Shown in pieces: positions 1 through 64,000 of a stretch of DNA of 64,000 nt. The stretch is from assembly GCA_004764695.1 (NCBI GenBank), contig SMSO01000008.1:595001-659000 (forward strand), given 5' to 3'. The translations under genes and the position numbers were made by a program. Source of the DNA: Schizochytrium sp. TIO01. Taxonomy: Eukaryota > Sar > Bigyra > Thraustochytrida > Thraustochytriidae. The notes under the pieces are model-generated. The model ran no database searches and had not been told where the DNA came from. It was given only the letters and a program-made list of their open reading frames with translations. The first letter of the stretch is position 1. The number at the start of each line of letters is the position of its first letter.

Positions 1-1738
1 GAGCCCGCTCTGCTTTAGCGTCAGGGGGAAACTTGTGAAAGCGGTCGTCTTGCGGGAAGGAGGACCGGGAGATGTTCTTTTCGCGGGACGAGAGTAGAAG
101 CACAGTATCAACGACATCGGTCTTTTGGCTAGAAGACATAGGGTCGAGTTCGTGCCGCGGGGTTTCCTCACGGTAGTAGTAAACCTTGACGCGGTTGCGA
201 AGAGCTTCACCAGCCATACTATCCTTGACGTCATTCATGTTATTCTCGATGCCTGTCTCAATTTCGCGCACGGAGACGGACACAGCACCAAAGTGTTTGC
301 TGATACGCTTGTTGAGGTCTTCGTCACACCATACACCCCATATGATTTGAGCAATTTCGATTGGGTCATTCGCCGGGATGACTGGAAGGTCTACACGAAC
401 ACTGCAGCGTTTTGCATTCTCTGCACTAACACCGTGGGGGAGGCGCTGGTACCGCATTTCAAGCTCAGGGTGGCCCTGGATGACACCCATGCGCCATGAA
501 GGGTCAGCCATACTAGTGGAGAGGAGGCCGAGGACTTGTGCGATAGCGGTGTCAGATCCTTGTTTGCACATGAGTTTCTTCGCGCTTGTGGACGTGGGGA
601 TGCCGTCTGCAATATGCTTGAATTTGGAGATAAAGCTCTTGTGCTCCATCAGTTCAGCGCGCAGCAAATCATTCTCCATACGAAGATCAATGGATCCTGT
701 CTCGCGCAGTGCCTGGACCTTCATTTGCAAGTCGGCAATGGTATTCAAGAAGGTTTCGCGCTCCTTCTCGAGTTTGACGTTCTTCTGTTTAAGCTCCTCG
801 AGCTCGCGTTTTCTTTTTGCACGAGTTGCACGACTGGCTGCTGCCACGGCTGCTCGGCGTTTTGCATCCTTGTCAACGCCTCCATTATTTACGCTGCCCG
901 TGTCATCAGCCGCAGGTGTCGGTGCTGGCGACAGTGCTGGCGGTGAGATTACTGGTGGTGGTGCCGCAGCTGCCGCGGCAGCAGCTGCTGCCGCTGCCGC
1001 GGCTGCTGTTGCTTTAGCAGTACCAGCTTTGGCCCTTCCTCTTCCTCTGCCAGTAGTCGTGGCTGGTGCGTCCGAAGCAGCTGCTGCTGCTTTTCGGCCT
1101 CTCGTTTTGGTTTCTGGCACCACTGCACTTGGCGCTGCTGCTGGCGGAGATCCAAGTTCCGGTCCAAGGTACGCTGGAATGGGAGGTTCCATAACTTGCC
1201 GCGGTGCTGCTGCTCCACGTCTCGCTTGCGGCGGTGGCTGCTGCTGAGGTGGCATTCCTGGCTGTTGCTGTTGCATGTGGTGCATGCCTGGGTTTAAGTT
1301 AACATTCATACCTCCTGCGCCCATATCGCCAAAATCCATGTTTGACGGCATTCCGCCTCGCGAAGGCCCCCCTGCCATTGCCATGTGGTGTGTGGCATAT
1401 GCCTGATGTGGGGTGTATTGTAGAGAGTGCCCCTGTTGCTGTGACATAGCGTGTGACTGATGCTGCTGTTGACCCATCATATGAAGGGGCATGCCACCCA
1501 TACCAGGGTGGCCTCCATTGCTGGAGGTTAGCGGTGCTCCATGGTGCACATTCATGTCAGGCCGGTGCATGCCGGGCATCATGCCAGGCATGCCTCCGCC
1601 GCGAGGAGGCTCCATCCAAGGAACGGGGGGTAGTGCGGCACCTTGCTGGTCCGCAGTCGGGATGGGCGCGCCCTGTTCATCTAGGAGAAGGTCCAGCTCC
1701 TCCCAGACGTACTCGCCTTGCGCGTTGGGTTTCTGCAT
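1..1738 (-). CDS. bZIP-like transcription factor, partial (3' end beyond the left edge)
   Basis: From an ATG at 1738 the minus-strand frame stays open for about 579 codons to the window edge, so the stop is outside. Residues 1-240 are low complexity, rich in Met, Gly, His, Gln and Pro. A polyalanine run lies near 241-260. A basic region at about 290-312 (SRATRAKRKR) leads into heptad-spaced leucines (ELEELKQKNVKLEKE) to about 350, giving the bZIP spacing Arg-x9-Leu. About 230 further residues contain no domain I recognise. bZIP proteins dimerise through the zipper and bind DNA in the nucleus. Oddity: the position of the normally invariant Asn in N-x7-R is occupied by Arg. The open frame and zipper are seen; the regulatory role is inferred from the family. 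Later Met codons are possible starts, but 1738 is the first. Confidence 0.82.
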   Translation of the reverse strand, partial: MQKPNAQGEYVWEELDLLLDEQGAPIPTADQQGAALPPVPWMEPPRGGGMPGMMPGMHRPDMNVHHGAPLTSSNGGHPGMGGMPLHMMGQQQHQSHAMSQQQGHSLQYTPHQAYATHHMAMAGGPSRGGMPSNMDFGDMGAGGMNVNLNPGMHHMQQQQPGMPPQQQPPPQARRGAAAPRQVMEPPIPAYLGPELGSPPAAAPSAVVPETKTRGRKAAAAASDAPATTTGRGRGRAKAGTAKATAAAAAAAAAAAAAAAPPPVISPPALSPAPTPAADDTGSVNNGGVDKDAKRRAAVAAASRATRAKRKRELEELKQKNVKLEKERETFLNTIADLQMKVQALRETGSIDLRMENDLLRAELMEHKSFISKFKHIADGIPTSTSAKKLMCKQGSDTAIAQVLGLLSTSMADPSWRMGVIQGHPELEMRYQRLPHGVSAENAKRCSVRVDLPVIPANDPIEIAQIIWGVWCDEDLNKRISKHFGAVSVSVREIETGIENNMNDVKDSMAGEALRNRVKVYYYREETPRHELDPMSSSQKTDVVDTVLLLSSREKNISRSSFPQDDRFHKFPPDAKAERA

Positions 1739-2291
1739 GGTGCTTTAGTCGAAGAGCCCAGACTAGTGCTGGTAGGGTTTATCTGTCGTTGGGAGTTTAT
1801 TGCTGCACTCTGTTTGCGTAGAAGCAAGGCACTTCGAGGAGGGATTGAATTCAGTGCCAAAAACCTTACAGTTACGATCTCAGGATGCAGATCGTGATGG
1901 CCAAATTCCTTCAATCTCGTCAACGATCCACTTTTGACCTCCAATTTGTCAAGTTGAAGAAAACTAGTTAAGCAAACACGCAGGCGTGCGTGAAATCTGA
2001 ACCGTTGAGTACTGTTTTGGAAACGTTCCCTGCTATATGATTCAACGTCAGTTCTGGTACCTTCGCGCAAACCGAGAGGTAAATATTCTGGCTGTCGATC
2101 TAAATTACTGTTGTCTTTATGAACTAGTATCGCTCCAAAAATTCTTGAACTGGGAAATCCCACACCACAAAGACCCGAATCAAAATCAACAAGTTTCCTG
2201 TGACGAAGGAAACTGCAGCAACAATGCCAGGTTGCAAGTGGCTTCGAATGAAGTCCTGCCTTGAGTTCAATTGATCAAAGGATTGACGGAT

Positions 2292-2344
2292 CGATGGATG
2301 GATAGATAGATAGATAGATAGGTAGGTAGGTAGGTAGGTAGATA
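2292..2344. repeat. GATA/GGTA tetranucleotide microsatellite
   Basis: A run of GATG, GATA and then GGTA units. The change of unit along the run suggests point mutation followed by expansion of the new unit. Confidence 0.9.
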
Positions 2345-4254
2345 AGATATATGAGGGAGAAGCCGAGGGAGGAGAGGGATAGAATCTCAACTCCACCGCT
2401 TAGCCCAACCGAAGTGACCCGGCGAGTAAGCGGATATCAGAGCCAAGGTCCTCGTCAAGACCTTCGCGACGACAATACACCGTCAAAGGTCCGCAAGCTT
2501 GCTCTCGAAGCGCTTTCTTGGCGTCGAGGAGTCAAGAAAGCCACAGAGGAAAGTAAAGAAATGAAAAAAGAAACTAAGAAACAAAGAGAAGAAAAAGAAT
2601 GATTCGAGCGCTCCAATCCAATGAACACAAGTCACAGCCACCCAGAGGCTGCAGCCGCACTGAAGTGCCGGCTCAGCGGCAAGCGGTGGCCTTTAGGCCT
2701 TGCAGGAGATCGCCGCAGGCGCCCTGAGCTGCCACCCACCGTGCGAGCAACCGGCCGCGCGGGAGGATGAAGGTCTGTCTCGCGCCTGCTCTCCCTTCAG
2801 TCCAGGGCAGCGCCTCTTTATTTACTTCATAGAACCATCACGAACCCCTTATTATTTATCTTGCGTTCCACATGTTCCTTGTAATCCGAAGGTTCTCAAT
2901 GTTCTCAACATTCCACTGGTGCTGTACGAATTACAGATAGCTACGAACTAATATTGACCATCAGATAAACTTGTATACAGATTTGCTGCCAGAGGCCTTC
3001 GCACTAAGAGAGCGCAGGCGCGCACATGAGGCGGCGCGGAAACCAGAGGCCGGAAACAGGACGGAGGCTCTCGCGAGCCGCGGAAGGGGCGCAAGGAAGG
3101 CCAAATAAGCCTCCAGGAGGAGAGGACCCGCGGCTTTGTCAGGGACGGGGCGCGAAAGAACGGAGGCGCCTCACAGCGAGAGACTCGTGGGCGCAAGTGG
3201 GGCTCTGGAGGAGTGTGGAGAACCAAGAATATCACGGCTAATGAAGTATATCCTCGCCTAACCTCGAGTACACACTCAACTCCCCACCCGAACAGGCGCA
3301 GAACGTTCTCCGTAATACCGCCGTTGGTATTCACTACCAAAGTGCAATAAACGTTCGTTCTCAACTCATACTTTCCGTCTCCACATAGGGCTTCAATAGA
3401 TATCGTTATGATCTCCCTGCGACCCTTCGATATTTTCCCTTCCTTCTTTTTCCCCTCCCACGCGGCCTTTTCCCCCTTAAGTCCTGCGGCCTTTTGGTCC
3501 TCTTCTAAAGAGCGTGAAATTTGCTACTAGTTTACCCACGTTTAACTAGCTTGAAATACTCCCAGTGGGGACAAGACCATGAAATACGTGGGGACTCTTC
3601 GATGTTCAGGTTGGCACCTAGTGCTCTGAATAGGCGATAATCTACCATCGGCGTTTCTCATAGGTAAGCGCTAGCCTAGTAAGTCCTACGACTCAGCTAC
3701 CTGGCCCTAGTGTAAGTATTAGTGGCTCTAGGTGCCTCCTACGACCTATGGAAAATATCATTTAAAGGGAAAGTAGTCTAGGAATGCTTAGTGATACAAT
3801 AACAGCCCAACGGTGATAATATTAGTAATAGAGATAGGCCTCACAAAGACCTTACTAACTACTAACTTGGAAAATGAAAGAAACTGAAAAGGAAACAGAT
3901 AATGCCACCTTTCAGTTTGCTTACTTATTTCTGTTCGAGTTTCAAGTTTTTTCTAAAGATATGACTCGGATAATCAATAAAAATCAATGAAATCATATCT
4001 TTTACGAATAAAAAAAGAAGATCAGACCAGCAATGATGAAATTGGTCATGAATGAAACTGATCATTTCATTTCGTGCTAATTTGCGAATTCATAACCTGG
4101 GAGAGAACCATCCTAAATTAAGACGCAGAGCGCATCGCTCTCCACATCGCTCGCATCCTTCGCAGCTACCTCCTCTTCATCATCGTGGCCAGCTTAACAA
4201 ATAGAAAGTCCCTTCCAAGGAAAAGGAAACCATTCGCTTTATGAGACAAAACCC

Positions 4255-4478
4255 AACAAACATACAAACATACAAACGGCTTCAACCAATCAAGCAAACA
4301 TACAAATAAACATACATATACATACAAACATTTCAATCAAACATACAAAGACATATAAACAGCTTCAATCAAACATACATATACATACATATACATACAT
4401 ATACATACAGACATACAAACAGCTTCAATGAATGAATGAATCAATCAATGAATCATACAATGAATCAATGAATCAATG

Positions 4479-4533
<55 letters not shown>

Positions 4534-4540
4534 GAATCAT
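4255..4540. repeat. compound ACAT / AATC / AATG microsatellite
   Basis: About 280 nt of interspersed ACAT-type units (4258-4420) followed by AATG/AATC units (4427-4540), the last third being a nearly pure AATC run. Blocks carrying the word CAGCTTCAAT recur between the repeats, so short segments seem to have been copied as well as single units. Confidence 0.9.
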
Positions 4541-4779
4541 ACAAATAATCAGCTCCAATCGGAAGCAAGGCGCCATCCCCCCTCACAAACCTTGTATGCA
4601 AACCATAAAAGCGAACTGCCGCTACCAGTGGCTACCGGCTGCTATCCATTAGGACCCTCCTACCCTCCGCTAGAGAGGCCCATCAGGTCTCCATTATTGC
4701 TGTACACAATCGTGGCGCGGCGCAGCCTCGCCGGGGCTCTGAGGCCTGCATGTGGCCGCACGCCAGCCGGCAGGCCTGG

Positions 4780-4860
4780 CAGGCAGGCAGGCAGGCAGGC
4801 AGGCAGGCCGGCCAGCGTCGACTCCTCAGCGTTCCGCCTCGCCTCGCCTCGCCTCGCCTC
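4780..4860. repeat. AGGC tetranucleotide and CGCCT pentanucleotide runs
   Basis: An AGGC run (about 4780-4808) is followed after a short unique spacer by five CGCCT units (about 4835-4860), inside a GC-rich island. The open frames across it (SerArg/GlyArg-type repeats) are by-products of the repeats. Confidence 0.85.
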
Positions 4861-7800
4861 GTCAGCAGCTGCCGTGGCGATGGCGATGGCTTCGACGGCA
4901 GCGCGGTCCCAGGCCTTTCCAGTAGCAGTCAGCTATTGACGGCTAGCAGTGCTGTAATTTCGCGCTCTTAAGTGTAAGGCAGATGTGTGGTGAGGAGCGA
5001 CGGCGATGGCGATCTGCAGAAGATTGGTTGCTTGAGATGCGAATGGCGCAGCGTCGCGGAGGGCGGAGAGGTCGCGGCTCCGGCAGAAGGTTCGTGCAGT
5101 GCATGCAATAAAATCGCGAACGGCGCCGCGCAATTTTGGGCCGCCGGTGGGCATTTGCAAGGCACCCCGAATGATGACCCGCCGCACGCACATTTGGACC
5201 ACCGCGGCGGCGCCAAATCAGACTTTGGAGAGGACATCGTCGTTGCGCAGAAGAGACCTGTGAACCGAGACGGCAAAAGCGGCGAGGGCATCGAAGCAGA
5301 AGGCGACGCAGGCTGGATTTGGGGGAATGCGGATTCGTCGCATGCCCGTTTGGCTGGCCCAGGCTGTGTGGTGAGGAGTGCTGGGCAGATCATGCAGGTT
5401 GCAAGCGTGCCGTGCCATGGCAGTTGCTCTTGCGAGTGAGTGAGATTTGCGTGAAGATGCGAAGATTGGTAGCGACGCTGGCGCCCAAAGTTTAGTCTAC
5501 ACAGGATTTCGTGCGGTTTTGTTTCTATTTTGTAAATAACACATTTTTGTTGGTAGTAAATCAAAAGCTAACTTGAAGACCATAGCATAAAAGAGAATGA
5601 AGCATGATGACACCTCGTTTCCAAACTTCAGCGGCAAGGGGAACCCTTCTTTTGCTCAGAACCACATGATATATCGCGAAACCGCATTGGCTACAGCTGA
5701 CCGTCCGTCAGATCGGCCGTTCAACTAGTGCAAAAGCAAGCCTGCCATCGCTGGGGCGCGAACCAGTAGAAAGCAAGGCCTACGTCCACATTCACTGTTA
5801 AGAAAAGCCCACTTCGCAAGAAGAAGAACCAGCCAGCTACCCAATGAATTGCTTGCCTGCAGAATAACTAAGACCATCGACCGTCAGTAATTGGATTGAA
5901 GCGCAGTTCGTCATTTTATAGCGTAGTAGCCACAGAACACCACCGTCGATATCGCTGACCGCTCTTGCGAGCGAGGGAAGACACGACCAAGGCTCGCAAT
6001 ACGAGTCAGCATGGTCCTGGCGATACCTGGGTAGTCGCTTTATTGCATCATCGATCGCGCCATCATTCCGTTGGTCAAAGTAATAGCGAGGCTACAGAAA
6101 TGCGCTGTCATGCATGATCTGTTTATCACGCATGAGACTCGCGATCATCACAGCTTCGGAGTCCCTCCAGAGGACCAACCAGGGCGCTGCATCGCCTGCT
6201 GATCAAAGGACCATTCTGACAAATTTCTCAAAATTCATGGGCTAGCAAAACAAGTATCTAGCTAGTGCAATAGGAGCCGCTGGGATTATCGTGTCTTGTG
6301 CTTCGAGGGCTTCCTCGACCATTTCCAACTCGAAGGAGATAAAGCTCCTTCTCTTGCTTCCACGACCGCGTCCTTCTCCCTGAATGCCATCAAAGACCTC
6401 TCGATGCCAACGAGCTCTGCTCTCTCTTAGAGGCCATAGATCGTAGGGAATCAATCTCAAACACCACAAACCCCGCCATGAACATCCCAATGCCTTGAAC
6501 TGGGCGCCAGAGCGAGTTGTAGTTTATAGCCTGATAGTTTGCTTCACTGCATTTCAAGGCGAATGATTGAAGCTTGAAGTGGGGAGCAAGCTAGGTAGGT
6601 TGATGGCCGTGCTGAGCCCTGGTCTCCTTCCGATAGCTCTGCTAATAAGCAGCAATGGCTTCCTTGAACCAGCTGCCTCCAGCGACGTCTTGCAGGAAGC
6701 TCCGGCGTCGAGGACTCGGGCCCATAACTTGCGCAAGCGTCGGCTGAAGATCGGTTTCGACTCCGGGCTCAGTAAAATAAATACCTAGGAACCTACGCTC
6801 TAGGCTGGAGAGCGGGCATCCAGCCGTACCCAGCGTCGAGCTCAGCATTGGCTATGGCTCGAGCCGAAGGCACATTTCCAAGATTTTCTTTCTTCGTCGC
6901 TATCTATATATCTCTAGAGCTAGAGTTTACAGCATCAGGAGACTTTGTGCTCCGAAGTAGCGATGCTGGGGAGAGTAACAAGTCTAGCTTGGCGAGCCTT
7001 TAGGATTTGTTGCCCCGAATGATGGTGCATAGTCAACAATCGTGACTCAAAGCCAGAGCATCGGTGTATAGTATAATAGAGAGGGATGGAGTGGAGGGCT
7101 AGTGGTAATAGTAGTTTCCTGGTGAAGCGGAGCACATTTACATGTGGCCTGTGGTGATTGATTGTCTTGGGGAGGCGCAAGCTCAACGTCTTTTGCTATC
7201 TGATATAGTAGTAGGTATGAAAGGAGAATTTCCAAGCGGAAATCGCTGTCTGGGGTGCCGAACAATAGCTCAGCAATTTCCTCAAGAGCAAGAATAATAT
7301 CTCAAATTTGTTGCAGCTCTAGGTTTTGTTTGTCACGAGTCAGAATATAGTTTAATAGTATAAATGTTGTGAAAAATTATCTCTTCGCACAAGGCAGCTA
7401 GCTGTTTTGCCCCATCTATTCCAGAGTTGATCTTTTAACAATAGCCTACATCAATTTAGCAGTCTCCCTTCGAAACATGTTTGAAGAGAACGCAAGGAAA
7501 CGACAAGTAGGTCAACACTGGAAAACGTGCATTCCTTGTCGTAGTCTATTATGCACCCGACCTTTGCAATACAGAATGTTGCTTTTGCCAAACTAATTGG
7601 ACGCAAGTAGGTGTTCTTCTGTTGTTGTTTTTGATATTGAGATACGAGCATTCGCAATCATTTGCAAGGTTTCCTCATTTGTTGGTACGTGTTCATACAT
7701 GTTCGCCTGCAACAAAACGATATACGCTCACTGGTGGAAAACCCTGCCCAGTATCGATTATCGATTTCAACCTGAGTTTTCGAGGCATCTTATTCCGAAC

Positions 7801-8061
7801 GCTATAATCGAATGTGATTTCGCGTGGTACTACCAGGGAGGCCTTTGGATTTGTCATCCATCTTCCATGGAAATGTTGTCGTTTATCGGCCAAGTTAAGT
7901 TATCGTCCACCACCAGCTCCGAGCCGAGCAGATCCGAGGGCCGATTGGCACCAAATCTCAATTGGCTCTGCCCAATATCGTCCACGCATCGCACGCTGCC
8001 CCATATCTCCTCATGGGCTGAAGCCACCGGCAAATGTGCCGCTCTTGAGTCCACGGAATGA

Positions 8062-8156
8062 CATTCATTCATACATCCATTCATACATTCATGCCAAGGC
8101 CGAAATGTCGCCCCACTTCGAAATTAATGAATGAATGAATGAAATGAATGAATACC
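8062..8156. repeat. inverted ATTC/GAAT microsatellite pair
   Basis: CATTCATTCATAC-type repeats at 8062-8092 are followed about 35 nt later by GAATGAATGAATG-type repeats to 8156. The two arms are complementary and could form a long hairpin in DNA or RNA. Confidence 0.8.
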
Positions 8157-8224
8157 ATGGTCGCAAGCCTGCCGTGGTCGCCCCAGCCGCCGCGAACGAG
8201 AATTGGCGGCAGAGATCAGAGTCT

Positions 8225-8335
8225 GAATGGCCATCGATATCTTCATCGATCTCTTCATCGATCTGCAAAGAGCGCAAAATCTGCAATGCCATGAAATCAT
8301 GAAATCATGAAACCATGAAATCATGAAATCATTTC
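8225..8335. repeat. CTTCATCGAT and ATGAAATC direct repeats
   Basis: Three copies of a TTCATCGAT word (8229-8262) are followed by five copies of an 8-9 nt ATGAAATC word (8291-8332). No coding function is apparent. Confidence 0.75.
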
Positions 8336-10335
8336 ACTTCTTCTTCTTCATCATCGCCTCCCTTCGAGCTGTCCTCTCTAGCTTCAACGCCCACTGCCTC
8401 TCACCTCCCCAGTGGGGCCAGAGGAGGTACTCCCGCCGAGCACACTTCTTAAAAGTCAGCAGACCTGCGGCACATAGGGGGAACAAGGGCGGCTGCGGAG
8501 GTTTCAGCGCAACAGGTACACAACAGCCGGCGGTGTCACTTCGCAGGCACCCGTAGCATAAGGTGGCGATGGGGAAGGTGTGGGCCAGTGGGTTCAGAGG
8601 GGTAATCTGTCTCTGTAAATCCACAGTAGACACAGAAGGTTCACTTTGGCCCCTTGAAAAAAGGTACAGTGACGTGGGAGGAGAGGGATCTTCCCAAAGC
8701 CGATTCACAAAGAAGGGAGAGACTGTGGCTGGAAAGGTAACCACCGCGAGGTAGAACAGAAAAAGCCCAAAAGAAAAACTCAAAGAAAACCCTCCTTCAA
8801 GATCAAGCCTCTGAAGGCGCCGCTTTGACTCCGCGGCGCTTCGCCAAGGCCACCAGCTCCGTCCTTGGTGCCTCCTTTTCCCCTTATTTTACCCTATTCT
8901 CGAATATCTTCGCTCGTCTCGTTACAGCGATTGATTTCCATTGTCATCTTTGTTTCGCAATTCGGTTTTGCAATTCGGTTCTGCAATTTCAATTTCTGTT
9001 TTAGTTTTAATTTTAATTTTCATTTTCATTTTTAAGTTTTTTGTTTTTCTTCCTTTTTAAATAATTTTTTCCCCTTTTTTTCCTTTCCAAAGTTTCTCTT
9101 TTTGGGTTTCCAATTTATCGTTTTCACTTTTCGAGCGATTCTCTCATTTCGCGACTCGAAGAGGCTTCGGCAATTCTGATCTCCTCGCCAGCAACGGCGC
9201 CGTGGATACGACCTAATCGTCTCCCGCCCGGCCTCGAGGGCCTCCCAAGAGCCCCGCTTCGTTCGCTCAGCTCGAAGCCTGCGAGTCTCCAATTCTCGCC
9301 CGCTGGGCAGGAAAGGAGCGGCGAGGAGGAAAAACTGTTCATCGAAATCACCCCCGCCCTCGTAACCGAAACATTAGTAGTGCTATAGTCCCGTCCCTCG
9401 ACTAGGGGAAAAGGTAGGGCCGGTAGGAGCCGGAGGGGCCAAAAAGAGGCCTAAAAAGGGGCCCAAAGCAGGCGGAAGAGAGCGTGAGAGAAACAAAGAG
9501 AGATTGTTGAAGAGGCCAGCGAGACCAACTCCGACTCGGGCGCCCTCGAGCCGGCGGCGGCGGCACTGCGGAGGCGGAGCGAAGCTCGGAGGCAGTGTCA
9601 GCCTCCCCGCAGGCAGAAGAAGTCCAGCGCGAGAGCCGCAGGGCTGGGCGAAGGCCGGCCGCGACGCGACGCCCGGAAGAGCTTCCGCGATCTGAGGCGG
9701 CCTCTTCCTTTTGTTTTGTTCTTCTATTTCTTCTTATTATTCTCTGCTTGTTCGCTTTGGCGTTCTCATCGCCATCGCAGCCGCCCCGGCACTTTTGCAG
9801 AAACAGACCCTGGGGCTGAGGGAAAGGCCTTTGCCAACCGACGTGCAGCTAGGCAGCCCTGAGTTGCCTGGACCTCTGCTCCAACGTGCCGAAAGGACCT
9901 CGCGAAGAGACACGGAGAAGGTGGGAAAAGATAGAAACTTGGATATCGAGAGGAATAACTAAAACCAAGACTTATTAGACAGCCAGAGAGGCGTAGCAAA
10001 GGAGAACCAAAAACGATTGTCGTTGTCCAATATCCTAAAGAGGATTTTTGGAGGAGAGACTACCTTTTATAGCTTAATCGACTGGTGAATTCATTGACGG
10101 ATAGACTGATTGATTTGTGAAAGGTTTCTTCGTCCGTACTTTGACTCCTTTCAATTTGGTTGTGTGTATTTTTGCATAGTTTTTCCGTTTTTGGTCGTGT
10201 TGCATTTGTTGAAGCTCGCTTGTGCGTAATACCCGTTCGCTGCTGTGTGTGGTTTGCGGGGTTGTTCAAGAGGAGGTCCATTTGCAGAAGGGAAACTCGA
10301 ATTTCAGCCTCGCGAATTCATCTACTGGGCTTGGT

Positions 10336-10367
<32 letters not shown>

Positions 10368-10740
10368 GGTAGAGATCATCATATTTTGCATTGGGCATCT
10401 CATATTACTTGCGCTGTACCTTGTGAACTTCAGTGACAAGGTATTATCACATCGTTCTGAGAGCGTCTTAAGTGCCGCTAGAGAATCGTTCAAGGCAAGG
10501 AACTGGTTTCTTTTCTTGCCTCGCTGACCTGACTCGTTGAGGCACGCCATCCCCTCTTGAGATTATCTTTGGCGTTCTACAACAAGTCTGTGTAACTAGA
10601 CTAGCTAGCTGACTAGCTGACTCAGTTTGTTTTACCCGTTTAAGCTAGGGATCACTGAAGCAGCGAAATTAGCCAACCTCCGTACTGGTAGTTCGCGCGT
10701 GCAAAAATACAACTAGGATTGGTGTTCAACTATAATTGTC

Positions 10741-13286
10741 ATGGAACATATTGACTCGAATCAGGGCGTAGGTCGCGACCAGGAAGTAAAGGGGATCTGG
10801 GGTGACGACGAAAAGACTAGAACATCTATCAACACAGCGTCTTCAGAGTCATCTTCGCCCCCTCTGTCTTCGTCATTTGCAGCAGCTGCAGGAACAACAT
10901 CGACCACTACGGCAACTCCAGGAAACACATTCGTCTCGCCGCTTCCGTTTGCAGCACCACTCACGTTGGGCCAAGACAAGGAGAAGCCTATCGACAGTAT
11001 CAGCACTGCCGCTAGTGCTGGAACCCCTGTTCCACCAGGCTCGGCTTCCACGATTGTGGAGAATAAACTGGCACCCGAGTTCCCGCTCAGAAGCGTCTCC
11101 GCTACAACTAACGCTGGAAGTGTTAGCAGTTCTGTGACTGATATCGACAAGTCAAAGCTGACCTCGGAAGAAGTTATTTCAAAGCATCTCGAAGAACAGC
11201 ACAAAAAGCAAGAGAGCTCTCCTCCGCAAAAGTTGGATTCAACTGTGGCAACAGCCTCCACATCGGAAAGCACATCACTAGCTACTGCTACTACTGCTCA
11301 GGGTAAGAGTGAGGAAGCTGCGAAGACAAAGAAGGCCTCCATGGACCATTCCATTACTGGTGGGTCTACCAACTTCATGAGTGAGTCTGGCACAGACAAT
11401 ACTCACACCCCTGGAACCAGCGTGCAGTCTTTATCAGTTTTCACGCGCCCTTCCGTTTCGGACTATGGCAATATGAACAGCGGAGGACTATACGCTCCAC
11501 AGACGCACTCTGCCTCTGGAGTGAATAATGGAACGCATCTCGGTGAAGCTTCGCATGCAATGAGCGCTCCATCAAACTTGAAACGTAAAGCCTCAGACAT
11601 GACTCCCGACCCCGTGGTCGACACGGCGAATCTTCAACAGCAAAAACCCGCAGATCCAGCTGCTAATGTAGCAGAAGATGGTCTTACCGACTTGCAGCGA
11701 CGTATGCAAGAGAATTCACTTGTTTACGGCTGCGATGCCTGCCAAAAGCAGCCTCTTCACAATGTTCGCTACCACTGCAAAATTTGTGAAGATTTTGATC
11801 TCTGCCAGGGATGTTTTGAGTCCCCAGTTCCTAAACATGACCCGACACATTTGAAGTTTATGACGCGTGTGCCGATTGCATTTGTCCCGGCTCGCTGGAC
11901 TCCCCTACCTGGCAGTGGTATTACATCTGTGCAAACCACAGTAGAAGCCCCCCCGGTACAAAAGCCAACAACTGAGCAGAGTTTCACAGGCTTTGCGAAC
12001 CCCGTGAAAGCCAATATCGCGCCCAGTAACAATGGTACCAACACGTCAAAGAGCAGTAACTTTTATAACCAGGCTCAACCAACAGTTGAAACAGATAAGG
12101 ACAACTTCGGAGGTTCCACTGTCGGTAGTGCTTCTAAATCTGGAGCGCGCATTGCGAAGCGTGTCAAAACTGGAAAAGATAGCCCGAAGCTGCCACGCCG
12201 TTCGAGCCTGGGAGGTAATACGATTGCGGGGCAATCCATGGACAAAATGAATGAGGAGCTTCAAGCATGCAATCTTCAACCGGTCACCGCTGGGCGCCTG
12301 AGCACTAAAGCCTCTAGCAACTTTATGAACATCATGACAGCGGGATGGATCAAGTTTGCGCACGAGTACTCAGGTGGGGTTCCAGGTGCCCGAGTCTCAA
12401 AGGACTCGATTTTTGCTCAAACCCTTGCTATCAATGCAATGTACCTCGCTGGAATCCCCCTGCCCGGGTTAGCAAGGAGTTTGAGCAGGACTATTCAACC
12501 CTCGACGAAACTCGCGCGATGCTCTCCGCCGTGGTGGACCAGCTCATGGAGGCTGATGAGGATGAATGGTTTTGTAGCCCAGTGCCCAAAGATGAGCCTG
12601 GCTATTATGATACTATTAAAGAGCCTATGGATTTGCAGACAATCAGCGAGAACCTTGCTGAGAATGATTCTTATGAAATGAACTCCCCTGAGGCGCTTTA
12701 TATTGCTGTAACCAGGGATATTTTCTTGATATGGCAAAATGCAATGATGTTCAATCCCTCTGCGCACCCTGTGCATGCTCGAGCGGCAGTACTTGCCGCC
12801 CAGTCAGTCGAAGTTCTTTCTCAGACTGCTCGCCAACTTGGTTTGACCATCCCGGAAGCTGCATTGACCTTTAAGTTCCGTACGAAAACACCCAGTGCGG
12901 CCACAACCGCATCCGTGAAACCAGGCGCCAACTCATTCTCAGCTCAAGGGAGCCAACTTAAGATCCGTCGTAAACAACGGCCTTTGGATATTGATGCGAA
13001 CTACCAACCTGATCATCACAACGGTAGCGGTGGCGGTAACAGCAGCAGCGGCTTTGTCAAAGATGAAGATTATGGCACAGACTTTCTGCCTACTGGAAAT
13101 GGAACCAACCGTAGACCTGGCTCTGCACGCTCGCGTGTCAGCAGAACATCAAGCACTGATGCCGAGGTCGCTCGCCTGCAGGCTGAGCTCCAGCGTGCAA
13201 ACGCTCGCATTGACTATCTGATGGAGATTGTGGAAGAAGGACTTATGGGCATGCGTGCTCGCGTAACCTCTTTGCGCAATAAATGA
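10741..13286 (+). CDS. ZZ-type zinc finger and bromodomain protein (one frame change)
   Basis: Two overlapping frames make one protein. The first (from ATG 10741) has about 320 Ser/Thr/Ala-rich residues, then a ZZ finger at about 327-376 with paired Cys-x2-Cys motifs (CDAC, CKIC, CQGC) and trailing His residues. The second frame is open from 12318 to the stop at 13286. It carries a Cys-rich stretch (CARVLRWGSRC...FC...PC), a bromodomain (YYDTIKEPMDLQTI; NAMMFNPSAHPVHARA with the acetyl-lysine-binding Asn) and a C-terminal coiled coil (EVARLQAELQRANARI). ZZ fingers bind histone tails or SUMO and bromodomains read acetyl-lysine, so a chromatin role is likely (inference). The shift from frame 1 to frame 3 must happen upstream of about 12357. 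Introns such as 12215-12354 (GTAATA donor, 140 nt) fit; an indel or sequencing error would also explain it. Confidence 0.8.
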
Positions 13287-16156
13287 TCTGCATAACCGAA
13301 GAAGCCTGTGAGATATCTGAATAACTAAGGCAAGAAAGCCCAGTTAGCCATCAGTGTCTCAGGAGGTTATCTAGTTATGTTGAACATATTTCTTCTCCCG
13401 GAGGGTATAAGCCTTGCATTATCTGTGTTGTGCTCGCGGTTAGTGCTTCTATCTTGTTGTATCCTCGCATGTTAATGGATCTATTAACTCAGGCAGTTCT
13501 AACCTGCCACAGTTTCCGGGTTATTATTAAATTGCGAGTTGCTGCTCTTGAATGGCGGTTCAAGTCTCTGAACAGGGAGCTCATCACCCACCATTAACTC
13601 ATTCTGTAGGAAGCACAAACGGCTGGGAAGCTAATTGTTTGCTGTAGTTTGCACTATTTCTTTTGGAAAGTCGCAGCACGTTGTAGGCAGACGTGATTTA
13701 GTGCGGGGAATGCACACAGATCACTTGCATAACAACGACTCTTCTTGTCGCTTTCTCTTCCTCGTGTTTCTCTGGTTTGCCAATTCTCCGCACGCATATT
13801 CCTAGATTCTTATCTTGCTGGAATTTTTAGACATTAAAACCATACATTTCATAGTGGTGGTGTCTTCCTCTTCCTCCTCCTCCTCCTCCTTTTCTAGTTA
13901 CTCCCTTATTAAAACAACTTCTGTAATCAGAATACTATGAACACCAATATTACTTTGTCAAAGTCTAGAGGTGATGCTTCGTGGGCCTCTCTCAATATCA
14001 ATAGATATTTGTCAAGTAAGTGGCTAATCCTCGCACGGTTGCTCTCTGTAGTAAAATGAAAAAAAATAAAATAAGTAAAACGTGCCGCGTATAACCTAAA
14101 GTAGTTGTCAAAAAGAATGTTTTCCAACGTCCATTTCGCAATAGTTTTATTTATGTCTCTAGCCCTCTGGTTTTCTGGATGCCCTAAGTTTTATTTGTAG
14201 TAAGACGATATCTCTTTGTCTTATTTTAGGTAGTAAACCATGGAACGAGCAAGGACATGTTTCCTTCTAAGCCACTCTCACTCACCAGAGGCTTCATCTA
14301 TCAATCCATGTACTTGGTAAAAGCCCAGACCAAACCACAGCACGAGTAGACCAAACATAGCACTCGTACTTGAATTTTAACATGAGCAGCTCTTTCCTTG
14401 TCACAGTTGTTTCAGTCAAGACGACAAATCGCAATTAATTCATTTGACTTGGAGGTTCCTAAGTATCAAATAGCATGAAGCTATCCTCAGCTTTAGCTTT
14501 CTTAATATGTAAAGGAATAGTCTTCAATGAGTTTAGCCAATATTTGCAGTAAGTAATGCTCCCAAAGAGAAGAATCTGTTACAAAAGTTACCCCTCGTGC
14601 ATCTCAAATATAAGGATTAGAAACATACCTTGCTCAGAGCCTCTCCATCAATATAACGAATTTGATTCCCTGGCCAGGAGGTTTGCTCACTTTTTCTTTC
14701 TACATGTCGTTTTGCACCTTTGGTTCTCTAAGGTTAGAAAGATCCTCTCCCTCTCTTCCCCTCTGAATAATCGATTCCCTGTAAGCCAGACCACATCTCA
14801 CAGCACTCTCCATCTCCACATCACCTATCATTAGAAATCTGCATATGAATCGATAGGTTATATTGACTGAAGCAACTCCCGTTCATATACAGGGAGTTCC
14901 GCAGCGAATAGCCTGACCATCAGCACGCAGCTGTCACCCTCCGGCATACTCTGCTCTTTTCCAACAGGATTGCCCGATTCTTTGTCACCTCCATGCTCAG
15001 TCAACAGTACAGTGCGTAGTTCTAAAATAGAAATTTAGCTAACCATGCAATGCAAGATACCAAGTCAGAGGCCGCGGGCTTTGCACAGTTTCCTCGGCTT
15101 AAATGTTCTTCATCCACTCCAGCACTGCCATAGACGGTTTACAAAGGATCAAAAGAAAAAGAAACGAGAGAAGAATTCCTGGAACATAAAGAACGCATCA
15201 AGAGAACAGCCCTTCAGAAGAGAACAAGAAGAACTAGCGCAGCAAGGCGGAGGGTGCCGCGGCGCGAAACCAGCTGCCACGACCGCTCCAGGAGCTGCCA
15301 CCCGGCGGGGACAGACGGAGGCGGGAGATGGGTTCGTGGAGAGAGGCCCTAAGCAGCCTGTGCCCCGCCATTGCCGCTCTTGCCGGCTCCGCAGACCTCG
15401 AACCTGTGGACTGCGCCGGGACCACCCAAAATAGGTGAAGAATTATAAAAAGAAGAAAACAATTTTTTTAAGTTGAAAAGTTTTTATTCTTTCTTTCTCT
15501 TTCGCATTCGTTTCGCAGTTTGCTCTACAATGGAGCTTCAGATGTATAGTGAAGTATTCTGTGTACTGAAAGTAGGTTATAGAAGGGTATAGTAGGATAT
15601 TGGATTCTGGGAACGCAGGGTTTGCGGAATGCTATTGATTCGCGAGAATGCATTCTCCTCGTTTAGAAGAAATACTCCCGAACGAAGCACGGTGCAAGCC
15701 TTGGCATGGCCACGCTGGGACCCAGAGTGGCCCCTGAAGGTGCTCCCAAGTTCCCTTCAGCATCATCGAATGAATGAATGAACGAGTCGCTGACTGAATG
15801 GAAACTGCTGTCATTCTTGGAAAGTCTCCTGTCATTTCTATTTTACTTTTCTTTCTGTCTCGAGAAAGAAGAAATAATAAACAGGCAATTGGCCAAGTCC
15901 ACAAGTGAGCTATAGCTTCGATATGTGCAGTAAATGAATCGCAATATAGTCGATTATAGACCGCTTATAGTAGGTTTTATTTTTGCAAATGGATTATAGA
16001 GAAAAAGAAAAGCAACCCATAATTTATGTCCTCGTAAGTGGTCTTCTCAGAAAGGCCAAGCAAACTCAACTTGGTGAGTTCAATTCGTGAATCAAATCGA
16101 TTCCTCGATTTGCCAAGCAAGCCGCTTCGTCGATCGAAACGAGATCGAGAGGCGTT
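13287..16156. other. intergenic region
   Basis: 3' flank of the bromodomain gene and 5' flank of the PPR-like gene. AT-rich with pyrimidine tracts, for example a TCC run at about 13870-13893. I see no supported gene; the 129-codon frame at 15045-15434 is Lys/Arg-rich and resembles nothing known. Confidence 0.6.
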
Positions 16157-19100
16157 TTGCCCGCCTGCGCTAGACTCATGCTGCGGCTGGGCCTCTCGCG
16201 GCTGCGGCCGGCCCCTCGGTCGACGGCCAATTCGTATGCCTTGCTCGGACCTCATCCCTCACTCTCAGCTCGTGCTGTGAGCGGCGTCTTCGTTCGACAA
16301 TACAATACGAAGAAGCCTCGTCGTAAGCGCCAAACCAAGTCTTACAAGAATCAACCCCGCACCGAGTCCAAGGATGACCCACTTAACATGCGCGGTGTGA
16401 CCAATCGCAAGGCGTACTTGAGCCCCGATGGTGGCTCGCCAGAACTACGAGAGCTCGCAAACCCTGCCGTCATCAAGGAGCTCGTCTTCGATGCAGAGCT
16501 CGTCCGACAGCTTATCCAGCCCAACCCTGACTTCTCTAGGATTGACGTCCCACATGCGTGGAACCCCCTTCCCGGAGACACGACTCCCGAAGAAGAAATT
16601 CAATTTGCAATGCGTCTCGACGCCATTCAACAAAATGCCAGCAACAGGCGCCACGCAAATTTGCTCCCAGCAAACTCTGACACCTTCGGGAACACGTCAA
16701 GTCATTCCTTGGGAGCATATGCAGAGAACACGCAAGCTGGCAAGGGCTCGGGCAGATTTAAGAACCACCTGGATAATGAGGACATTGTGCCGCTCCATGC
16801 GAGCGATATTGTGCAAGCGCTGGGGAAATCAGAAGTGAGACCGCACGGAGGACTAGAGAATGCAGCAGAGGATGCAGTGAGCTTTACTGAAACAGGGCAC
16901 CTAGTGGAGAGCGTAACAAATGTAGCGCTAGCAGAGCTGAGGCGGGATCTGGATGCAGGGGATATGAAATCCGCAAAGGAGCTAGCTATTATGTTGGAGG
17001 AAGCAGGAGAAAAAACCATTTCGGACTCAGTGGTTGAGTGCATTGTGTCAGCTCAAATCAAGGACAAACAGGTGCACCCGGCAGCAGATACGATCAATGA
17101 CCTGATTATTCAGAGAGGACGCAAACCAACGGTGCCTCAAATCTGCGCTTTGCTGGATGGCTTGCTGAAAATGCGTGAGGTTAGGCGCGCAAAGAACATT
17201 TGGGACTCACTAAACACACGTTTTGAGATCGAAGAGAACCTTCAGCTCACGCGCACCCTCATGCACCTTGAAGCACTCCAGCAGAATGGATTTGGTGCCC
17301 GTCGCCGCCTCATTGAGTTTGAGGGCAGTGTCCTCGACATCGGCTCGCTTCGCTTGAACGACATGGGAAATGTGCATGATCGCCGCGAGGTCATCATGGT
17401 GCGTGATGTCTACCATTACGCCATGCAGGCATGTGCCCGTGACAAGGACAATGTTCACTACGCCTTTGACATCTTCCAAACTATGCGCCACCACAACCTC
17501 CCAGCCAACTCTGTGACGCTCTCCATTCTTCTTAACTCATGCCAGACTCTACTTGACTACGAGCTCGCGGAGGAGATTTGGGTTGATCTTACCCAGAATG
17601 AAGGCGTCGTTCCTGACACCGTAGCTTACTCAAGCTTGCTCTCGGTTTACCAGCGTATCGCCCACGCAGAATGTGCCCCGAAACCGAAGGCTGACTATTG
17701 GCAAAAGAACAAACCTGTTGGCTATAAGAGCCCCGAACCATATGATCAGGCCCGTGATCTCGTCCGCATCCTCAAATACCTTCCGACGGATGCATACTTC
17801 AATCCGCACTATGACAAACTTCTCATCCAGACCGCAAACGAGCATGCGGCTGCCGACGCAGAGGCCAAGTACAATGGCACATGGCACGAAGCTTTTGAGG
17901 ACCTTAACATTGCAGACCGCGACTACTTTCTGCGTCAACTTCAGAAAGAACAACTTCTTGCGCATGGAGATGAGCTTACTTTGGCCGCACAGCAGCGTGC
18001 CATGCGTGCGGCAGCTCTTGAAGGTGCCAAAAACGACAATACCATGATGATTGGATCCACCCTCGATGGTACTGCTCATTTTGAAGACGATGAAGATGAA
18101 TTCAATGAGGATGACCTCATTCACGCCCCTGTTGGAGCAGGCGCAGCAGAGATGGGCCTTAACCTTCCTCTCATGATGAGACAGGACCTTTCAGAGAACA
18201 CATCGGTTCCGGAGACTCTTTTCGAACCCGTCAGTTTGTCCTCCCCCACACCTGATGCTGTGCATGATCTCCTGGACCTTCCTGTGAAACCTAAAATGGA
18301 GCAAAACATTGTTGATGAGTTCTCCAAGATGGGTTACGATGGAAAGCGCATGCAAGACGCCTTTGACCACAATAAAACTGATGAAGAGGTTCGCCGCACT
18401 CGCATCCTCGGAAGCATTGATGACGATGACCTTGATGATGACGACAATGGAGACTTTGGTACCCTAGACGACCTCATGGCCGCTCTCAGCAAGCAGCATG
18501 CCGTAGCCGCAGGCGAGAATGTTGATAATAGCGTTAACTCCAACGAGGTCATTCCCAAGGGTTACGACCGTCTTAATGTTCCTGACGCAGAACTCGTTGT
18601 GGCTATGCTCCGCACTTTCGGACATAATAGACGCTCGGCAGAGCACCAGATTGTCAAGATGAGCGACGAGAACTTTCGCAAGGAACTTGCGAAGGTGCGT
18701 GAGAATAAGCACCTTCTCAGTGATGACCTCATCGCTCAAATCACGCGTGACAATCTTCAGTCCTTCTCTCGGCCTGACCAGAACCGTCATCGCCTCGAGG
18801 ACGATGATGATGATATTGAGGACTTTAACCAGCTCGACCCTAACAAGACCCGCAACAATGGCAAAAACGCCAAGGTTGTGAACTGGGAAGATTTGAACGA
18901 TGATGACTTTGATGAGGATGGCGAAATGACCGGCGAAGAAATTGAAAGGATGTTTGCTCAAGCTGAAGCTCAATTGAATGGTGCAGGATGGGGTGAAGAT
19001 TCAAAGGAAGAGGCCCCTGACCACGAATCATCAGTGTTTCCTCCTACCACCGTAAAGGGCAACGATGGCATTCTGCGTCGCGTTTGGGCAGAAGACTTCA

Positions 19101-19816
19101 ATGACACCGCACATGACGCTATCGATGAACACTCGGCGCTCGCTGTGGACCCCAGGGAGGTGCGTCCGTTTGGAGATGCTGTGCCGTCACCTGAAGAGTT
19201 TAAAAGTGACAGAGCACACATGTTCGCTTGCGCTGATGCATTGTATGCTCAAGCGCTCGATAGCGGTATCACCCCCAGTGTGGACCTCGTTAACAGCTAT
19301 CTTGCTGTCAAATGTTCTGGTCTGAGCAAGACTGCATCGGAGCAGATCTTCAATAGCGAGTACGATCGCCTTGATCTTAAGCACGATAAATTTTCCTATC
19401 TGCAAATGATCAAGATGTATTGTCGCATGAAGCGTCTCGACAATGCGCTTGACCTTTTCGAAACCTCTCTGCAAAGTCTTGGAGGTGCACAACAGATCCA
19501 TGGTGACTCGGCAGGTAACCTTGTCAAGTACCTCGCCAAGAACATGCGTGTGGAAGAGGCCCTTGATATCTTGCGCTTTATGAAGACGAACAATCTCGTT
19601 ATCCATGAGCATTACTTGCGTATCTTGCGCTCACGTTGCAAGTTCTTTGGCATCAAGCCAGAGCATGGACTCATCCCCGAAGATCCCCATGCTTGGCGCA
19701 GCACTGAAACTATTGCTAAGGCTGTTCACGCCACGAAGTACTCCAAGAAGGGCCGCAAGCGCTCGAACCGTATGAAGTCTATTGGTCACAAGCTTACCGA
19801 AAGACTCTACCGCTAG
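16157..19816 (+). CDS. PPR-like protein, probably mitochondrial
   Basis: Single-exon frame of 1,219 codons. The N-terminus is rich in Arg, Ser, Ala and Leu with almost no acidic residues (MLRLGLSRLRPAPRS and on to RQYNTKKPRRKR), typical of a mitochondrial presequence. The start may be this ATG or the one at 16178, which gives the cleaner presequence. Helical-repeat segments resembling pentatricopeptide repeats lie at about 415-510 (AFDIFQTMRHHNLPANSVTL; PDTVAYSSLLSVY) and 1075-1180 (LDNALDLFETSL; EEALDILRFMKTNNL). The middle (about 635-1000) is strongly acidic with Asp runs and no recognised domain, and the C-terminus is basic. PPR proteins bind organelle RNA in processing or translation; that role is inferred from the family. 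Repeats are few for the length, so distant relatives such as mitoribosome-associated proteins remain possible. Confidence 0.85.
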   Translation: MPACARLMLRLGLSRLRPAPRSTANSYALLGPHPSLSARAVSGVFVRQYNTKKPRRKRQTKSYKNQPRTESKDDPLNMRGVTNRKAYLSPDGGSPELRELANPAVIKELVFDAELVRQLIQPNPDFSRIDVPHAWNPLPGDTTPEEEIQFAMRLDAIQQNASNRRHANLLPANSDTFGNTSSHSLGAYAENTQAGKGSGRFKNHLDNEDIVPLHASDIVQALGKSEVRPHGGLENAAEDAVSFTETGHLVESVTNVALAELRRDLDAGDMKSAKELAIMLEEAGEKTISDSVVECIVSAQIKDKQVHPAADTINDLIIQRGRKPTVPQICALLDGLLKMREVRRAKNIWDSLNTRFEIEENLQLTRTLMHLEALQQNGFGARRRLIEFEGSVLDIGSLRLNDMGNVHDRREVIMVRDVYHYAMQACARDKDNVHYAFDIFQTMRHHNLPANSVTLSILLNSCQTLLDYELAEEIWVDLTQNEGVVPDTVAYSSLLSVYQRIAHAECAPKPKADYWQKNKPVGYKSPEPYDQARDLVRILKYLPTDAYFNPHYDKLLIQTANEHAAADAEAKYNGTWHEAFEDLNIADRDYFLRQLQKEQLLAHGDELTLAAQQRAMRAAALEGAKNDNTMMIGSTLDGTAHFEDDEDEFNEDDLIHAPVGAGAAEMGLNLPLMMRQDLSENTSVPETLFEPVSLSSPTPDAVHDLLDLPVKPKMEQNIVDEFSKMGYDGKRMQDAFDHNKTDEEVRRTRILGSIDDDDLDDDDNGDFGTLDDLMAALSKQHAVAAGENVDNSVNSNEVIPKGYDRLNVPDAELVVAMLRTFGHNRRSAEHQIVKMSDENFRKELAKVRENKHLLSDDLIAQITRDNLQSFSRPDQNRHRLEDDDDDIEDFNQLDPNKTRNNGKNAKVVNWEDLNDDDFDEDGEMTGEEIERMFAQAEAQLNGAGWGEDSKEEAPDHESSVFPPTTVKGNDGILRRVWAEDFNDTAHDAIDEHSALAVDPREVRPFGDAVPSPEEFKSDRAHMFACADALYAQALDSGITPSVDLVNSYLAVKCSGLSKTASEQIFNSEYDRLDLKHDKFSYLQMIKMYCRMKRLDNALDLFETSLQSLGGAQQIHGDSAGNLVKYLAKNMRVEEALDILRFMKTNNLVIHEHYLRILRSRCKFFGIKPEHGLIPEDPHAWRSTETIAKAVHATKYSKKGRKRSNRMKSIGHKLTERLYR

Positions 19817-21036
19817 ACACAATAGTTATATCGCTTGCTTACTGTTGAACAGGACAAGCAAACTTTTATTTCTTTTCAATTACGTAAAAGGATCAAACCA
19901 GCTTGTACATTTGACCATTTTGGCGCCGTGGATTTAGAAATTTATTTCTCCAGTTTTTGCTTGTTACTGCATCTTCCCTCAAGCAATAACCTCCATTATT
20001 TTATCCATAAAAGTATTCAAAACGAACCTCTTATTCTTCAGTTTCTCACCTCGCGTCTTGACATCTACAACCCTATAGATAGCTCATGGTTATAAGGCAG
20101 CCTATTTCTTTTTGTTTTAGCACTTGAAAGCTATCGTAATATTATATTTACGCTTGAGTTAACAAAGTCCTTACAACAGACCAACTGAGGAAATATTCAT
20201 CTCATTCATCAGTACTTAGTTTCATTCGCTGTTTAAATCTATTCATGCGGCCACCCTTTAAGATAAGGTTTCGATCCCGACTTATTCTCTTCCTCCATGG
20301 TAACTTATTAATAATAAGCTCTACGTATTTAACTTGTTTATTCTCTGCAAAGCAGCTCCAGTAGGGTTTCAGAAAAATAAGTTATCTGGGAGTGGTGTCT
20401 ACAAAATAGGTTCAGAAAAATGGAGTAGTGGAGACCAAAAACTCGTTTCTCTTTAGAATAGGCTCAGGAAATGAGTGGTTTGATAACAAACTCCAAAGAT
20501 CTCATTTCTCTTTAACATTAGATCAGAAGAATCCGTAATTTGATGATAGAGTCTGATGTGTTTATTTCTCCATATTTAGTTTTAGAAGATTTCAGAAGAA
20601 TTAATGAGCGAATAACAGAGCTCAAAAACTCAATTCTTTTATGAAATGGTTTTTAGAAATTTGACGAGGTTAATCTTGGAGTCCAAAGAGCTCGTTCCTC
20701 TACGAAATACTCTCCTAAGAATTGGTGATCTAATAATGGAAGATTGATTATTAGTTGCTTACTAAACAGTTAAGTAATCGTTCACTGTTCTCTTGGTGTT
20801 CTGTTTCAACGGGCGCAAGAAAACATGCACATCCCAAACAACATCCACACGAACCAGCTATCGCAAAGCAAAGCACCTCCTAAACTTAGAAGAAGTTCGA
20901 CGCTCGAAAGGTTGGGCAGACTAGAACCCTACCCAGCCGATCTCAAAGTTTTGCTTACTAAAGCTTTGAATTATACAAGACTAAGGATAAGGTCATCACT
21001 ACTGTCTTCTTGGACATCGCATAGGACGAGCGCCAT
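19817..21036. other. intergenic region, AT-rich
   Basis: 3' flank of the PPR-like gene and 5' flank of the LRRC49-like gene, both on the plus strand. No gene is supported. A degenerate tandem repeat occupies about 20385-20740 (listed separately). Confidence 0.6.
20385..20740. repeat. degenerate tandem repeat of about 60 bp
   Basis: A block of the form CCAAAGAGCTCRTTTCTCTTTA, then AAT, TCAGAAGAAT and GTGGTTTGATAATA elements recurs about every 58-69 nt. Recognisable cores start near 20449, 20506, 20560, 20625 and 20686. The copies differ at many positions and contain no open frame. Confidence 0.65.
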
Positions 21037-23895
21037 ATGGACGCCAAGTTTCACGAGCGCACGCGGGTGCTGCTCAGTGACCTCACTGAAGCAAAACAAC
21101 GAAGAGCTAAAACATATTCACAGGGAAATAATGGCAGAAACCCCACTCCAGGGTCCGCGCAGCGTCTCCAGAGACCGCAATCTGCAGCAGCGGCAGTTTC
21201 GAGAGGTCCCGGTGGAGTTAGTACCACGAATATGAATCAGCATGTGCCACTTCACCAGCAACAAATTCTTCAACAAAAGCTGAAACAGCAGCAAATTTTA
21301 AGTCAAAGCCAAAACTTTAGTCATCTCAAACCAACGAATGCACAACAACGGCCATCATCATCGGGTATGCAAGGCAATCAACAACCGCGGATGCAGGCAG
21401 CAACACTTGGGCACAGTCTAGGACTTGCTTCTTATATGCAAGGCAGCTTTTCAAGTGCTCACACGGCACATCGAGGACCTCAAGCCGTCAGGATACGCAC
21501 AGGAGGAAATCAAGAGGACGCAGACAAGAATTACATTTGGAATAGCTCTCAAGGCACACTCAAGCCGCCTACCTCAACGAACTCAAGAGCATCTGAGGTA
21601 CCATCAAATGGGGTAATGAATGCGAATCCCATAAGACCTAAGAGCGCAACAGCTTCGGCTGAGAGCGCAACACCAGTTAATATTGGCAAGGGTAAAACTC
21701 CTGCAGTACCTTCTGAGGCACCAAGCTGGTCTACGGGCCGCTATTTCACCATGCCTTCAGAACGCGGTGCCAGGCCAAGACACATTGTACAAAAAGGGGT
21801 GCATGGGGCCAGTGCAAGCAATGCTGTCCCCGTAGCTACTTCGATATCCAGAAGTGTATCATTGTCAACAGCGAAACAAAGCAAAAGTGCACCTCCATCT
21901 GAAGAGTCGGCAGCCGTAAATCCAACTGATGGTGTGTTGTTCACTGATGAGAACGAGGCAGGGATTCCCGTAGTCCATAGAACTGCTGCAGCTCGACAGA
22001 AAAATCCGGAACGAATGAATCTAGACCGCCGTGGCCTCACCGTAGTGCCTATCATTGAGAATGAACCTAAATTGCGCTTGCTGAACATGCAGCACAATAA
22101 ACTGAATCTAATGACGAACTTGCGCCTCCCAAACTTGGTCTTCCTAGACCTGTATGATAACCGACTCACAGATATTGGGTCACTAGAGGGTTTGCCTATG
22201 CTTCGCGTACTTATGTTAGGGCGAAATCGAATTTCACGCCTGAATGCCTCCCTAGCCGCCGCTCGTCACCTCGATGTATTGGATCTGCATGCAAACGAGC
22301 TTGCTTCTCTTGAGGATATTGGATCTCTTGCACTGCTGCGCGTGTTAAATGTAGCTGGAAACAAGCTTACGGAGATCCGTGCGCATCATATACGTGGTCT
22401 TCGATCTTTAACTGAGCTGAACGTACGACGAAACAAAATCTGCAACACTTCCGGCATTCGTGTACTGCCATCTTTGCAGCACGTTTTTCTTTCAAACAAT
22501 GCACTCGATGACTATGAATCAATCGAACCTGTTCTTAAGTGCAAAAATCTTACTGAGCTCACACTTGACGGCAATGATGCCGTCACTCGCTCACTCGGTG
22601 AGTCTATTCAGGATTATAGGCAAGAGGTGGTCCGGCAGCTTCCTAACCTTCAGGTGCTAGACCTCCTACCTGTCAGTGAATCCGAGCGTAAGCAAAAGGT
22701 AAAGTATAAAGAGAGCACTCCGTCTGCCACAGGAATAAGCTTGCAACAACCTGAAATATCTGTGACAAAAGAAATCGGAGCTGAGAATAAGTCTATGCCA
22801 AGAGACGCTACATCCTTCGCCACATCACTTAAAACAAGCACTATGAAAGATACTCCACAAACCAGCTACTCCAGGTCAACGGCAAGTACACTGCCATTAC
22901 ACGCTCCTTCTCTCAAAGGGGGAAACACATTCATTAGCCAACATGAAGGTATGGGTGGCTTCAATTCAAGCAAAGAATCTACGATGAAAGTGCGCTACGC
23001 TTCAGACTTTTTATGTCGCGAGATCGATGCATCGGAATCTTCAAGCACAAATTGCGAGCCTTTGCAACGTTGGATTGCGGTGAGGTCAAAACTAGTGGAC
23101 CCCGAATTTATGTCTGCCTTGCAGTTAGACTTGCTTGACCACCAGATTTCTGAAACCGAACGCCGCAAAGGGTTTTATGAGGTTGATGCCTCAGGACCAT
23201 GTAGCACTGTGAAGATCTACGGTCGAGTATATGATGTTCTTCAAAATGCCGAAGTGATGCGCGAAGCTACGGCTGTGGAGCTACAACAGTCATCCTTAGA
23301 TGATTTGGTGGTGCACGCATTGCCGCATCTTCCTGCGCAAGTTTCTCGCGTAACTTTGCTAAGTCCGCGTATAGAGTCGTTGCGGGACCTTGCTGCCATT
23401 GCGCAAGTTATGCCACATTCAGTAGCATCAGTGTCGATCAAAGTGAGTCCAATTGTTTGCATACAATTTTATCGCCCATGGCTCATCTTCCACCTGCCAA
23501 TGATTGGAGTTCTTGATGGAGTGGTAGTGACGCCTGGTGAGCGTGAAGCAGCAAAAAGACTATTGCAGGGACTTTTGCAAAGCGTGATGGTGACCTTGCC
23601 AGGTGATAGTAGTCAAGGTGACTCCATGATGGGTTTGCGCCCGTACCCTGGGTCCATATCGCTGCAATCTGCAAGGGCAAGACAACAGGCAAGTCGCATT
23701 GCCAGTAAGTGTACTGCTAATATCTTACAGCGTGCGCAGCGTCGTGCCACGGAAGAGCTTGAGTTCCAGAGTAGCTTCGATGTGGTTCTTTCCCACAGCT
23801 TGCGAGAGGCGCATCAAGAACAGCAGCTCGCCAAAACAAGTGACTACTGGGACCGCACTTTGCAGAATCTTCGTGCTGGATCAACAAGTAACTAA
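21037..23895 (+). CDS. LRRC49-like leucine-rich repeat protein (tubulin polyglutamylase complex subunit family)
   Basis: Single-exon frame of 952 codons from an ATG at 21037. The first 320 residues are Gln/Ser-rich and disordered. At about 318-550 comes a block that reads like LRRC49: ARQKNPERMNLDRRGLTVVP, then SDS22-type LRRs of about 22 residues (LRLLNMQHNKLN, LVFLDLYDNRLTDI, LRVLMLGRNRISRL, LDVLDLHANELASL, LRVLNVAGNKL, LTELNVRRNKI) and a cap with LTLDGNDAV. A second conserved region at about 660-850 precedes a basic helical tail. LRRC49 is a non-catalytic subunit of the tubulin polyglutamylase complex, acting at centrioles, basal bodies and axonemes. The similarity is judged from memory of the family; the function is inferred. 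Its presence suggests a flagellated life stage. Confidence 0.85.
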   Translation: MDAKFHERTRVLLSDLTEAKQRRAKTYSQGNNGRNPTPGSAQRLQRPQSAAAAVSRGPGGVSTTNMNQHVPLHQQQILQQKLKQQQILSQSQNFSHLKPTNAQQRPSSSGMQGNQQPRMQAATLGHSLGLASYMQGSFSSAHTAHRGPQAVRIRTGGNQEDADKNYIWNSSQGTLKPPTSTNSRASEVPSNGVMNANPIRPKSATASAESATPVNIGKGKTPAVPSEAPSWSTGRYFTMPSERGARPRHIVQKGVHGASASNAVPVATSISRSVSLSTAKQSKSAPPSEESAAVNPTDGVLFTDENEAGIPVVHRTAAARQKNPERMNLDRRGLTVVPIIENEPKLRLLNMQHNKLNLMTNLRLPNLVFLDLYDNRLTDIGSLEGLPMLRVLMLGRNRISRLNASLAAARHLDVLDLHANELASLEDIGSLALLRVLNVAGNKLTEIRAHHIRGLRSLTELNVRRNKICNTSGIRVLPSLQHVFLSNNALDDYESIEPVLKCKNLTELTLDGNDAVTRSLGESIQDYRQEVVRQLPNLQVLDLLPVSESERKQKVKYKESTPSATGISLQQPEISVTKEIGAENKSMPRDATSFATSLKTSTMKDTPQTSYSRSTASTLPLHAPSLKGGNTFISQHEGMGGFNSSKESTMKVRYASDFLCREIDASESSSTNCEPLQRWIAVRSKLVDPEFMSALQLDLLDHQISETERRKGFYEVDASGPCSTVKIYGRVYDVLQNAEVMREATAVELQQSSLDDLVVHALPHLPAQVSRVTLLSPRIESLRDLAAIAQVMPHSVASVSIKVSPIVCIQFYRPWLIFHLPMIGVLDGVVVTPGEREAAKRLLQGLLQSVMVTLPGDSSQGDSMMGLRPYPGSISLQSARARQQASRIASKCTANILQRAQRRATEELEFQSSFDVVLSHSLREAHQEQQLAKTSDYWDRTLQNLRAGSTSN

Positions 23896-24163
23896 TTGAT
23901 GCACAGAGGCCTTATTTACCTTATGGCTGAGCGGGCTATTCCGTGAACGTGACGATGTTTTCATTGGAAAGAAAAGTTCACAAGGACTTCAACTAGATCA
24001 AGAGCAAGACAGAGAGAGAATCAGGAAGTTAGATGCGATTGAAATTTTGTAAAACGGGAGGTGAGACACAGCTAAATCGTTTCCGTCTCCCGTACTGGAC
24101 GCATAGGTAGATGTAAGAAATGAAGATGTAGCACAAGGTGTAAAGATTGGTGTAAATGAAAAA

Positions 24164-24666
24164 TTACTCCTCAACCTTGGGGCCAAGACCCCATCGGCCC
24201 TTGAACTCAGGGGTGAGGGCAGGCCAGACGAGCCAAGCGCCAGCAGCAGCGCCGGTGATGAGAAAGGGGGCTATATATCTCCACAATAAAGCAAAAGTTA
24301 CAAAGTGCAGCGAAAGGGTCGTTTTACCAAACAAAGCAGAGAACGGTAGAGGTCATTCAGCAACAACAACACGATGAACAACCAAATGAGAAAGTGAGGT
24401 TTCATGGTTGATTGGAAATTCCACAGCGGTTTTTAATTCATGGAACATCAGACATAATTACGTTAGCCAAAAACAGAGTTCAACTTTCTTTCATCGTAAG
24501 CAGATGTAAGGAACGTTCAGAAACCTTGCAACATGCTTAGAGTTCACTTACCGCGGGGGGTGAGGGACTTGGCGAACTTGACAACGGTGGGGGCGTACTC
24601 TGAGATGTTCACCTCAGCAGTGGGGGCCGAGGTGGCGAGCATGCGGGTCCAGGCACCGACGGGCAT
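24164..24666 (-). CDS. 73-residue single-pass membrane protein, two exons (possible respiratory-complex subunit)
   Basis: Coding exons are complement(24552..24666) and complement(24164..24270), separated by a 281-nt intron with a GTAAGTG donor and a TATATAG acceptor. Together they give 74 codons including TAA. The protein starts MPVGAWTRMLATSAPT and has one hydrophobic segment near residues 40-53 (FLITGAAAGAWLVW) followed by a short polar tail ending in GLGPKVEE. Codons are almost all C-ending, unlike the neighbouring genes, which suggests high expression. Small size, an uncharged start and one membrane span fit a mitochondrial inner-membrane subunit; the GAAAGAWLVWPAL segment loosely resembles the complex III QCR10 family. 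The exon structure is seen directly; the identity is a guess. Confidence 0.82.
24271..24551 (-). other. intron of the small membrane-protein gene
   Basis: 281-nt GT-AG intron that splits a Gly/Ala-region codon after its first base (38 codons plus one base in exon 1). It is AT-rich compared with the GC-rich exons. Confidence 0.8.
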
Positions 24667-26037
24667 TGTTGCTAGATTAGATTTCTAAAGATAACTGTAA
24701 AACCTTAGATGCATGTTTTATCGAGTCAAACCACCGTGCCCGTATTACACCAGTACCAAAGCCATTTGAAAAACCACAACAAGCATAGAGAAGAGTCCAG
24801 GTCATTCAACGTTATGCACACCACCGAGAATAAGCCACCGTTTATAAAAAGTACACATCAGCAGGAACATCAAAAAAAAAGAAAGCGTTCACACGGTCAA
24901 GATAAAATTTCATCGTCCAGCATGTACACGGCAAATTAGTTCGCAAGGACAAAAGCATCACACGTTAGTCACTTGTTCATGATCGAATGTTCATTTCCTT
25001 TTCACAGCTCCACTATATAGCACACGTAACAAATATATGTGTGTTTGTTGGTTTTATCTCTCCAGAGCCTCCTGAGACGCCCTAAGTCTCCCTGAGGACA
25101 GTTGGGCGATCAAAAGCAACTCCATCCCTCACGCCTGGCGCATCGAAGTCCACGAGGCCGCCGCTAGCTTATTATCATAATTATATTGACAACAATAACA
25201 CTAATAATAGTAACAACGACGAGACACGAACAAAGCGCCTCATCTACACCTCGCAAAATGCGTGTCCATGCCGGCGGGAGGGCAAGTCCAGAAGGGAAAG
25301 GGAGGCGTGTTGAGGGTGGATGAAGGTACGTGGGCTTAGAAAAGGCTCGGGTGTGAGCATGGCGGGCATAACCTACGCTTCAAAGGCGTCCTCAAGCGTA
25401 CAAGATCTCGCTCTGCGCTCCTCCGCCAATCTCAGCGCCGCCATTGCAGCCGCGGCCGCAACAATTTCCTATTACCAGATCATTCTATATATATTATTTA
25501 AATAATTCAGACTACACTTTGTCTTTTGGCAGCTGCACCTCGCAAAATATGTTCTACTAAACCCCCCTGCAGCAGGTCCTTGAAAAGGCAGCCATCAAAC
25601 TTGTAGGGGCATTCTAGGAGAGTTAAAGGCACTGAGGTGGGCTCAGCCCCCATAATTAGGTGTTCTGCAATACCCCCTACCCGCTTAACCTGATACCCGA
25701 AGATCCTCCACGTAGGGGGGTTTAATTTAAGTCTCTATTGGGTTTCGCAAATGTTTCCCCGAATGCAGTGCAGGTACCCAGATAAGCAGGGCGGGGTGGT
25801 CTCGGGGGAACATATGTTTCTCCGCCACCGAACTGTCTATTCTTAGGATACCCGCTCTTGAAGGTTGGGCAGCGAAGGGAGAAGACCTCGAAGGCCCCGC
25901 CTGAGGTGGGCAGGGCAGCCGAGGAAGAGGGAATGGGGCCTCTTCGCGAAGCGACCCCACGGCCTCTGACGGCTTTCTTCGCTGCCTGGCCAGACGAGGC
26001 TGGCCGGCGCGGGGTAAAGAGACAGAGAGGTTTAACC

Positions 26038-26245
26038 CAGTTTAGCCCACTTAGACGGCCCAAAGCCCCACTTGCGCGGGCTATAAGCCCCACTTGCGCG
26101 GGCTATAACTCACTTGTTGCTCTCGGTATAACTCACTTGCGAGCCCCTCCCCTCCCCGCTTCTGAAATGGCCCTGTGAGGCGCCGCTATAACCCACTTGC
26201 GCGCCCTATAGCCCACTGTGTGCGACCTTATAGCCCATAGTAGAC
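26038..26245. repeat. array of about eight degenerate 19-22 nt GCTATAACCCACTTGCGC units
   Basis: The word GCTATAACYCACTTGCGC or close variants begins near 26042, 26064, 26083, 26102, 26126, 26185, 26206 and 26228. Two units are almost perfect direct copies (CCCCACTTGCGCGGGCTATA). One 40-nt unrelated stretch interrupts the array. Spacing is irregular, so this is a decayed tandem array and not a CRISPR. Confidence 0.8.
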
Positions 26246-26447
26246 CGCCGCTATTCTCTAGTTGCCCTTCCCCCCGTGAGACGAGGCGAGAAAGATACAC
26301 GGAACGCCGAGAAAGAACAGCGAAAACAATAGGACAGAACGGCCGTGATTACGAGAAACGGGAAAGAACGCCAGAGAACAGTAGGTGCTACTGGCACATA
26401 ACCAAGTCTTATCCACTCTAGGTCTATGGCTAGCAGTAGCAGTAGCG

Positions 26448-26580
26448 TGGAGGATAGATAGATAGAAAGGTAGATAGAAAGAAAGGAAGGAACTTGAAAG
26501 AATGGTCCGAGGAAAAAGAAAGAACAGAACGGCGAAAGAAGGAAAGAAAGAAAGAAAGAAAGAACGCAGAAAAGAGAGAA
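26448..26580. repeat. GATA and AAAG microsatellites
   Basis: A short GATA run near 26450 is followed by purine-rich AAAG/GAAAG units to about 26580, in an otherwise gene-free stretch. Confidence 0.8.
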
Positions 26581-27564
26581 CTTGATTGAGAAAGTTATTA
26601 CTTTATTTCGCTCTCATCAGTCTTTACCCTTAATCATAATACCTCTTTCATTTCATTTGGATAGTTGATCAGAATAATGTTTTTTTCATTAAAAAGAAGA
26701 TACTATGATGACATGTATATGATACACGTATAATGTATATTGTATATAGGTGTTTGAAGGAATTGCTCTTTCTTTTAACGCCAAAGTTAAAAGAAAGAAG
26801 AAACAGAATTGTTTTCTTAGGAGTGAACTTTCGAGAGCGACGTTATCCCAGCGCATCAATGCGCAAACCGCCGTAGCCTGCCTGCATGGGCGAGCGTCTA
26901 GAGCCTCGGGCCCAGCAGGATAGTTTGAGAGCGCCGCATGTCTGCGGTCTTTGCATGGATCAGCTTGCGGCGATGCCTCTGATGACAGCAGTGCATTCGA
27001 TGGCTTTGGCGACATGGTTCTGAGAGCCTCTTTTAACCTTAATACCTGTTACAACTGTTCTTTTTATTTGTGAAGAATGATAGCCGTAACTATAGCCATA
27101 AAAAGGTTGACTAAGATATGTAAAACTACAACAACGTTTTGGTGGCACCTTCTGGGATGTATGAAACGAACCCGGGCAAATAATGCAGAATACCGCTCAA
27201 GCATTGCCAAATTGCGTCTCTGGTGCGACACCATCCAATGCCATGGTTCCCTGCAACGCTTATCTCTGTGCACAGCATCTCCGCAAGGTAATGAATGCAC
27301 AGGTAGCAATAACATGATAGTTTAACCTCTTCCTCTGAGAGAGCAGGGTCCTAAGCATCACCTATTGTCAGCAGTAGCACTGTCGCCTTAGGGGCGTTCT
27401 CATTGTTCTGTTCTACTCGTTCTGTTCCGTGTTGGTCCCGTTATTCTTTGAGGTTCGTTGTTTCAGAATTTCGTTCAAAGATTAAAAACATTTTGGTATA
27501 AAATAAACAAAACAACTTTAAGAACAAACAAAGGATTACAAGAAAATACTGAATGAACAAATAA

Positions 27565-27630
27565 ATATACAAAGAAAGAAAGAAAGAAACAAACAAACAA
27601 ACAAACAAACAAACAAACAAACAAATAATA
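27565..27630. repeat. AAAG then AAAC tetranucleotide microsatellite
   Basis: AAAG units (about 27572-27589) change to AAAC units (about 27590-27624), then ATCG/ATCA words. Purely intergenic. Confidence 0.85.
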
Positions 27631-28551
27631 ATCGATCAATCGATCAACCAACATCCCGTTTCCGCTTCTTCTTCGCTGCTCTTCGCCGACTGCTCCGCAC
27701 GAGGAATCTGCGCCTCTCCCCTCTGCCGCGTCACCGCGGTTGAGACGCAGGGCGGGGCCGTCTTCCGCGCAGACGTAGCTTTCCTTACCGGTACGAGTCG
27801 CGCGAGGTCCTTAAGGATAGATAGTTTGACTCTGATTATTTGGCTCATCCGTCACTCTCTTTTCCCTTCCCTATCTTTCTTCTTCTTAGGTTCTGCCTGT
27901 CTCCATATTGATCTTTCTGAGGATTGGTACGGATCGAGACACCTTGGGGATTTACATTCACTTGAGGGCGATTGGGATTGGGATTGAAGCTGCTGGGTTG
28001 GAGATCAATTAATTTTCTCAGGCAGATTCATTACGGAGGCTGAGTGATTGAAGACACCAATACATCGGGCTCATCTGAAGCACGCGACGCGTGAATTCGA
28101 CAGGTTCCTGGCGCAAAGAGCCTATCTATAAATACATATCGCGAACTGCTTGGATTACGCGAAAGAGGACGTGCTTTGGGTCTCTGAGGTCATCGCTTGT
28201 AGGCTCGTTTTGGTCTTCATTCACCCATTCACACGTCGCCAGCTTTACTAGAGAGTGCAGAAACGCAGCTTGAGATCTAGTCTCTCAAGCAATACCATTG
28301 TGGTGATCAAGTGCGGCCTTAGGGAGCGCTCTTTCGGAGAAGAGTGCACGTGCTCTAGTCTCGACCCAGGTAATCAGCGAAGTTATCAGTGAACACAGAA
28401 AGCATACATAACACTAACGTGCGTACAAACATATATACATTTGCGAGTAGTTTGGATAAGGTCACAATCTCGGGAGTAAAAGGGGCCACTGTACTCAGCT
28501 TAGAATATATTTTGGAAAGGTGTGAATTAATTTACTTGACCTGCGAACAAA

Positions 28552-31500
28552 ATGAAGCTCGACGTGGCAGACATCAACACTCAATGCTCAGACGATGTTC
28601 CTGACAAACAGGGTGAGGCCATCACAAGGCTGTGTAACTGCTCCACGGACTTGGCGTTCGTCGATGCAGTGCGGTCAATTTCGTCCTGGAATGCAATGGG
28701 CGAGCCTGGAGATATTCGTCACTGGGCGCCAGTCCTTAACCGTATGGACGCTCTATTATACAAGTGCATCACGGCGAACGAAAATGCAGTAGGGACACTA
28801 GTCCTCGATGAAAAGTCACTTCCAAAGGATGAAACCCCAGAAAATATTCAGGCACAGGAGGGACTTGGGCGTAGTGAGGAAGAGCGCAAGCGCCGGCCAG
28901 TGGACGACGCAGAGATGATCGTTGCAGCCATCTTCCGCTTCGCAGTTATTCTTCTGGAAAACTGTCACGCCAAGGTTGTCTTTAACCTTGCTGAATACGC
29001 CGAGGCTGTGCTCACTTCGCCTGATACCGAGTTATCTGATCTGGCCCTGCATGTTTTGGCTGCTCTCGTGGGTACCCCTCACCTCGATTGGCATCCTGAA
29101 GCAAATGACGAGGAACCAACTTCCTTGACGGGACGCACCGCTCTGGCTCGTAAGCTCATGTGCCTGGCCCAAGGATGGGGTAGCCAGGCTCAAGGCTTTG
29201 CCCTGAGGTCATGCGTAGTTGATACTGCGCAGGAGTCCGCCACAAACCTCCCTGCGGCTGGAGGAGCCTTGAACTTCGATTACTTCGCAGAGCAGCAGGA
29301 GGAGGATGACGAGAATGAAACTGGGGAGTCCAAAACCGACGAACAGAGTAGAAGTACTGCAGCCAAGGAAACAGAAAAGATATCCTTGACAGAAGCCAAC
29401 TCCACGACGACCATGATGGAGAATGATGTAAAGACCTCGGGAAACGATGATCCCTCTCCTGCAGTGAAGATCGATGGTTCTGAGGCCAACACAAACAAGA
29501 TCAACAACGCCATGGCGAAGCTTGAGGCGCACGTGGTTCGCATTCAACGCACGCCCGAGCAAGTCCAGGCAGCACAGACACCTAATGAATTGTACAATGC
29601 TATTCTCGAGGAGTGCCAAAATTTTCCAAAGCACCTGCGGTTTGCGTTGCTAGAGCGCACACGCCTAGCCCACTCTTTTGGTACTTTAGCAGGTCGGCGA
29701 CGCCGGGTTCTCCGAAGATTGCGAGCGCTGATCGTGCTGCAAAGAACTGCTTCACAAACCCTTGTTAACTACTACAAGCACGAACCTGAGCTCATGCAGG
29801 AAATCGCCATGCTTTTGAAGGACTCGACAACCAGTGTTTCTGAGGCTGGTCAGACTTCTCTGACCTCCAACAATACACTTCAACGATCGGGTTTTAACAA
29901 GGATCCAATGTCTGCGTCCCCAGGCTTGGTCCCGTTGAGTATTAAACTTGCTGCCGTCGGTGTCCTTGATGGCTTGCTTCGTGCTCGAGACCGTGCCGAA
30001 GGTGCTGAGGGTCCTGCAGCAAGGAATTCAAACGTTTTGCACGCTCTTGGCACCGTAAAGTCTGATGCTCAAGGCGTGCTGCTTACGTTGCTTCGATCCA
30101 CAGCAGCAAGTCTTGAGGCACACGCGATGCGGCTTATGAAGTCGTTGTCGTCCTCCAAGCAAGATGGGACATCCACGACTGATGAAAGCATTGGTCTGGC
30201 ATTTGTCTCTGCCATTGGAAACACGTCTCCTGCGACGCCTCCCAACGCGCCAATAGACTCTACAGACCTTGACCTTCCCGAAGACGACTTTGAGTGGATG
30301 AAATCTATCCTCGGATTGACCTGCTCAGTTGCAGAGTTTGATACCGGTGCATCGGCACTTACCGATGCAGGTCTTATTCACTCTGTACATGGAGCCCTAA
30401 TGACGGAACTTGCGTTGCGTCGCGAGCTGCGTACTAATTTAGACATATCTATGCCTCGTCGCACTCGCGTTCTGGCACTTGGAATTTATGTCCTCGTCAG
30501 CGCCATTTCAACAAGCACCGCGGCGGCTGGTTGGGCAAAAGACCTTGAACTCATTGATCTAACAATTGATCTTTTGCAAGAAACTCTGCAGCGCGGTCAG
30601 GCCATAACAGAGGCCAAGTTTCCCGGGTTTAGTAGCGCGTCTTCGACTAACAGAACAGATAGACTCATGGCCGATACCATGGAAACTGATGCAGGAATTG
30701 AGACGAAGACGGAGGTGAAACATACCATCGCACCGCAAGCTCTGGATCTCAGCGAGATGGCCATTGTACATGCGTTCATGTCTCTTTTGACTTTCATACA
30801 CGTTGTCGGAAGTAACGCGAGAAACAGTGCTGGAGGAATGAGCGATCGCTTACGAGATAAAGACTCCAAGCTGTCGAGTTGCCTTCGTCTTTTGTTTGAC
30901 AATTGTGGTGTTCTCGTGGGATCAACCTTTGATCGGGCTGCTACGCTTCTTTCAGAGACTCTCAATGCTGATCCCGTTAGTGCGCGTGTCGTAGCAGAGA
31001 GCGGCCTCGCCCGATCAGCGCTTTTGGTAATTTCAGAAGGTCGCTTGCCCCCCGTGGAGCCCTGTATTCGGGCTGTTCCAGCCATGCTGACTGGCCTTTG
31101 CCTGAGCGAGCAAGCGCTCGAGCTTGTGGATGGAGGTTTGCGTCCGAGTCCACTTGACGTTTTCATGGATGGGTTCTATGATCCGCGTTATGTGCGAGCC
31201 ATGTCGGAGAACACTGGCATGAGCGTTGGAGTAGGCCTCATGGACCTGGCGCAAAGCTTTCCGCGCCTTCGTCCTCGGGTTGTTGATGGCTGCGTGCGGC
31301 TCCTGAAGCGGATTCTTCATCCTCGGCCTAAAGAAATGCAAGCTTTCTCTGCTCTCATTGCAAACAGTATTGCCCCAAAGGTAGACTGTGGTGAGCCCAC
31401 GCTTCGTTCGTCCTTGTCATTCTCATCGAACGCAACAATGAGTTCATCCCAAAGCGAGACTGTCTCTTCCAGGGCTGAAGATGAGCTCCGCCACGCGTGC

Positions 31501-34500
31501 GTGCGGGACTCTGTTCAAATGATTTCATCTGTGCTCGAACATACTGACATGGCTAAGCTTTTCTTAGAGAAGGATGGACTCAAGCTTTTGCTTGATATGT
31601 ATCCGAAAACTCTCCCTCCTTCGCAACGCTTTCTCGTTCGCTCAGGAAGCGAGTATGGGGGCCAATCTTACATTTTCCTCTCAACGAACCTCAGTACAAT
31701 TGTGTATTCTCTTCTTGACAATATGCGGGGTCACATTATGAGTGTGCACCAGCTCATTCAACATATGGACGATGTGCTCGAGCGTGTTGTGAAGGCAAGA
31801 AAAGCTGCTGCAAAAGACCTCCCAGAAGGAAAGGGTCCATATTCTCTTCTTAAGTCAATCCCTGCAGATTTAACTGTAGACCAGGCGAAAAAATTAGCAG
31901 ACCAAGTCCAATCCGATGTGGGATCCACCTCGAAGGACACATTTGATGTTGCGCAACTTCGCCGCGTCTCCTCGAATATCAAAACCTTGACGCATCTTGA
32001 GTGGCTTGTGCTACTCTTGGCAAAATGCGTTTCTTCTGGATTGCCTACTGTTGCCTCGACGCGGATGCATCGGAGCTGGATGAGTGACCTAGTCACCCCC
32101 GAGCGCCTCCAGACGCTCAGAAAACTTTCTGTTACAGCGAGCCACCTGCGTCGCGAGGTTGCGCTCGAGTACGCAAACAATTATGACAAGGAGCGTAAAG
32201 CTGGAGAATCTAAAATGCTTCGAGATGTAGCACTAACGGAAATGGGACGTTTTACATCGACCGTCCAGCGTCTCTTGCATCAACTCTCAAGGCTCTGCTT
32301 TGTCCCACCAGCAAATAGACGTGGAACACGTGCCTCGCTTGCCACTGCCTCAGATCTTGCCAAAACAATGGCAACTGAATTGTCTGCCATTTTCATTGAC
32401 CACATCGAGTTTGCCAAGCTACCAGAGCATGGCCTGCAAGAGTCAAGCGATGCTTATCTTATGTACATGTGCGGTGTACTTAAACTTGTTACTAATTGCC
32501 TTGATGATACACGTAAGGGTAGTGAAGGGGCTAATTTAGTTCTTTTGTACATTTTGGACCCTGGTCCAGAAGGTCCACCAAGCAGAGCTAACAAGAATTC
32601 GTCCGCATCCGAAGTATCAAAAGTGAATACATTGGATTCTTTGCTGAATATCTCATTTAGCCTTCTCGACGAAGTTATGGAACGCGAAAGCACCCCTGCA
32701 TATATCCAGATCCTCCTTGAGGCCGTTTCGGACTTTTTGTGGCAACTTGTACGTGTGAATCGCACAGATTTTGTAACGTTGTCTTCGTCCATTGCCCGGT
32801 TCGGTCTTGAAGATGATTGGCGACCGATTCCTAACTTTCTTCTGGCACTTCACAAAAAATTGATTGTCTACTTACACCCACGTGTCAACAAACTGGAAAA
32901 GCTAGGTCCGGTAGCACTCTGCCATATCCTTCCTGTTCTTGCCAAGCTTGCTACTTTACCCCTTGAGGACCAAGACGTTTTGCCTGAACACTTTGCAACC
33001 AAATTTAGTGACGAGGATACTTCTCGAGGTGGTTTAGGGCGTTTAGGTGGCGGCCGTAATAGAGCTTCAGGTGCTGCAAATGAAGCAGATCAAGCTTTAG
33101 AGTTTGCCGCGAACCGTGCACGCCAGCGTGCACGAGCACAACGTGAGTTTGAGCCTGACATGGCTGTTGTTGCTAGAGTTGCTGAACTCGGATTTATTCC
33201 AGGTCATATCGTACGGGGCATGCGCCAGCTTCGCACCAACGATGCTGAGCACGTAACCGCTTGGGTTCTCGAAAACCCTTCACGAACTGAGGACGCTGAA
33301 TTCCAGATCCCTGCTCCTTCTAGTAGCTCTTCGAATGCTGAAGAAAGTGGGGCAAATGCGTCTGCAAGTGGCTCAGGATTTTCAGGGCATACTGATGCAC
33401 AAGATAATAATGAGGATGAGGAGGATGAGATAGCTCGTGCCATCCGCCTATCTATGGAGGAGTCTGGAGCTGTTGCTGGTGATGAAGATGATGATGAGGA
33501 CGAGGACGAGGACGATAAGGACATTGAGGAAGCTTCAATTGCTGATGAAGCTCAGCAAAAGGCTCTTGAGGAAGCTGCAGCTAAGGAAGAGGAAAACCGA
33601 AATGCACTACAAGTTGAAGACGACGCCTCGTTAAAAATGAGAGGTCTTGTTCGAAAGGCAGACGCTGTACGTGAAGAATTCTTCGCTTTCCGAAGATCAG
33701 TGTGCGAATCTTGTGTGGATATGCTTCGCAGTATTCCTGTGGACTCAAATGGTGCAGAAGCCACCTTGGCCAGCGCTGTAGCTGCTATGTTAATTAAGGT
33801 CGGGCACCAACCTGCACCTGAAGGTCCTCGCTGTCAAGGTCAAACTATGCAAAGGCTTAGTATTCTTGCTTTGGAAGCTCTCAAGCAGAATGACACCCCA
33901 AGAGCTAATGGTTTTATGCGTTGCATGGTGTTGGTTATGAGAGATTTGGTCGCGCAAGACACCCCAGCATCAGATGCACGAGCAGCAGGACAAAACCGCA
34001 ACGCTACGAAAGGTCTTTCTGGACCTGCTCGGAAATATCAACTTGCTTTCGCAAAGGAAGCCTTGCTCCGGGAAATGCTCGAGAGCCAGGCTTACGAAAG
34101 TGCGTTCGTCATTGTTGATCTGGCTTTGCGGCTTAACTGTTGTTCAGAAAACTTTCGGAGACTTTGCTTAGACCGCTGTAGTGAGATTCTCGCACAGTCT
34201 GGTCAAGATCTGACAGCTGATGGCCTGCATGCTGTCTTGCTTCTCTTATTTAGGGTTCTTGGTGATTATAAGTATGTAGAAGTATTCCTGGCTAAAGACA
34301 AGGCTTTGGAGGTCCTCATTTGTGGACTATCCTCCAAGCAGCGTTTTCCGGGCCACCGCACCTTAGTGAGCTTATTGATATCACGTATCCTAGAGCATCC
34401 CAGTACTCTGCGGGTGGCCATGGCATCAGTTCTTACATCAACCCTACGTGGAATTCAAATGAAACGTGCTCGTCGTCACCCAGGAGGTCGCACAAACGCG

Positions 34501-37500
34501 AGTCAGGTGCCAGTTCAACTACGTGAACTTATTAGCTTTGTTGAACCCATGCAACAGCGGAACCCGAAACTGTTCATGGAAGCCGCTGAGGCTGTACTGA
34601 AGGTGCGCAAAGCCGTTCTTTCTGGTCAAACTATGGTTGAACTACGCCCAGATGCTGGCAAAACCCTCTCTGCTCTCAACAAATCTGCATCTGATGAAGG
34701 CCCAGGTAGAGGTCGTGTAATGCAAGCTCTGTTAGATGCAATCTTTCAGGCCTTTTGTCAAGGCAATCAGTCGAAGCATCTCCTCGAGCTTGGCAGTTTG
34801 CTACAGCTTTTGCGCGATGTAATTTCTCTCCAGCCATGGACTGTTCGTGCAATCTTTGAGCGCCGTGTATCTGAGAAATCTCGTGATATTTTGGACTCGA
34901 TCTGGGGTTCAACGCTTCATCTCACACGTAAAATGCCTAAACATTCGGAGGGAAAATTCACGCTGGTAGACGTGTTGCTAGGTGGGGTCCTTTGTAGTGA
35001 GGGCCATGTAGATGGCGAGGAATTATACGAATCTACAAAAGCAGCTGTTTCTTTGTTGGCCTTGGCAGCAAATCGTACGACTGAAGAAGCCCGCCGTCGT
35101 TTAGTCCGAGCTCTCTCTTCTATGTTTGAGTCCACCGTCAAGGTCGAGGTTTCCTCCACTGAGGTTCAAAGGAATGCCCGTATGTTTGCTCTTCAAAACT
35201 GGGCCACTGTGGGACGGTTGATGTTAGATCGTTCTGCGGATGTTCGTACTGTAGGTTTGGAGATGCAGCGTCGCTCAGACATTTGCTGGGAAACAGCACG
35301 TTTGATGGACCATCATAACTACGTCAACACGCTTTTGCGACTACTCCCGCATGTAAACATGGAACACCCATTAGCTCCCTATGTGTCAGCAAACATTATG
35401 GCTCTAGCCTACACACTTTCTCGGAAATCTGTGCTTGGTCAAATTTACGCTCTAAATGCCAAAAAGGCATCCATATCAGGTACCCAAACGGAGAAAAGGA
35501 AAGGTCGAGACCGTGGACATTCGGTCTCCTCTGTTGGATACAACTCTGAAGGCGTTGCAGGTGACCTGCCAGAGACCCGTATGGATGCCGAGGCCATGTG
35601 GAGTGCGTTTGCAGCTCGTGATGGACCTTCTGCCCAACACGGTGGCCAAATGGGATCGATAAATGGTGGGGCTCCTCCCTCAGGCGGGGCAGCAAACGCT
35701 GATGCTAGTTATTTTGCTACTCTTGCCGGCGCGCCAATTCCAATTGAAGAGGAGGGCGAAGAAATTGAAGAGTTGGATGACAACATGCATATCGACCCAG
35801 ATAACATGATGGTTGTGAACCTTGATCCCAACGAAGATGCTGATGACGACGACGATGAGGATGATGATGAAGATGACGACGACGATGAAGAAGACGATGA
35901 GGATGAAGATGAAGATGAGCACCATGATGAGGACGAAGACGAAGAGATGGAAGATGGTCTTATTGCTCAAGTAGAAGAGGTTGACGAAGACGACGAGGAG
36001 GAAGAAGATGATGGAGAAGACGAACTGGATCGAATTGTCAGAGGTCATAATGTTGCAGGGCAGGGCGATGATATGGAGGACGACGAAGATGACGATGACG
36101 ATGACGATGATGAAGTGGATGACGAAGACGTTGATGACGAGACTGTAAACCGCATTTTCGGTCAACTTGCAGCTAATAATGATGTGGATGGTCTTGATGA
36201 TGAAGATGATGACGACGAAGTTGAAGGTGATATGACAGATGCCGTTATCAACGATGACATTGCTGTTGTCATGGGCCGCTTAATGGACCCATGGGCGAAT
36301 GTTTCTGGCGCCGGCGGAGTTCGTTTATCCGCCTCTGCTGTTGGCGAAGGATTCATGAGTGGCTTAGGCGACCGTGATGATGGTTTTCGTTTGCCTCGGG
36401 GAATGCGAAGCGGTCTTCACGATGTGTTGGGTCGCCAGCAAGAGGTGGCCATTAATATTGAAGAAGATATTGCCGGTGATTGGCGCCGCATAAACTTAGC
36501 CGTGCGTGGCCCTGAGAGTGGACTTGGCTCAAGTGTTGACCCTGCAGCGTCATTGAGACCTCGAATGGACTCGTTTGCTCTAGGCGATTTTCAAGGTGTA
36601 TCACGACGCCCATCTCGCCAACGTAATGTTCGTGGCTCTGCCTCGAATAATCATTCTAGTAACACATCCCCTACAAATTCCCAGCCAGGCGAAACAAATC
36701 CACTTTCTGAGACTTGGAACCCATCGAGCCTTGGATTGCCAGGTTTGCCAAACACTTCTGTATCTATTCTGGGTGACTACATGCGTGGTGTGAATCTTGC
36801 TGGTGTGAATGAGCTGCGCCAGTCAAATTCTAGTGACAGCAACGAATCCGCGGAGCCAAGTATGCCTCTACCTGACGTGCTTAGCCACCCTGTCCTTCGC
36901 TGCCATGTATCGCCACGTTTTGGAACAGATGTCCCTGGGAACGAAGCCCTCGTTCGTGGCGCTCCTGGAGGTTCTGCTGCGCGCTCTCAGCGTCGGTTTG
37001 GAGTTTTTGTTTCAGGGTTGGGTCGCATGGTTGAGCGTGCAGGTCGCGAGGCTTCAACAATTGAGATTCCTGGCCTTGCACCTGAGTCTAGGGACCAACT
37101 TGAACGTTGGTCAAATGGCAACTTTGCCTCTGATGCAGGAGCTGTACGTGATATTGTGACTCATCTGGAGGAGCGTGCAGAAGAAGAGAGTGAGGCGGAG
37201 TCGCAGCAACAACGCGAACAAGAGGCTACTGCCTCTGCTGCTGAGTCTAACGAAGGGGCAACAGCAGGCACCATTGAAGTCAGGCCGACGGAAGATTCTC
37301 ACGTAGCTGGAAATGCCGATGACGGGCTAGTATCGGCGAGCCGCTCTACTGGCGAAGTTGCAGCTTCTTCTGCCAATGTGCAGCAAGATTGTGACAATAA
37401 CAATAATAACAGGAACGCTGGGAACGTTGAACAAAGCCAAAGTGAAACAATGGAAGTGTCAGATGAAGGGTCGTCGGGGGCCAATGCTGAGAGCACTGCA

Positions 37501-39972
37501 GTGCTGCCACCTGGCCCGTCAACGATAACTGAAAGTTCCGAGCATGACACAGAGTTGGAAGACGCAGCAACTGGTGTCACAAACAGTGGAGGTTTAGAGG
37601 TTGATGACTTGGAGCGAGCACTTGCATTGAGCTTGCAGGCAGCTCAGAATGAAGGTTCTGGCGATGAAGACGAAGAGATGGCTACAGGAAATGATATTTC
37701 TGAGGACGATGATGGCGCAAATGTTGAAGGAGACAATGGCAATGCGTCAACTGGTGCTGTGGAGAATACCGGTGTATCCGAAGTAGCGCCCACTGAAGAG
37801 TTTCCACTTCCACCTGGTGTGGATGCCGAAGTTTGGGCAAGTCTACCTGATGAGCTTCGACTTGACATTCTCCGAGAACATGGAATGGACCCCTCTACTG
37901 CGAGGGGTGCTACTGGGCAACAGGAAGGCTCTGTTCAAGAATCGGAGCCTGCACTCAATATCGAGAATGCGGAGGAAATGGGTCTTGCCTCCATGATCGC
38001 CTCAATTGTGGATCCCGAACTTCGTCGCGAAATCTTCATGGGCCTATCTGATGAACAGCTTGGGTCGCTTCCTGCTCACCTACGAGCTGAAGCTAACATT
38101 CTTCGCTCCCGACACATTCAACATCATCAATTTGGGTTTAATGGTATGCGGGATCGCGCTGGGCGCAACCAACCTGAGCGTGCAACTGTAGGAACCGAAG
38201 AGGTTACTGAACGAGAACGCTCTAAAGCACAGATTCGCCTTGAATCTGAGGTAAAGGGAGATGTTCTTGTTCAACAGCGCGAAGTGCAAAATGTTATTCG
38301 ATTGTCATTTCTCCTTCAAACACCCCGTATGAGCTATGTCAAGGAAACTCTGGCCAATCTTTGCCATCATCCTAAAAGTCGAGTGCCTGTCATTGAATTA
38401 CTTCTGCGCGCTCTGCGCCCACAAGATGCGGAAGAAGTTGCCAATGCATGGATCCCGGAGCGTATGTTTGGTGCTCCTACAGAAATTGCTTTTGCACTAA
38501 GTGCAATGCTGATTGCTTCAGACACTATCAAGGATGAAGCCACTGGGAAGCTGCAGCGCGTTGTGCCCCCTCTAGTTGCAAAACGCCTTTTGGATACTCT
38601 CAAGTATATTGCCAAAAATAGACGTGTAGCAATGTATCTTCTTGTGAACGGAAGTTCGTGTGCTATGCTTCAAGACTCAACAGACCCGAAAGCGCTGGTC
38701 GACGTAGGTGCATCCTCTGGCAACGTTGGTTGCCTTGAGAGCCTGCTTTCTCTTCTCTCATTGCGGCAATACAAACTAAGTTCGTCACACCTTACTCGCG
38801 TCGTTGATCTACTAGCAAGCATTGTTTCCCCTCTGGGCAAGCTAACTGAAGTAGATCTTGAAGAGGTATCTGACGAAGGGGTAAAGGAGGCAAACAGTGA
38901 AACTGATGACAAGGAAGGTACCATTGAGCGAAGTGAGGAGTCTACACATATCGGCCTGGGTGAGTCTGCGCAGGGTAGTGATACAAAAGAATCGTCTTCT
39001 GCCAGCGCTAGTGCTAATGCGGAAGAGGAAAAGAAAGCAGAGGATGAGAAGCGTAGTGTGACCGTACTAGTCCCGAAACGCGAGGTCGATGCCGCCTATC
39101 TTCGGTTTCTGGCCAATGTTCTTGTTGTAGATACTTGCACTGATACTACTTTTAATAAGGCTACCTCTGTTGTTCAACATTTGGCAAAGGTTCCAGCAAA
39201 CAGACAGCGCCTTCTTGGAGAGCTCTGCCGTGCTGCCGAGGTGCTTGGCCAACGAGCCGTACGCGATCTTTTGCAGGTCAAGCAAATTCTGACTCGACGT
39301 AATACCTCTAGCGCCAAAGAAGACTCCGCTGCTCTTGCCTCCTCTTCTAATGAGCTTAAACTCCTTCGAATTCTCAAGACGGTTCGTGGTTTGACAGATT
39401 CTGCGGAAGATATGGACAAACTGTGTGCCGGTGTGGAACTTGACTCCCTTTGGGAAGCCCTTTCAGATTGCTTGCGAGCTGTTGCAGAGAACGAAGAGAA
39501 GGGTAGCGGTGATGACGACAACTCCAGCTCTGGCGGAGGCGCGACCGGGGCGAGCGCGAAACAGTCCAAATCTCTCGGTCAGGAGAAGGACAAGCTTAAA
39601 GAGAGGCTGAAAACAAAACCGCGCTCACAGTCGGTTGCCTCTTCCACCTCAGCTAGTACGACGTCTTTTTTGCATCAACGCCGCGCTGTCCGCGTTGCTG
39701 ACGACCTTGAAGACGGTGAGGTATTGCATATTGCCCAGGATGAGCATGGCAGTGCAAGCAGTGCTGTCTTGGCATTTGCTCACGCTCGTTTGCCTTTGAT
39801 CAAGGCATTCTTCCTGGTGAATGGAGTGGTTGCTGAGCACGATGCAAAAGCACGTCAAAATGATGAGCAAGAAGAACTTGAGGCTATTCGCCGTCGAGTA
39901 GACCCTTCATACAAAGGTTCGGACGACGAAAGTAACAAGAACATCTCGGCAGGTCAGAATGCTGAGGCCTAA
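28552..39972 (+). CDS. HUWE1/TOM1/UPL1-type E3 ligase scaffold lacking its HECT domain
   Basis: One uninterrupted 3,806-codon exon. The order matches the giant HECT ligases: an N-terminal armadillo-like DUF908/DUF913 region (about 1-1000), a UBA domain at about 1537-1580 (VARVAELGFIPGHIVRGMRQ), a UIM at about 1625-1641 (DEIARAIRLSMEESGA), a long Asp/Glu tract at about 2427-2560, a second UIM-like motif at about 3018-3035 (DDLERALALSLQAAQNEG), a UBM/DUF4414 block at about 3085-3185 (GVDAEVWASLPDELRLDILR) and C-terminal armadillo-like helices ending in LPLIKAFFLVNGVV near 3750. In the family a short linker and then the HECT catalytic domain follow that last motif. Here the frame ends 59 residues later at TAA 39970-39972. 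Family members poly-ubiquitinate many nuclear and cytosolic substrates. Alone this protein can bind ubiquitin and substrates but cannot form the E3-ubiquitin thioester. The missing domain lies at 48248-49621 on the opposite strand. Confidence 0.93.
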   Translation: MKLDVADINTQCSDDVPDKQGEAITRLCNCSTDLAFVDAVRSISSWNAMGEPGDIRHWAPVLNRMDALLYKCITANENAVGTLVLDEKSLPKDETPENIQAQEGLGRSEEERKRRPVDDAEMIVAAIFRFAVILLENCHAKVVFNLAEYAEAVLTSPDTELSDLALHVLAALVGTPHLDWHPEANDEEPTSLTGRTALARKLMCLAQGWGSQAQGFALRSCVVDTAQESATNLPAAGGALNFDYFAEQQEEDDENETGESKTDEQSRSTAAKETEKISLTEANSTTTMMENDVKTSGNDDPSPAVKIDGSEANTNKINNAMAKLEAHVVRIQRTPEQVQAAQTPNELYNAILEECQNFPKHLRFALLERTRLAHSFGTLAGRRRRVLRRLRALIVLQRTASQTLVNYYKHEPELMQEIAMLLKDSTTSVSEAGQTSLTSNNTLQRSGFNKDPMSASPGLVPLSIKLAAVGVLDGLLRARDRAEGAEGPAARNSNVLHALGTVKSDAQGVLLTLLRSTAASLEAHAMRLMKSLSSSKQDGTSTTDESIGLAFVSAIGNTSPATPPNAPIDSTDLDLPEDDFEWMKSILGLTCSVAEFDTGASALTDAGLIHSVHGALMTELALRRELRTNLDISMPRRTRVLALGIYVLVSAISTSTAAAGWAKDLELIDLTIDLLQETLQRGQAITEAKFPGFSSASSTNRTDRLMADTMETDAGIETKTEVKHTIAPQALDLSEMAIVHAFMSLLTFIHVVGSNARNSAGGMSDRLRDKDSKLSSCLRLLFDNCGVLVGSTFDRAATLLSETLNADPVSARVVAESGLARSALLVISEGRLPPVEPCIRAVPAMLTGLCLSEQALELVDGGLRPSPLDVFMDGFYDPRYVRAMSENTGMSVGVGLMDLAQSFPRLRPRVVDGCVRLLKRILHPRPKEMQAFSALIANSIAPKVDCGEPTLRSSLSFSSNATMSSSQSETVSSRAEDELRHACVRDSVQMISSVLEHTDMAKLFLEKDGLKLLLDMYPKTLPPSQRFLVRSGSEYGGQSYIFLSTNLSTIVYSLLDNMRGHIMSVHQLIQHMDDVLERVVKARKAAAKDLPEGKGPYSLLKSIPADLTVDQAKKLADQVQSDVGSTSKDTFDVAQLRRVSSNIKTLTHLEWLVLLLAKCVSSGLPTVASTRMHRSWMSDLVTPERLQTLRKLSVTASHLRREVALEYANNYDKERKAGESKMLRDVALTEMGRFTSTVQRLLHQLSRLCFVPPANRRGTRASLATASDLAKTMATELSAIFIDHIEFAKLPEHGLQESSDAYLMYMCGVLKLVTNCLDDTRKGSEGANLVLLYILDPGPEGPPSRANKNSSASEVSKVNTLDSLLNISFSLLDEVMERESTPAYIQILLEAVSDFLWQLVRVNRTDFVTLSSSIARFGLEDDWRPIPNFLLALHKKLIVYLHPRVNKLEKLGPVALCHILPVLAKLATLPLEDQDVLPEHFATKFSDEDTSRGGLGRLGGGRNRASGAANEADQALEFAANRARQRARAQREFEPDMAVVARVAELGFIPGHIVRGMRQLRTNDAEHVTAWVLENPSRTEDAEFQIPAPSSSSSNAEESGANASASGSGFSGHTDAQDNNEDEEDEIARAIRLSMEESGAVAGDEDDDEDEDEDDKDIEEASIADEAQQKALEEAAAKEEENRNALQVEDDASLKMRGLVRKADAVREEFFAFRRSVCESCVDMLRSIPVDSNGAEATLASAVAAMLIKVGHQPAPEGPRCQGQTMQRLSILALEALKQNDTPRANGFMRCMVLVMRDLVAQDTPASDARAAGQNRNATKGLSGPARKYQLAFAKEALLREMLESQAYESAFVIVDLALRLNCCSENFRRLCLDRCSEILAQSGQDLTADGLHAVLLLLFRVLGDYKYVEVFLAKDKALEVLICGLSSKQRFPGHRTLVSLLISRILEHPSTLRVAMASVLTSTLRGIQMKRARRHPGGRTNASQVPVQLRELISFVEPMQQRNPKLFMEAAEAVLKVRKAVLSGQTMVELRPDAGKTLSALNKSASDEGPGRGRVMQALLDAIFQAFCQGNQSKHLLELGSLLQLLRDVISLQPWTVRAIFERRVSEKSRDILDSIWGSTLHLTRKMPKHSEGKFTLVDVLLGGVLCSEGHVDGEELYESTKAAVSLLALAANRTTEEARRRLVRALSSMFESTVKVEVSSTEVQRNARMFALQNWATVGRLMLDRSADVRTVGLEMQRRSDICWETARLMDHHNYVNTLLRLLPHVNMEHPLAPYVSANIMALAYTLSRKSVLGQIYALNAKKASISGTQTEKRKGRDRGHSVSSVGYNSEGVAGDLPETRMDAEAMWSAFAARDGPSAQHGGQMGSINGGAPPSGGAANADASYFATLAGAPIPIEEEGEEIEELDDNMHIDPDNMMVVNLDPNEDADDDDDEDDDEDDDDDEEDDEDEDEDEHHDEDEDEEMEDGLIAQVEEVDEDDEEEEDDGEDELDRIVRGHNVAGQGDDMEDDEDDDDDDDDEVDDEDVDDETVNRIFGQLAANNDVDGLDDEDDDDEVEGDMTDAVINDDIAVVMGRLMDPWANVSGAGGVRLSASAVGEGFMSGLGDRDDGFRLPRGMRSGLHDVLGRQQEVAINIEEDIAGDWRRINLAVRGPESGLGSSVDPAASLRPRMDSFALGDFQGVSRRPSRQRNVRGSASNNHSSNTSPTNSQPGETNPLSETWNPSSLGLPGLPNTSVSILGDYMRGVNLAGVNELRQSNSSDSNESAEPSMPLPDVLSHPVLRCHVSPRFGTDVPGNEALVRGAPGGSAARSQRRFGVFVSGLGRMVERAGREASTIEIPGLAPESRDQLERWSNGNFASDAGAVRDIVTHLEERAEEESEAESQQQREQEATASAAESNEGATAGTIEVRPTEDSHVAGNADDGLVSASRSTGEVAASSANVQQDCDNNNNNRNAGNVEQSQSETMEVSDEGSSGANAESTAVLPPGPSTITESSEHDTELEDAATGVTNSGGLEVDDLERALALSLQAAQNEGSGDEDEEMATGNDISEDDDGANVEGDNGNASTGAVENTGVSEVAPTEEFPLPPGVDAEVWASLPDELRLDILREHGMDPSTARGATGQQEGSVQESEPALNIENAEEMGLASMIASIVDPELRREIFMGLSDEQLGSLPAHLRAEANILRSRHIQHHQFGFNGMRDRAGRNQPERATVGTEEVTERERSKAQIRLESEVKGDVLVQQREVQNVIRLSFLLQTPRMSYVKETLANLCHHPKSRVPVIELLLRALRPQDAEEVANAWIPERMFGAPTEIAFALSAMLIASDTIKDEATGKLQRVVPPLVAKRLLDTLKYIAKNRRVAMYLLVNGSSCAMLQDSTDPKALVDVGASSGNVGCLESLLSLLSLRQYKLSSSHLTRVVDLLASIVSPLGKLTEVDLEEVSDEGVKEANSETDDKEGTIERSEESTHIGLGESAQGSDTKESSSASASANAEEEKKAEDEKRSVTVLVPKREVDAAYLRFLANVLVVDTCTDTTFNKATSVVQHLAKVPANRQRLLGELCRAAEVLGQRAVRDLLQVKQILTRRNTSSAKEDSAALASSSNELKLLRILKTVRGLTDSAEDMDKLCAGVELDSLWEALSDCLRAVAENEEKGSGDDDNSSSGGGATGASAKQSKSLGQEKDKLKERLKTKPRSQSVASSTSASTTSFLHQRRAVRVADDLEDGEVLHIAQDEHGSASSAVLAFAHARLPLIKAFFLVNGVVAEHDAKARQNDEQEELEAIRRRVDPSYKGSDDESNKNISAGQNAEA
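35830..36235 (+). repeat. acidic-codon repeat tract inside the E3 scaffold gene
   Basis: GAT/GAC/GAA/GAG codons in long runs encode about 130 residues of mostly Asp and Glu. Mixed codon use (not a pure trinucleotide repeat) indicates selection for an acidic region, as found between the UIM/UBA and DUF4414 regions of HUWE1-type proteins. Confidence 0.85.
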
Positions 39973-40269
39973 ATCCCACGTTGCCGCTTCTGAAACATAG
40001 TGCGAATTACTTAGTTTTGTTGATTTTTGTTAAATCGAAAAAGAGATTTTAATATATAGAAAATATGTTTTATGTAGAATGTCCCTATGTCTCTAAAATA
40101 TTTAGATGTGCTCTGGTCAATCTCACAAGTGCCACCTGGTACTTTTTGCTTCTGACTACCTTTTCATAACGTTTTTCACAGGAGAAAAGACTATCGTATT
40201 TTAGAAAGCGTGTCCAAGTTGAAGCTTGAAGATAATATCTCTCTTTATATAATTTAATTCCCCTCCAAG

Positions 40270-43200
40270 TTAACCGTTCGTGGATGTCAGGATATAATCC
40301 TCCGACTTCACCAAAGTCGCATTTGTTGATGGAGCAACCTGTTGAGTACCAGCTGTTGGCGCCGTTGTATTAATACTAGCGTTAACACGAATGTTATTCA
40401 ACTTGGGAACGAGAATTAATGTAATAGTCATCATACAGGTCACAAGAATACCAATACTTCCAAAGGCATGCATTGAAGCATAACTGAGGTCTAAACTCAG
40501 AATTACTGCGAGAGTAAGCAAACTCATGACTGCGCCGTTGTAAACAGAAATGAAAATCCACTTTGCTTCGCTAAGTTCTGACTCGACGTGGCGAATCTGG
40601 TACGAAACGAAGCAACCATACAAAGTCATGATAGCAAGGAGTAGAATGAGCAAAAGACTCATGGTACCTGCATTGACAGAACATGTAGTGTATGGTACCA
40701 GATGGGCGACTCCGTCACTATCAGTAACAGATAGGTTATCCGTTGTTACATGAGGAGGGTCTACAGCCATCATTACTGCAATCATTATGCCAGTCGCAGC
40801 AACCAATGCAAAGAGACGTCGATAAAGTCTACTATTGGGTAGCTTGATTTTACGCAGTTTGGTATTGCGCACAAGAACACTGACTCGCCAGGTCTTAACA
40901 AACAAAGGTCCAAAAAGAAGAACATAGCCTAGAGCGGCGAGTGAAGGAAGGGTTGCACACTTTGCGTCCGTAAGCTTACCAAGCGCGACAATTGGTCCTG
41001 TAAGACCAACATATGCTCCAAACATCATTAGCAATAAGAATTCGCGCTGAGAAAGCCGAATGATCTTATGATTCCAGAATATAAGCAAAAACACTGTTGC
41101 TACTGTTGTAAAGAGAAATCCAGCTATAGCAAGGGGCAGTCCAACTCCAGAAGCCACAGCATAATCGCAATCAACTTCGAAGGGGTCAACGTCAGGGCAA
41201 TACTCCTTCGACTCATCAGAGTTTTGAACATACGTGACTAGACGGGTTGAACCTTCACAGTCAGACACTGTCTGATTATATTCTGTACTAAGAGTGCAAT
41301 CCATGGTATAATCAACTGGGACCTCGGTAGACAGCCCTGGAAAGTATGTGGTACTCGTGATGTCGAACTGATTGTTCTCATAGCGTCCGATAGAATTGTA
41401 CTGACTCCCATAGATGTTGCCAACCTCATAAACTGCAGAACTTCGATCACCATCACTGTCCATCTGAATAAGACCCGACGTTCCATAGTAGGACACTGCT
41501 CGAATAGCACTTCGGACCAAGGTCGGCTCAAGCCGTTGTGCTGGTGTAAGTGATCCCATTGCGCGTAGAGCTACTTGAATTGCGTCATAGTAAAAACCAT
41601 TCCAACGTGTTTTAGCAATAGTGATTGCTGCATCGCGATCACCATTTGAAGCATTCAGAAGTGTTGCACCGATGTTTGCGTATTTACCTACTACATCGTC
41701 AAAGTGCTCGTCAATACACGCATGCCATTCTGCATAAGTTGTACCATTTGGAGCCATAGCAGGAACAAGCCCAATAAAACCTTCCAAGAGGGTGTCGAGG
41801 TCTTCCTTTTCATCATCGCTCAGACCCCATACATCATCATCAAGCACCATCATTGTTGCTTCAGTGGAGAGCCAACCCCAACCTTCCTCTAACATACCTG
41901 TGCTATTGGCCTCGACAAGAATAGCACGAGGAGACTTCACAGCGAGAAGAACAATTCGAATTCCAGTTGCCCGAATCTTTCGCAAAGCTTCAGAGATTTG
42001 AGATTCGGTATAGCCGTCTTGGAGAGTGTAACTCGTAACTGCAATGCCTAGCTCAGTAGCTCGATCTCCAAACGCTGTGATAATTCCATCAAAGTAAGTA
42101 TTTGGTGAAAGAGAGAGGGTAGCAACATGAGTCCAATTATTGGATAAAGAATAATTGGCTAGGAGAGAACCTTGATACGAGTCTGAGGCAATGACTCGTG
42201 AGAAATAAGAGTATGTCGTAGCATCACTTAGCGATGGAGAGGTGGCTGTAGTACCAATCAAGTTTTGTTGATACGCTGTTCCAATCAAAGCGGCACCACT
42301 TGTGGGTGTACTTCCTGCCGAAGGCGCTACAGCAAGGTGCATTCCAGATTTACGCATGCAATTGCCTGCGCTGATACCACCTGACATCGTTGAACCAGTG
42401 CCTAGCCAAATAAGATTCAAACTTGTAGAATTGGAAATTACTGTTCCATTGTTGACTATATTATCAAGAGCACACATAGCTGACATGTCAATACCCACAC
42501 TACCTTCAAAGTCTCGTAAGATACCTAGGTAAATTGAGTCGGCTGTGGTTTCGTAAATATCTTCATCAATGAGATCCTCAACGCAAATTCTATCCTGAAC
42601 ATAATCCGTACAGTCATCGCATACTGAGTACATGTTGCAGTCCTCCTCTGTTGTAGAAAGTTCTGGGCAGTAGCGTGCAGACACATTTGAGGCGAAAGAA
42701 TAACTAACATTCCGAACAGAATCGACGCAAGTCGTTGCTGTTGTAATATAATCATCATCGACATTACAAGTCATTACGTAATCACTCGGCACAGAAGACA
42801 TATTCCCAGGGAATTTTAATTCTGCCTCGTTATTTAACACAGTCGTTCCGTTGCTTACGAAAAATCTGCCAACATCAACCAAAACTCCATTTTGTACATT
42901 TCGAATAGCAAAAGAAGATCGAGTTCTATGACCATTCTCATCAATGCTAACATCTCCAGTTACTCCTGTGAAAGCTGTATTAAGAATTGCTTGTCGAATA
43001 ACGCTAGGATCTGAGGGATCAGACGAGGCATCTAAAGCTCTTATCACAAGCTGTACAGAGTCGTAGAAGTAACCATTGTATGAATCCAGAGCAAGACTCA
43101 GACCTGCAGAATAGGTTTGTTCAGTCGTGTTGCTTGTTAGGGACGTGCCAATATTTGAAAAATTGCCTGATGTTGCATTGAAATTGCTTTCAACACAAGT

Positions 43201-44145
43201 CTGCCAACGTTCGTATGTAGTGCCCCCAACATCAAGGCTTGGAATGAGAGCAATGAAGCCCTGAAGAAGCGTTTTGTATTGTTGAACTTCCTCTGTAGAC
43301 ATCACGCTTGCCCCGAAGGATGAGAGTGGTTTCTCCAAGGTACGCCCGGTTGCAATCCAGCCCCAGCCCTCAGATAGCATTCCAAGATCACTGGCAACCT
43401 GTAAAAGCTCTGCCAAGTCTGTCAAAAGTGGTAGAATAATTCGATAGCCAGACGCATCGACCGCCTCCAAAACTGATTCAATACTTTGTGTCGAAGCAGA
43501 TGTAGGAAGAGAAAATTGAGATAGTTCAATGCCAAGCTGCATCGATTGTACAGTAAACTCACTAAGCGCAATGTCCATCTCTGGATCGCCGGAAGAAACA
43601 ATAATAGCAACTTTTAACCAGTCCATATTAAAGCAAAATTGTGCAAGCGATGCTATTTCTACTTCCATAGCACCATAAATTTGCGTGACATATTCAGCAC
43701 TGTACTCATGTTCTGACATGGCCACCATATTTTTTTCGTAAATGTTTCCAACAAGGGCTGCTCCAGTCGTTTCTGCAGTAGAGAACAGTCCTAGTGCAGC
43801 TTCGATACCAGCCTTCTCCATGCATAATGCAGCCCTTGTACCGCCTTCAGAGGTGCTCTGGGTGTCTAACCAAACTGGAGAAACTTGAGTAAAACCACTC
43901 AGGAATCCATCCTCAAGTGCATGCTCTAGAGAGCACAATACAGCAAAATCAGGACTCGGGTTCAACGCAAGATTGCGCATAACACCAAAGTACAGGTTTG
44001 TTGCATTTGTTACATATTGATCATCCACGATAGTATCCTCCGCGCAAATGCGGCTGGATACATATGAATTGTAATCTCCACGAACAGCTTGTGAGCTTGC
44101 AGCAAAACACAGAAGAACAATGCCCAGCGCTGTTTGCGAGCGCAT
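40270..44145 (-). CDS. class C (GABA-B-like) seven-helix receptor with two tandem Venus-flytrap modules
   Basis: Single-exon frame. An upstream in-frame ATG exists at 44202, but the one at 44145 begins a clean signal peptide (MRSQTALGIVLLCFAASSQA), giving 1,291 residues. Two homologous extracellular modules follow, at about 25-480 and 515-960, each opening with RICAEDxI / RICVEDLI. They share anchors such as GMLSEGWGWIATG versus GMLEEGWGWLSTE, GTTYERWQTCVE versus GTTYAEWHACID, and YNGYFYDSVQLVIRAL versus WNGFYYDAIQVALRAM. Both are rich in Asn-x-Ser/Thr sites. Seven hydrophobic helices span about 990-1255 and include ESELSEAKWIFISVYNGAV, a segment typical of GABA-B-like receptors. A short cytosolic tail follows. 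The family binds small ligands in the flytrap and signals through G proteins at the plasma membrane; the ligand is unknown. The gene lies between the two halves of the divided E3 ligase. Confidence 0.92.
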   Translation of the reverse strand: MRSQTALGIVLLCFAASSQAVRGDYNSYVSSRICAEDTIVDDQYVTNATNLYFGVMRNLALNPSPDFAVLCSLEHALEDGFLSGFTQVSPVWLDTQSTSEGGTRAALCMEKAGIEAALGLFSTAETTGAALVGNIYEKNMVAMSEHEYSAEYVTQIYGAMEVEIASLAQFCFNMDWLKVAIIVSSGDPEMDIALSEFTVQSMQLGIELSQFSLPTSASTQSIESVLEAVDASGYRIILPLLTDLAELLQVASDLGMLSEGWGWIATGRTLEKPLSSFGASVMSTEEVQQYKTLLQGFIALIPSLDVGGTTYERWQTCVESNFNATSGNFSNIGTSLTSNTTEQTYSAGLSLALDSYNGYFYDSVQLVIRALDASSDPSDPSVIRQAILNTAFTGVTGDVSIDENGHRTRSSFAIRNVQNGVLVDVGRFFVSNGTTVLNNEAELKFPGNMSSVPSDYVMTCNVDDDYITTATTCVDSVRNVSYSFASNVSARYCPELSTTEEDCNMYSVCDDCTDYVQDRICVEDLIDEDIYETTADSIYLGILRDFEGSVGIDMSAMCALDNIVNNGTVISNSTSLNLIWLGTGSTMSGGISAGNCMRKSGMHLAVAPSAGSTPTSGAALIGTAYQQNLIGTTATSPSLSDATTYSYFSRVIASDSYQGSLLANYSLSNNWTHVATLSLSPNTYFDGIITAFGDRATELGIAVTSYTLQDGYTESQISEALRKIRATGIRIVLLAVKSPRAILVEANSTGMLEEGWGWLSTEATMMVLDDDVWGLSDDEKEDLDTLLEGFIGLVPAMAPNGTTYAEWHACIDEHFDDVVGKYANIGATLLNASNGDRDAAITIAKTRWNGFYYDAIQVALRAMGSLTPAQRLEPTLVRSAIRAVSYYGTSGLIQMDSDGDRSSAVYEVGNIYGSQYNSIGRYENNQFDITSTTYFPGLSTEVPVDYTMDCTLSTEYNQTVSDCEGSTRLVTYVQNSDESKEYCPDVDPFEVDCDYAVASGVGLPLAIAGFLFTTVATVFLLIFWNHKIIRLSQREFLLLMMFGAYVGLTGPIVALGKLTDAKCATLPSLAALGYVLLFGPLFVKTWRVSVLVRNTKLRKIKLPNSRLYRRLFALVAATGIMIAVMMAVDPPHVTTDNLSVTDSDGVAHLVPYTTCSVNAGTMSLLLILLLAIMTLYGCFVSYQIRHVESELSEAKWIFISVYNGAVMSLLTLAVILSLDLSYASMHAFGSIGILVTCMMTITLILVPKLNNIRVNASINTTAPTAGTQQVAPSTNATLVKSEDYILTSTNG

Positions 44146-44202
44146 TATATTCAATTTAAAGTGGAATTCAGAGATCACCTCCAGTAGATAGGCCGTCCAC
44201 AC

Positions 44203-47200
44203 GGGCCTAAACAGAGGTGTTTCTAGTTTGCTTTTTGCCCTGGTTGTTTATTTCATGGAATAACATCCTCGAATGGTATTAAAATATAAAATAAACTCTG
44301 CAAAGAGGACTTTATTATGAGAATAAATTGATATATTAAATTATACAGAGTAAATAATCATGTAAAGTGAAACACGAGCTTTCTGCGATAACATATTTTT
44401 ACCGTACTTTTTAATGCCATAACAAAATCACCAAGACCGTTCACCATCTTTTTGAAGGCAATATGTTTCGCTGCAATGACCTTAAGAATGGAACGGATAG
44501 GGCATCCGCATTTCGTGTTCCTATTTATACATAAACGTAAGATATCCTAGTTTTCACAATAGCTGACTTCAGCTAGACATAAATGCCAAACAGCCTGGAT
44601 AGTAGTGCTTGCTAGTCGAAGAGTTTGCCGACTTGTAGTCAAGACTAAAATTAACCTTGTTGGAAGACCTAATCGCATTCTCTGCCCCTTCACCTTGCCT
44701 CCCTTCAAGCACCCTTTTTATCTAGTCTTCCTTACACTAATCCAATGATCCGGCGTGGTTGTGCCTCCCCTCCCACCATTACGAGATAGCAGCGCTGCGC
44801 ATCTACTTGCACACTTCGGATGAAGAGCACATTTGCATATTCTTGAGAAAAAGCACTTGTGTTTTTCCAAAGTTCGCCACCATGTGTTCTCCCTGGGCTG
44901 AGCCTAAGGGCAGTCCTCTGCCTGGTACCTTCAAAGTGCCACCACCATTCTTTTGCGCAAGACACGGGGCGCTTACCTTGAGCTCAACTCGCAGGCCTTA
45001 GAGTCCTCCGCTCCAAGATTGTATGTAGAGTCTTGAGAACGCCTGAATCGGGTCCGCCAGAAGCTAGCTGTGTGCAAGTTTGACCTACTCTCAGCTTCCA
45101 CACCCATGTACTAGTCTTGCGTGGGCCAACCAAGGATTACAGCGTCCACTTGGTCTGGTCTTCTCTTTGGAGATAGCTCTTGCCTCAATTGTGCTTGCGG
45201 CACAACCATAAACTCCTATGAGCTCTCCGCCCTGCCACCCAAGCTGATCCAGAGTATTATCTCCACCCTGTAGTTCGCCAGCTGCTCAGCATTTCCAGGA
45301 TTCTTCTTTCTCGCTCTCCTACATTCTTCTCTCTTTTCCCCATTTCCCTCCCATAAGCTCCTATAAAGTCGAGAATCTTTCAAATGTATCCGTTACAATG
45401 GTAGAAATTTGCGCACGAAACTGCATTCCTCGTAAGCCAACCCTAAGCGAGTTAAAGGGGCGAAGACCCAGCGTTGGAATCTTTGGCAGTAAACCTGGTT
45501 CAGAGTAGGGAGGTGCGCGATGATCGAAATTCTTAAGTCGGGACTCGTGAGCAAAAAGCATCAGTCAGCCAGTAAACACGGGGGGGCAGCGATGGTCGGG
45601 TTTTGGCCAGTCGCGAAGTGCCGATGGACTTCTTCGCCAGGACCTGTCGTTGCCCTTTCGTCCGCCGGCAGAGAGTCATGGCAGCCTCGCCAAATAAGCA
45701 GCGCTACCTACACCTTCGGTGTTCTTTCGCTGGCGCTTTGGCTTTCGGGCGGAGCAGAAATGCCAATGTTCCGAGAATGTTAGATACCCAAGGCTTCTAA
45801 CGACTCTTTCCCTGTTATCCGTCTGCCGTATGGCATAAAAACAAAAACTTGCGCCAACTCTTGACTGTTATAAACTCCTAAATGGACCTCGCGTGAGGCA
45901 TGAGAGCTTTGCAAATGGGACACAAATCCAGGCTCTCTCAAGAACTTGCTCAACACTCGTTTGCGCTGTTTGTGTGCCTCTTGTAAAGCGCACGCCGTTA
46001 CATTTCGCCATTAGGCGTCTCCATTCTCATTCTTCTCCTATCGTGCTTATCTATCATTCACCCTCCAGATCTTCGAGATCGGATGGAGCGATGCCTGCAA
46101 GTCCAGACTCAATAGCGTGCAACGGCCCATGAAATAAGTAATGTTGCGCGGAGCGCAGTCTTGAGCTGCCAACTATACTAAGACGCAAGTTTATCGAGGA
46201 GAGAGACAGTCTCCTCATCATCATCACTTCTCCTCAGAACTAAATGATTTTATTACTTTATGCTCAGACCTCGACAGCGTGTCACTTGTGTGCAAGTACT
46301 TCATGAACCCTGAACCGTCCGCCTACCGCCACTTTCAAGATTTCCTATAGCTTTTCTCACTTACATTGCTTCATCTTGCCTGCAGCCGGATCATCAACAA
46401 CTGCTTTCAACGGTACCTTGTGACGGGTTCCCTCAGGACCTGCAACCTCCCTCTTTATAGTCTGACTTCATTATTGAATATAAGAGGGTATTAGTGTTTT
46501 TTGTTTATTTTTCATTTTTTTTAATTGAAAAAAAAAAGAAAAAAAAGCAGACCATTTGTGGGAGTTATGATAGGAAGTAGGTACCTACTACTATATTGTA
46601 TTTTTCCTTCTTTACGAATTAAATGAAGAAGACCTACCTAGTTACTCAGCTTTAAATATTGTCAAGAATTGTAAAAGGGAGACACGAAACGATGGTAGTC
46701 ATTCGTTATTTTTAGCTCGAGGTACCAAAAGTAACAGTTGGGGGCGCAAAACTTGTAAGTTGTAGGGCTCGCACTAATTGTACAGTTTTTGAAGCAAGTG
46801 GCAGTGTAAGGAGCTTTATTTGATGAAGATACGGTAAGTTTTCGGGAGCACATTCACAAAGCGTACGCGTAGTTTTCATCACGCCAGGCCCGGTTGAAAT
46901 GTGGACATTGTTGTGGTCTGTATAGACAGTAGCTTTGAGTTGTGAGGTTCTGAGCTAAATGTCTGTTAACAACTAAGTTTGTATGATGAAAACTTCAGAG
47001 GCGTTGAAATATGTACTTGGCGGTCCTGTTCCCAGTTTTCTTTTTGTCCTCGAGCACGTTTTTACGTTCCATTGTTGATGCGTAAACATGGCAATAGAAT
47101 TGCTTTACAAGGGATATAACAGAAAGTCGTGCTTTCTTTCTGTTTTGCCCTTCTCAACTGCGTTCATTTTGTACTTCAAGAAATCAGCATTTGTTCCCGT

Positions 47201-48247
47201 TTGATAACAACCAGAAGTTAGACTTGGAAAAGAAGGACTTGTATTTGCAAATTTGCATTTGGCGGAAAGTTTGAGCGATCGACGACTCCGAATCTACCCC
47301 CAAAGGCAAGGTTTTCCAATCTGAAGGGAACCCTCTAAAACTCAAGTATTATTACCTGCAGAAGGAACACAATCCTGCCCTTTCTTCGTTTTCATTCACT
47401 ATGCAGTTAACCAAATCCCCAACTTGATAAGGATCGCATGTATTTGGTAAAGAGTAACGTTTTCTTTAATTTCCCAAAATGATTACGTCCACACTTGTAT
47501 TGATAGAACTGTTGAGATGATCTCAGCAGGTAGCTGGGCATATGAGCAAGTTAGCCCACCAGTATCTTTTCTAGACAGCAAAGAATTTTCCTGTTTATTT
47601 TACTTCTGCCTAACTACGAAGTAACGATCAACTCGATTTCATACTGTAATCATTATTTCATTGTATTTGATCAATTCTGAAAAAGGCCCCGTCTCGCTCC
47701 ATTACTATGATTATTATTATTATAGAATATTATTATTAACATCTTACCTTTATGTTGTAGTCTTGAGAGTGAATATACCTATGCACCAAGTATGGTAGCA
47801 TGTCAATAATAAAGTATTCATGTTACAGTGCAAAAGGAATAGTGCTCAGAATTCGTTTCAATTTCTGCTAAGTTTGGCATTGACAACCAACTCTATCAAA
47901 CACAGGCTTGCAATGAATGTGACTTTAGAAACTCAATTCAATCTTTTTCTCGAAATTTGGAGGTATCATAAGCCAGCAGGCATCTTCGTTCTCCAACAAG
48001 ATTGAAAATGTACGATTCTTGAGACTCTTGCGCCGTGAGTTCTAAAGCTCTCCACCATCTCAATACTGATGGGACCTGTCATGGATAATAAACATTTTTC
48101 CACTAGTAAGCATGGCATTTGCCCAATTAGCAACAGTCAGTAATTACAGACATCTTGTACTCTGGTACAAAGTACCTGAACTTCATCGGGCAGGGAGGTA
48201 GGTTGTTAAGAGAATTTGAACATTTTTTTTTCTTTTACAAACGGAGA
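44203..48247. other. intergenic region (4 kb)
   Basis: Lies upstream of the receptor gene and downstream of the HECT gene, both on the minus strand. It has mixed composition: pyrimidine-rich around 44.6-46.4 kb, then AT-rich with an A/T homopolymer block at about 46495-46545 and an ATT microsatellite at about 47705-47740. No gene is supported; open frames are short and without known domains. Confidence 0.6.
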
Positions 48248-49621
48248 CTAGCCGAACCCATAACCTTCAGTACATTCGTGAATAGCATACATCAGCTTTT
48301 CTTTGAGAGCTGCTTCAGTATTGTATGACGGCAAATCAAGTTGATTGAAGCATGAGTGCGATTGAGGAAGAGCATCATCACTTCCATATGCTTTATGGAT
48401 TGTAAAACGTTGTACACCGCGCATGCCGATAAGGTTTTTGAAACCATCGAGTGGAACTTTGGAGGTTCCTGTGACAAACATGAGAAAACGTGCGTGATCT
48501 TCAGATGGCAGAGCCTCGAGAGTTTTCCAGAACCAACGGATTTGCTGGCTTGCTGCGGTATATCCTACATACTCCGTGTTTGCTTTGAGATCGTCGAGAT
48601 CGATTTCAGGTACACCAGCAATGAGTAGCTCGAGTTCATTTTCGTCGAAGATGGAGATCAGTTCAGCTGGAACAAGCTCATGGAAACCCTCAAGAAAGGC
48701 ATCGAGCTGAGCCCGAATACCATTAGTCATGCGATAGTGGGTCACCAAACGAATATAATCGCGCTTGTTTTCTTCTGTCACAGGGACATTAGCTCCTCCT
48801 GGGAAGAGCTCTTTCGTGCGAACAGACCCAAAGACGTCAATGTCAGCAGAAAAGGTAAGATCGAAGCCGATCTCCTCAATGTTCATTTGTGTAAGCTCCA
48901 TAAGATTGCGGTAGTATTCTGGGTCGAGGCTTTGCATATCAGATGGTGTCACCTTGAGACCTAGAATATGCTTATAGAACGACCTCGTAAAGTGCGCGTC
49001 TAGTAAATGTCCATCAGCAACAGCTTTACCTACAATCCTGCCCACGAACTTGAAGTATTCCAAATGTCTGTCCACAGCAATAGACGATCTTGGATCCGGT
49101 TGGAATGCGCTGCTATCTGCCGACGGCTTAAACAGTCCATAATCCGGTTTGAACATCTCTCTCGCCAGGATCTGAAACCATTCACGCGTAGGTCCTCCAG
49201 CGTCGATGCCTTCTTCGCCATCAAATTTCACCGACAGTCTTCCTCGCAGCTCCTGTGCAGTATGATACTGCAAATACAAAAAGGAGTCCTCGAATACGTG
49301 CGAGCGACGCACAGTCAAGTTCACAGTTCCTGTGCGCACCGTTCGTCTCAGCTTGCGCATTTGAGCCACGAAGTATTGACGTTTGTTATCAAAATCAAGT
49401 ACAGAGCGACAATTTGGGTGCTTCAGCAAGCACGAGAATGAGTCGTCCAGGAGGGCTGGCGACTGGCTCACCAGCGAGTTCAACACATTTCCGTGGGCGT
49501 GTACGAATTTAAGCAAGGTTGCCTCACGCTTGTCGTGGGCACTGACCTCACCGCTCTTGGCACCACTGCCCTCGCTGCTCTTGCCGCCGGCATGGAGCTC
49601 GTCTAGAGCATCCAAATCCAT
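48248..49621 (-). CDS. HUWE1/TOM1/UPL1-type HECT ubiquitin ligase catalytic domain as a separate gene
   Basis: Frame of 457 codons from ATG 49621. After about 37 linker residues comes the N-terminal extension of HUWE1-type HECT domains (LLKFVHAHGNVLNSL; VLDFDNKRQYF), then the N-lobe (RRSHVFEDSFLYL, FDGEEGIDAGGPTREWF, YFKFVGRIVGKAV, FTRSFYKHILG) and C-lobe (FVTGTSKVPLDGF, CFNQLDLPSY). The catalytic Cys is residue 424 (codon 48352-48350), 34 residues from the C-terminus, and the terminal EGYGFG matches the family. The sequence resembles HUWE1/UPL1 rather than NEDD4-type HECTs, so it is the expected partner of the HECT-less scaffold at 28552-39972. The frame is open without ATG for 38 codons upstream of 49621 (stop at 49738-49736) with coding-like content, so the true N-terminus could be longer through splicing. 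Whether the protein works alone or joins the scaffold is unknown. Confidence 0.92.
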   Translation of the reverse strand: MDLDALDELHAGGKSSEGSGAKSGEVSAHDKREATLLKFVHAHGNVLNSLVSQSPALLDDSFSCLLKHPNCRSVLDFDNKRQYFVAQMRKLRRTVRTGTVNLTVRRSHVFEDSFLYLQYHTAQELRGRLSVKFDGEEGIDAGGPTREWFQILAREMFKPDYGLFKPSADSSAFQPDPRSSIAVDRHLEYFKFVGRIVGKAVADGHLLDAHFTRSFYKHILGLKVTPSDMQSLDPEYYRNLMELTQMNIEEIGFDLTFSADIDVFGSVRTKELFPGGANVPVTEENKRDYIRLVTHYRMTNGIRAQLDAFLEGFHELVPAELISIFDENELELLIAGVPEIDLDDLKANTEYVGYTAASQQIRWFWKTLEALPSEDHARFLMFVTGTSKVPLDGFKNLIGMRGVQRFTIHKAYGSDDALPQSHSCFNQLDLPSYNTEAALKEKLMYAIHECTEGYGFG

Positions 49622-51126
49622 ACCTGAGATTGATCCTGGAGTGCAACGCGAACGAGAGTCTGTGCGACTCGAGACGACCGTGTCACCGGTCGTTTGAAAA
49701 GCGTGAACTCGCTGTTGGGTGCAGACTCGCCTGCGTTAACTTTATCGTAGTGCGATGGGAAGTCTGATTCGGGATTGATGAAGATCAAAGATTTCTGTTG
49801 GCTTTGTTCCTTTGTCTTCTCTTCATCTCAGTTATTGTTATTATCTAGAGAGTTACTGTTTCAAGTAGACAATTATAAGTAAAGTATTCATGGTATAAGT
49901 AGGAAATAGAGGAATACATCCCTTGTGGTGGATAGGTTATACAGTGGGAAAGAAACGGGAATTTATTGCTTTCCCGGCTTGAAGACTCTTCAAAGAGTTA
50001 GCTCGAGCTAAATATCGGATCGGTTGCTCGAGGCCAGATGCCTGGTTTATAGGTGTTCTTTTGTTTTTAACAAAGAGGAAAATAGAGCTAAGCCTGGGCA
50101 TTTGTGTCTCAATTGTTTTAATGGTGCCACAGAATCGTATGTAATTAAAGATTACTTGAGAGCGCTTCTTCTGCCAAATATAACTATCCTCCCTCAAAAA
50201 CAGGTTTAAAGAGATGGAGAAGTAAGTCATTGACTTGAAAGCAAGAGCAGCGAAGAAAATCACAGACACGAGAGACGTTTATTCAAGAGACGATTGATTG
50301 GTATGTCAGCGCTCATTTTTGTCCTCGCTCACTTGTTTACAACCAATCTTCCAGTGACTCGCAAAAAAAAATTAAAAAATTAAAGCAGTTTGCTTCCCGT
50401 TTGTGTACAGTTATAATGCGATACATAGTTTTGCTAAGCCTACATGAATTTGGGCGCATTGCAAACCTGTTGTGCGTCTGCAATTTCTTTTTAAGTATGC
50501 AGAATACTTAGTATAGATGGATACTCACCAGCAAAACTTTTCATAGTTGCTCATGATGGTATTGGTGATCTAAAATAAGTGCGGACAGTCACAATATCAT
50601 TTGCAAAGCATTGTGACTTTTTAAAAGGCGTACAAATAATTACAATCACGTGATTGTGCATCTATGCGCCCTCCTAATCTTGAACCCAGCATACCTTAGC
50701 TTAATCTTAGTGCTTTGATTACGTACATCTATCAATCAAGCATAGATTTCACTGTTGAAAGGTTCTTCGAAACCTTAGTCCAACTGTGTAGAACAAACGT
50801 CATGTAAAAACTTGCGGCAACTCCAATCTCGATGGCAATAAAACGAAGAGCATAAAATTGATTTCATTGTTTTCTTCTGACTACATTAAAGCTAGACGAG
50901 CTAATCACAGCGTACTCTCCCGGTTGATTTGGATATGGTTTGTCTAATTAGATAGGGAAAATATATAGGGATAAGATTTTCGCCGAGCTACTCTGAACAA
51001 GCTGATCTTACAAGACAAGTTCTCCAAAAACTAAGGCAATTGTGAAGAAAAAATACTTTTAAGATATATTTGAATACAATAGAAAAATACTTAAAGCTTG
51101 GGCTTATAAGGGAAACTTTTAGGAAG
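49622..51126. other. intergenic region
   Basis: 5' flank of the HECT gene and 3' flank of the LRR-kinase gene. AT-rich, with no supported gene. The first about 115 nt next to the HECT ATG are in frame with it and may be coding (see findings). Confidence 0.55.
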
Positions 51127-52776
51127 CTACTCTAGCTCAAATTCGGTCTTCACAAGTCCTAGAGTTAGTAACGGCTCAAGCTTAGCTCTCAGAACACTTG
51201 GAAGACTTCTGCCTTGTATATTTTCACTCCAGTACATGCGCAGACGCTCCGTACGAATCACTCGCCACGCCTCATGCACCTGCTCTGGAAAGTCAGGATA
51301 ATATAAGTCATCACTAAGTTTTCTGTTGCAGTTTCTTACGTGAGCGTAGCAAGCTTCCTTGTCCTTGGAGCTGTATTCAAGACACCAAGCACAAAATCGA
51401 TGCCTGCAGCTATCATTGCCACAGATCACAGCACAACATCCATCAAATTCGTCAAAGCGAGCATTGCAATTTGGACAGCTCGTAATCAAGAGTTTTTCCT
51501 CTATGTGCTGCAAATGCATCTTTGCTTCTAAGCTCAGCCCACCTTCTTCAAGAACCACTGCCATGCGCTTTTTAATCTCCTCCTCGGCCCGAACTACAGC
51601 TTCGCTTTCCGCTTTCATCTGTGCGATCCGCAAAAGGTGTCTCAGAGCCCTTGGCGCAAGGCGCGCAATATCTTGGCCCATGATTCTTCCATCGCATCTA
51701 GCCTCCACGCATTCCATCGTTCCATCGGCACCCACAGTCACGGAGGCTTCTGCGTCCGTAGCAGCTTCTACTGAGCGTGCGATACAGTCCCGGCAAAGGA
51801 AATGTCCTCTCTCGCAGCACGTGCCCTCGGAAAGCGGGATGTCATCCAAGCATACAGGACATCTTACTAAAGGATTCGCGACAGCCCCGAATGTCTCAAG
51901 CGCTTCAACGGCACATGGACGATGCTCAGGATTTATCGCTTTGAGAGAGCTTATGAGTGTCTGCATTGCAGATGTTCGCTCACAGGGATACAGCTCCTCC
52001 AGGACTACACCCACAGAGTACATGTCCATCGCAGTTTCGAACTTGTCTACTGGTCCTGTCTGCAACTCAGGAGCAAGGTACCGTGGCGTCGCTTGAAGAG
52101 ATGTGTATGTTGCTGTGGAATTTGCTATTTTCATGCCATCGAAATCACCAAGCAGCGGGGTCTCGATATTCGCGAGGAAGATGTTCTCTGGCTTGATGTC
52201 GCAGTGTACGATGTTCAAAGCATGCAGGTCAGCCACCCCAATCAGTAAGCCCGAGGCAAGTCGATTACGCGTAACTTTATCTGCGTTGGGGTGCTTTTTA
52301 ATCCACTCCGCCAAGTTGCCTTGCTCGTAGAAAGGCATCAAAATGCATCCGTGTGGTACCCCATGTAAGATACTAACGAAGGCACCGATAATGCGGATTA
52401 CATGTTGCGAAGCTACCTTGCCTAGATTCGCAACTTGCGTGTAGAAAGCCCTAATTTGGTTCGAATGCTCGAGTTGAAACTGCTTCAGAACGAGGCTTCT
52501 GCCGGTGCTGTCTAATACCTTCTGTACCGTCTTGCCACCCCTTGAAGCCAGAAGCTTTCCAATAGGCTGGAAATCTGAAATTTCCACGTTCGCTAGCCAG
52601 AGATCAGAGCAAGCCACCTCAAGGACACCGTCTGCACTTACATGTACCTTTTCGAGCCATGCTTGGTTTTTTAGTAGTTCTGGGTAATGCTCCTGCGCGT
52701 GTTGCAGAGTTTCGGCAAGTTTATGACGAAATGCTTTGCTCAGTTCGATAGGACTGCCTTTGGAGAGTATAAGCTT
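51127..52776 (-). CDS. kinase-like plus RING/IBR terminal exon of the LRR gene
   Basis: Open frame of 549 codons with no usable ATG at its 5' end (a GTG at 52617 is the first start-like codon), so it must be spliced to upstream sequence. The kinase-like domain has a Lys in the VAIK position (LVLKQF), NIVHCDIKPENIFL (HCD in place of HRD), GDFDGMKI (DFD in place of DFG) and an intact APE motif (YLAPEL). The catalytic Asp residues remain, so activity is possible. It is followed by a RING-like CPVC...CCERGHFLCRDC, a helical spacer, and an IBR/RING2-like CPNCNARFDEFDGCCAVIC...FCAWC. RBR ligases pass ubiquitin through a RING2 cysteine; GCC in the second module is the candidate. Kinase and RBR in one chain is uncommon in well-studied organisms. 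Confidence 0.85.
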   Translation of the reverse strand, partial: KLILSKGSPIELSKAFRHKLAETLQHAQEHYPELLKNQAWLEKVHVSADGVLEVACSDLWLANVEISDFQPIGKLLASRGGKTVQKVLDSTGRSLVLKQFQLEHSNQIRAFYTQVANLGKVASQHVIRIIGAFVSILHGVPHGCILMPFYEQGNLAEWIKKHPNADKVTRNRLASGLLIGVADLHALNIVHCDIKPENIFLANIETPLLGDFDGMKIANSTATYTSLQATPRYLAPELQTGPVDKFETAMDMYSVGVVLEELYPCERTSAMQTLISSLKAINPEHRPCAVEALETFGAVANPLVRCPVCLDDIPLSEGTCCERGHFLCRDCIARSVEAATDAEASVTVGADGTMECVEARCDGRIMGQDIARLAPRALRHLLRIAQMKAESEAVVRAEEEIKKRMAVVLEEGGLSLEAKMHLQHIEEKLLITSCPNCNARFDEFDGCCAVICGNDSCRHRFCAWCLEYSSKDKEACYAHVRNCNRKLSDDLYYPDFPEQVHEAWRVIRTERLRMYWSENIQGRSLPSVLRAKLEPLLTLGLVKTEFELE

Positions 52777-55700
52777 TTATTTTTTGATCTTACGCTCCAA
52801 GTATGCTTTATCATCTTCCTCTAGATCCTCCGCCTCAAGGTCTCTTTTGGCTGTTTTCAACCTTTCCGTCGCTATTCTCGACCTGTCCAGTTTCTTGTAT
52901 AGCGTTTTTACACAAGAGACATTGGTTGCTTTCAAACTCAACAGCATGCTGAAAGGTGATACTGATTAGCGTGAGGTTGACTGTAAAGATGAAGGTAGAA
53001 GGCTTGATGAAGGCTATAAGAAGGTTGCTTTAAGAGTTAGCGAACTGCTGTCCTGAGGAATGAATTCCAGGACAGATGGATTCATGTAGTAATTAGGGAG
53101 ATTAAGACATTCTTGAATGTGGTTAGAGATAATCGATGGGGTTAGGTTATCCAACCTTCTCCACCATCGATCCAAGCTAACCAAGCTTGGGTGTCGGTGA
53201 TGTGTATTCACACTTCTAGTTCTTGGCTTCAGCAGCCACATAAATCTGGCTGCTTATTCTTGTTCTAATGTAAACCTTATTTCTAATGGGTTTTACAAAG
53301 GGACACCAAGAACTCTAGCAATGTCTTGTCCACTAATTCCTTCGATTGGAGATCTCACCACAGCATAAAGTCGTATAACTCCTCAATATCATCCAGTGAA
53401 AGCGGGATAGCTTCATCTACCTTGAAGTCTTGCGTTGAGTTTTCCAAAGCATTTAATGCTGAGACGATATCGCGCAGTGCTTCTATCACTGTGTCACGAA
53501 GCGTATCCCCTTTTAGATCTTCAAGCTCTTCCTGCAGAGCATTTTGAAGTTCGGAAGGCTCGGGCTTCAGCCTTGTGGCCTTTTCAGGCTCCCTCATAGC
53601 TACCCTAAATTCGTCATCAAGTCTCAACTCACTCATTCGCAGGATGAGCCTTTCCATTGCTTCCTCGCTTCGTTGACTGGCGTTCCTCTGACGACTACTT
53701 TGGCTCGCCTTGTACTCTTTAACGCACTTGTCAGCCCGACCAAGCAACGCCTGGCAGTCTTTGAAGTCAGCCGTGCATGCACGCCCAACCAACGTTGCTC
53801 GACTTATGCCGAGTTCCTGCAATAAACTGGAAAGCCTCTCCTTAAAGCCACGAACTTGAACCTTATTGCTTTCGTAGAACCCAGTCCGAACCCAAGGGTA
53901 CACACTTTGCACGAGTAAATGCAGGCGCGTTCTTTCATCGTTCCACTCCGCAATGAGCTGCGATAAGCCAGCCGGAATGCTTTCACGAATCCGGGCTTGG
54001 CAAGATTCTAAACGTTCTTTGGACTTCGTGATGTCAGCAGCCAACATCTCTTGAACAAGGTAGCCTTGAATCACTGGTCCTGCGAACTCCTCAAACAATG
54101 CAATTGCGGTCTGCAGAGAGTCTTCTCTAGCCACACCACAGCCTGCCCGCGTGTGCGAGACTTCCTTGGCGGGCTGCACCACGTCAGCAAAACTCACTCC
54201 AGCCATGTCCGGCACTTCTCTGAGATATGGTTAGCGAAACGCAGTAACAGCAGATGCTCAAGTCAGGATTCTATACGACAGGTGCTTCAACAAACAATCA
54301 AACTTACAATATAGCATTTTTCGAGTTCTTGGGCTTTGCACAAGGTTCGTTCACCTCGTCAATGCAGACACCAGAATCACTGTCTGGGGCTGCAATACCC
54401 TCTCCAAGAGTACACACCTTTGCAAACAATTCTTTTGGGGTTAGGTCGTAACCAAAGTCACACCTGTGTCAAATCAATCAAATGTTCAATACAAAGACTC
54501 GTGAGAACAACAATTCGTGAATTCCAAGACAGCCTTTCAGCTCCAGCATCGACGTTGATGACACGGCAAAGCAAAACGTGACAGCTAGCTGCGGAGCAGA
54601 AGTAGCGACGGCGGAACTTACCAGGTTTTAACATTTGGGCATGTTTTGTGCAGGGATTTAGCAATTGCCTTGGCGCCGTCAATGTCGATGCTATTGAGTT
54701 CGAGACTGTGTGGTTACCAATAAACGATTGTAATGTCACAGCACGTCAGTTCACTGCGTTCAATTCCCGTCGATATTAAGCTACAGCAATATTCTGCTTC
54801 AGTATCGTTTCCTGTCTGCTTTGTGTTCGATCTTGAAATTTGACGAATGGCCGCTTCGGTTGTTGCTCTTTACCATCGGTCTCTCCATTTATTTCCTTTG
54901 TTCCTCGTGCTAATAATTATTCAGGGCTCTCCCATTCCCTCTTTTCTTTCTCGCTCTCTGTTTTCTTCTTTCTTTTCTTTTCTTTGAAGCAGAGTCTCTC
55001 TCCAAATTTTGAATCTCAGCGCGCAGCTTTCTCTGAATTCTACAAACGTACTTTAGTTGAGTAAGGTTTTTGCATCCCTTCAGTACTTCGGCGATTGCCT
55101 TTGCGCCCTCACTGCCAATGTTGTTATCGCGAAGACTGTGTAATAAATAGAAAATTCCATATTCGTTGTGCAATACAATTATCTCGAGTCAGTCACTAGG
55201 GTGTCTTCAATACTACAACTCAGCGCTCCTCTTGCACCACCAAAGGGCCCCAAACAATGCTCTCAACATCATGTTCTATCTGTGCCATATTCCTGAACTT
55301 CTTCTTTCCTCATTCAATGAAACCTTGTGCATTCTATTCCCATGACATCTCATCACTGTTGCTCTCTTTTGCTCTATTCTCGAAAACACTTCTTCAAGTT
55401 TTATCGCTCAATCTTGAAATCCATGTTCTAAAGTTTTACCTGTCTTCACAAGAAGACTTCCCACTTTATCAACCTAACAACTCAGCGCAGCGCAACTTTC
55501 GATTCTGCAAACGTACTTCAAATGTGTCAGATTCTCGCATCCCTCGAGAGCGTTGGCGACAGCCTTTGCGCCCTCAGTGCCAATGTTGTTCTCGCGAAGA
55601 CTGTGTAATCAATAGCAAATTTCATATTCGTTGTGCGATACGATTATTATCAGTGCGTCAGTCAGTCAGTCAGTCAGTTAATTGCTTTCACGGCTGCGTC

Positions 55701-58700
55701 TCAACTTCTTCTGCGAAGCAATACTTCTACAACTTCACAACGCTCATTCTCTGCTTTTGCATTCTCTGCTCTCTCCGTCTTTGCATCCTTCGTTCTCAGC
55801 ATTCAAGTTCTACTCATCGTTCTTTTACTCTTCTTCTTCTTTACTTCCTCTTCTCAGCATTTGTTCAAAGGAACCCTTTTGCAACAAATACTTTCTCTCT
55901 TTGGTTCATCTTCTTTCTTTCCGAGTCGATCATTGTCTTTTACTTTTAGCATTTCGAAGCCTCAAATGGAATGAAATGCCAAAAAGTAGTATTTTTAAAA
56001 CGTACTACAATTCATTGAGGTTTTTACATCCCTTCAGTACTTCGGCGATTGCCTTTGCGCCCTCACTGCCAATGTTGTTCTGGCTAAGACTGTGTAATCA
56101 ATAGAAAATTCCATATTCGTTGTGCAATACAATTATCTCGAGTCAGTCACTAGGGTGTCTTCAATACTACAACTCAGCGCTCCTCTTGCACCACCAAAGG
56201 GCCCCAAACAATGCTCTCAACATCATGTTCTATCTGTGCCATATTCCTGAACTTCTTCTTTCCTCATTCAATGAAACCTTGTGCATTCTATTCCCATGAC
56301 ATCTCATCACTGTTGCTCTCTTTTGCTCTATTCTCGAAAACACTTCTTCAAGTTTTATCGCTCAATCTTGAAATCCATGTTCTAAAGTTTTACCTGTCTT
56401 CACAAGAAGACTTCCCACTTTATCAACCTAACAACTCAGCGCAGCGCAACTTTCGATACTGCAAACGTACTTCAACAGTGTCAGATTCTCGCATCCCTCG
56501 AGAGCGTTGGCGATTGCCTTTGCGCCTTCAGTGCCAATGTTGTTGCCACCAAGATTGTGTAATAAATAGCGAATTTCATATTCGTTGTGCGATACGATTA
56601 TTATCAGTCAGTCAGTCAGTCAGTCAGTCAGTCAGTCAGTCAGTCAGTCAGTCAGTCAGTCAGTCAGTCAGTCAGTCAGTCAGTCAGTCAGTCAGTCAGT
56701 CAGTCAGTCAGTCAACTTCTTTCATGTCTGCGTCTCAACTTCTTCTGCGAAACAATATTTCCACAACTTCACAACACTCATTCTCTGTTTTTGCATCCTT
56801 CGTTCTCAGAATTCAAGTTCTACTCATCGTTCTTTTTCTCTTCTTCTTCTTTATTTCCTCTTCTCAGCATTTGTTCAAAAGAACCCTTTTGCAACAAATA
56901 CTTTCTCTCTTTGGTTCATCTTCTTTGTTTCCGAGTCGATCATTGTCTTTTAGCATTTCGAAACCTCAAATGGAATGAAATGCCAAAAAGTAGTATTTTC
57001 AAAACGTACTACAATTCAGTGAGGTTTTCGCATCCCTTCACTACTTCGGCGATTGCCTTTACGCCCTCAGTGCCAATGTTGTTGTCACCAATACTGTGTT
57101 TGGGTACATCATACGTTTCGCAATCCAATTAGTACGAGTCAGTCAATCCCTATTACTCTCAAGTCCTTCCTTCTTCTCATGTCCTCAGAGAAGTAACAAT
57201 GTCTCTCTCAGCGTCGTTCTTCGTTGTCTCTGCAATATTCATCCGCACTTTCAAAGTCACCACTTTCGTAGAATTGCGATTTCTCACTTTGTTATTGCTT
57301 TTTCCCAAATCATCGCATTTTGCTTATTCTTCTTTAATTTGTGAAAAAAGAGTCTTCTTTAAAGATGATCATAATATCTTCCTTCGCTCTTTCTTCTGTG
57401 CGTCTCTTTTCTTACGTTCTCCCATTCTCTCTTTCCGAACCAAAACGCATCGATAGCAGGTTGGTACCATAACTACTGCGCAATGTAGGTTCTATACGAT
57501 CATAAAACATACCCCAGCCCTGTCAGACTATCACAGTCTTTCAGTGCGTTTGCGACGGCTTTGATGCCCTCTTCGCCAACGTGGTTCTGGTAAAGACTGT
57601 GTCAATATCATTAGTTGTGAGAAGAGAATAGTTTCCAAAGTTAGTAAAATACTGCATTTTACTTCTCAAGTCTTCTTTACCATCAAAAAACTCCAATCGC
57701 AAAACTCTCTCTCTCTCTCTCTCTCTCCCTTTCTCTGTCTCAGGAACAGTTGCTCTCGATAGTATCCCTTATCTCGAAGAGTCCCAACATTAGATTGCTT
57801 CTGTATTTGCTATGCACTTCATCGTTGCTCTGTAACTTCACTCCGATTACACCTTTCTTCTCTTTTTACTTTTCTTTTCTGTTTTGTCCCATAACGTTTT
57901 TAAATTAAAAGAATTCGCTCTTCCTCTTCTTTTCTTTTCCTTCTTAAAACAAGACCCCATCACAACTACCAAACTCTTTCAAAGCACATCCTTCTACATC
58001 AATCAAACGTACTGTAACTCAGTGAGGTTTTCGCATCCCTTCAGTACTTCGGCGATTGCCTTTGCGCCCTCAGTGCCAATGTTGTTCTCACCAAGACTGT
58101 GTAATCAATAGCGAATTTCATATTCGTTGTGCGATACGATTATTATCAGTCAGTCAGTCAGTCAGTCAGTCAGTTAATTGCTTTCACGGCTGCGTTTCGA
58201 CTTCTTCTGCGAAGCAATACTTCTACAACTTCACAACACTCATTCTCTGCTTTTGCATTCTCTGCTGCTCTCTCTGTGTTTTTGCATCCTTCGTTCTCAG
58301 AATTCAAGTTCTTCCTTTTACTCTTCTTCTTCTTTACTTCCTCTTCTCAGCATTTGTTCAAAGGAACCCTTTTGCAACAAATACTTTCTCTCTTTGGTTC
58401 ATCTTCTTTCTTTCCGAGTCGATCATTGTCTTTTAGCATTTCGAAGCCTCAAATGGAATGAAATGCCAAAAAAGTAGTATATCTAAAACGTACTACAATT
58501 CAGTGAGGTCTTCGCATCCCTTCAGTACTTCGGCGATTGCCTTTGCGCCCTCAGTGCCAATGTTGTTCTCACCAATACTGTGTTTGGGTACATCATACGT
58601 TTCGCAATCCAATTAGTACGAGTCAGTCAATCCCTATTACTCTCAAGTCTTTCCTTCTTCTCGTGTCCTCAGAGAAGTAACAATGTCTCTCTCAGCGTCG

Positions 58701-60219
58701 TTCTTCGTTTTCTCTGCAATATTCATCCGAAACTTCAAAGTCACCACTTTCGTAGAATTGCGATTTCTCACTTTGTTATTGTTTTTCCCCAAATCATCGC
58801 ATTTTGCTTATTCTTCTTTAATTTGTGAAAAAAGAGGCTTCTTTAAAGATGATCATAATATCTTCCTTCGCTCTTTCTTCTGTGCGTCTCTTTTCTTACG
58901 TTCTCCCATTTTCTCTTTCCGAACCAAAACGCATCGATAGCAGGTTGGTACCATAACTACTGCGCAATGCAGATTCAATACGACCATAAAACATACCTCA
59001 ATACACTGAGACTATCACAGTCTTTCAGTGCGTTTGCGACGGCTTTGATGCCCTCTTCGCCAACGTGGTTCTGGTAAAGACTGTGTCAATATCATTAGTT
59101 GTGAGAAGAGAATAGTTTCCAAAGTTAGTAAAATACTGCATTTTACTTCTCAAGTCTTCTTTACCATCAAAAAACTCCAATCGCAGAACTCTGTGTGTGT
59201 GTCTCAGGAACAGTTGCTCTCGACAGTATCCCTTATCTCGAAGAGTCCCAACATTAAAGCAATAAGTAGATTGCTTCTGTATTTGCTATGCACTTCATCG
59301 TTGCTCTGTAACTTCACTCCGATTACACCTTTCTTCTCTTTTTACTTTTCTTTTCTTTTTTGTCCCATAACGTTTGTAAATTAAAAGAATTCGCTCTTCC
59401 TTCTTTTTTTCCCTCCTTGAAAGAAGACCCCATCTCAATTACCAAACTCTTTCAAGAATCGAAGCACATCCTTCTACATCAATCAAACGTACTGTAACTC
59501 AGTGAGGTTTTCGCATCCCTTCAGTACTTCGGCGATTGCCTTTACGCCCTCAGTGCCGATGTTGTTGCAATCGAGGCTGTGTTGGTGTCAGTTATTGAGC
59601 AACACAGGAAATACACGTCAGTCGGTCGACTCCTTCCATGTCCGGGTCTCAACTTCTTCTGTGAAGTAAGACATCCACAACTTCACAACACTCATTCTCA
59701 TTCTCTGATTTTGCATTCTCTGCTCTCTCCGTCTTTGCATCCTTCGTTCTCAGCATTCAAGTTCTACTCATCGTTCTTTTTCTCTTCTTCTTCTTTATTT
59801 CCTCTTCTCAGCATTTGTTCAAAAGAACCCTTTTGCAACAAATACTTTCTCTCTTTGGTCCATCTTCTTTCTTTCCGAGTCGATCATTGTCTTTTACTTT
59901 TAGCATTTCAAAGCCTGAAATGAAAGTCCAAATAGTAGACTTTTCACAACGTACTTTAAAACCCGCAGGTTCTCGCAGCGCTCCAGTTCATGCGCAAGGA
60001 CCTGAGCCTGCGCAGCGCATATGTTCTTGCTTTCCAGCCTATGTTTGTTGGAGATCAAAGCATGCAATTCTCAGTTCATCAGTACAAAGTCTTCGTTTTA
60101 AAAGTAAACTGTTCAAAGGCCATGCATGCCTCGATCAGTCTACTCCGCTCTCCAACATGCACTTACCTCACCTCCGTCGTATCATTGGTGATTGCCTTGA
60201 TACTCCGTGCAACCGTCAT
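51127..60219 (-). CDS. multi-exon LRR / helical / protein kinase-like / RING-IBR protein
   Basis: Minus-strand model: exon 1 60219-60167 (ATG, GTAAGT donor); twelve 84-nt LRR exons starting at 60038, 59576, 59080, 58577, 58096, 57596, 57093, 56554, 56089, 55600, 55135 and 54705; linker exon 54463-54308; helical exon 54219-53359; exon 52948-52794; then the last exon to the stop at 51127. Every LRR exon starts and ends in phase 2 and encodes one ribonuclease-inhibitor-type repeat of 28 residues (LRDNNIGSEGAKAIAEVLKG). The protein, about 1,280 residues, would join LRRs, a coiled helical domain, a kinase-like fold and a RING/IBR ubiquitin-ligase module. I do not know this architecture. LRR plus kinase suggests recognition and signalling; RBR suggests ubiquitination (inference). 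Weak points: an acceptor AA instead of AG at one LRR exon and an in-frame TAA at 52779-52777. Adjacent exons could belong to two transcripts. Confidence 0.7.
52794..54463 (-). CDS. linker and helical (coiled-coil) exons of the LRR gene
   Basis: Three exons: 54463-54308 (GYDLTPKELFAKVCTLGEG), 54219-53359 (about 287 residues, mostly charged amphipathic helix such as LFEEFAGPVIQGYLVQEML and ELQNALQEELEDLKGD) and 52948-52794 (TLYKKLDRSRIATERLK, LEAEDLEEDDKAY). Junctions keep phase 2: TT plus A, then TG plus C. I do not recognise the domain. The same exons, clearly homologous at protein and DNA level, occur in the broken copy at 62207-63896, which independently supports that they are coding. The first exon joins the last LRR by completing TG plus G to Trp. 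Confidence 0.7.
56605..56714. repeat. CAGT tetranucleotide microsatellite within an LRR-array intron
   Basis: About 27 CAGT units in the intron between LRR exons 56471 and 57010. The paralogous introns carry the same repeat at matching positions but with only a few units (55651-55679 and 58147-58174), showing unit-number change after the introns were duplicated. Confidence 0.92.
57706..57728. repeat. CT dinucleotide run in an LRR-array intron
   Basis: A CT run in the intron between exons 57513 and 58013. The corresponding intron copy near 59190 has a short GT run instead, another fast-changing spot in otherwise near-identical introns. Confidence 0.85.
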
Positions 60220-62206
60220 CGCCTTTGAGCCTTATCTTTGAGCAGACGTATCACGCTTTCCGTCTTATGCGTTTCTTTCTTTTGCACGATCAAGATCAGA
60301 TTGCCTGCTAAAACAGCACCTCGGACTTCAAAGTCTCAAGGAACAGCGGACTCCACGTGAATAAGCGCGAGTGTCTTTGCAGAGCAGAACAAGCCCGTCT
60401 CCGAATCAATGCGACGATGTGGCTCAAGAGAAGTCGCGGGTGAATTGAGGACGCTCGCTGCCTTCTGTTCACGCTTTGCTGGCTTCGGGGAGAATACATA
60501 TCTCCCCCTTTTTCCTACCTTCTTCTGAAGGTCCGTTGGATCAACTTTTTCCTGAGAGCGCAAATGCTAAAAATGGATCCTAGGAGTTGACCCTTAAGGC
60601 AACTAATACGGCACTACGCTTGTACTGGGTGGTAGTAATTGGTTGCGTTGCATAGACGGCTTTGGAAGAGGGCAACTACAACTATTTAGTGAACACATAA
60701 ATGAGGATAAGTCGCTGGTGGTATCCTTTTTGCTTTGAGTAGGTGTCAGTGATAATGAAAGCCTGCCATGTGTGTAAATGTCAGTAAGCAAGGTACTTGT
60801 GGTTTCTCTCAACACACCCTTGAGTTGAGGCCGTCTTTATGAGTTTAGTGAACGACATATTTGTTCAGATTGCCTTTCATGGAGTGATCGTGCGAAGTGT
60901 TAGAGAAAGACTTGCAATATCATCGTTATTACCGTGACTAGAGAAGCACGCTTAAGACCATATAGTCTTCGAGGAGAAGGAGGAACCACCTACGAACAAA
61001 CAACTTTTTGAAACAGAAGAACACAATACATACTCAAGAGACGCCGCAACAGTTCGACTCGCAGTTGTCGACCAGACCTCGATATAATTTGACCATAATA
61101 TACAATCCTAAACCTCGGCGAGAACAACAAATTCTCAATTCTAACGCAGAGCACTTCTTAACCATTTAATAATCTTCTTGATACTCTTTATCTCACTATT
61201 GAATTTGCACAACCACGATCCAGTAATAGTTATGCAACAAACAAGAACGATAGCAGACAGCTGACAGCTTCTAAAATTGAAAAAAAGTAAAAAAATCTAA
61301 GGATCTCAACTTACATATTTATTATCCCTACTGAAGTTTTGAAACGTGTATAGCCTTCTGTGAAAAGATTCCCCTCTTCTTAAAAGCTTCGTTTTTCGAT
61401 TAGTACTACCTTGTGAGCAATACTCCAGATACTGAACACAAAAGCAAGACATGCGCAATCTTAGCACATGATAGCACAACATTCATTGATGCGAACAAGT
61501 GCCGCAGTTCGGACAGTATGTATCCAGGATTATCGTAAGTACCACTACGAAACGTGACCCTGTCCATCTGGCTGTAGAATTTTGAAATCGTACTCCGCTC
61601 TAGCTTCCCTGGTGCAGTTTATCAGCGACATCGAATGCTTTGTGTTTTAGCTTTTCTTTAAAACTTTGCCTTGCATAGACAGCCTCTCGGTGCGTCACAC
61701 ACGAGCTGCTTCGTTTGCATTGATGGTTGCTAATCCATCGCGCTACAATCCACATCGCTTATTGAAATGATTGTGCGGCTCTTTGTTAGCCACATCTTCG
61801 AGCTCATATTGCATCCATGGAGAAATATTGCTTAGACTCATAGCCTATTCACAGATAGGTCTAGATTAACAGTAGATTAACAGTACCCGAGCTGAATTTG
61901 TTTGCCAACCCCTACCATGCCAGTATTGACACCCCTGTATCGGCATCGGCGAAAACCTCTATAACAGACTGTAAATACGCAATTCCGATATTCTCCATCA
62001 AAGTATTCATTTAAGCTATTTTTATGACTTCCTTTGCATGACTTCCGGACCAGATTTGCTTTTCCAACGCCTTTATTACATGATCCCACGCCTGTTGCAG
62101 AATTCCTGTAAATGCTGAAAAATAAATCTGATCAGCTAGAGGTTGAGTATTAAGATAAACGCAAGACGCTGGGGAATGCTTGAAGAAAGCTTGGTAAATA
62201 TAAATT
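60220..62206. other. intergenic region upstream of the LRR-kinase gene
   Basis: Should contain the promoter of the LRR-kinase gene. Minus-strand frames of 63-75 codons at 60308-60563 are without recognisable domains. No gene is supported; the remainder to 62.2 kb is AT-rich and featureless to me. Confidence 0.55.
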
Positions 62207-63896
62207 TAAGACTTAGCGCTCTGATATCCTTAGAATTGGATTTCAGGACAGACTGATTCAGGTTGTAATGAGGAGACTAAGAAACACTGGGTTTGTGTTA
62301 GAAAACATAATTGATGATGTTAGGCTACCTCTTCTCTTCAACCATCAGTTCAGGTTCAATCATACTTGATTCTAGCAACTTTGTAAGTACAATTTCAGTT
62401 CCTGCCTATCTTCAGTTCACAACCACGTATCTGATTGTTCTGATGCTGCTCTAAATCCTTGACAGTGGAATGTCAAGAACTGTAAGTCCACTACTTCCTT
62501 CAATTGAAGCTCTTAGCAGCAAGGTCGCGAGACGATTGACCGAGCTCGAAACGAGCGCCTCCAAAAAGAATAAGCTATCGGCTATGGTTTTGACATACAC
62601 AATAATCTCGGTCCTTCTCGTTCAAATCCTCAGCCTCGAGGTTCCCTCTGATTCTTTTCATACTTCTCGTCGTTCTTCTCGATCCTACAAATTTCTTGTA
62701 GAGATCTTCAACATCTACAATATTTGGTTTATCTGAACAAGAACTTATATACTTGTGTAGCTCACTGATTATCCCCGGTAAGATACTAGGCGCTACGTTT
62801 AATGCATCACCTTCGGCATAGTCTTCAAATCGACGGATTATTAATCTTATTGCACAAAGTATTGTCAACACTTGGGCACTAAGTATATCCCTTCTGAGGA
62901 CTTCAACTTCTTCATTGAGATCATCTTGAAGTTTGTGTGTTTGCTTTGCAGCTGTTTTGTATCTCCTGAGAGCATTGCAGAATGCATCATCGAGTCCTAG
63001 CTTGCTTTCAAAAGCACCTTCGTTATGTTGTTTAAAACATTGTTGTCGGGTCTCTTTATTTGTCTTATACTCTTCAACGCACTTATTAGCCTGAGTGACG
63101 AGATCCTGGTATTGTGAAAACTCAATTTTGCATGCCCATCTGGCAACTATTGCATCACTTATGTCTTGATCTTCTAACAGACTGGCAAGCTTTTCTTTGA
63201 ATACATTCACTATGGTCTTATTACTTTTCGAGTATTTAGCTAGAGTCCATAAGCTCATATCTTGCTCGATTAGTCCCATGCGCTCTTTTTCGATATTTCA
63301 CTTTTCGATGAGTATGGACGAGCCAGCCAAAGATCTTCTACAAATTTGGCATTTGTTGTCCAGCAAGCGCTCGAGAGAATGTTTGAAATATCTGGAAATT
63401 TGCTGCCGCTTCACTTGGACAAAGTAGTTTTGGATTGTAGGTTTTGTAAACTCCTCAAGCAAGACAATGCCGATCTGCAGAAACTTTTCTCTATTTCCTG
63501 CAAGTCCCGCGCGCGAGGCTAGGACTTCCTCAACAGCATTTGTGCTCGGCTCATTTGGCAGCTTTCTGAGGCAATGAGTAAACGAAGCAGTAACAAATGA
63601 CATGACTAAGTAAGCATCCAAAATATTCCAATCCAAAATACATAAGAAATTACTGAGAACCAATCATCAAACTATCAAGCAATAAACTTACGCAAAATTT
63701 TCGGAACTACAGGGACTCGTAACAGCCTTAACTTCATCTTCCTCTTCCTTCGGCTTTGGAGAGGGCTCGCTTGCCCCGTCCATTGAGACATAGGAAACCG
63801 TATCCGAGGTTTCGAGGTTTTCTCCTGGGATACATACCTTCGCAAACAATTCCCCGTTGGAGTCATTTTGCCACCAAATTCAAACTTGCGCCACAT
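62207..63896 (-). pseudogene. broken paralogue of the LRR-kinase gene (helical region only, no kinase)
   Basis: Homologues of the linker exon (63880-63692, ELFAKVCIPGENLE), the helical exon (from 63565) and the TLYKKL/LEAEDL segment (DLYKKFVGSRRTTRS; NLEAEDLNEKD) occur in order with conserved splice sites (GTAAG at 63691, CTCAG before 63565). Two lesions are visible: one base is missing in the C4 run at 63852-63855 relative to the intact copy, shifting frame between KMTPTG and ELFAKV, and a TGA at 63300-63298 stands where the other copy has Trp (TGG). No kinase or RING/IBR sequence follows; after the LEAEDL segment the reading ends within about 100 nt. Upstream LRR exons, if any, lie beyond the window. 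Either a pseudogene, or a truncated family member with sequencing errors. Confidence 0.75.
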
Positions 63897-64000
63897 AAAT
63901 AAAGAATTATAACATTCGTGAGAATAACAATGATCTCATCTAAACATGGCCCCGAGATTCTCTCGAAAAGGTGAGAACCAGCAACCTCAAGTCTGCTCTG
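63897..64000. other. right edge, probable intron of the broken paralogue
   Basis: By analogy with the intact copy, this should be the intron that precedes the linker exon. It is too short to show an LRR exon. Confidence 0.4.

Follow-up and report, generated by a model that had tools for sequence, protein, structure and literature searches.

A HUWE1/UPL1-type ligase gene split in two on opposite strands, with a HECT protein that probably still works in trans with its scaffold

In animals, fungi and plants, the giant HUWE1/UPL1 ligase is one polypeptide. The window analysed here, the whole stretch of 64,000 nucleotides from Schizochytrium sp. TIO01, carries a scaffold of this type on one strand and a HECT of this type on the other, and the question is whether a single ligase gene has been divided and, if so, whether the two products still act together. 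The scaffold gene and its parts were located as follows.

28552..39972, + strand: HUWE1/UPL1-type scaffold gene, 3,806 residues, without a HECT, a single uninterrupted frame
28918..30102, + strand: DUF908, scaffold residues 123-517 (Pfam, E 4.8e-22)
30760..31602, + strand: DUF913, scaffold residues 737-1017 (Pfam, E 1.1e-24)
37801..37884, + strand: UBM-like ubiquitin-binding region, residues 3084-3111 (17.6 bits against a Pfam cut-off of 23.3)
39751..39843, + strand: terminal helices, residues 3734-3764, matching the end of the HUWE1 activation segment (model and alignment)
39844..39972, + strand: scaffold tail, residues 3765-3806 and the stop, unconserved; counterpart of the flexible linker

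An in-frame stop lies only four codons from the scaffold ATG. DUF908 and DUF913, both over their Pfam cut-offs, sit in the N-terminal half of the scaffold, and the armadillo-like solenoid toward the HECT end, a trait of the HUWE1/UPL1/TOM1 family, is present. The UBM and UIM matches both fell under their Pfam cut-offs; in an alignment, the UBM (DUF4414) region (residues 3084-3184) is identical to the relative P0130 at 48 of 100 positions. Pfam searches of the scaffold returned no WWE, no HECT and, at E 0.1 or better, no UBA. The earlier note had credited the scaffold with every HUWE1/UPL1 feature, which is slightly overstated: the two DUF domains stand, the ubiquitin-binding motifs are sub-threshold and the UBA is without a match. 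A UBA domain occurs in the human and plant proteins of the family and in part of the fungal ones. Fungal TOM1 often has none, and 134 of 204 full-length sequences are given as DUF908-DUF913-DUF4414-HECT in the available text of PMC5913265.

The HECT gene lies on the other strand.

48248..49621, - strand: stand-alone HUWE1-type HECT gene, 457 residues, a single frame
48254..49171, - strand: HECT domain, residues 151-456 (Pfam, E 6.2e-99)
49322..49534, - strand: N-terminal pointer/thumb (dimerization) region of the HECT protein, residues 30-100, aligned to HUWE1 3954 onward
48350..48352, - strand: codon of the catalytic Cys, C424 (C in 44/44 aligned rows)
48260..48262, - strand: Tyr codon, four residues from the C-terminus (44-row alignment)
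39973..48247, no strand: stretch between the two frames, with a receptor gene at 40270-44145 on the - strand; no further HECT match

The best solved relatives of the HECT protein by sequence were HUWE1 chains (5lp8, E 1.7e-134, residues 36-456); together with the Pfam match and the invariant C424, this bears out the claim that the opposite-strand frame encodes a complete HUWE1-type HECT including the catalytic cysteine. The two frames are spaced 8.3 kb apart, and 9.65 kb separate the scaffold stop from the HECT start. No HECT remnant was found past the scaffold stop in three frames at 39961-40300 (+), nor any scaffold remnant ahead of the HECT start in three frames at 49601-50300 (-), and a six-frame genome search with the HECT protein gave no further match within the window. 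No pair of inverted or direct repeats able to drive an inversion was present at both ends of the stretch, and neither base composition nor start context was informative for the two genes.

Both genes are single copies. Genome-wide, the only DUF908 match and the only DUF913 match lie in the scaffold, and the HECT search returned the window HECT at 1047 bits and a runner-up at 304 bits and 41% identity, leaving one HUWE1-type HECT. Over its length, the DNA of the scaffold locus or of the HECT locus matches only itself in the 64.06-Mb assembly. A second complete HUWE1-type gene, of which the two frames might have been relics, was thus looked for genome-wide with DUF908, DUF913 and HECT and was not found.

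The same ends recur outside this assembly. P0003, from another assembly source, is the same scaffold (3804/3806 residues) with an identical stop position. In Hondaea fermentalgiana, a stand-alone HECT of 444 residues has been deposited (P0010, annotated 'E3 ubiquitin-protein ligase UPL1'; gene on a 204,854-base contig), which is 91% identical to the window HECT protein in alignment and starts at the same place; its head comprises 18 residues before the conserved part, 11 fewer than the 29 of the window protein. The split is therefore no quirk of one assembly. The Hondaea scaffold was not found within the protein length ranges searched, and the complete pair is thus seen in one species only.

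Relatives were checked for one continuous gene or for the same division, and the nearest kin proved to be fused while the Hondaea HECT stands alone. In a HECT tree of 31 rows, the window and Hondaea proteins grouped together (100/100); the five-member clade that holds them (98/100) otherwise consists of three fused proteins, and a scaffold tree of 16 rows recovered the same three fused neighbours (100/97). L011, another HECT of the same genome, falls among the HUWE1 rows of the HECT tree, and with a branch length of 3.41 its placement carries little meaning. Among the matches listed, the oomycetes with both domains are fused too, and all rows with DUF913 also have a HECT, P0003 excepted. The nearest fused relative of both halves is P0130 (source tag jgi; 3,946 residues), with a HECT 68% identical to that of the window and 47% identity over 98% of the joined query region; it differs in that a single open frame encodes both scaffold and HECT, the interval between AFFIVNG and DKRES being 42 residues long. 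Because the closest kin are fused, the split is a derived gene fission, and it would have arisen once, on the branch leading to the window species and Hondaea, perhaps through inversion of the 39.98-49.65 kb stretch. Sequence, single copies, the Hondaea HECT and the nested trees agree that one HUWE1-type gene was divided into a scaffold gene and a HECT gene, as first proposed for this locus. Branch lengths for the HECT were 0.29 from the inner fork (0.24 for P0130, 0.42 for P0131) and 0.37 from the outer fork (0.62 for P0134), and the scaffold branch measured 0.75 against 0.85, 1.32 and 3.14 in its fused kin; judged from these sequences, neither half is accelerated relative to the fused kin. 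Short HECT-only sequences from brown algae, Tribonema and an ochrophyte raised the idea of an older split, which was rejected, as they branch apart from the window pair. At the start of the brown-alga HECT-only rows is a PGARFR stretch, which the longer rows P0022 and P0023 have within the linker, and the short-HECT search admitted only proteins of about 251-800 residues, which favours fragments and partial gene models.

The position of the cut was then compared with human HUWE1. The terminal helices of the scaffold are predicted from residues 3734 and 3747 on (pLDDT blocks of 83 and 93); the second is drawn to 3783 in the model, its later part at pLDDT 65-73, and the tail falls below 50 from residue 3788 on. 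In the alignment, the two nearest fused relatives share 17/25 and 19/25 positions with residues 3736-3764, agreement is much lower for P0134, the third fused relative (7/25), and for the oomycetes (11/29 with P0138), and the tail is identical to P0130 at 3 of 32 aligned positions. Among 742 segments of 25 residues in the last 766 scaffold residues, the terminal helices tied for top conservation (0.72 against a median of 0.34), and segments starting in the tail scored 0-0.04, with gaps scored as mismatches. One scaffold alignment misplaced the terminal helices and was excluded from the results, and nothing was drawn from the tail model because another alignment smeared the tail over HECT columns. 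By structural match, the scaffold model aligns to HUWE1 up to 3893 and the HECT model from 3953 onward; the human linker is placed at 3896-3950 in the available text of PMC5308896. In these models, the cut thus falls where the human linker aligns, with the activation segment on one side and the dimerization region and HECT on the other. Both regions are kept, one on each side of the linker, by position and conservation only. For HUWE1, the activation segment is reported in the same source (PMC5308896) to resemble the thumb internally, but no such likeness was detectable in the window proteins, where the score was reached by 244 of 1000 shuffles. The conservation of the terminal helices could instead serve the scaffold's own fold.

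How the two genes relate to one another in the cell admits several explanations. Location on opposite strands rules out ordinary cis-splicing, so trans-splicing would be needed to rejoin the pieces at the RNA level into one polypeptide, and the HECT start does lie in a CAG/GTATGG context readable as a splice site; yet each gene is a single open frame, the scaffold frame ends at a stop of its own, retained in P0003, and the HECT opens with an ATG that Hondaea has at the matching position, which makes rejoining very unlikely. An inverted assembly stretch dividing one real gene is less probable again. Flipping 39.98-49.65 kb does place the HECT on the + strand directly after the scaffold, and among the assemblies compared no second one spans both genes together; but the flip alone restores no single frame, given the scaffold stop and unrelated tail and the HECT start and head, P0003 terminates at the same stop, the Hondaea HECT stands alone on its long contig, and the genome holds neither an alternative copy nor assembler-misleading repeats at the two ends. 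Least credible is decay, with the HUWE1 pathway being lost and the pieces surviving as relics: rearrangement of a dispensable giant gene would leave such a split, but 3,806 and 457 codons run without a stop or frameshift, neither half shows a rate increase, and the HECT has kept its catalytic Cys and 91% identity to the Hondaea protein.

A fission in which the functions also parted, the HECT becoming a free-standing ligase and the scaffold a ubiquitin or substrate binder or a non-catalytic regulator, is unlikely but deserves more weight. Opposite strands permit independent expression, and the isolated HUWE1 HECT domain is described as highly active in vitro in the available text of PMC5308896. 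Against this, neither half has sped up relative to fused kin, the terminal helices remain among the scaffold's most conserved stretches, and the pointer/thumb is kept, though that source describes it as dispensable for the activity of the human HECT domain (PMC5308896). Taken together, these data favor a HUWE1/UPL1-type ligase gene split in two on opposite strands, the HECT of which probably still works in trans with the scaffold.

Should the halves act in trans, the internal switch of HUWE1 would have become a contact between two proteins. The human construct 3951-4374 is described as a self-inhibited dimer (PMC5308896, available text), and by analogy the HECT protein alone may form such a dimer; the C-terminal helices of the scaffold would bind its pointer/thumb region and separate the dimer, and the active HECT would then be positioned at the scaffold ring. 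A two-subunit giant HECT ligase with an exchangeable catalytic subunit, its output set by the ratio of the two gene products, is plausible and is proposed tentatively. Laid end to end, the window proteins follow the same order as human HUWE1 (5lp8, residues 3951-4374; full length 7jq9), with DUF908, DUF913, the armadillo-like C-terminal solenoid, the activation-segment counterpart, the pointer/thumb and the HECT; they differ in being encoded by two genes on opposite strands and in having an unrelated scaffold tail and an unrelated HECT head in place of the linker. Plant UPL1/UPL2 and fungal TOM1 likewise have family and domain order in common with the pair but are single polypeptides, and the pair, as two frames on opposite strands with one copy each, departs from the single-polypeptide HUWE1/UPL1/TOM1 ligase. 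No report of a two-gene HUWE1 was found in the literature searched, which mostly excludes subscription papers. According to a survey of ubiquitin systems (PMC4327156, available text), the layout of HECT ligases shows little variety, since the catalytic part has to be C-terminal in the chain; that rule is kept in the window HECT, and the remainder of the giant ligase has been cut away at the regulatory hinge. If the halves cooperate, the proposed HUWE1 switch becomes testable with two separable natural proteins, and the detachable catalytic subunit known from modular RING ligases would also occur among HECT ligases; otherwise, the HUWE1 scaffold, lacking a HECT, reveals its independent role.

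Individual residues of the HECT protein were also compared with its relatives. H43, L50 and F62 align with HUWE1 H3962, I3969 and F3982, whose roles in the dimer are described in PMC5308896 (available text). These residues differ across the family (H in 28/44 and F62 in 24/44 aligned rows), and their presence in the HECT protein therefore says little. Catalysis in HECT ligases depends on the residue four from the C-terminus. It is Tyr in the window and Hondaea proteins and Phe in the other 42 of the 44 rows, and the activity of the HECT protein may be altered by this substitution.

A giant HUWE1/UPL1-type HECT ligase had been described in the earlier note as divided between two genes, and both parts were recovered: a 3,806-residue scaffold that ends without a HECT domain and a separate 457-residue HECT protein on the opposite strand. 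A receptor gene lies between the two halves.

28552-39972, + strand: scaffold, one open frame of 3,806 codons
40270-44145, - strand: class C-type 7-transmembrane receptor (7tm_3) with two ANF_receptor stretches
48248-49621, - strand: HECT gene, a 457-codon frame with a Pfam HECT domain match (E 6.2e-99)

An in-frame stop lies four codons away from the scaffold ATG. In Pfam searches the scaffold matched DUF908 and DUF913 above the cut-offs, and UBM and UIM under theirs; neither HECT nor UBA was found. The best solved relatives of the HECT protein by sequence were HUWE1 first and Tom1 second, and the frames directly behind the scaffold stop and directly ahead of the HECT start held no remnant of the other part. 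According to two published accounts, fungal TOM1, animal HUWE1 and plant subfamily V represent one ancient gene encoding a single protein, DUF908-DUF913-(UBA)-DUF4414-HECT (PMC5913265; PMC3712016), and a 2026 review on the structures of full-length HECT ligases presents both HUWE1 and Tom1 as one chain each and regards what scaffold opening does as unresolved (PMC13196369). The scaffold and HECT of the window are two proteins and fall outside the single-polypeptide ligases; literature searches aimed at a two-gene HUWE1 listed no such report.

Relatives were searched with the scaffold end joined to the HECT, a query whose HECT portion favors HECT-bearing proteins, and 1,159 of the 7,981 proteins scored were matched at E 0.001. 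Among the 120 matches listed, the HECT model was missing only in P0003, the same scaffold from another assembly source. The best match after it, P0130, encodes both parts in one 3,946-residue frame, and P0131 and P0134 are fused as well; P0131 (2,800 residues) has no DUF908 or DUF913 model but aligns with the scaffold from position 738 onward. A HECT tree with 31 rows paired the window protein with a stand-alone HECT of Hondaea fermentalgiana (100/100) within a five-member group that includes the fused P0130, P0131 and P0134 (98/100); a scaffold tree of 16 rows recovered the same group (100/97), with P0134 as a long branch. The ancestry of both genes places them in the HUWE1/UPL1 line, and because both trees nest the halves among fused relatives, one fused gene is the ancestor of both, the split being derived. 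From the inner fork the HECT path was 0.29 in the window versus 0.24 in P0130 and 0.42 in P0131, and from the outer fork 0.37 versus 0.62 in P0134; the scaffold path was 0.75 versus 0.85, 1.32 and 3.14 in the fused relatives. By these path lengths, the split brought no rate increase in either half.

The 64.06-Mb assembly (37 contigs, the window lying on one of 1.14 Mb) was also searched, with DUF908, DUF913 and the HECT, for a second complete HUWE1-type gene of which the two frames could be relics, and none was found. DUF913 and DUF908 each matched once, both in the scaffold. The assembly has 19 HECT matches; with the window HECT as query, that HECT itself scored 1047 bits and the runner-up 304 bits (41% identity). 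At the DNA level, neither locus matched anything in this assembly over its length besides itself.

In human HUWE1, according to one study, an activation segment (3843-3895) is followed by a low-complexity linker (3896-3950) and, from 3951, by the pointer/thumb dimerization region and the HECT; construct 3951-4374 is a dimer of lower activity that becomes an active monomer once 3843-3895 is included (PMC5308896). The predicted structure of the scaffold end (residues 3225-3806; mean pLDDT 71.8) aligned to full-length HUWE1 (7jq9) up to 3893 and to Tom1 (9dnt) up to 2826, and the predicted HECT protein (mean pLDDT 86.1) aligned from HUWE1 3953 and Tom1 2847. Since the scaffold model ends at 3893 and the HECT model starts at 3953, the gene boundary falls inside the stretch matching the human linker. 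Counted from the AFFLVNG end or its counterpart to the LLKFV counterpart, the linker of the fused relatives spans 48 residues in P0130; in P0131 and P0134 it has about 10, and there the distance from terminal scaffold helix to pointer helix is much shorter than in human HUWE1.

Both sides of this boundary are conserved. Scaffold residues 3736-3764 are identical to P0130 at 17/25 and to P0131 at 19/25 aligned positions, about the level between P0130 and P0131 (19/25), with weaker matches to P0134 (7/25) and the Pythium relative P0138 (11/29); against P0130, the low-complexity stretch ahead matched at 12/56 and the tail at 3/32. When the last 766 scaffold residues were scanned in 25-residue windows, 742 in all (identity averaged over P0130 and P0131, gaps as mismatches), those from 3734, 3736 and 3737 shared the top score of 0.72 with five others among the windows listed (median 0.34). 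The HECT protein retains the pointer/thumb region (40/71 with P0130), and its H43, L50 and F62 align with HUWE1 H3962, I3969 and F3982, which the human work found important for the dimer (PMC5308896); across the family these positions vary (H in 28/44 rows, F in 24/44). The catalytic Cys is kept in all 44 aligned rows. Four residues from the C-terminus, the window and Hondaea proteins have Tyr and the other 42 of 44 rows have Phe. This Tyr was confined to these two among all 247 proteins compared; a tail-pattern count on 245 of them fitted 218 (216 Phe, 2 Tyr), leaving out 27 with other or truncated tails. The same study reports the HUWE1 Phe as needed for transfer and buried in the self-inhibited dimer (PMC5308896). 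Decay of the divided ligase is extremely improbable.

P0003, on a 12,383-base contig, shares 3804 of 3806 residues with the scaffold, including the end residue; its source tag, lgn, presumably denotes Logan assemblies. The same division was sought among relatives, and in the thraustochytrid Hondaea a deposited 444-residue HECT protein on a 204,854-base contig is 91% identical to that of the window, starts MDL as the latter does and has no scaffold part. Such close similarity suggests a thraustochytrid origin for the window as well. A Hondaea scaffold was not found among proteins of about 2,093-6,660 residues nor among those of 1,415-4,500 residues, which may reflect a shorter gene model, a missing database entry or true absence. 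Given the identical scaffold end in P0003 and the stand-alone Hondaea HECT, the split is no quirk of this assembly, and misassembly is a very improbable explanation.

We read this as a gene fission at the regulatory hinge, after which the catalytic part most likely continues to work in trans together with the scaffold; the two conserved halves may bind each other. The split could have arisen by an inversion of about 39.98-49.65 kb, which would have carried the HECT to the opposite strand together with the neighboring receptor gene. That the scaffold and HECT protein instead have separate functions is a less likely but serious alternative, and that the RNAs of the two genes are rejoined is quite unlikely.

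Several further features were observed in the window.

10741-13286, + strand: a ZZ zinc-finger frame and a bromodomain frame that overlap on this strand, probably a single gene broken by an intron or frame change
50729-50815: short dispersed repeat, a possible rearrangement end, some 1.1 kb ahead of the HECT start
51130-52776, - strand: protein kinase domain with a cysteine-rich stretch behind it, a possible further E3 adjoining the HECT gene
53355-54215 and 62575-63279, both - strand: a pair of related proteins, 36% identical across 157 columns (E 1e-23)
about 55044-55678 and 55998-56632: duplicated stretch of 635 bases (96% identity), with more pieces to 58300

About 70-87 bases of the upstream repeat recur at two further places in the genome, on contigs C35 and C32, in copies 85-89% identical. 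The cysteine-rich stretch after the kinase domain resembles RING/IBR by motif, with no Pfam match for RING/IBR found. No Pfam family was found for the two related proteins. At the duplicated stretch, TCAG is repeated about 28 times in an array (56604-56714).
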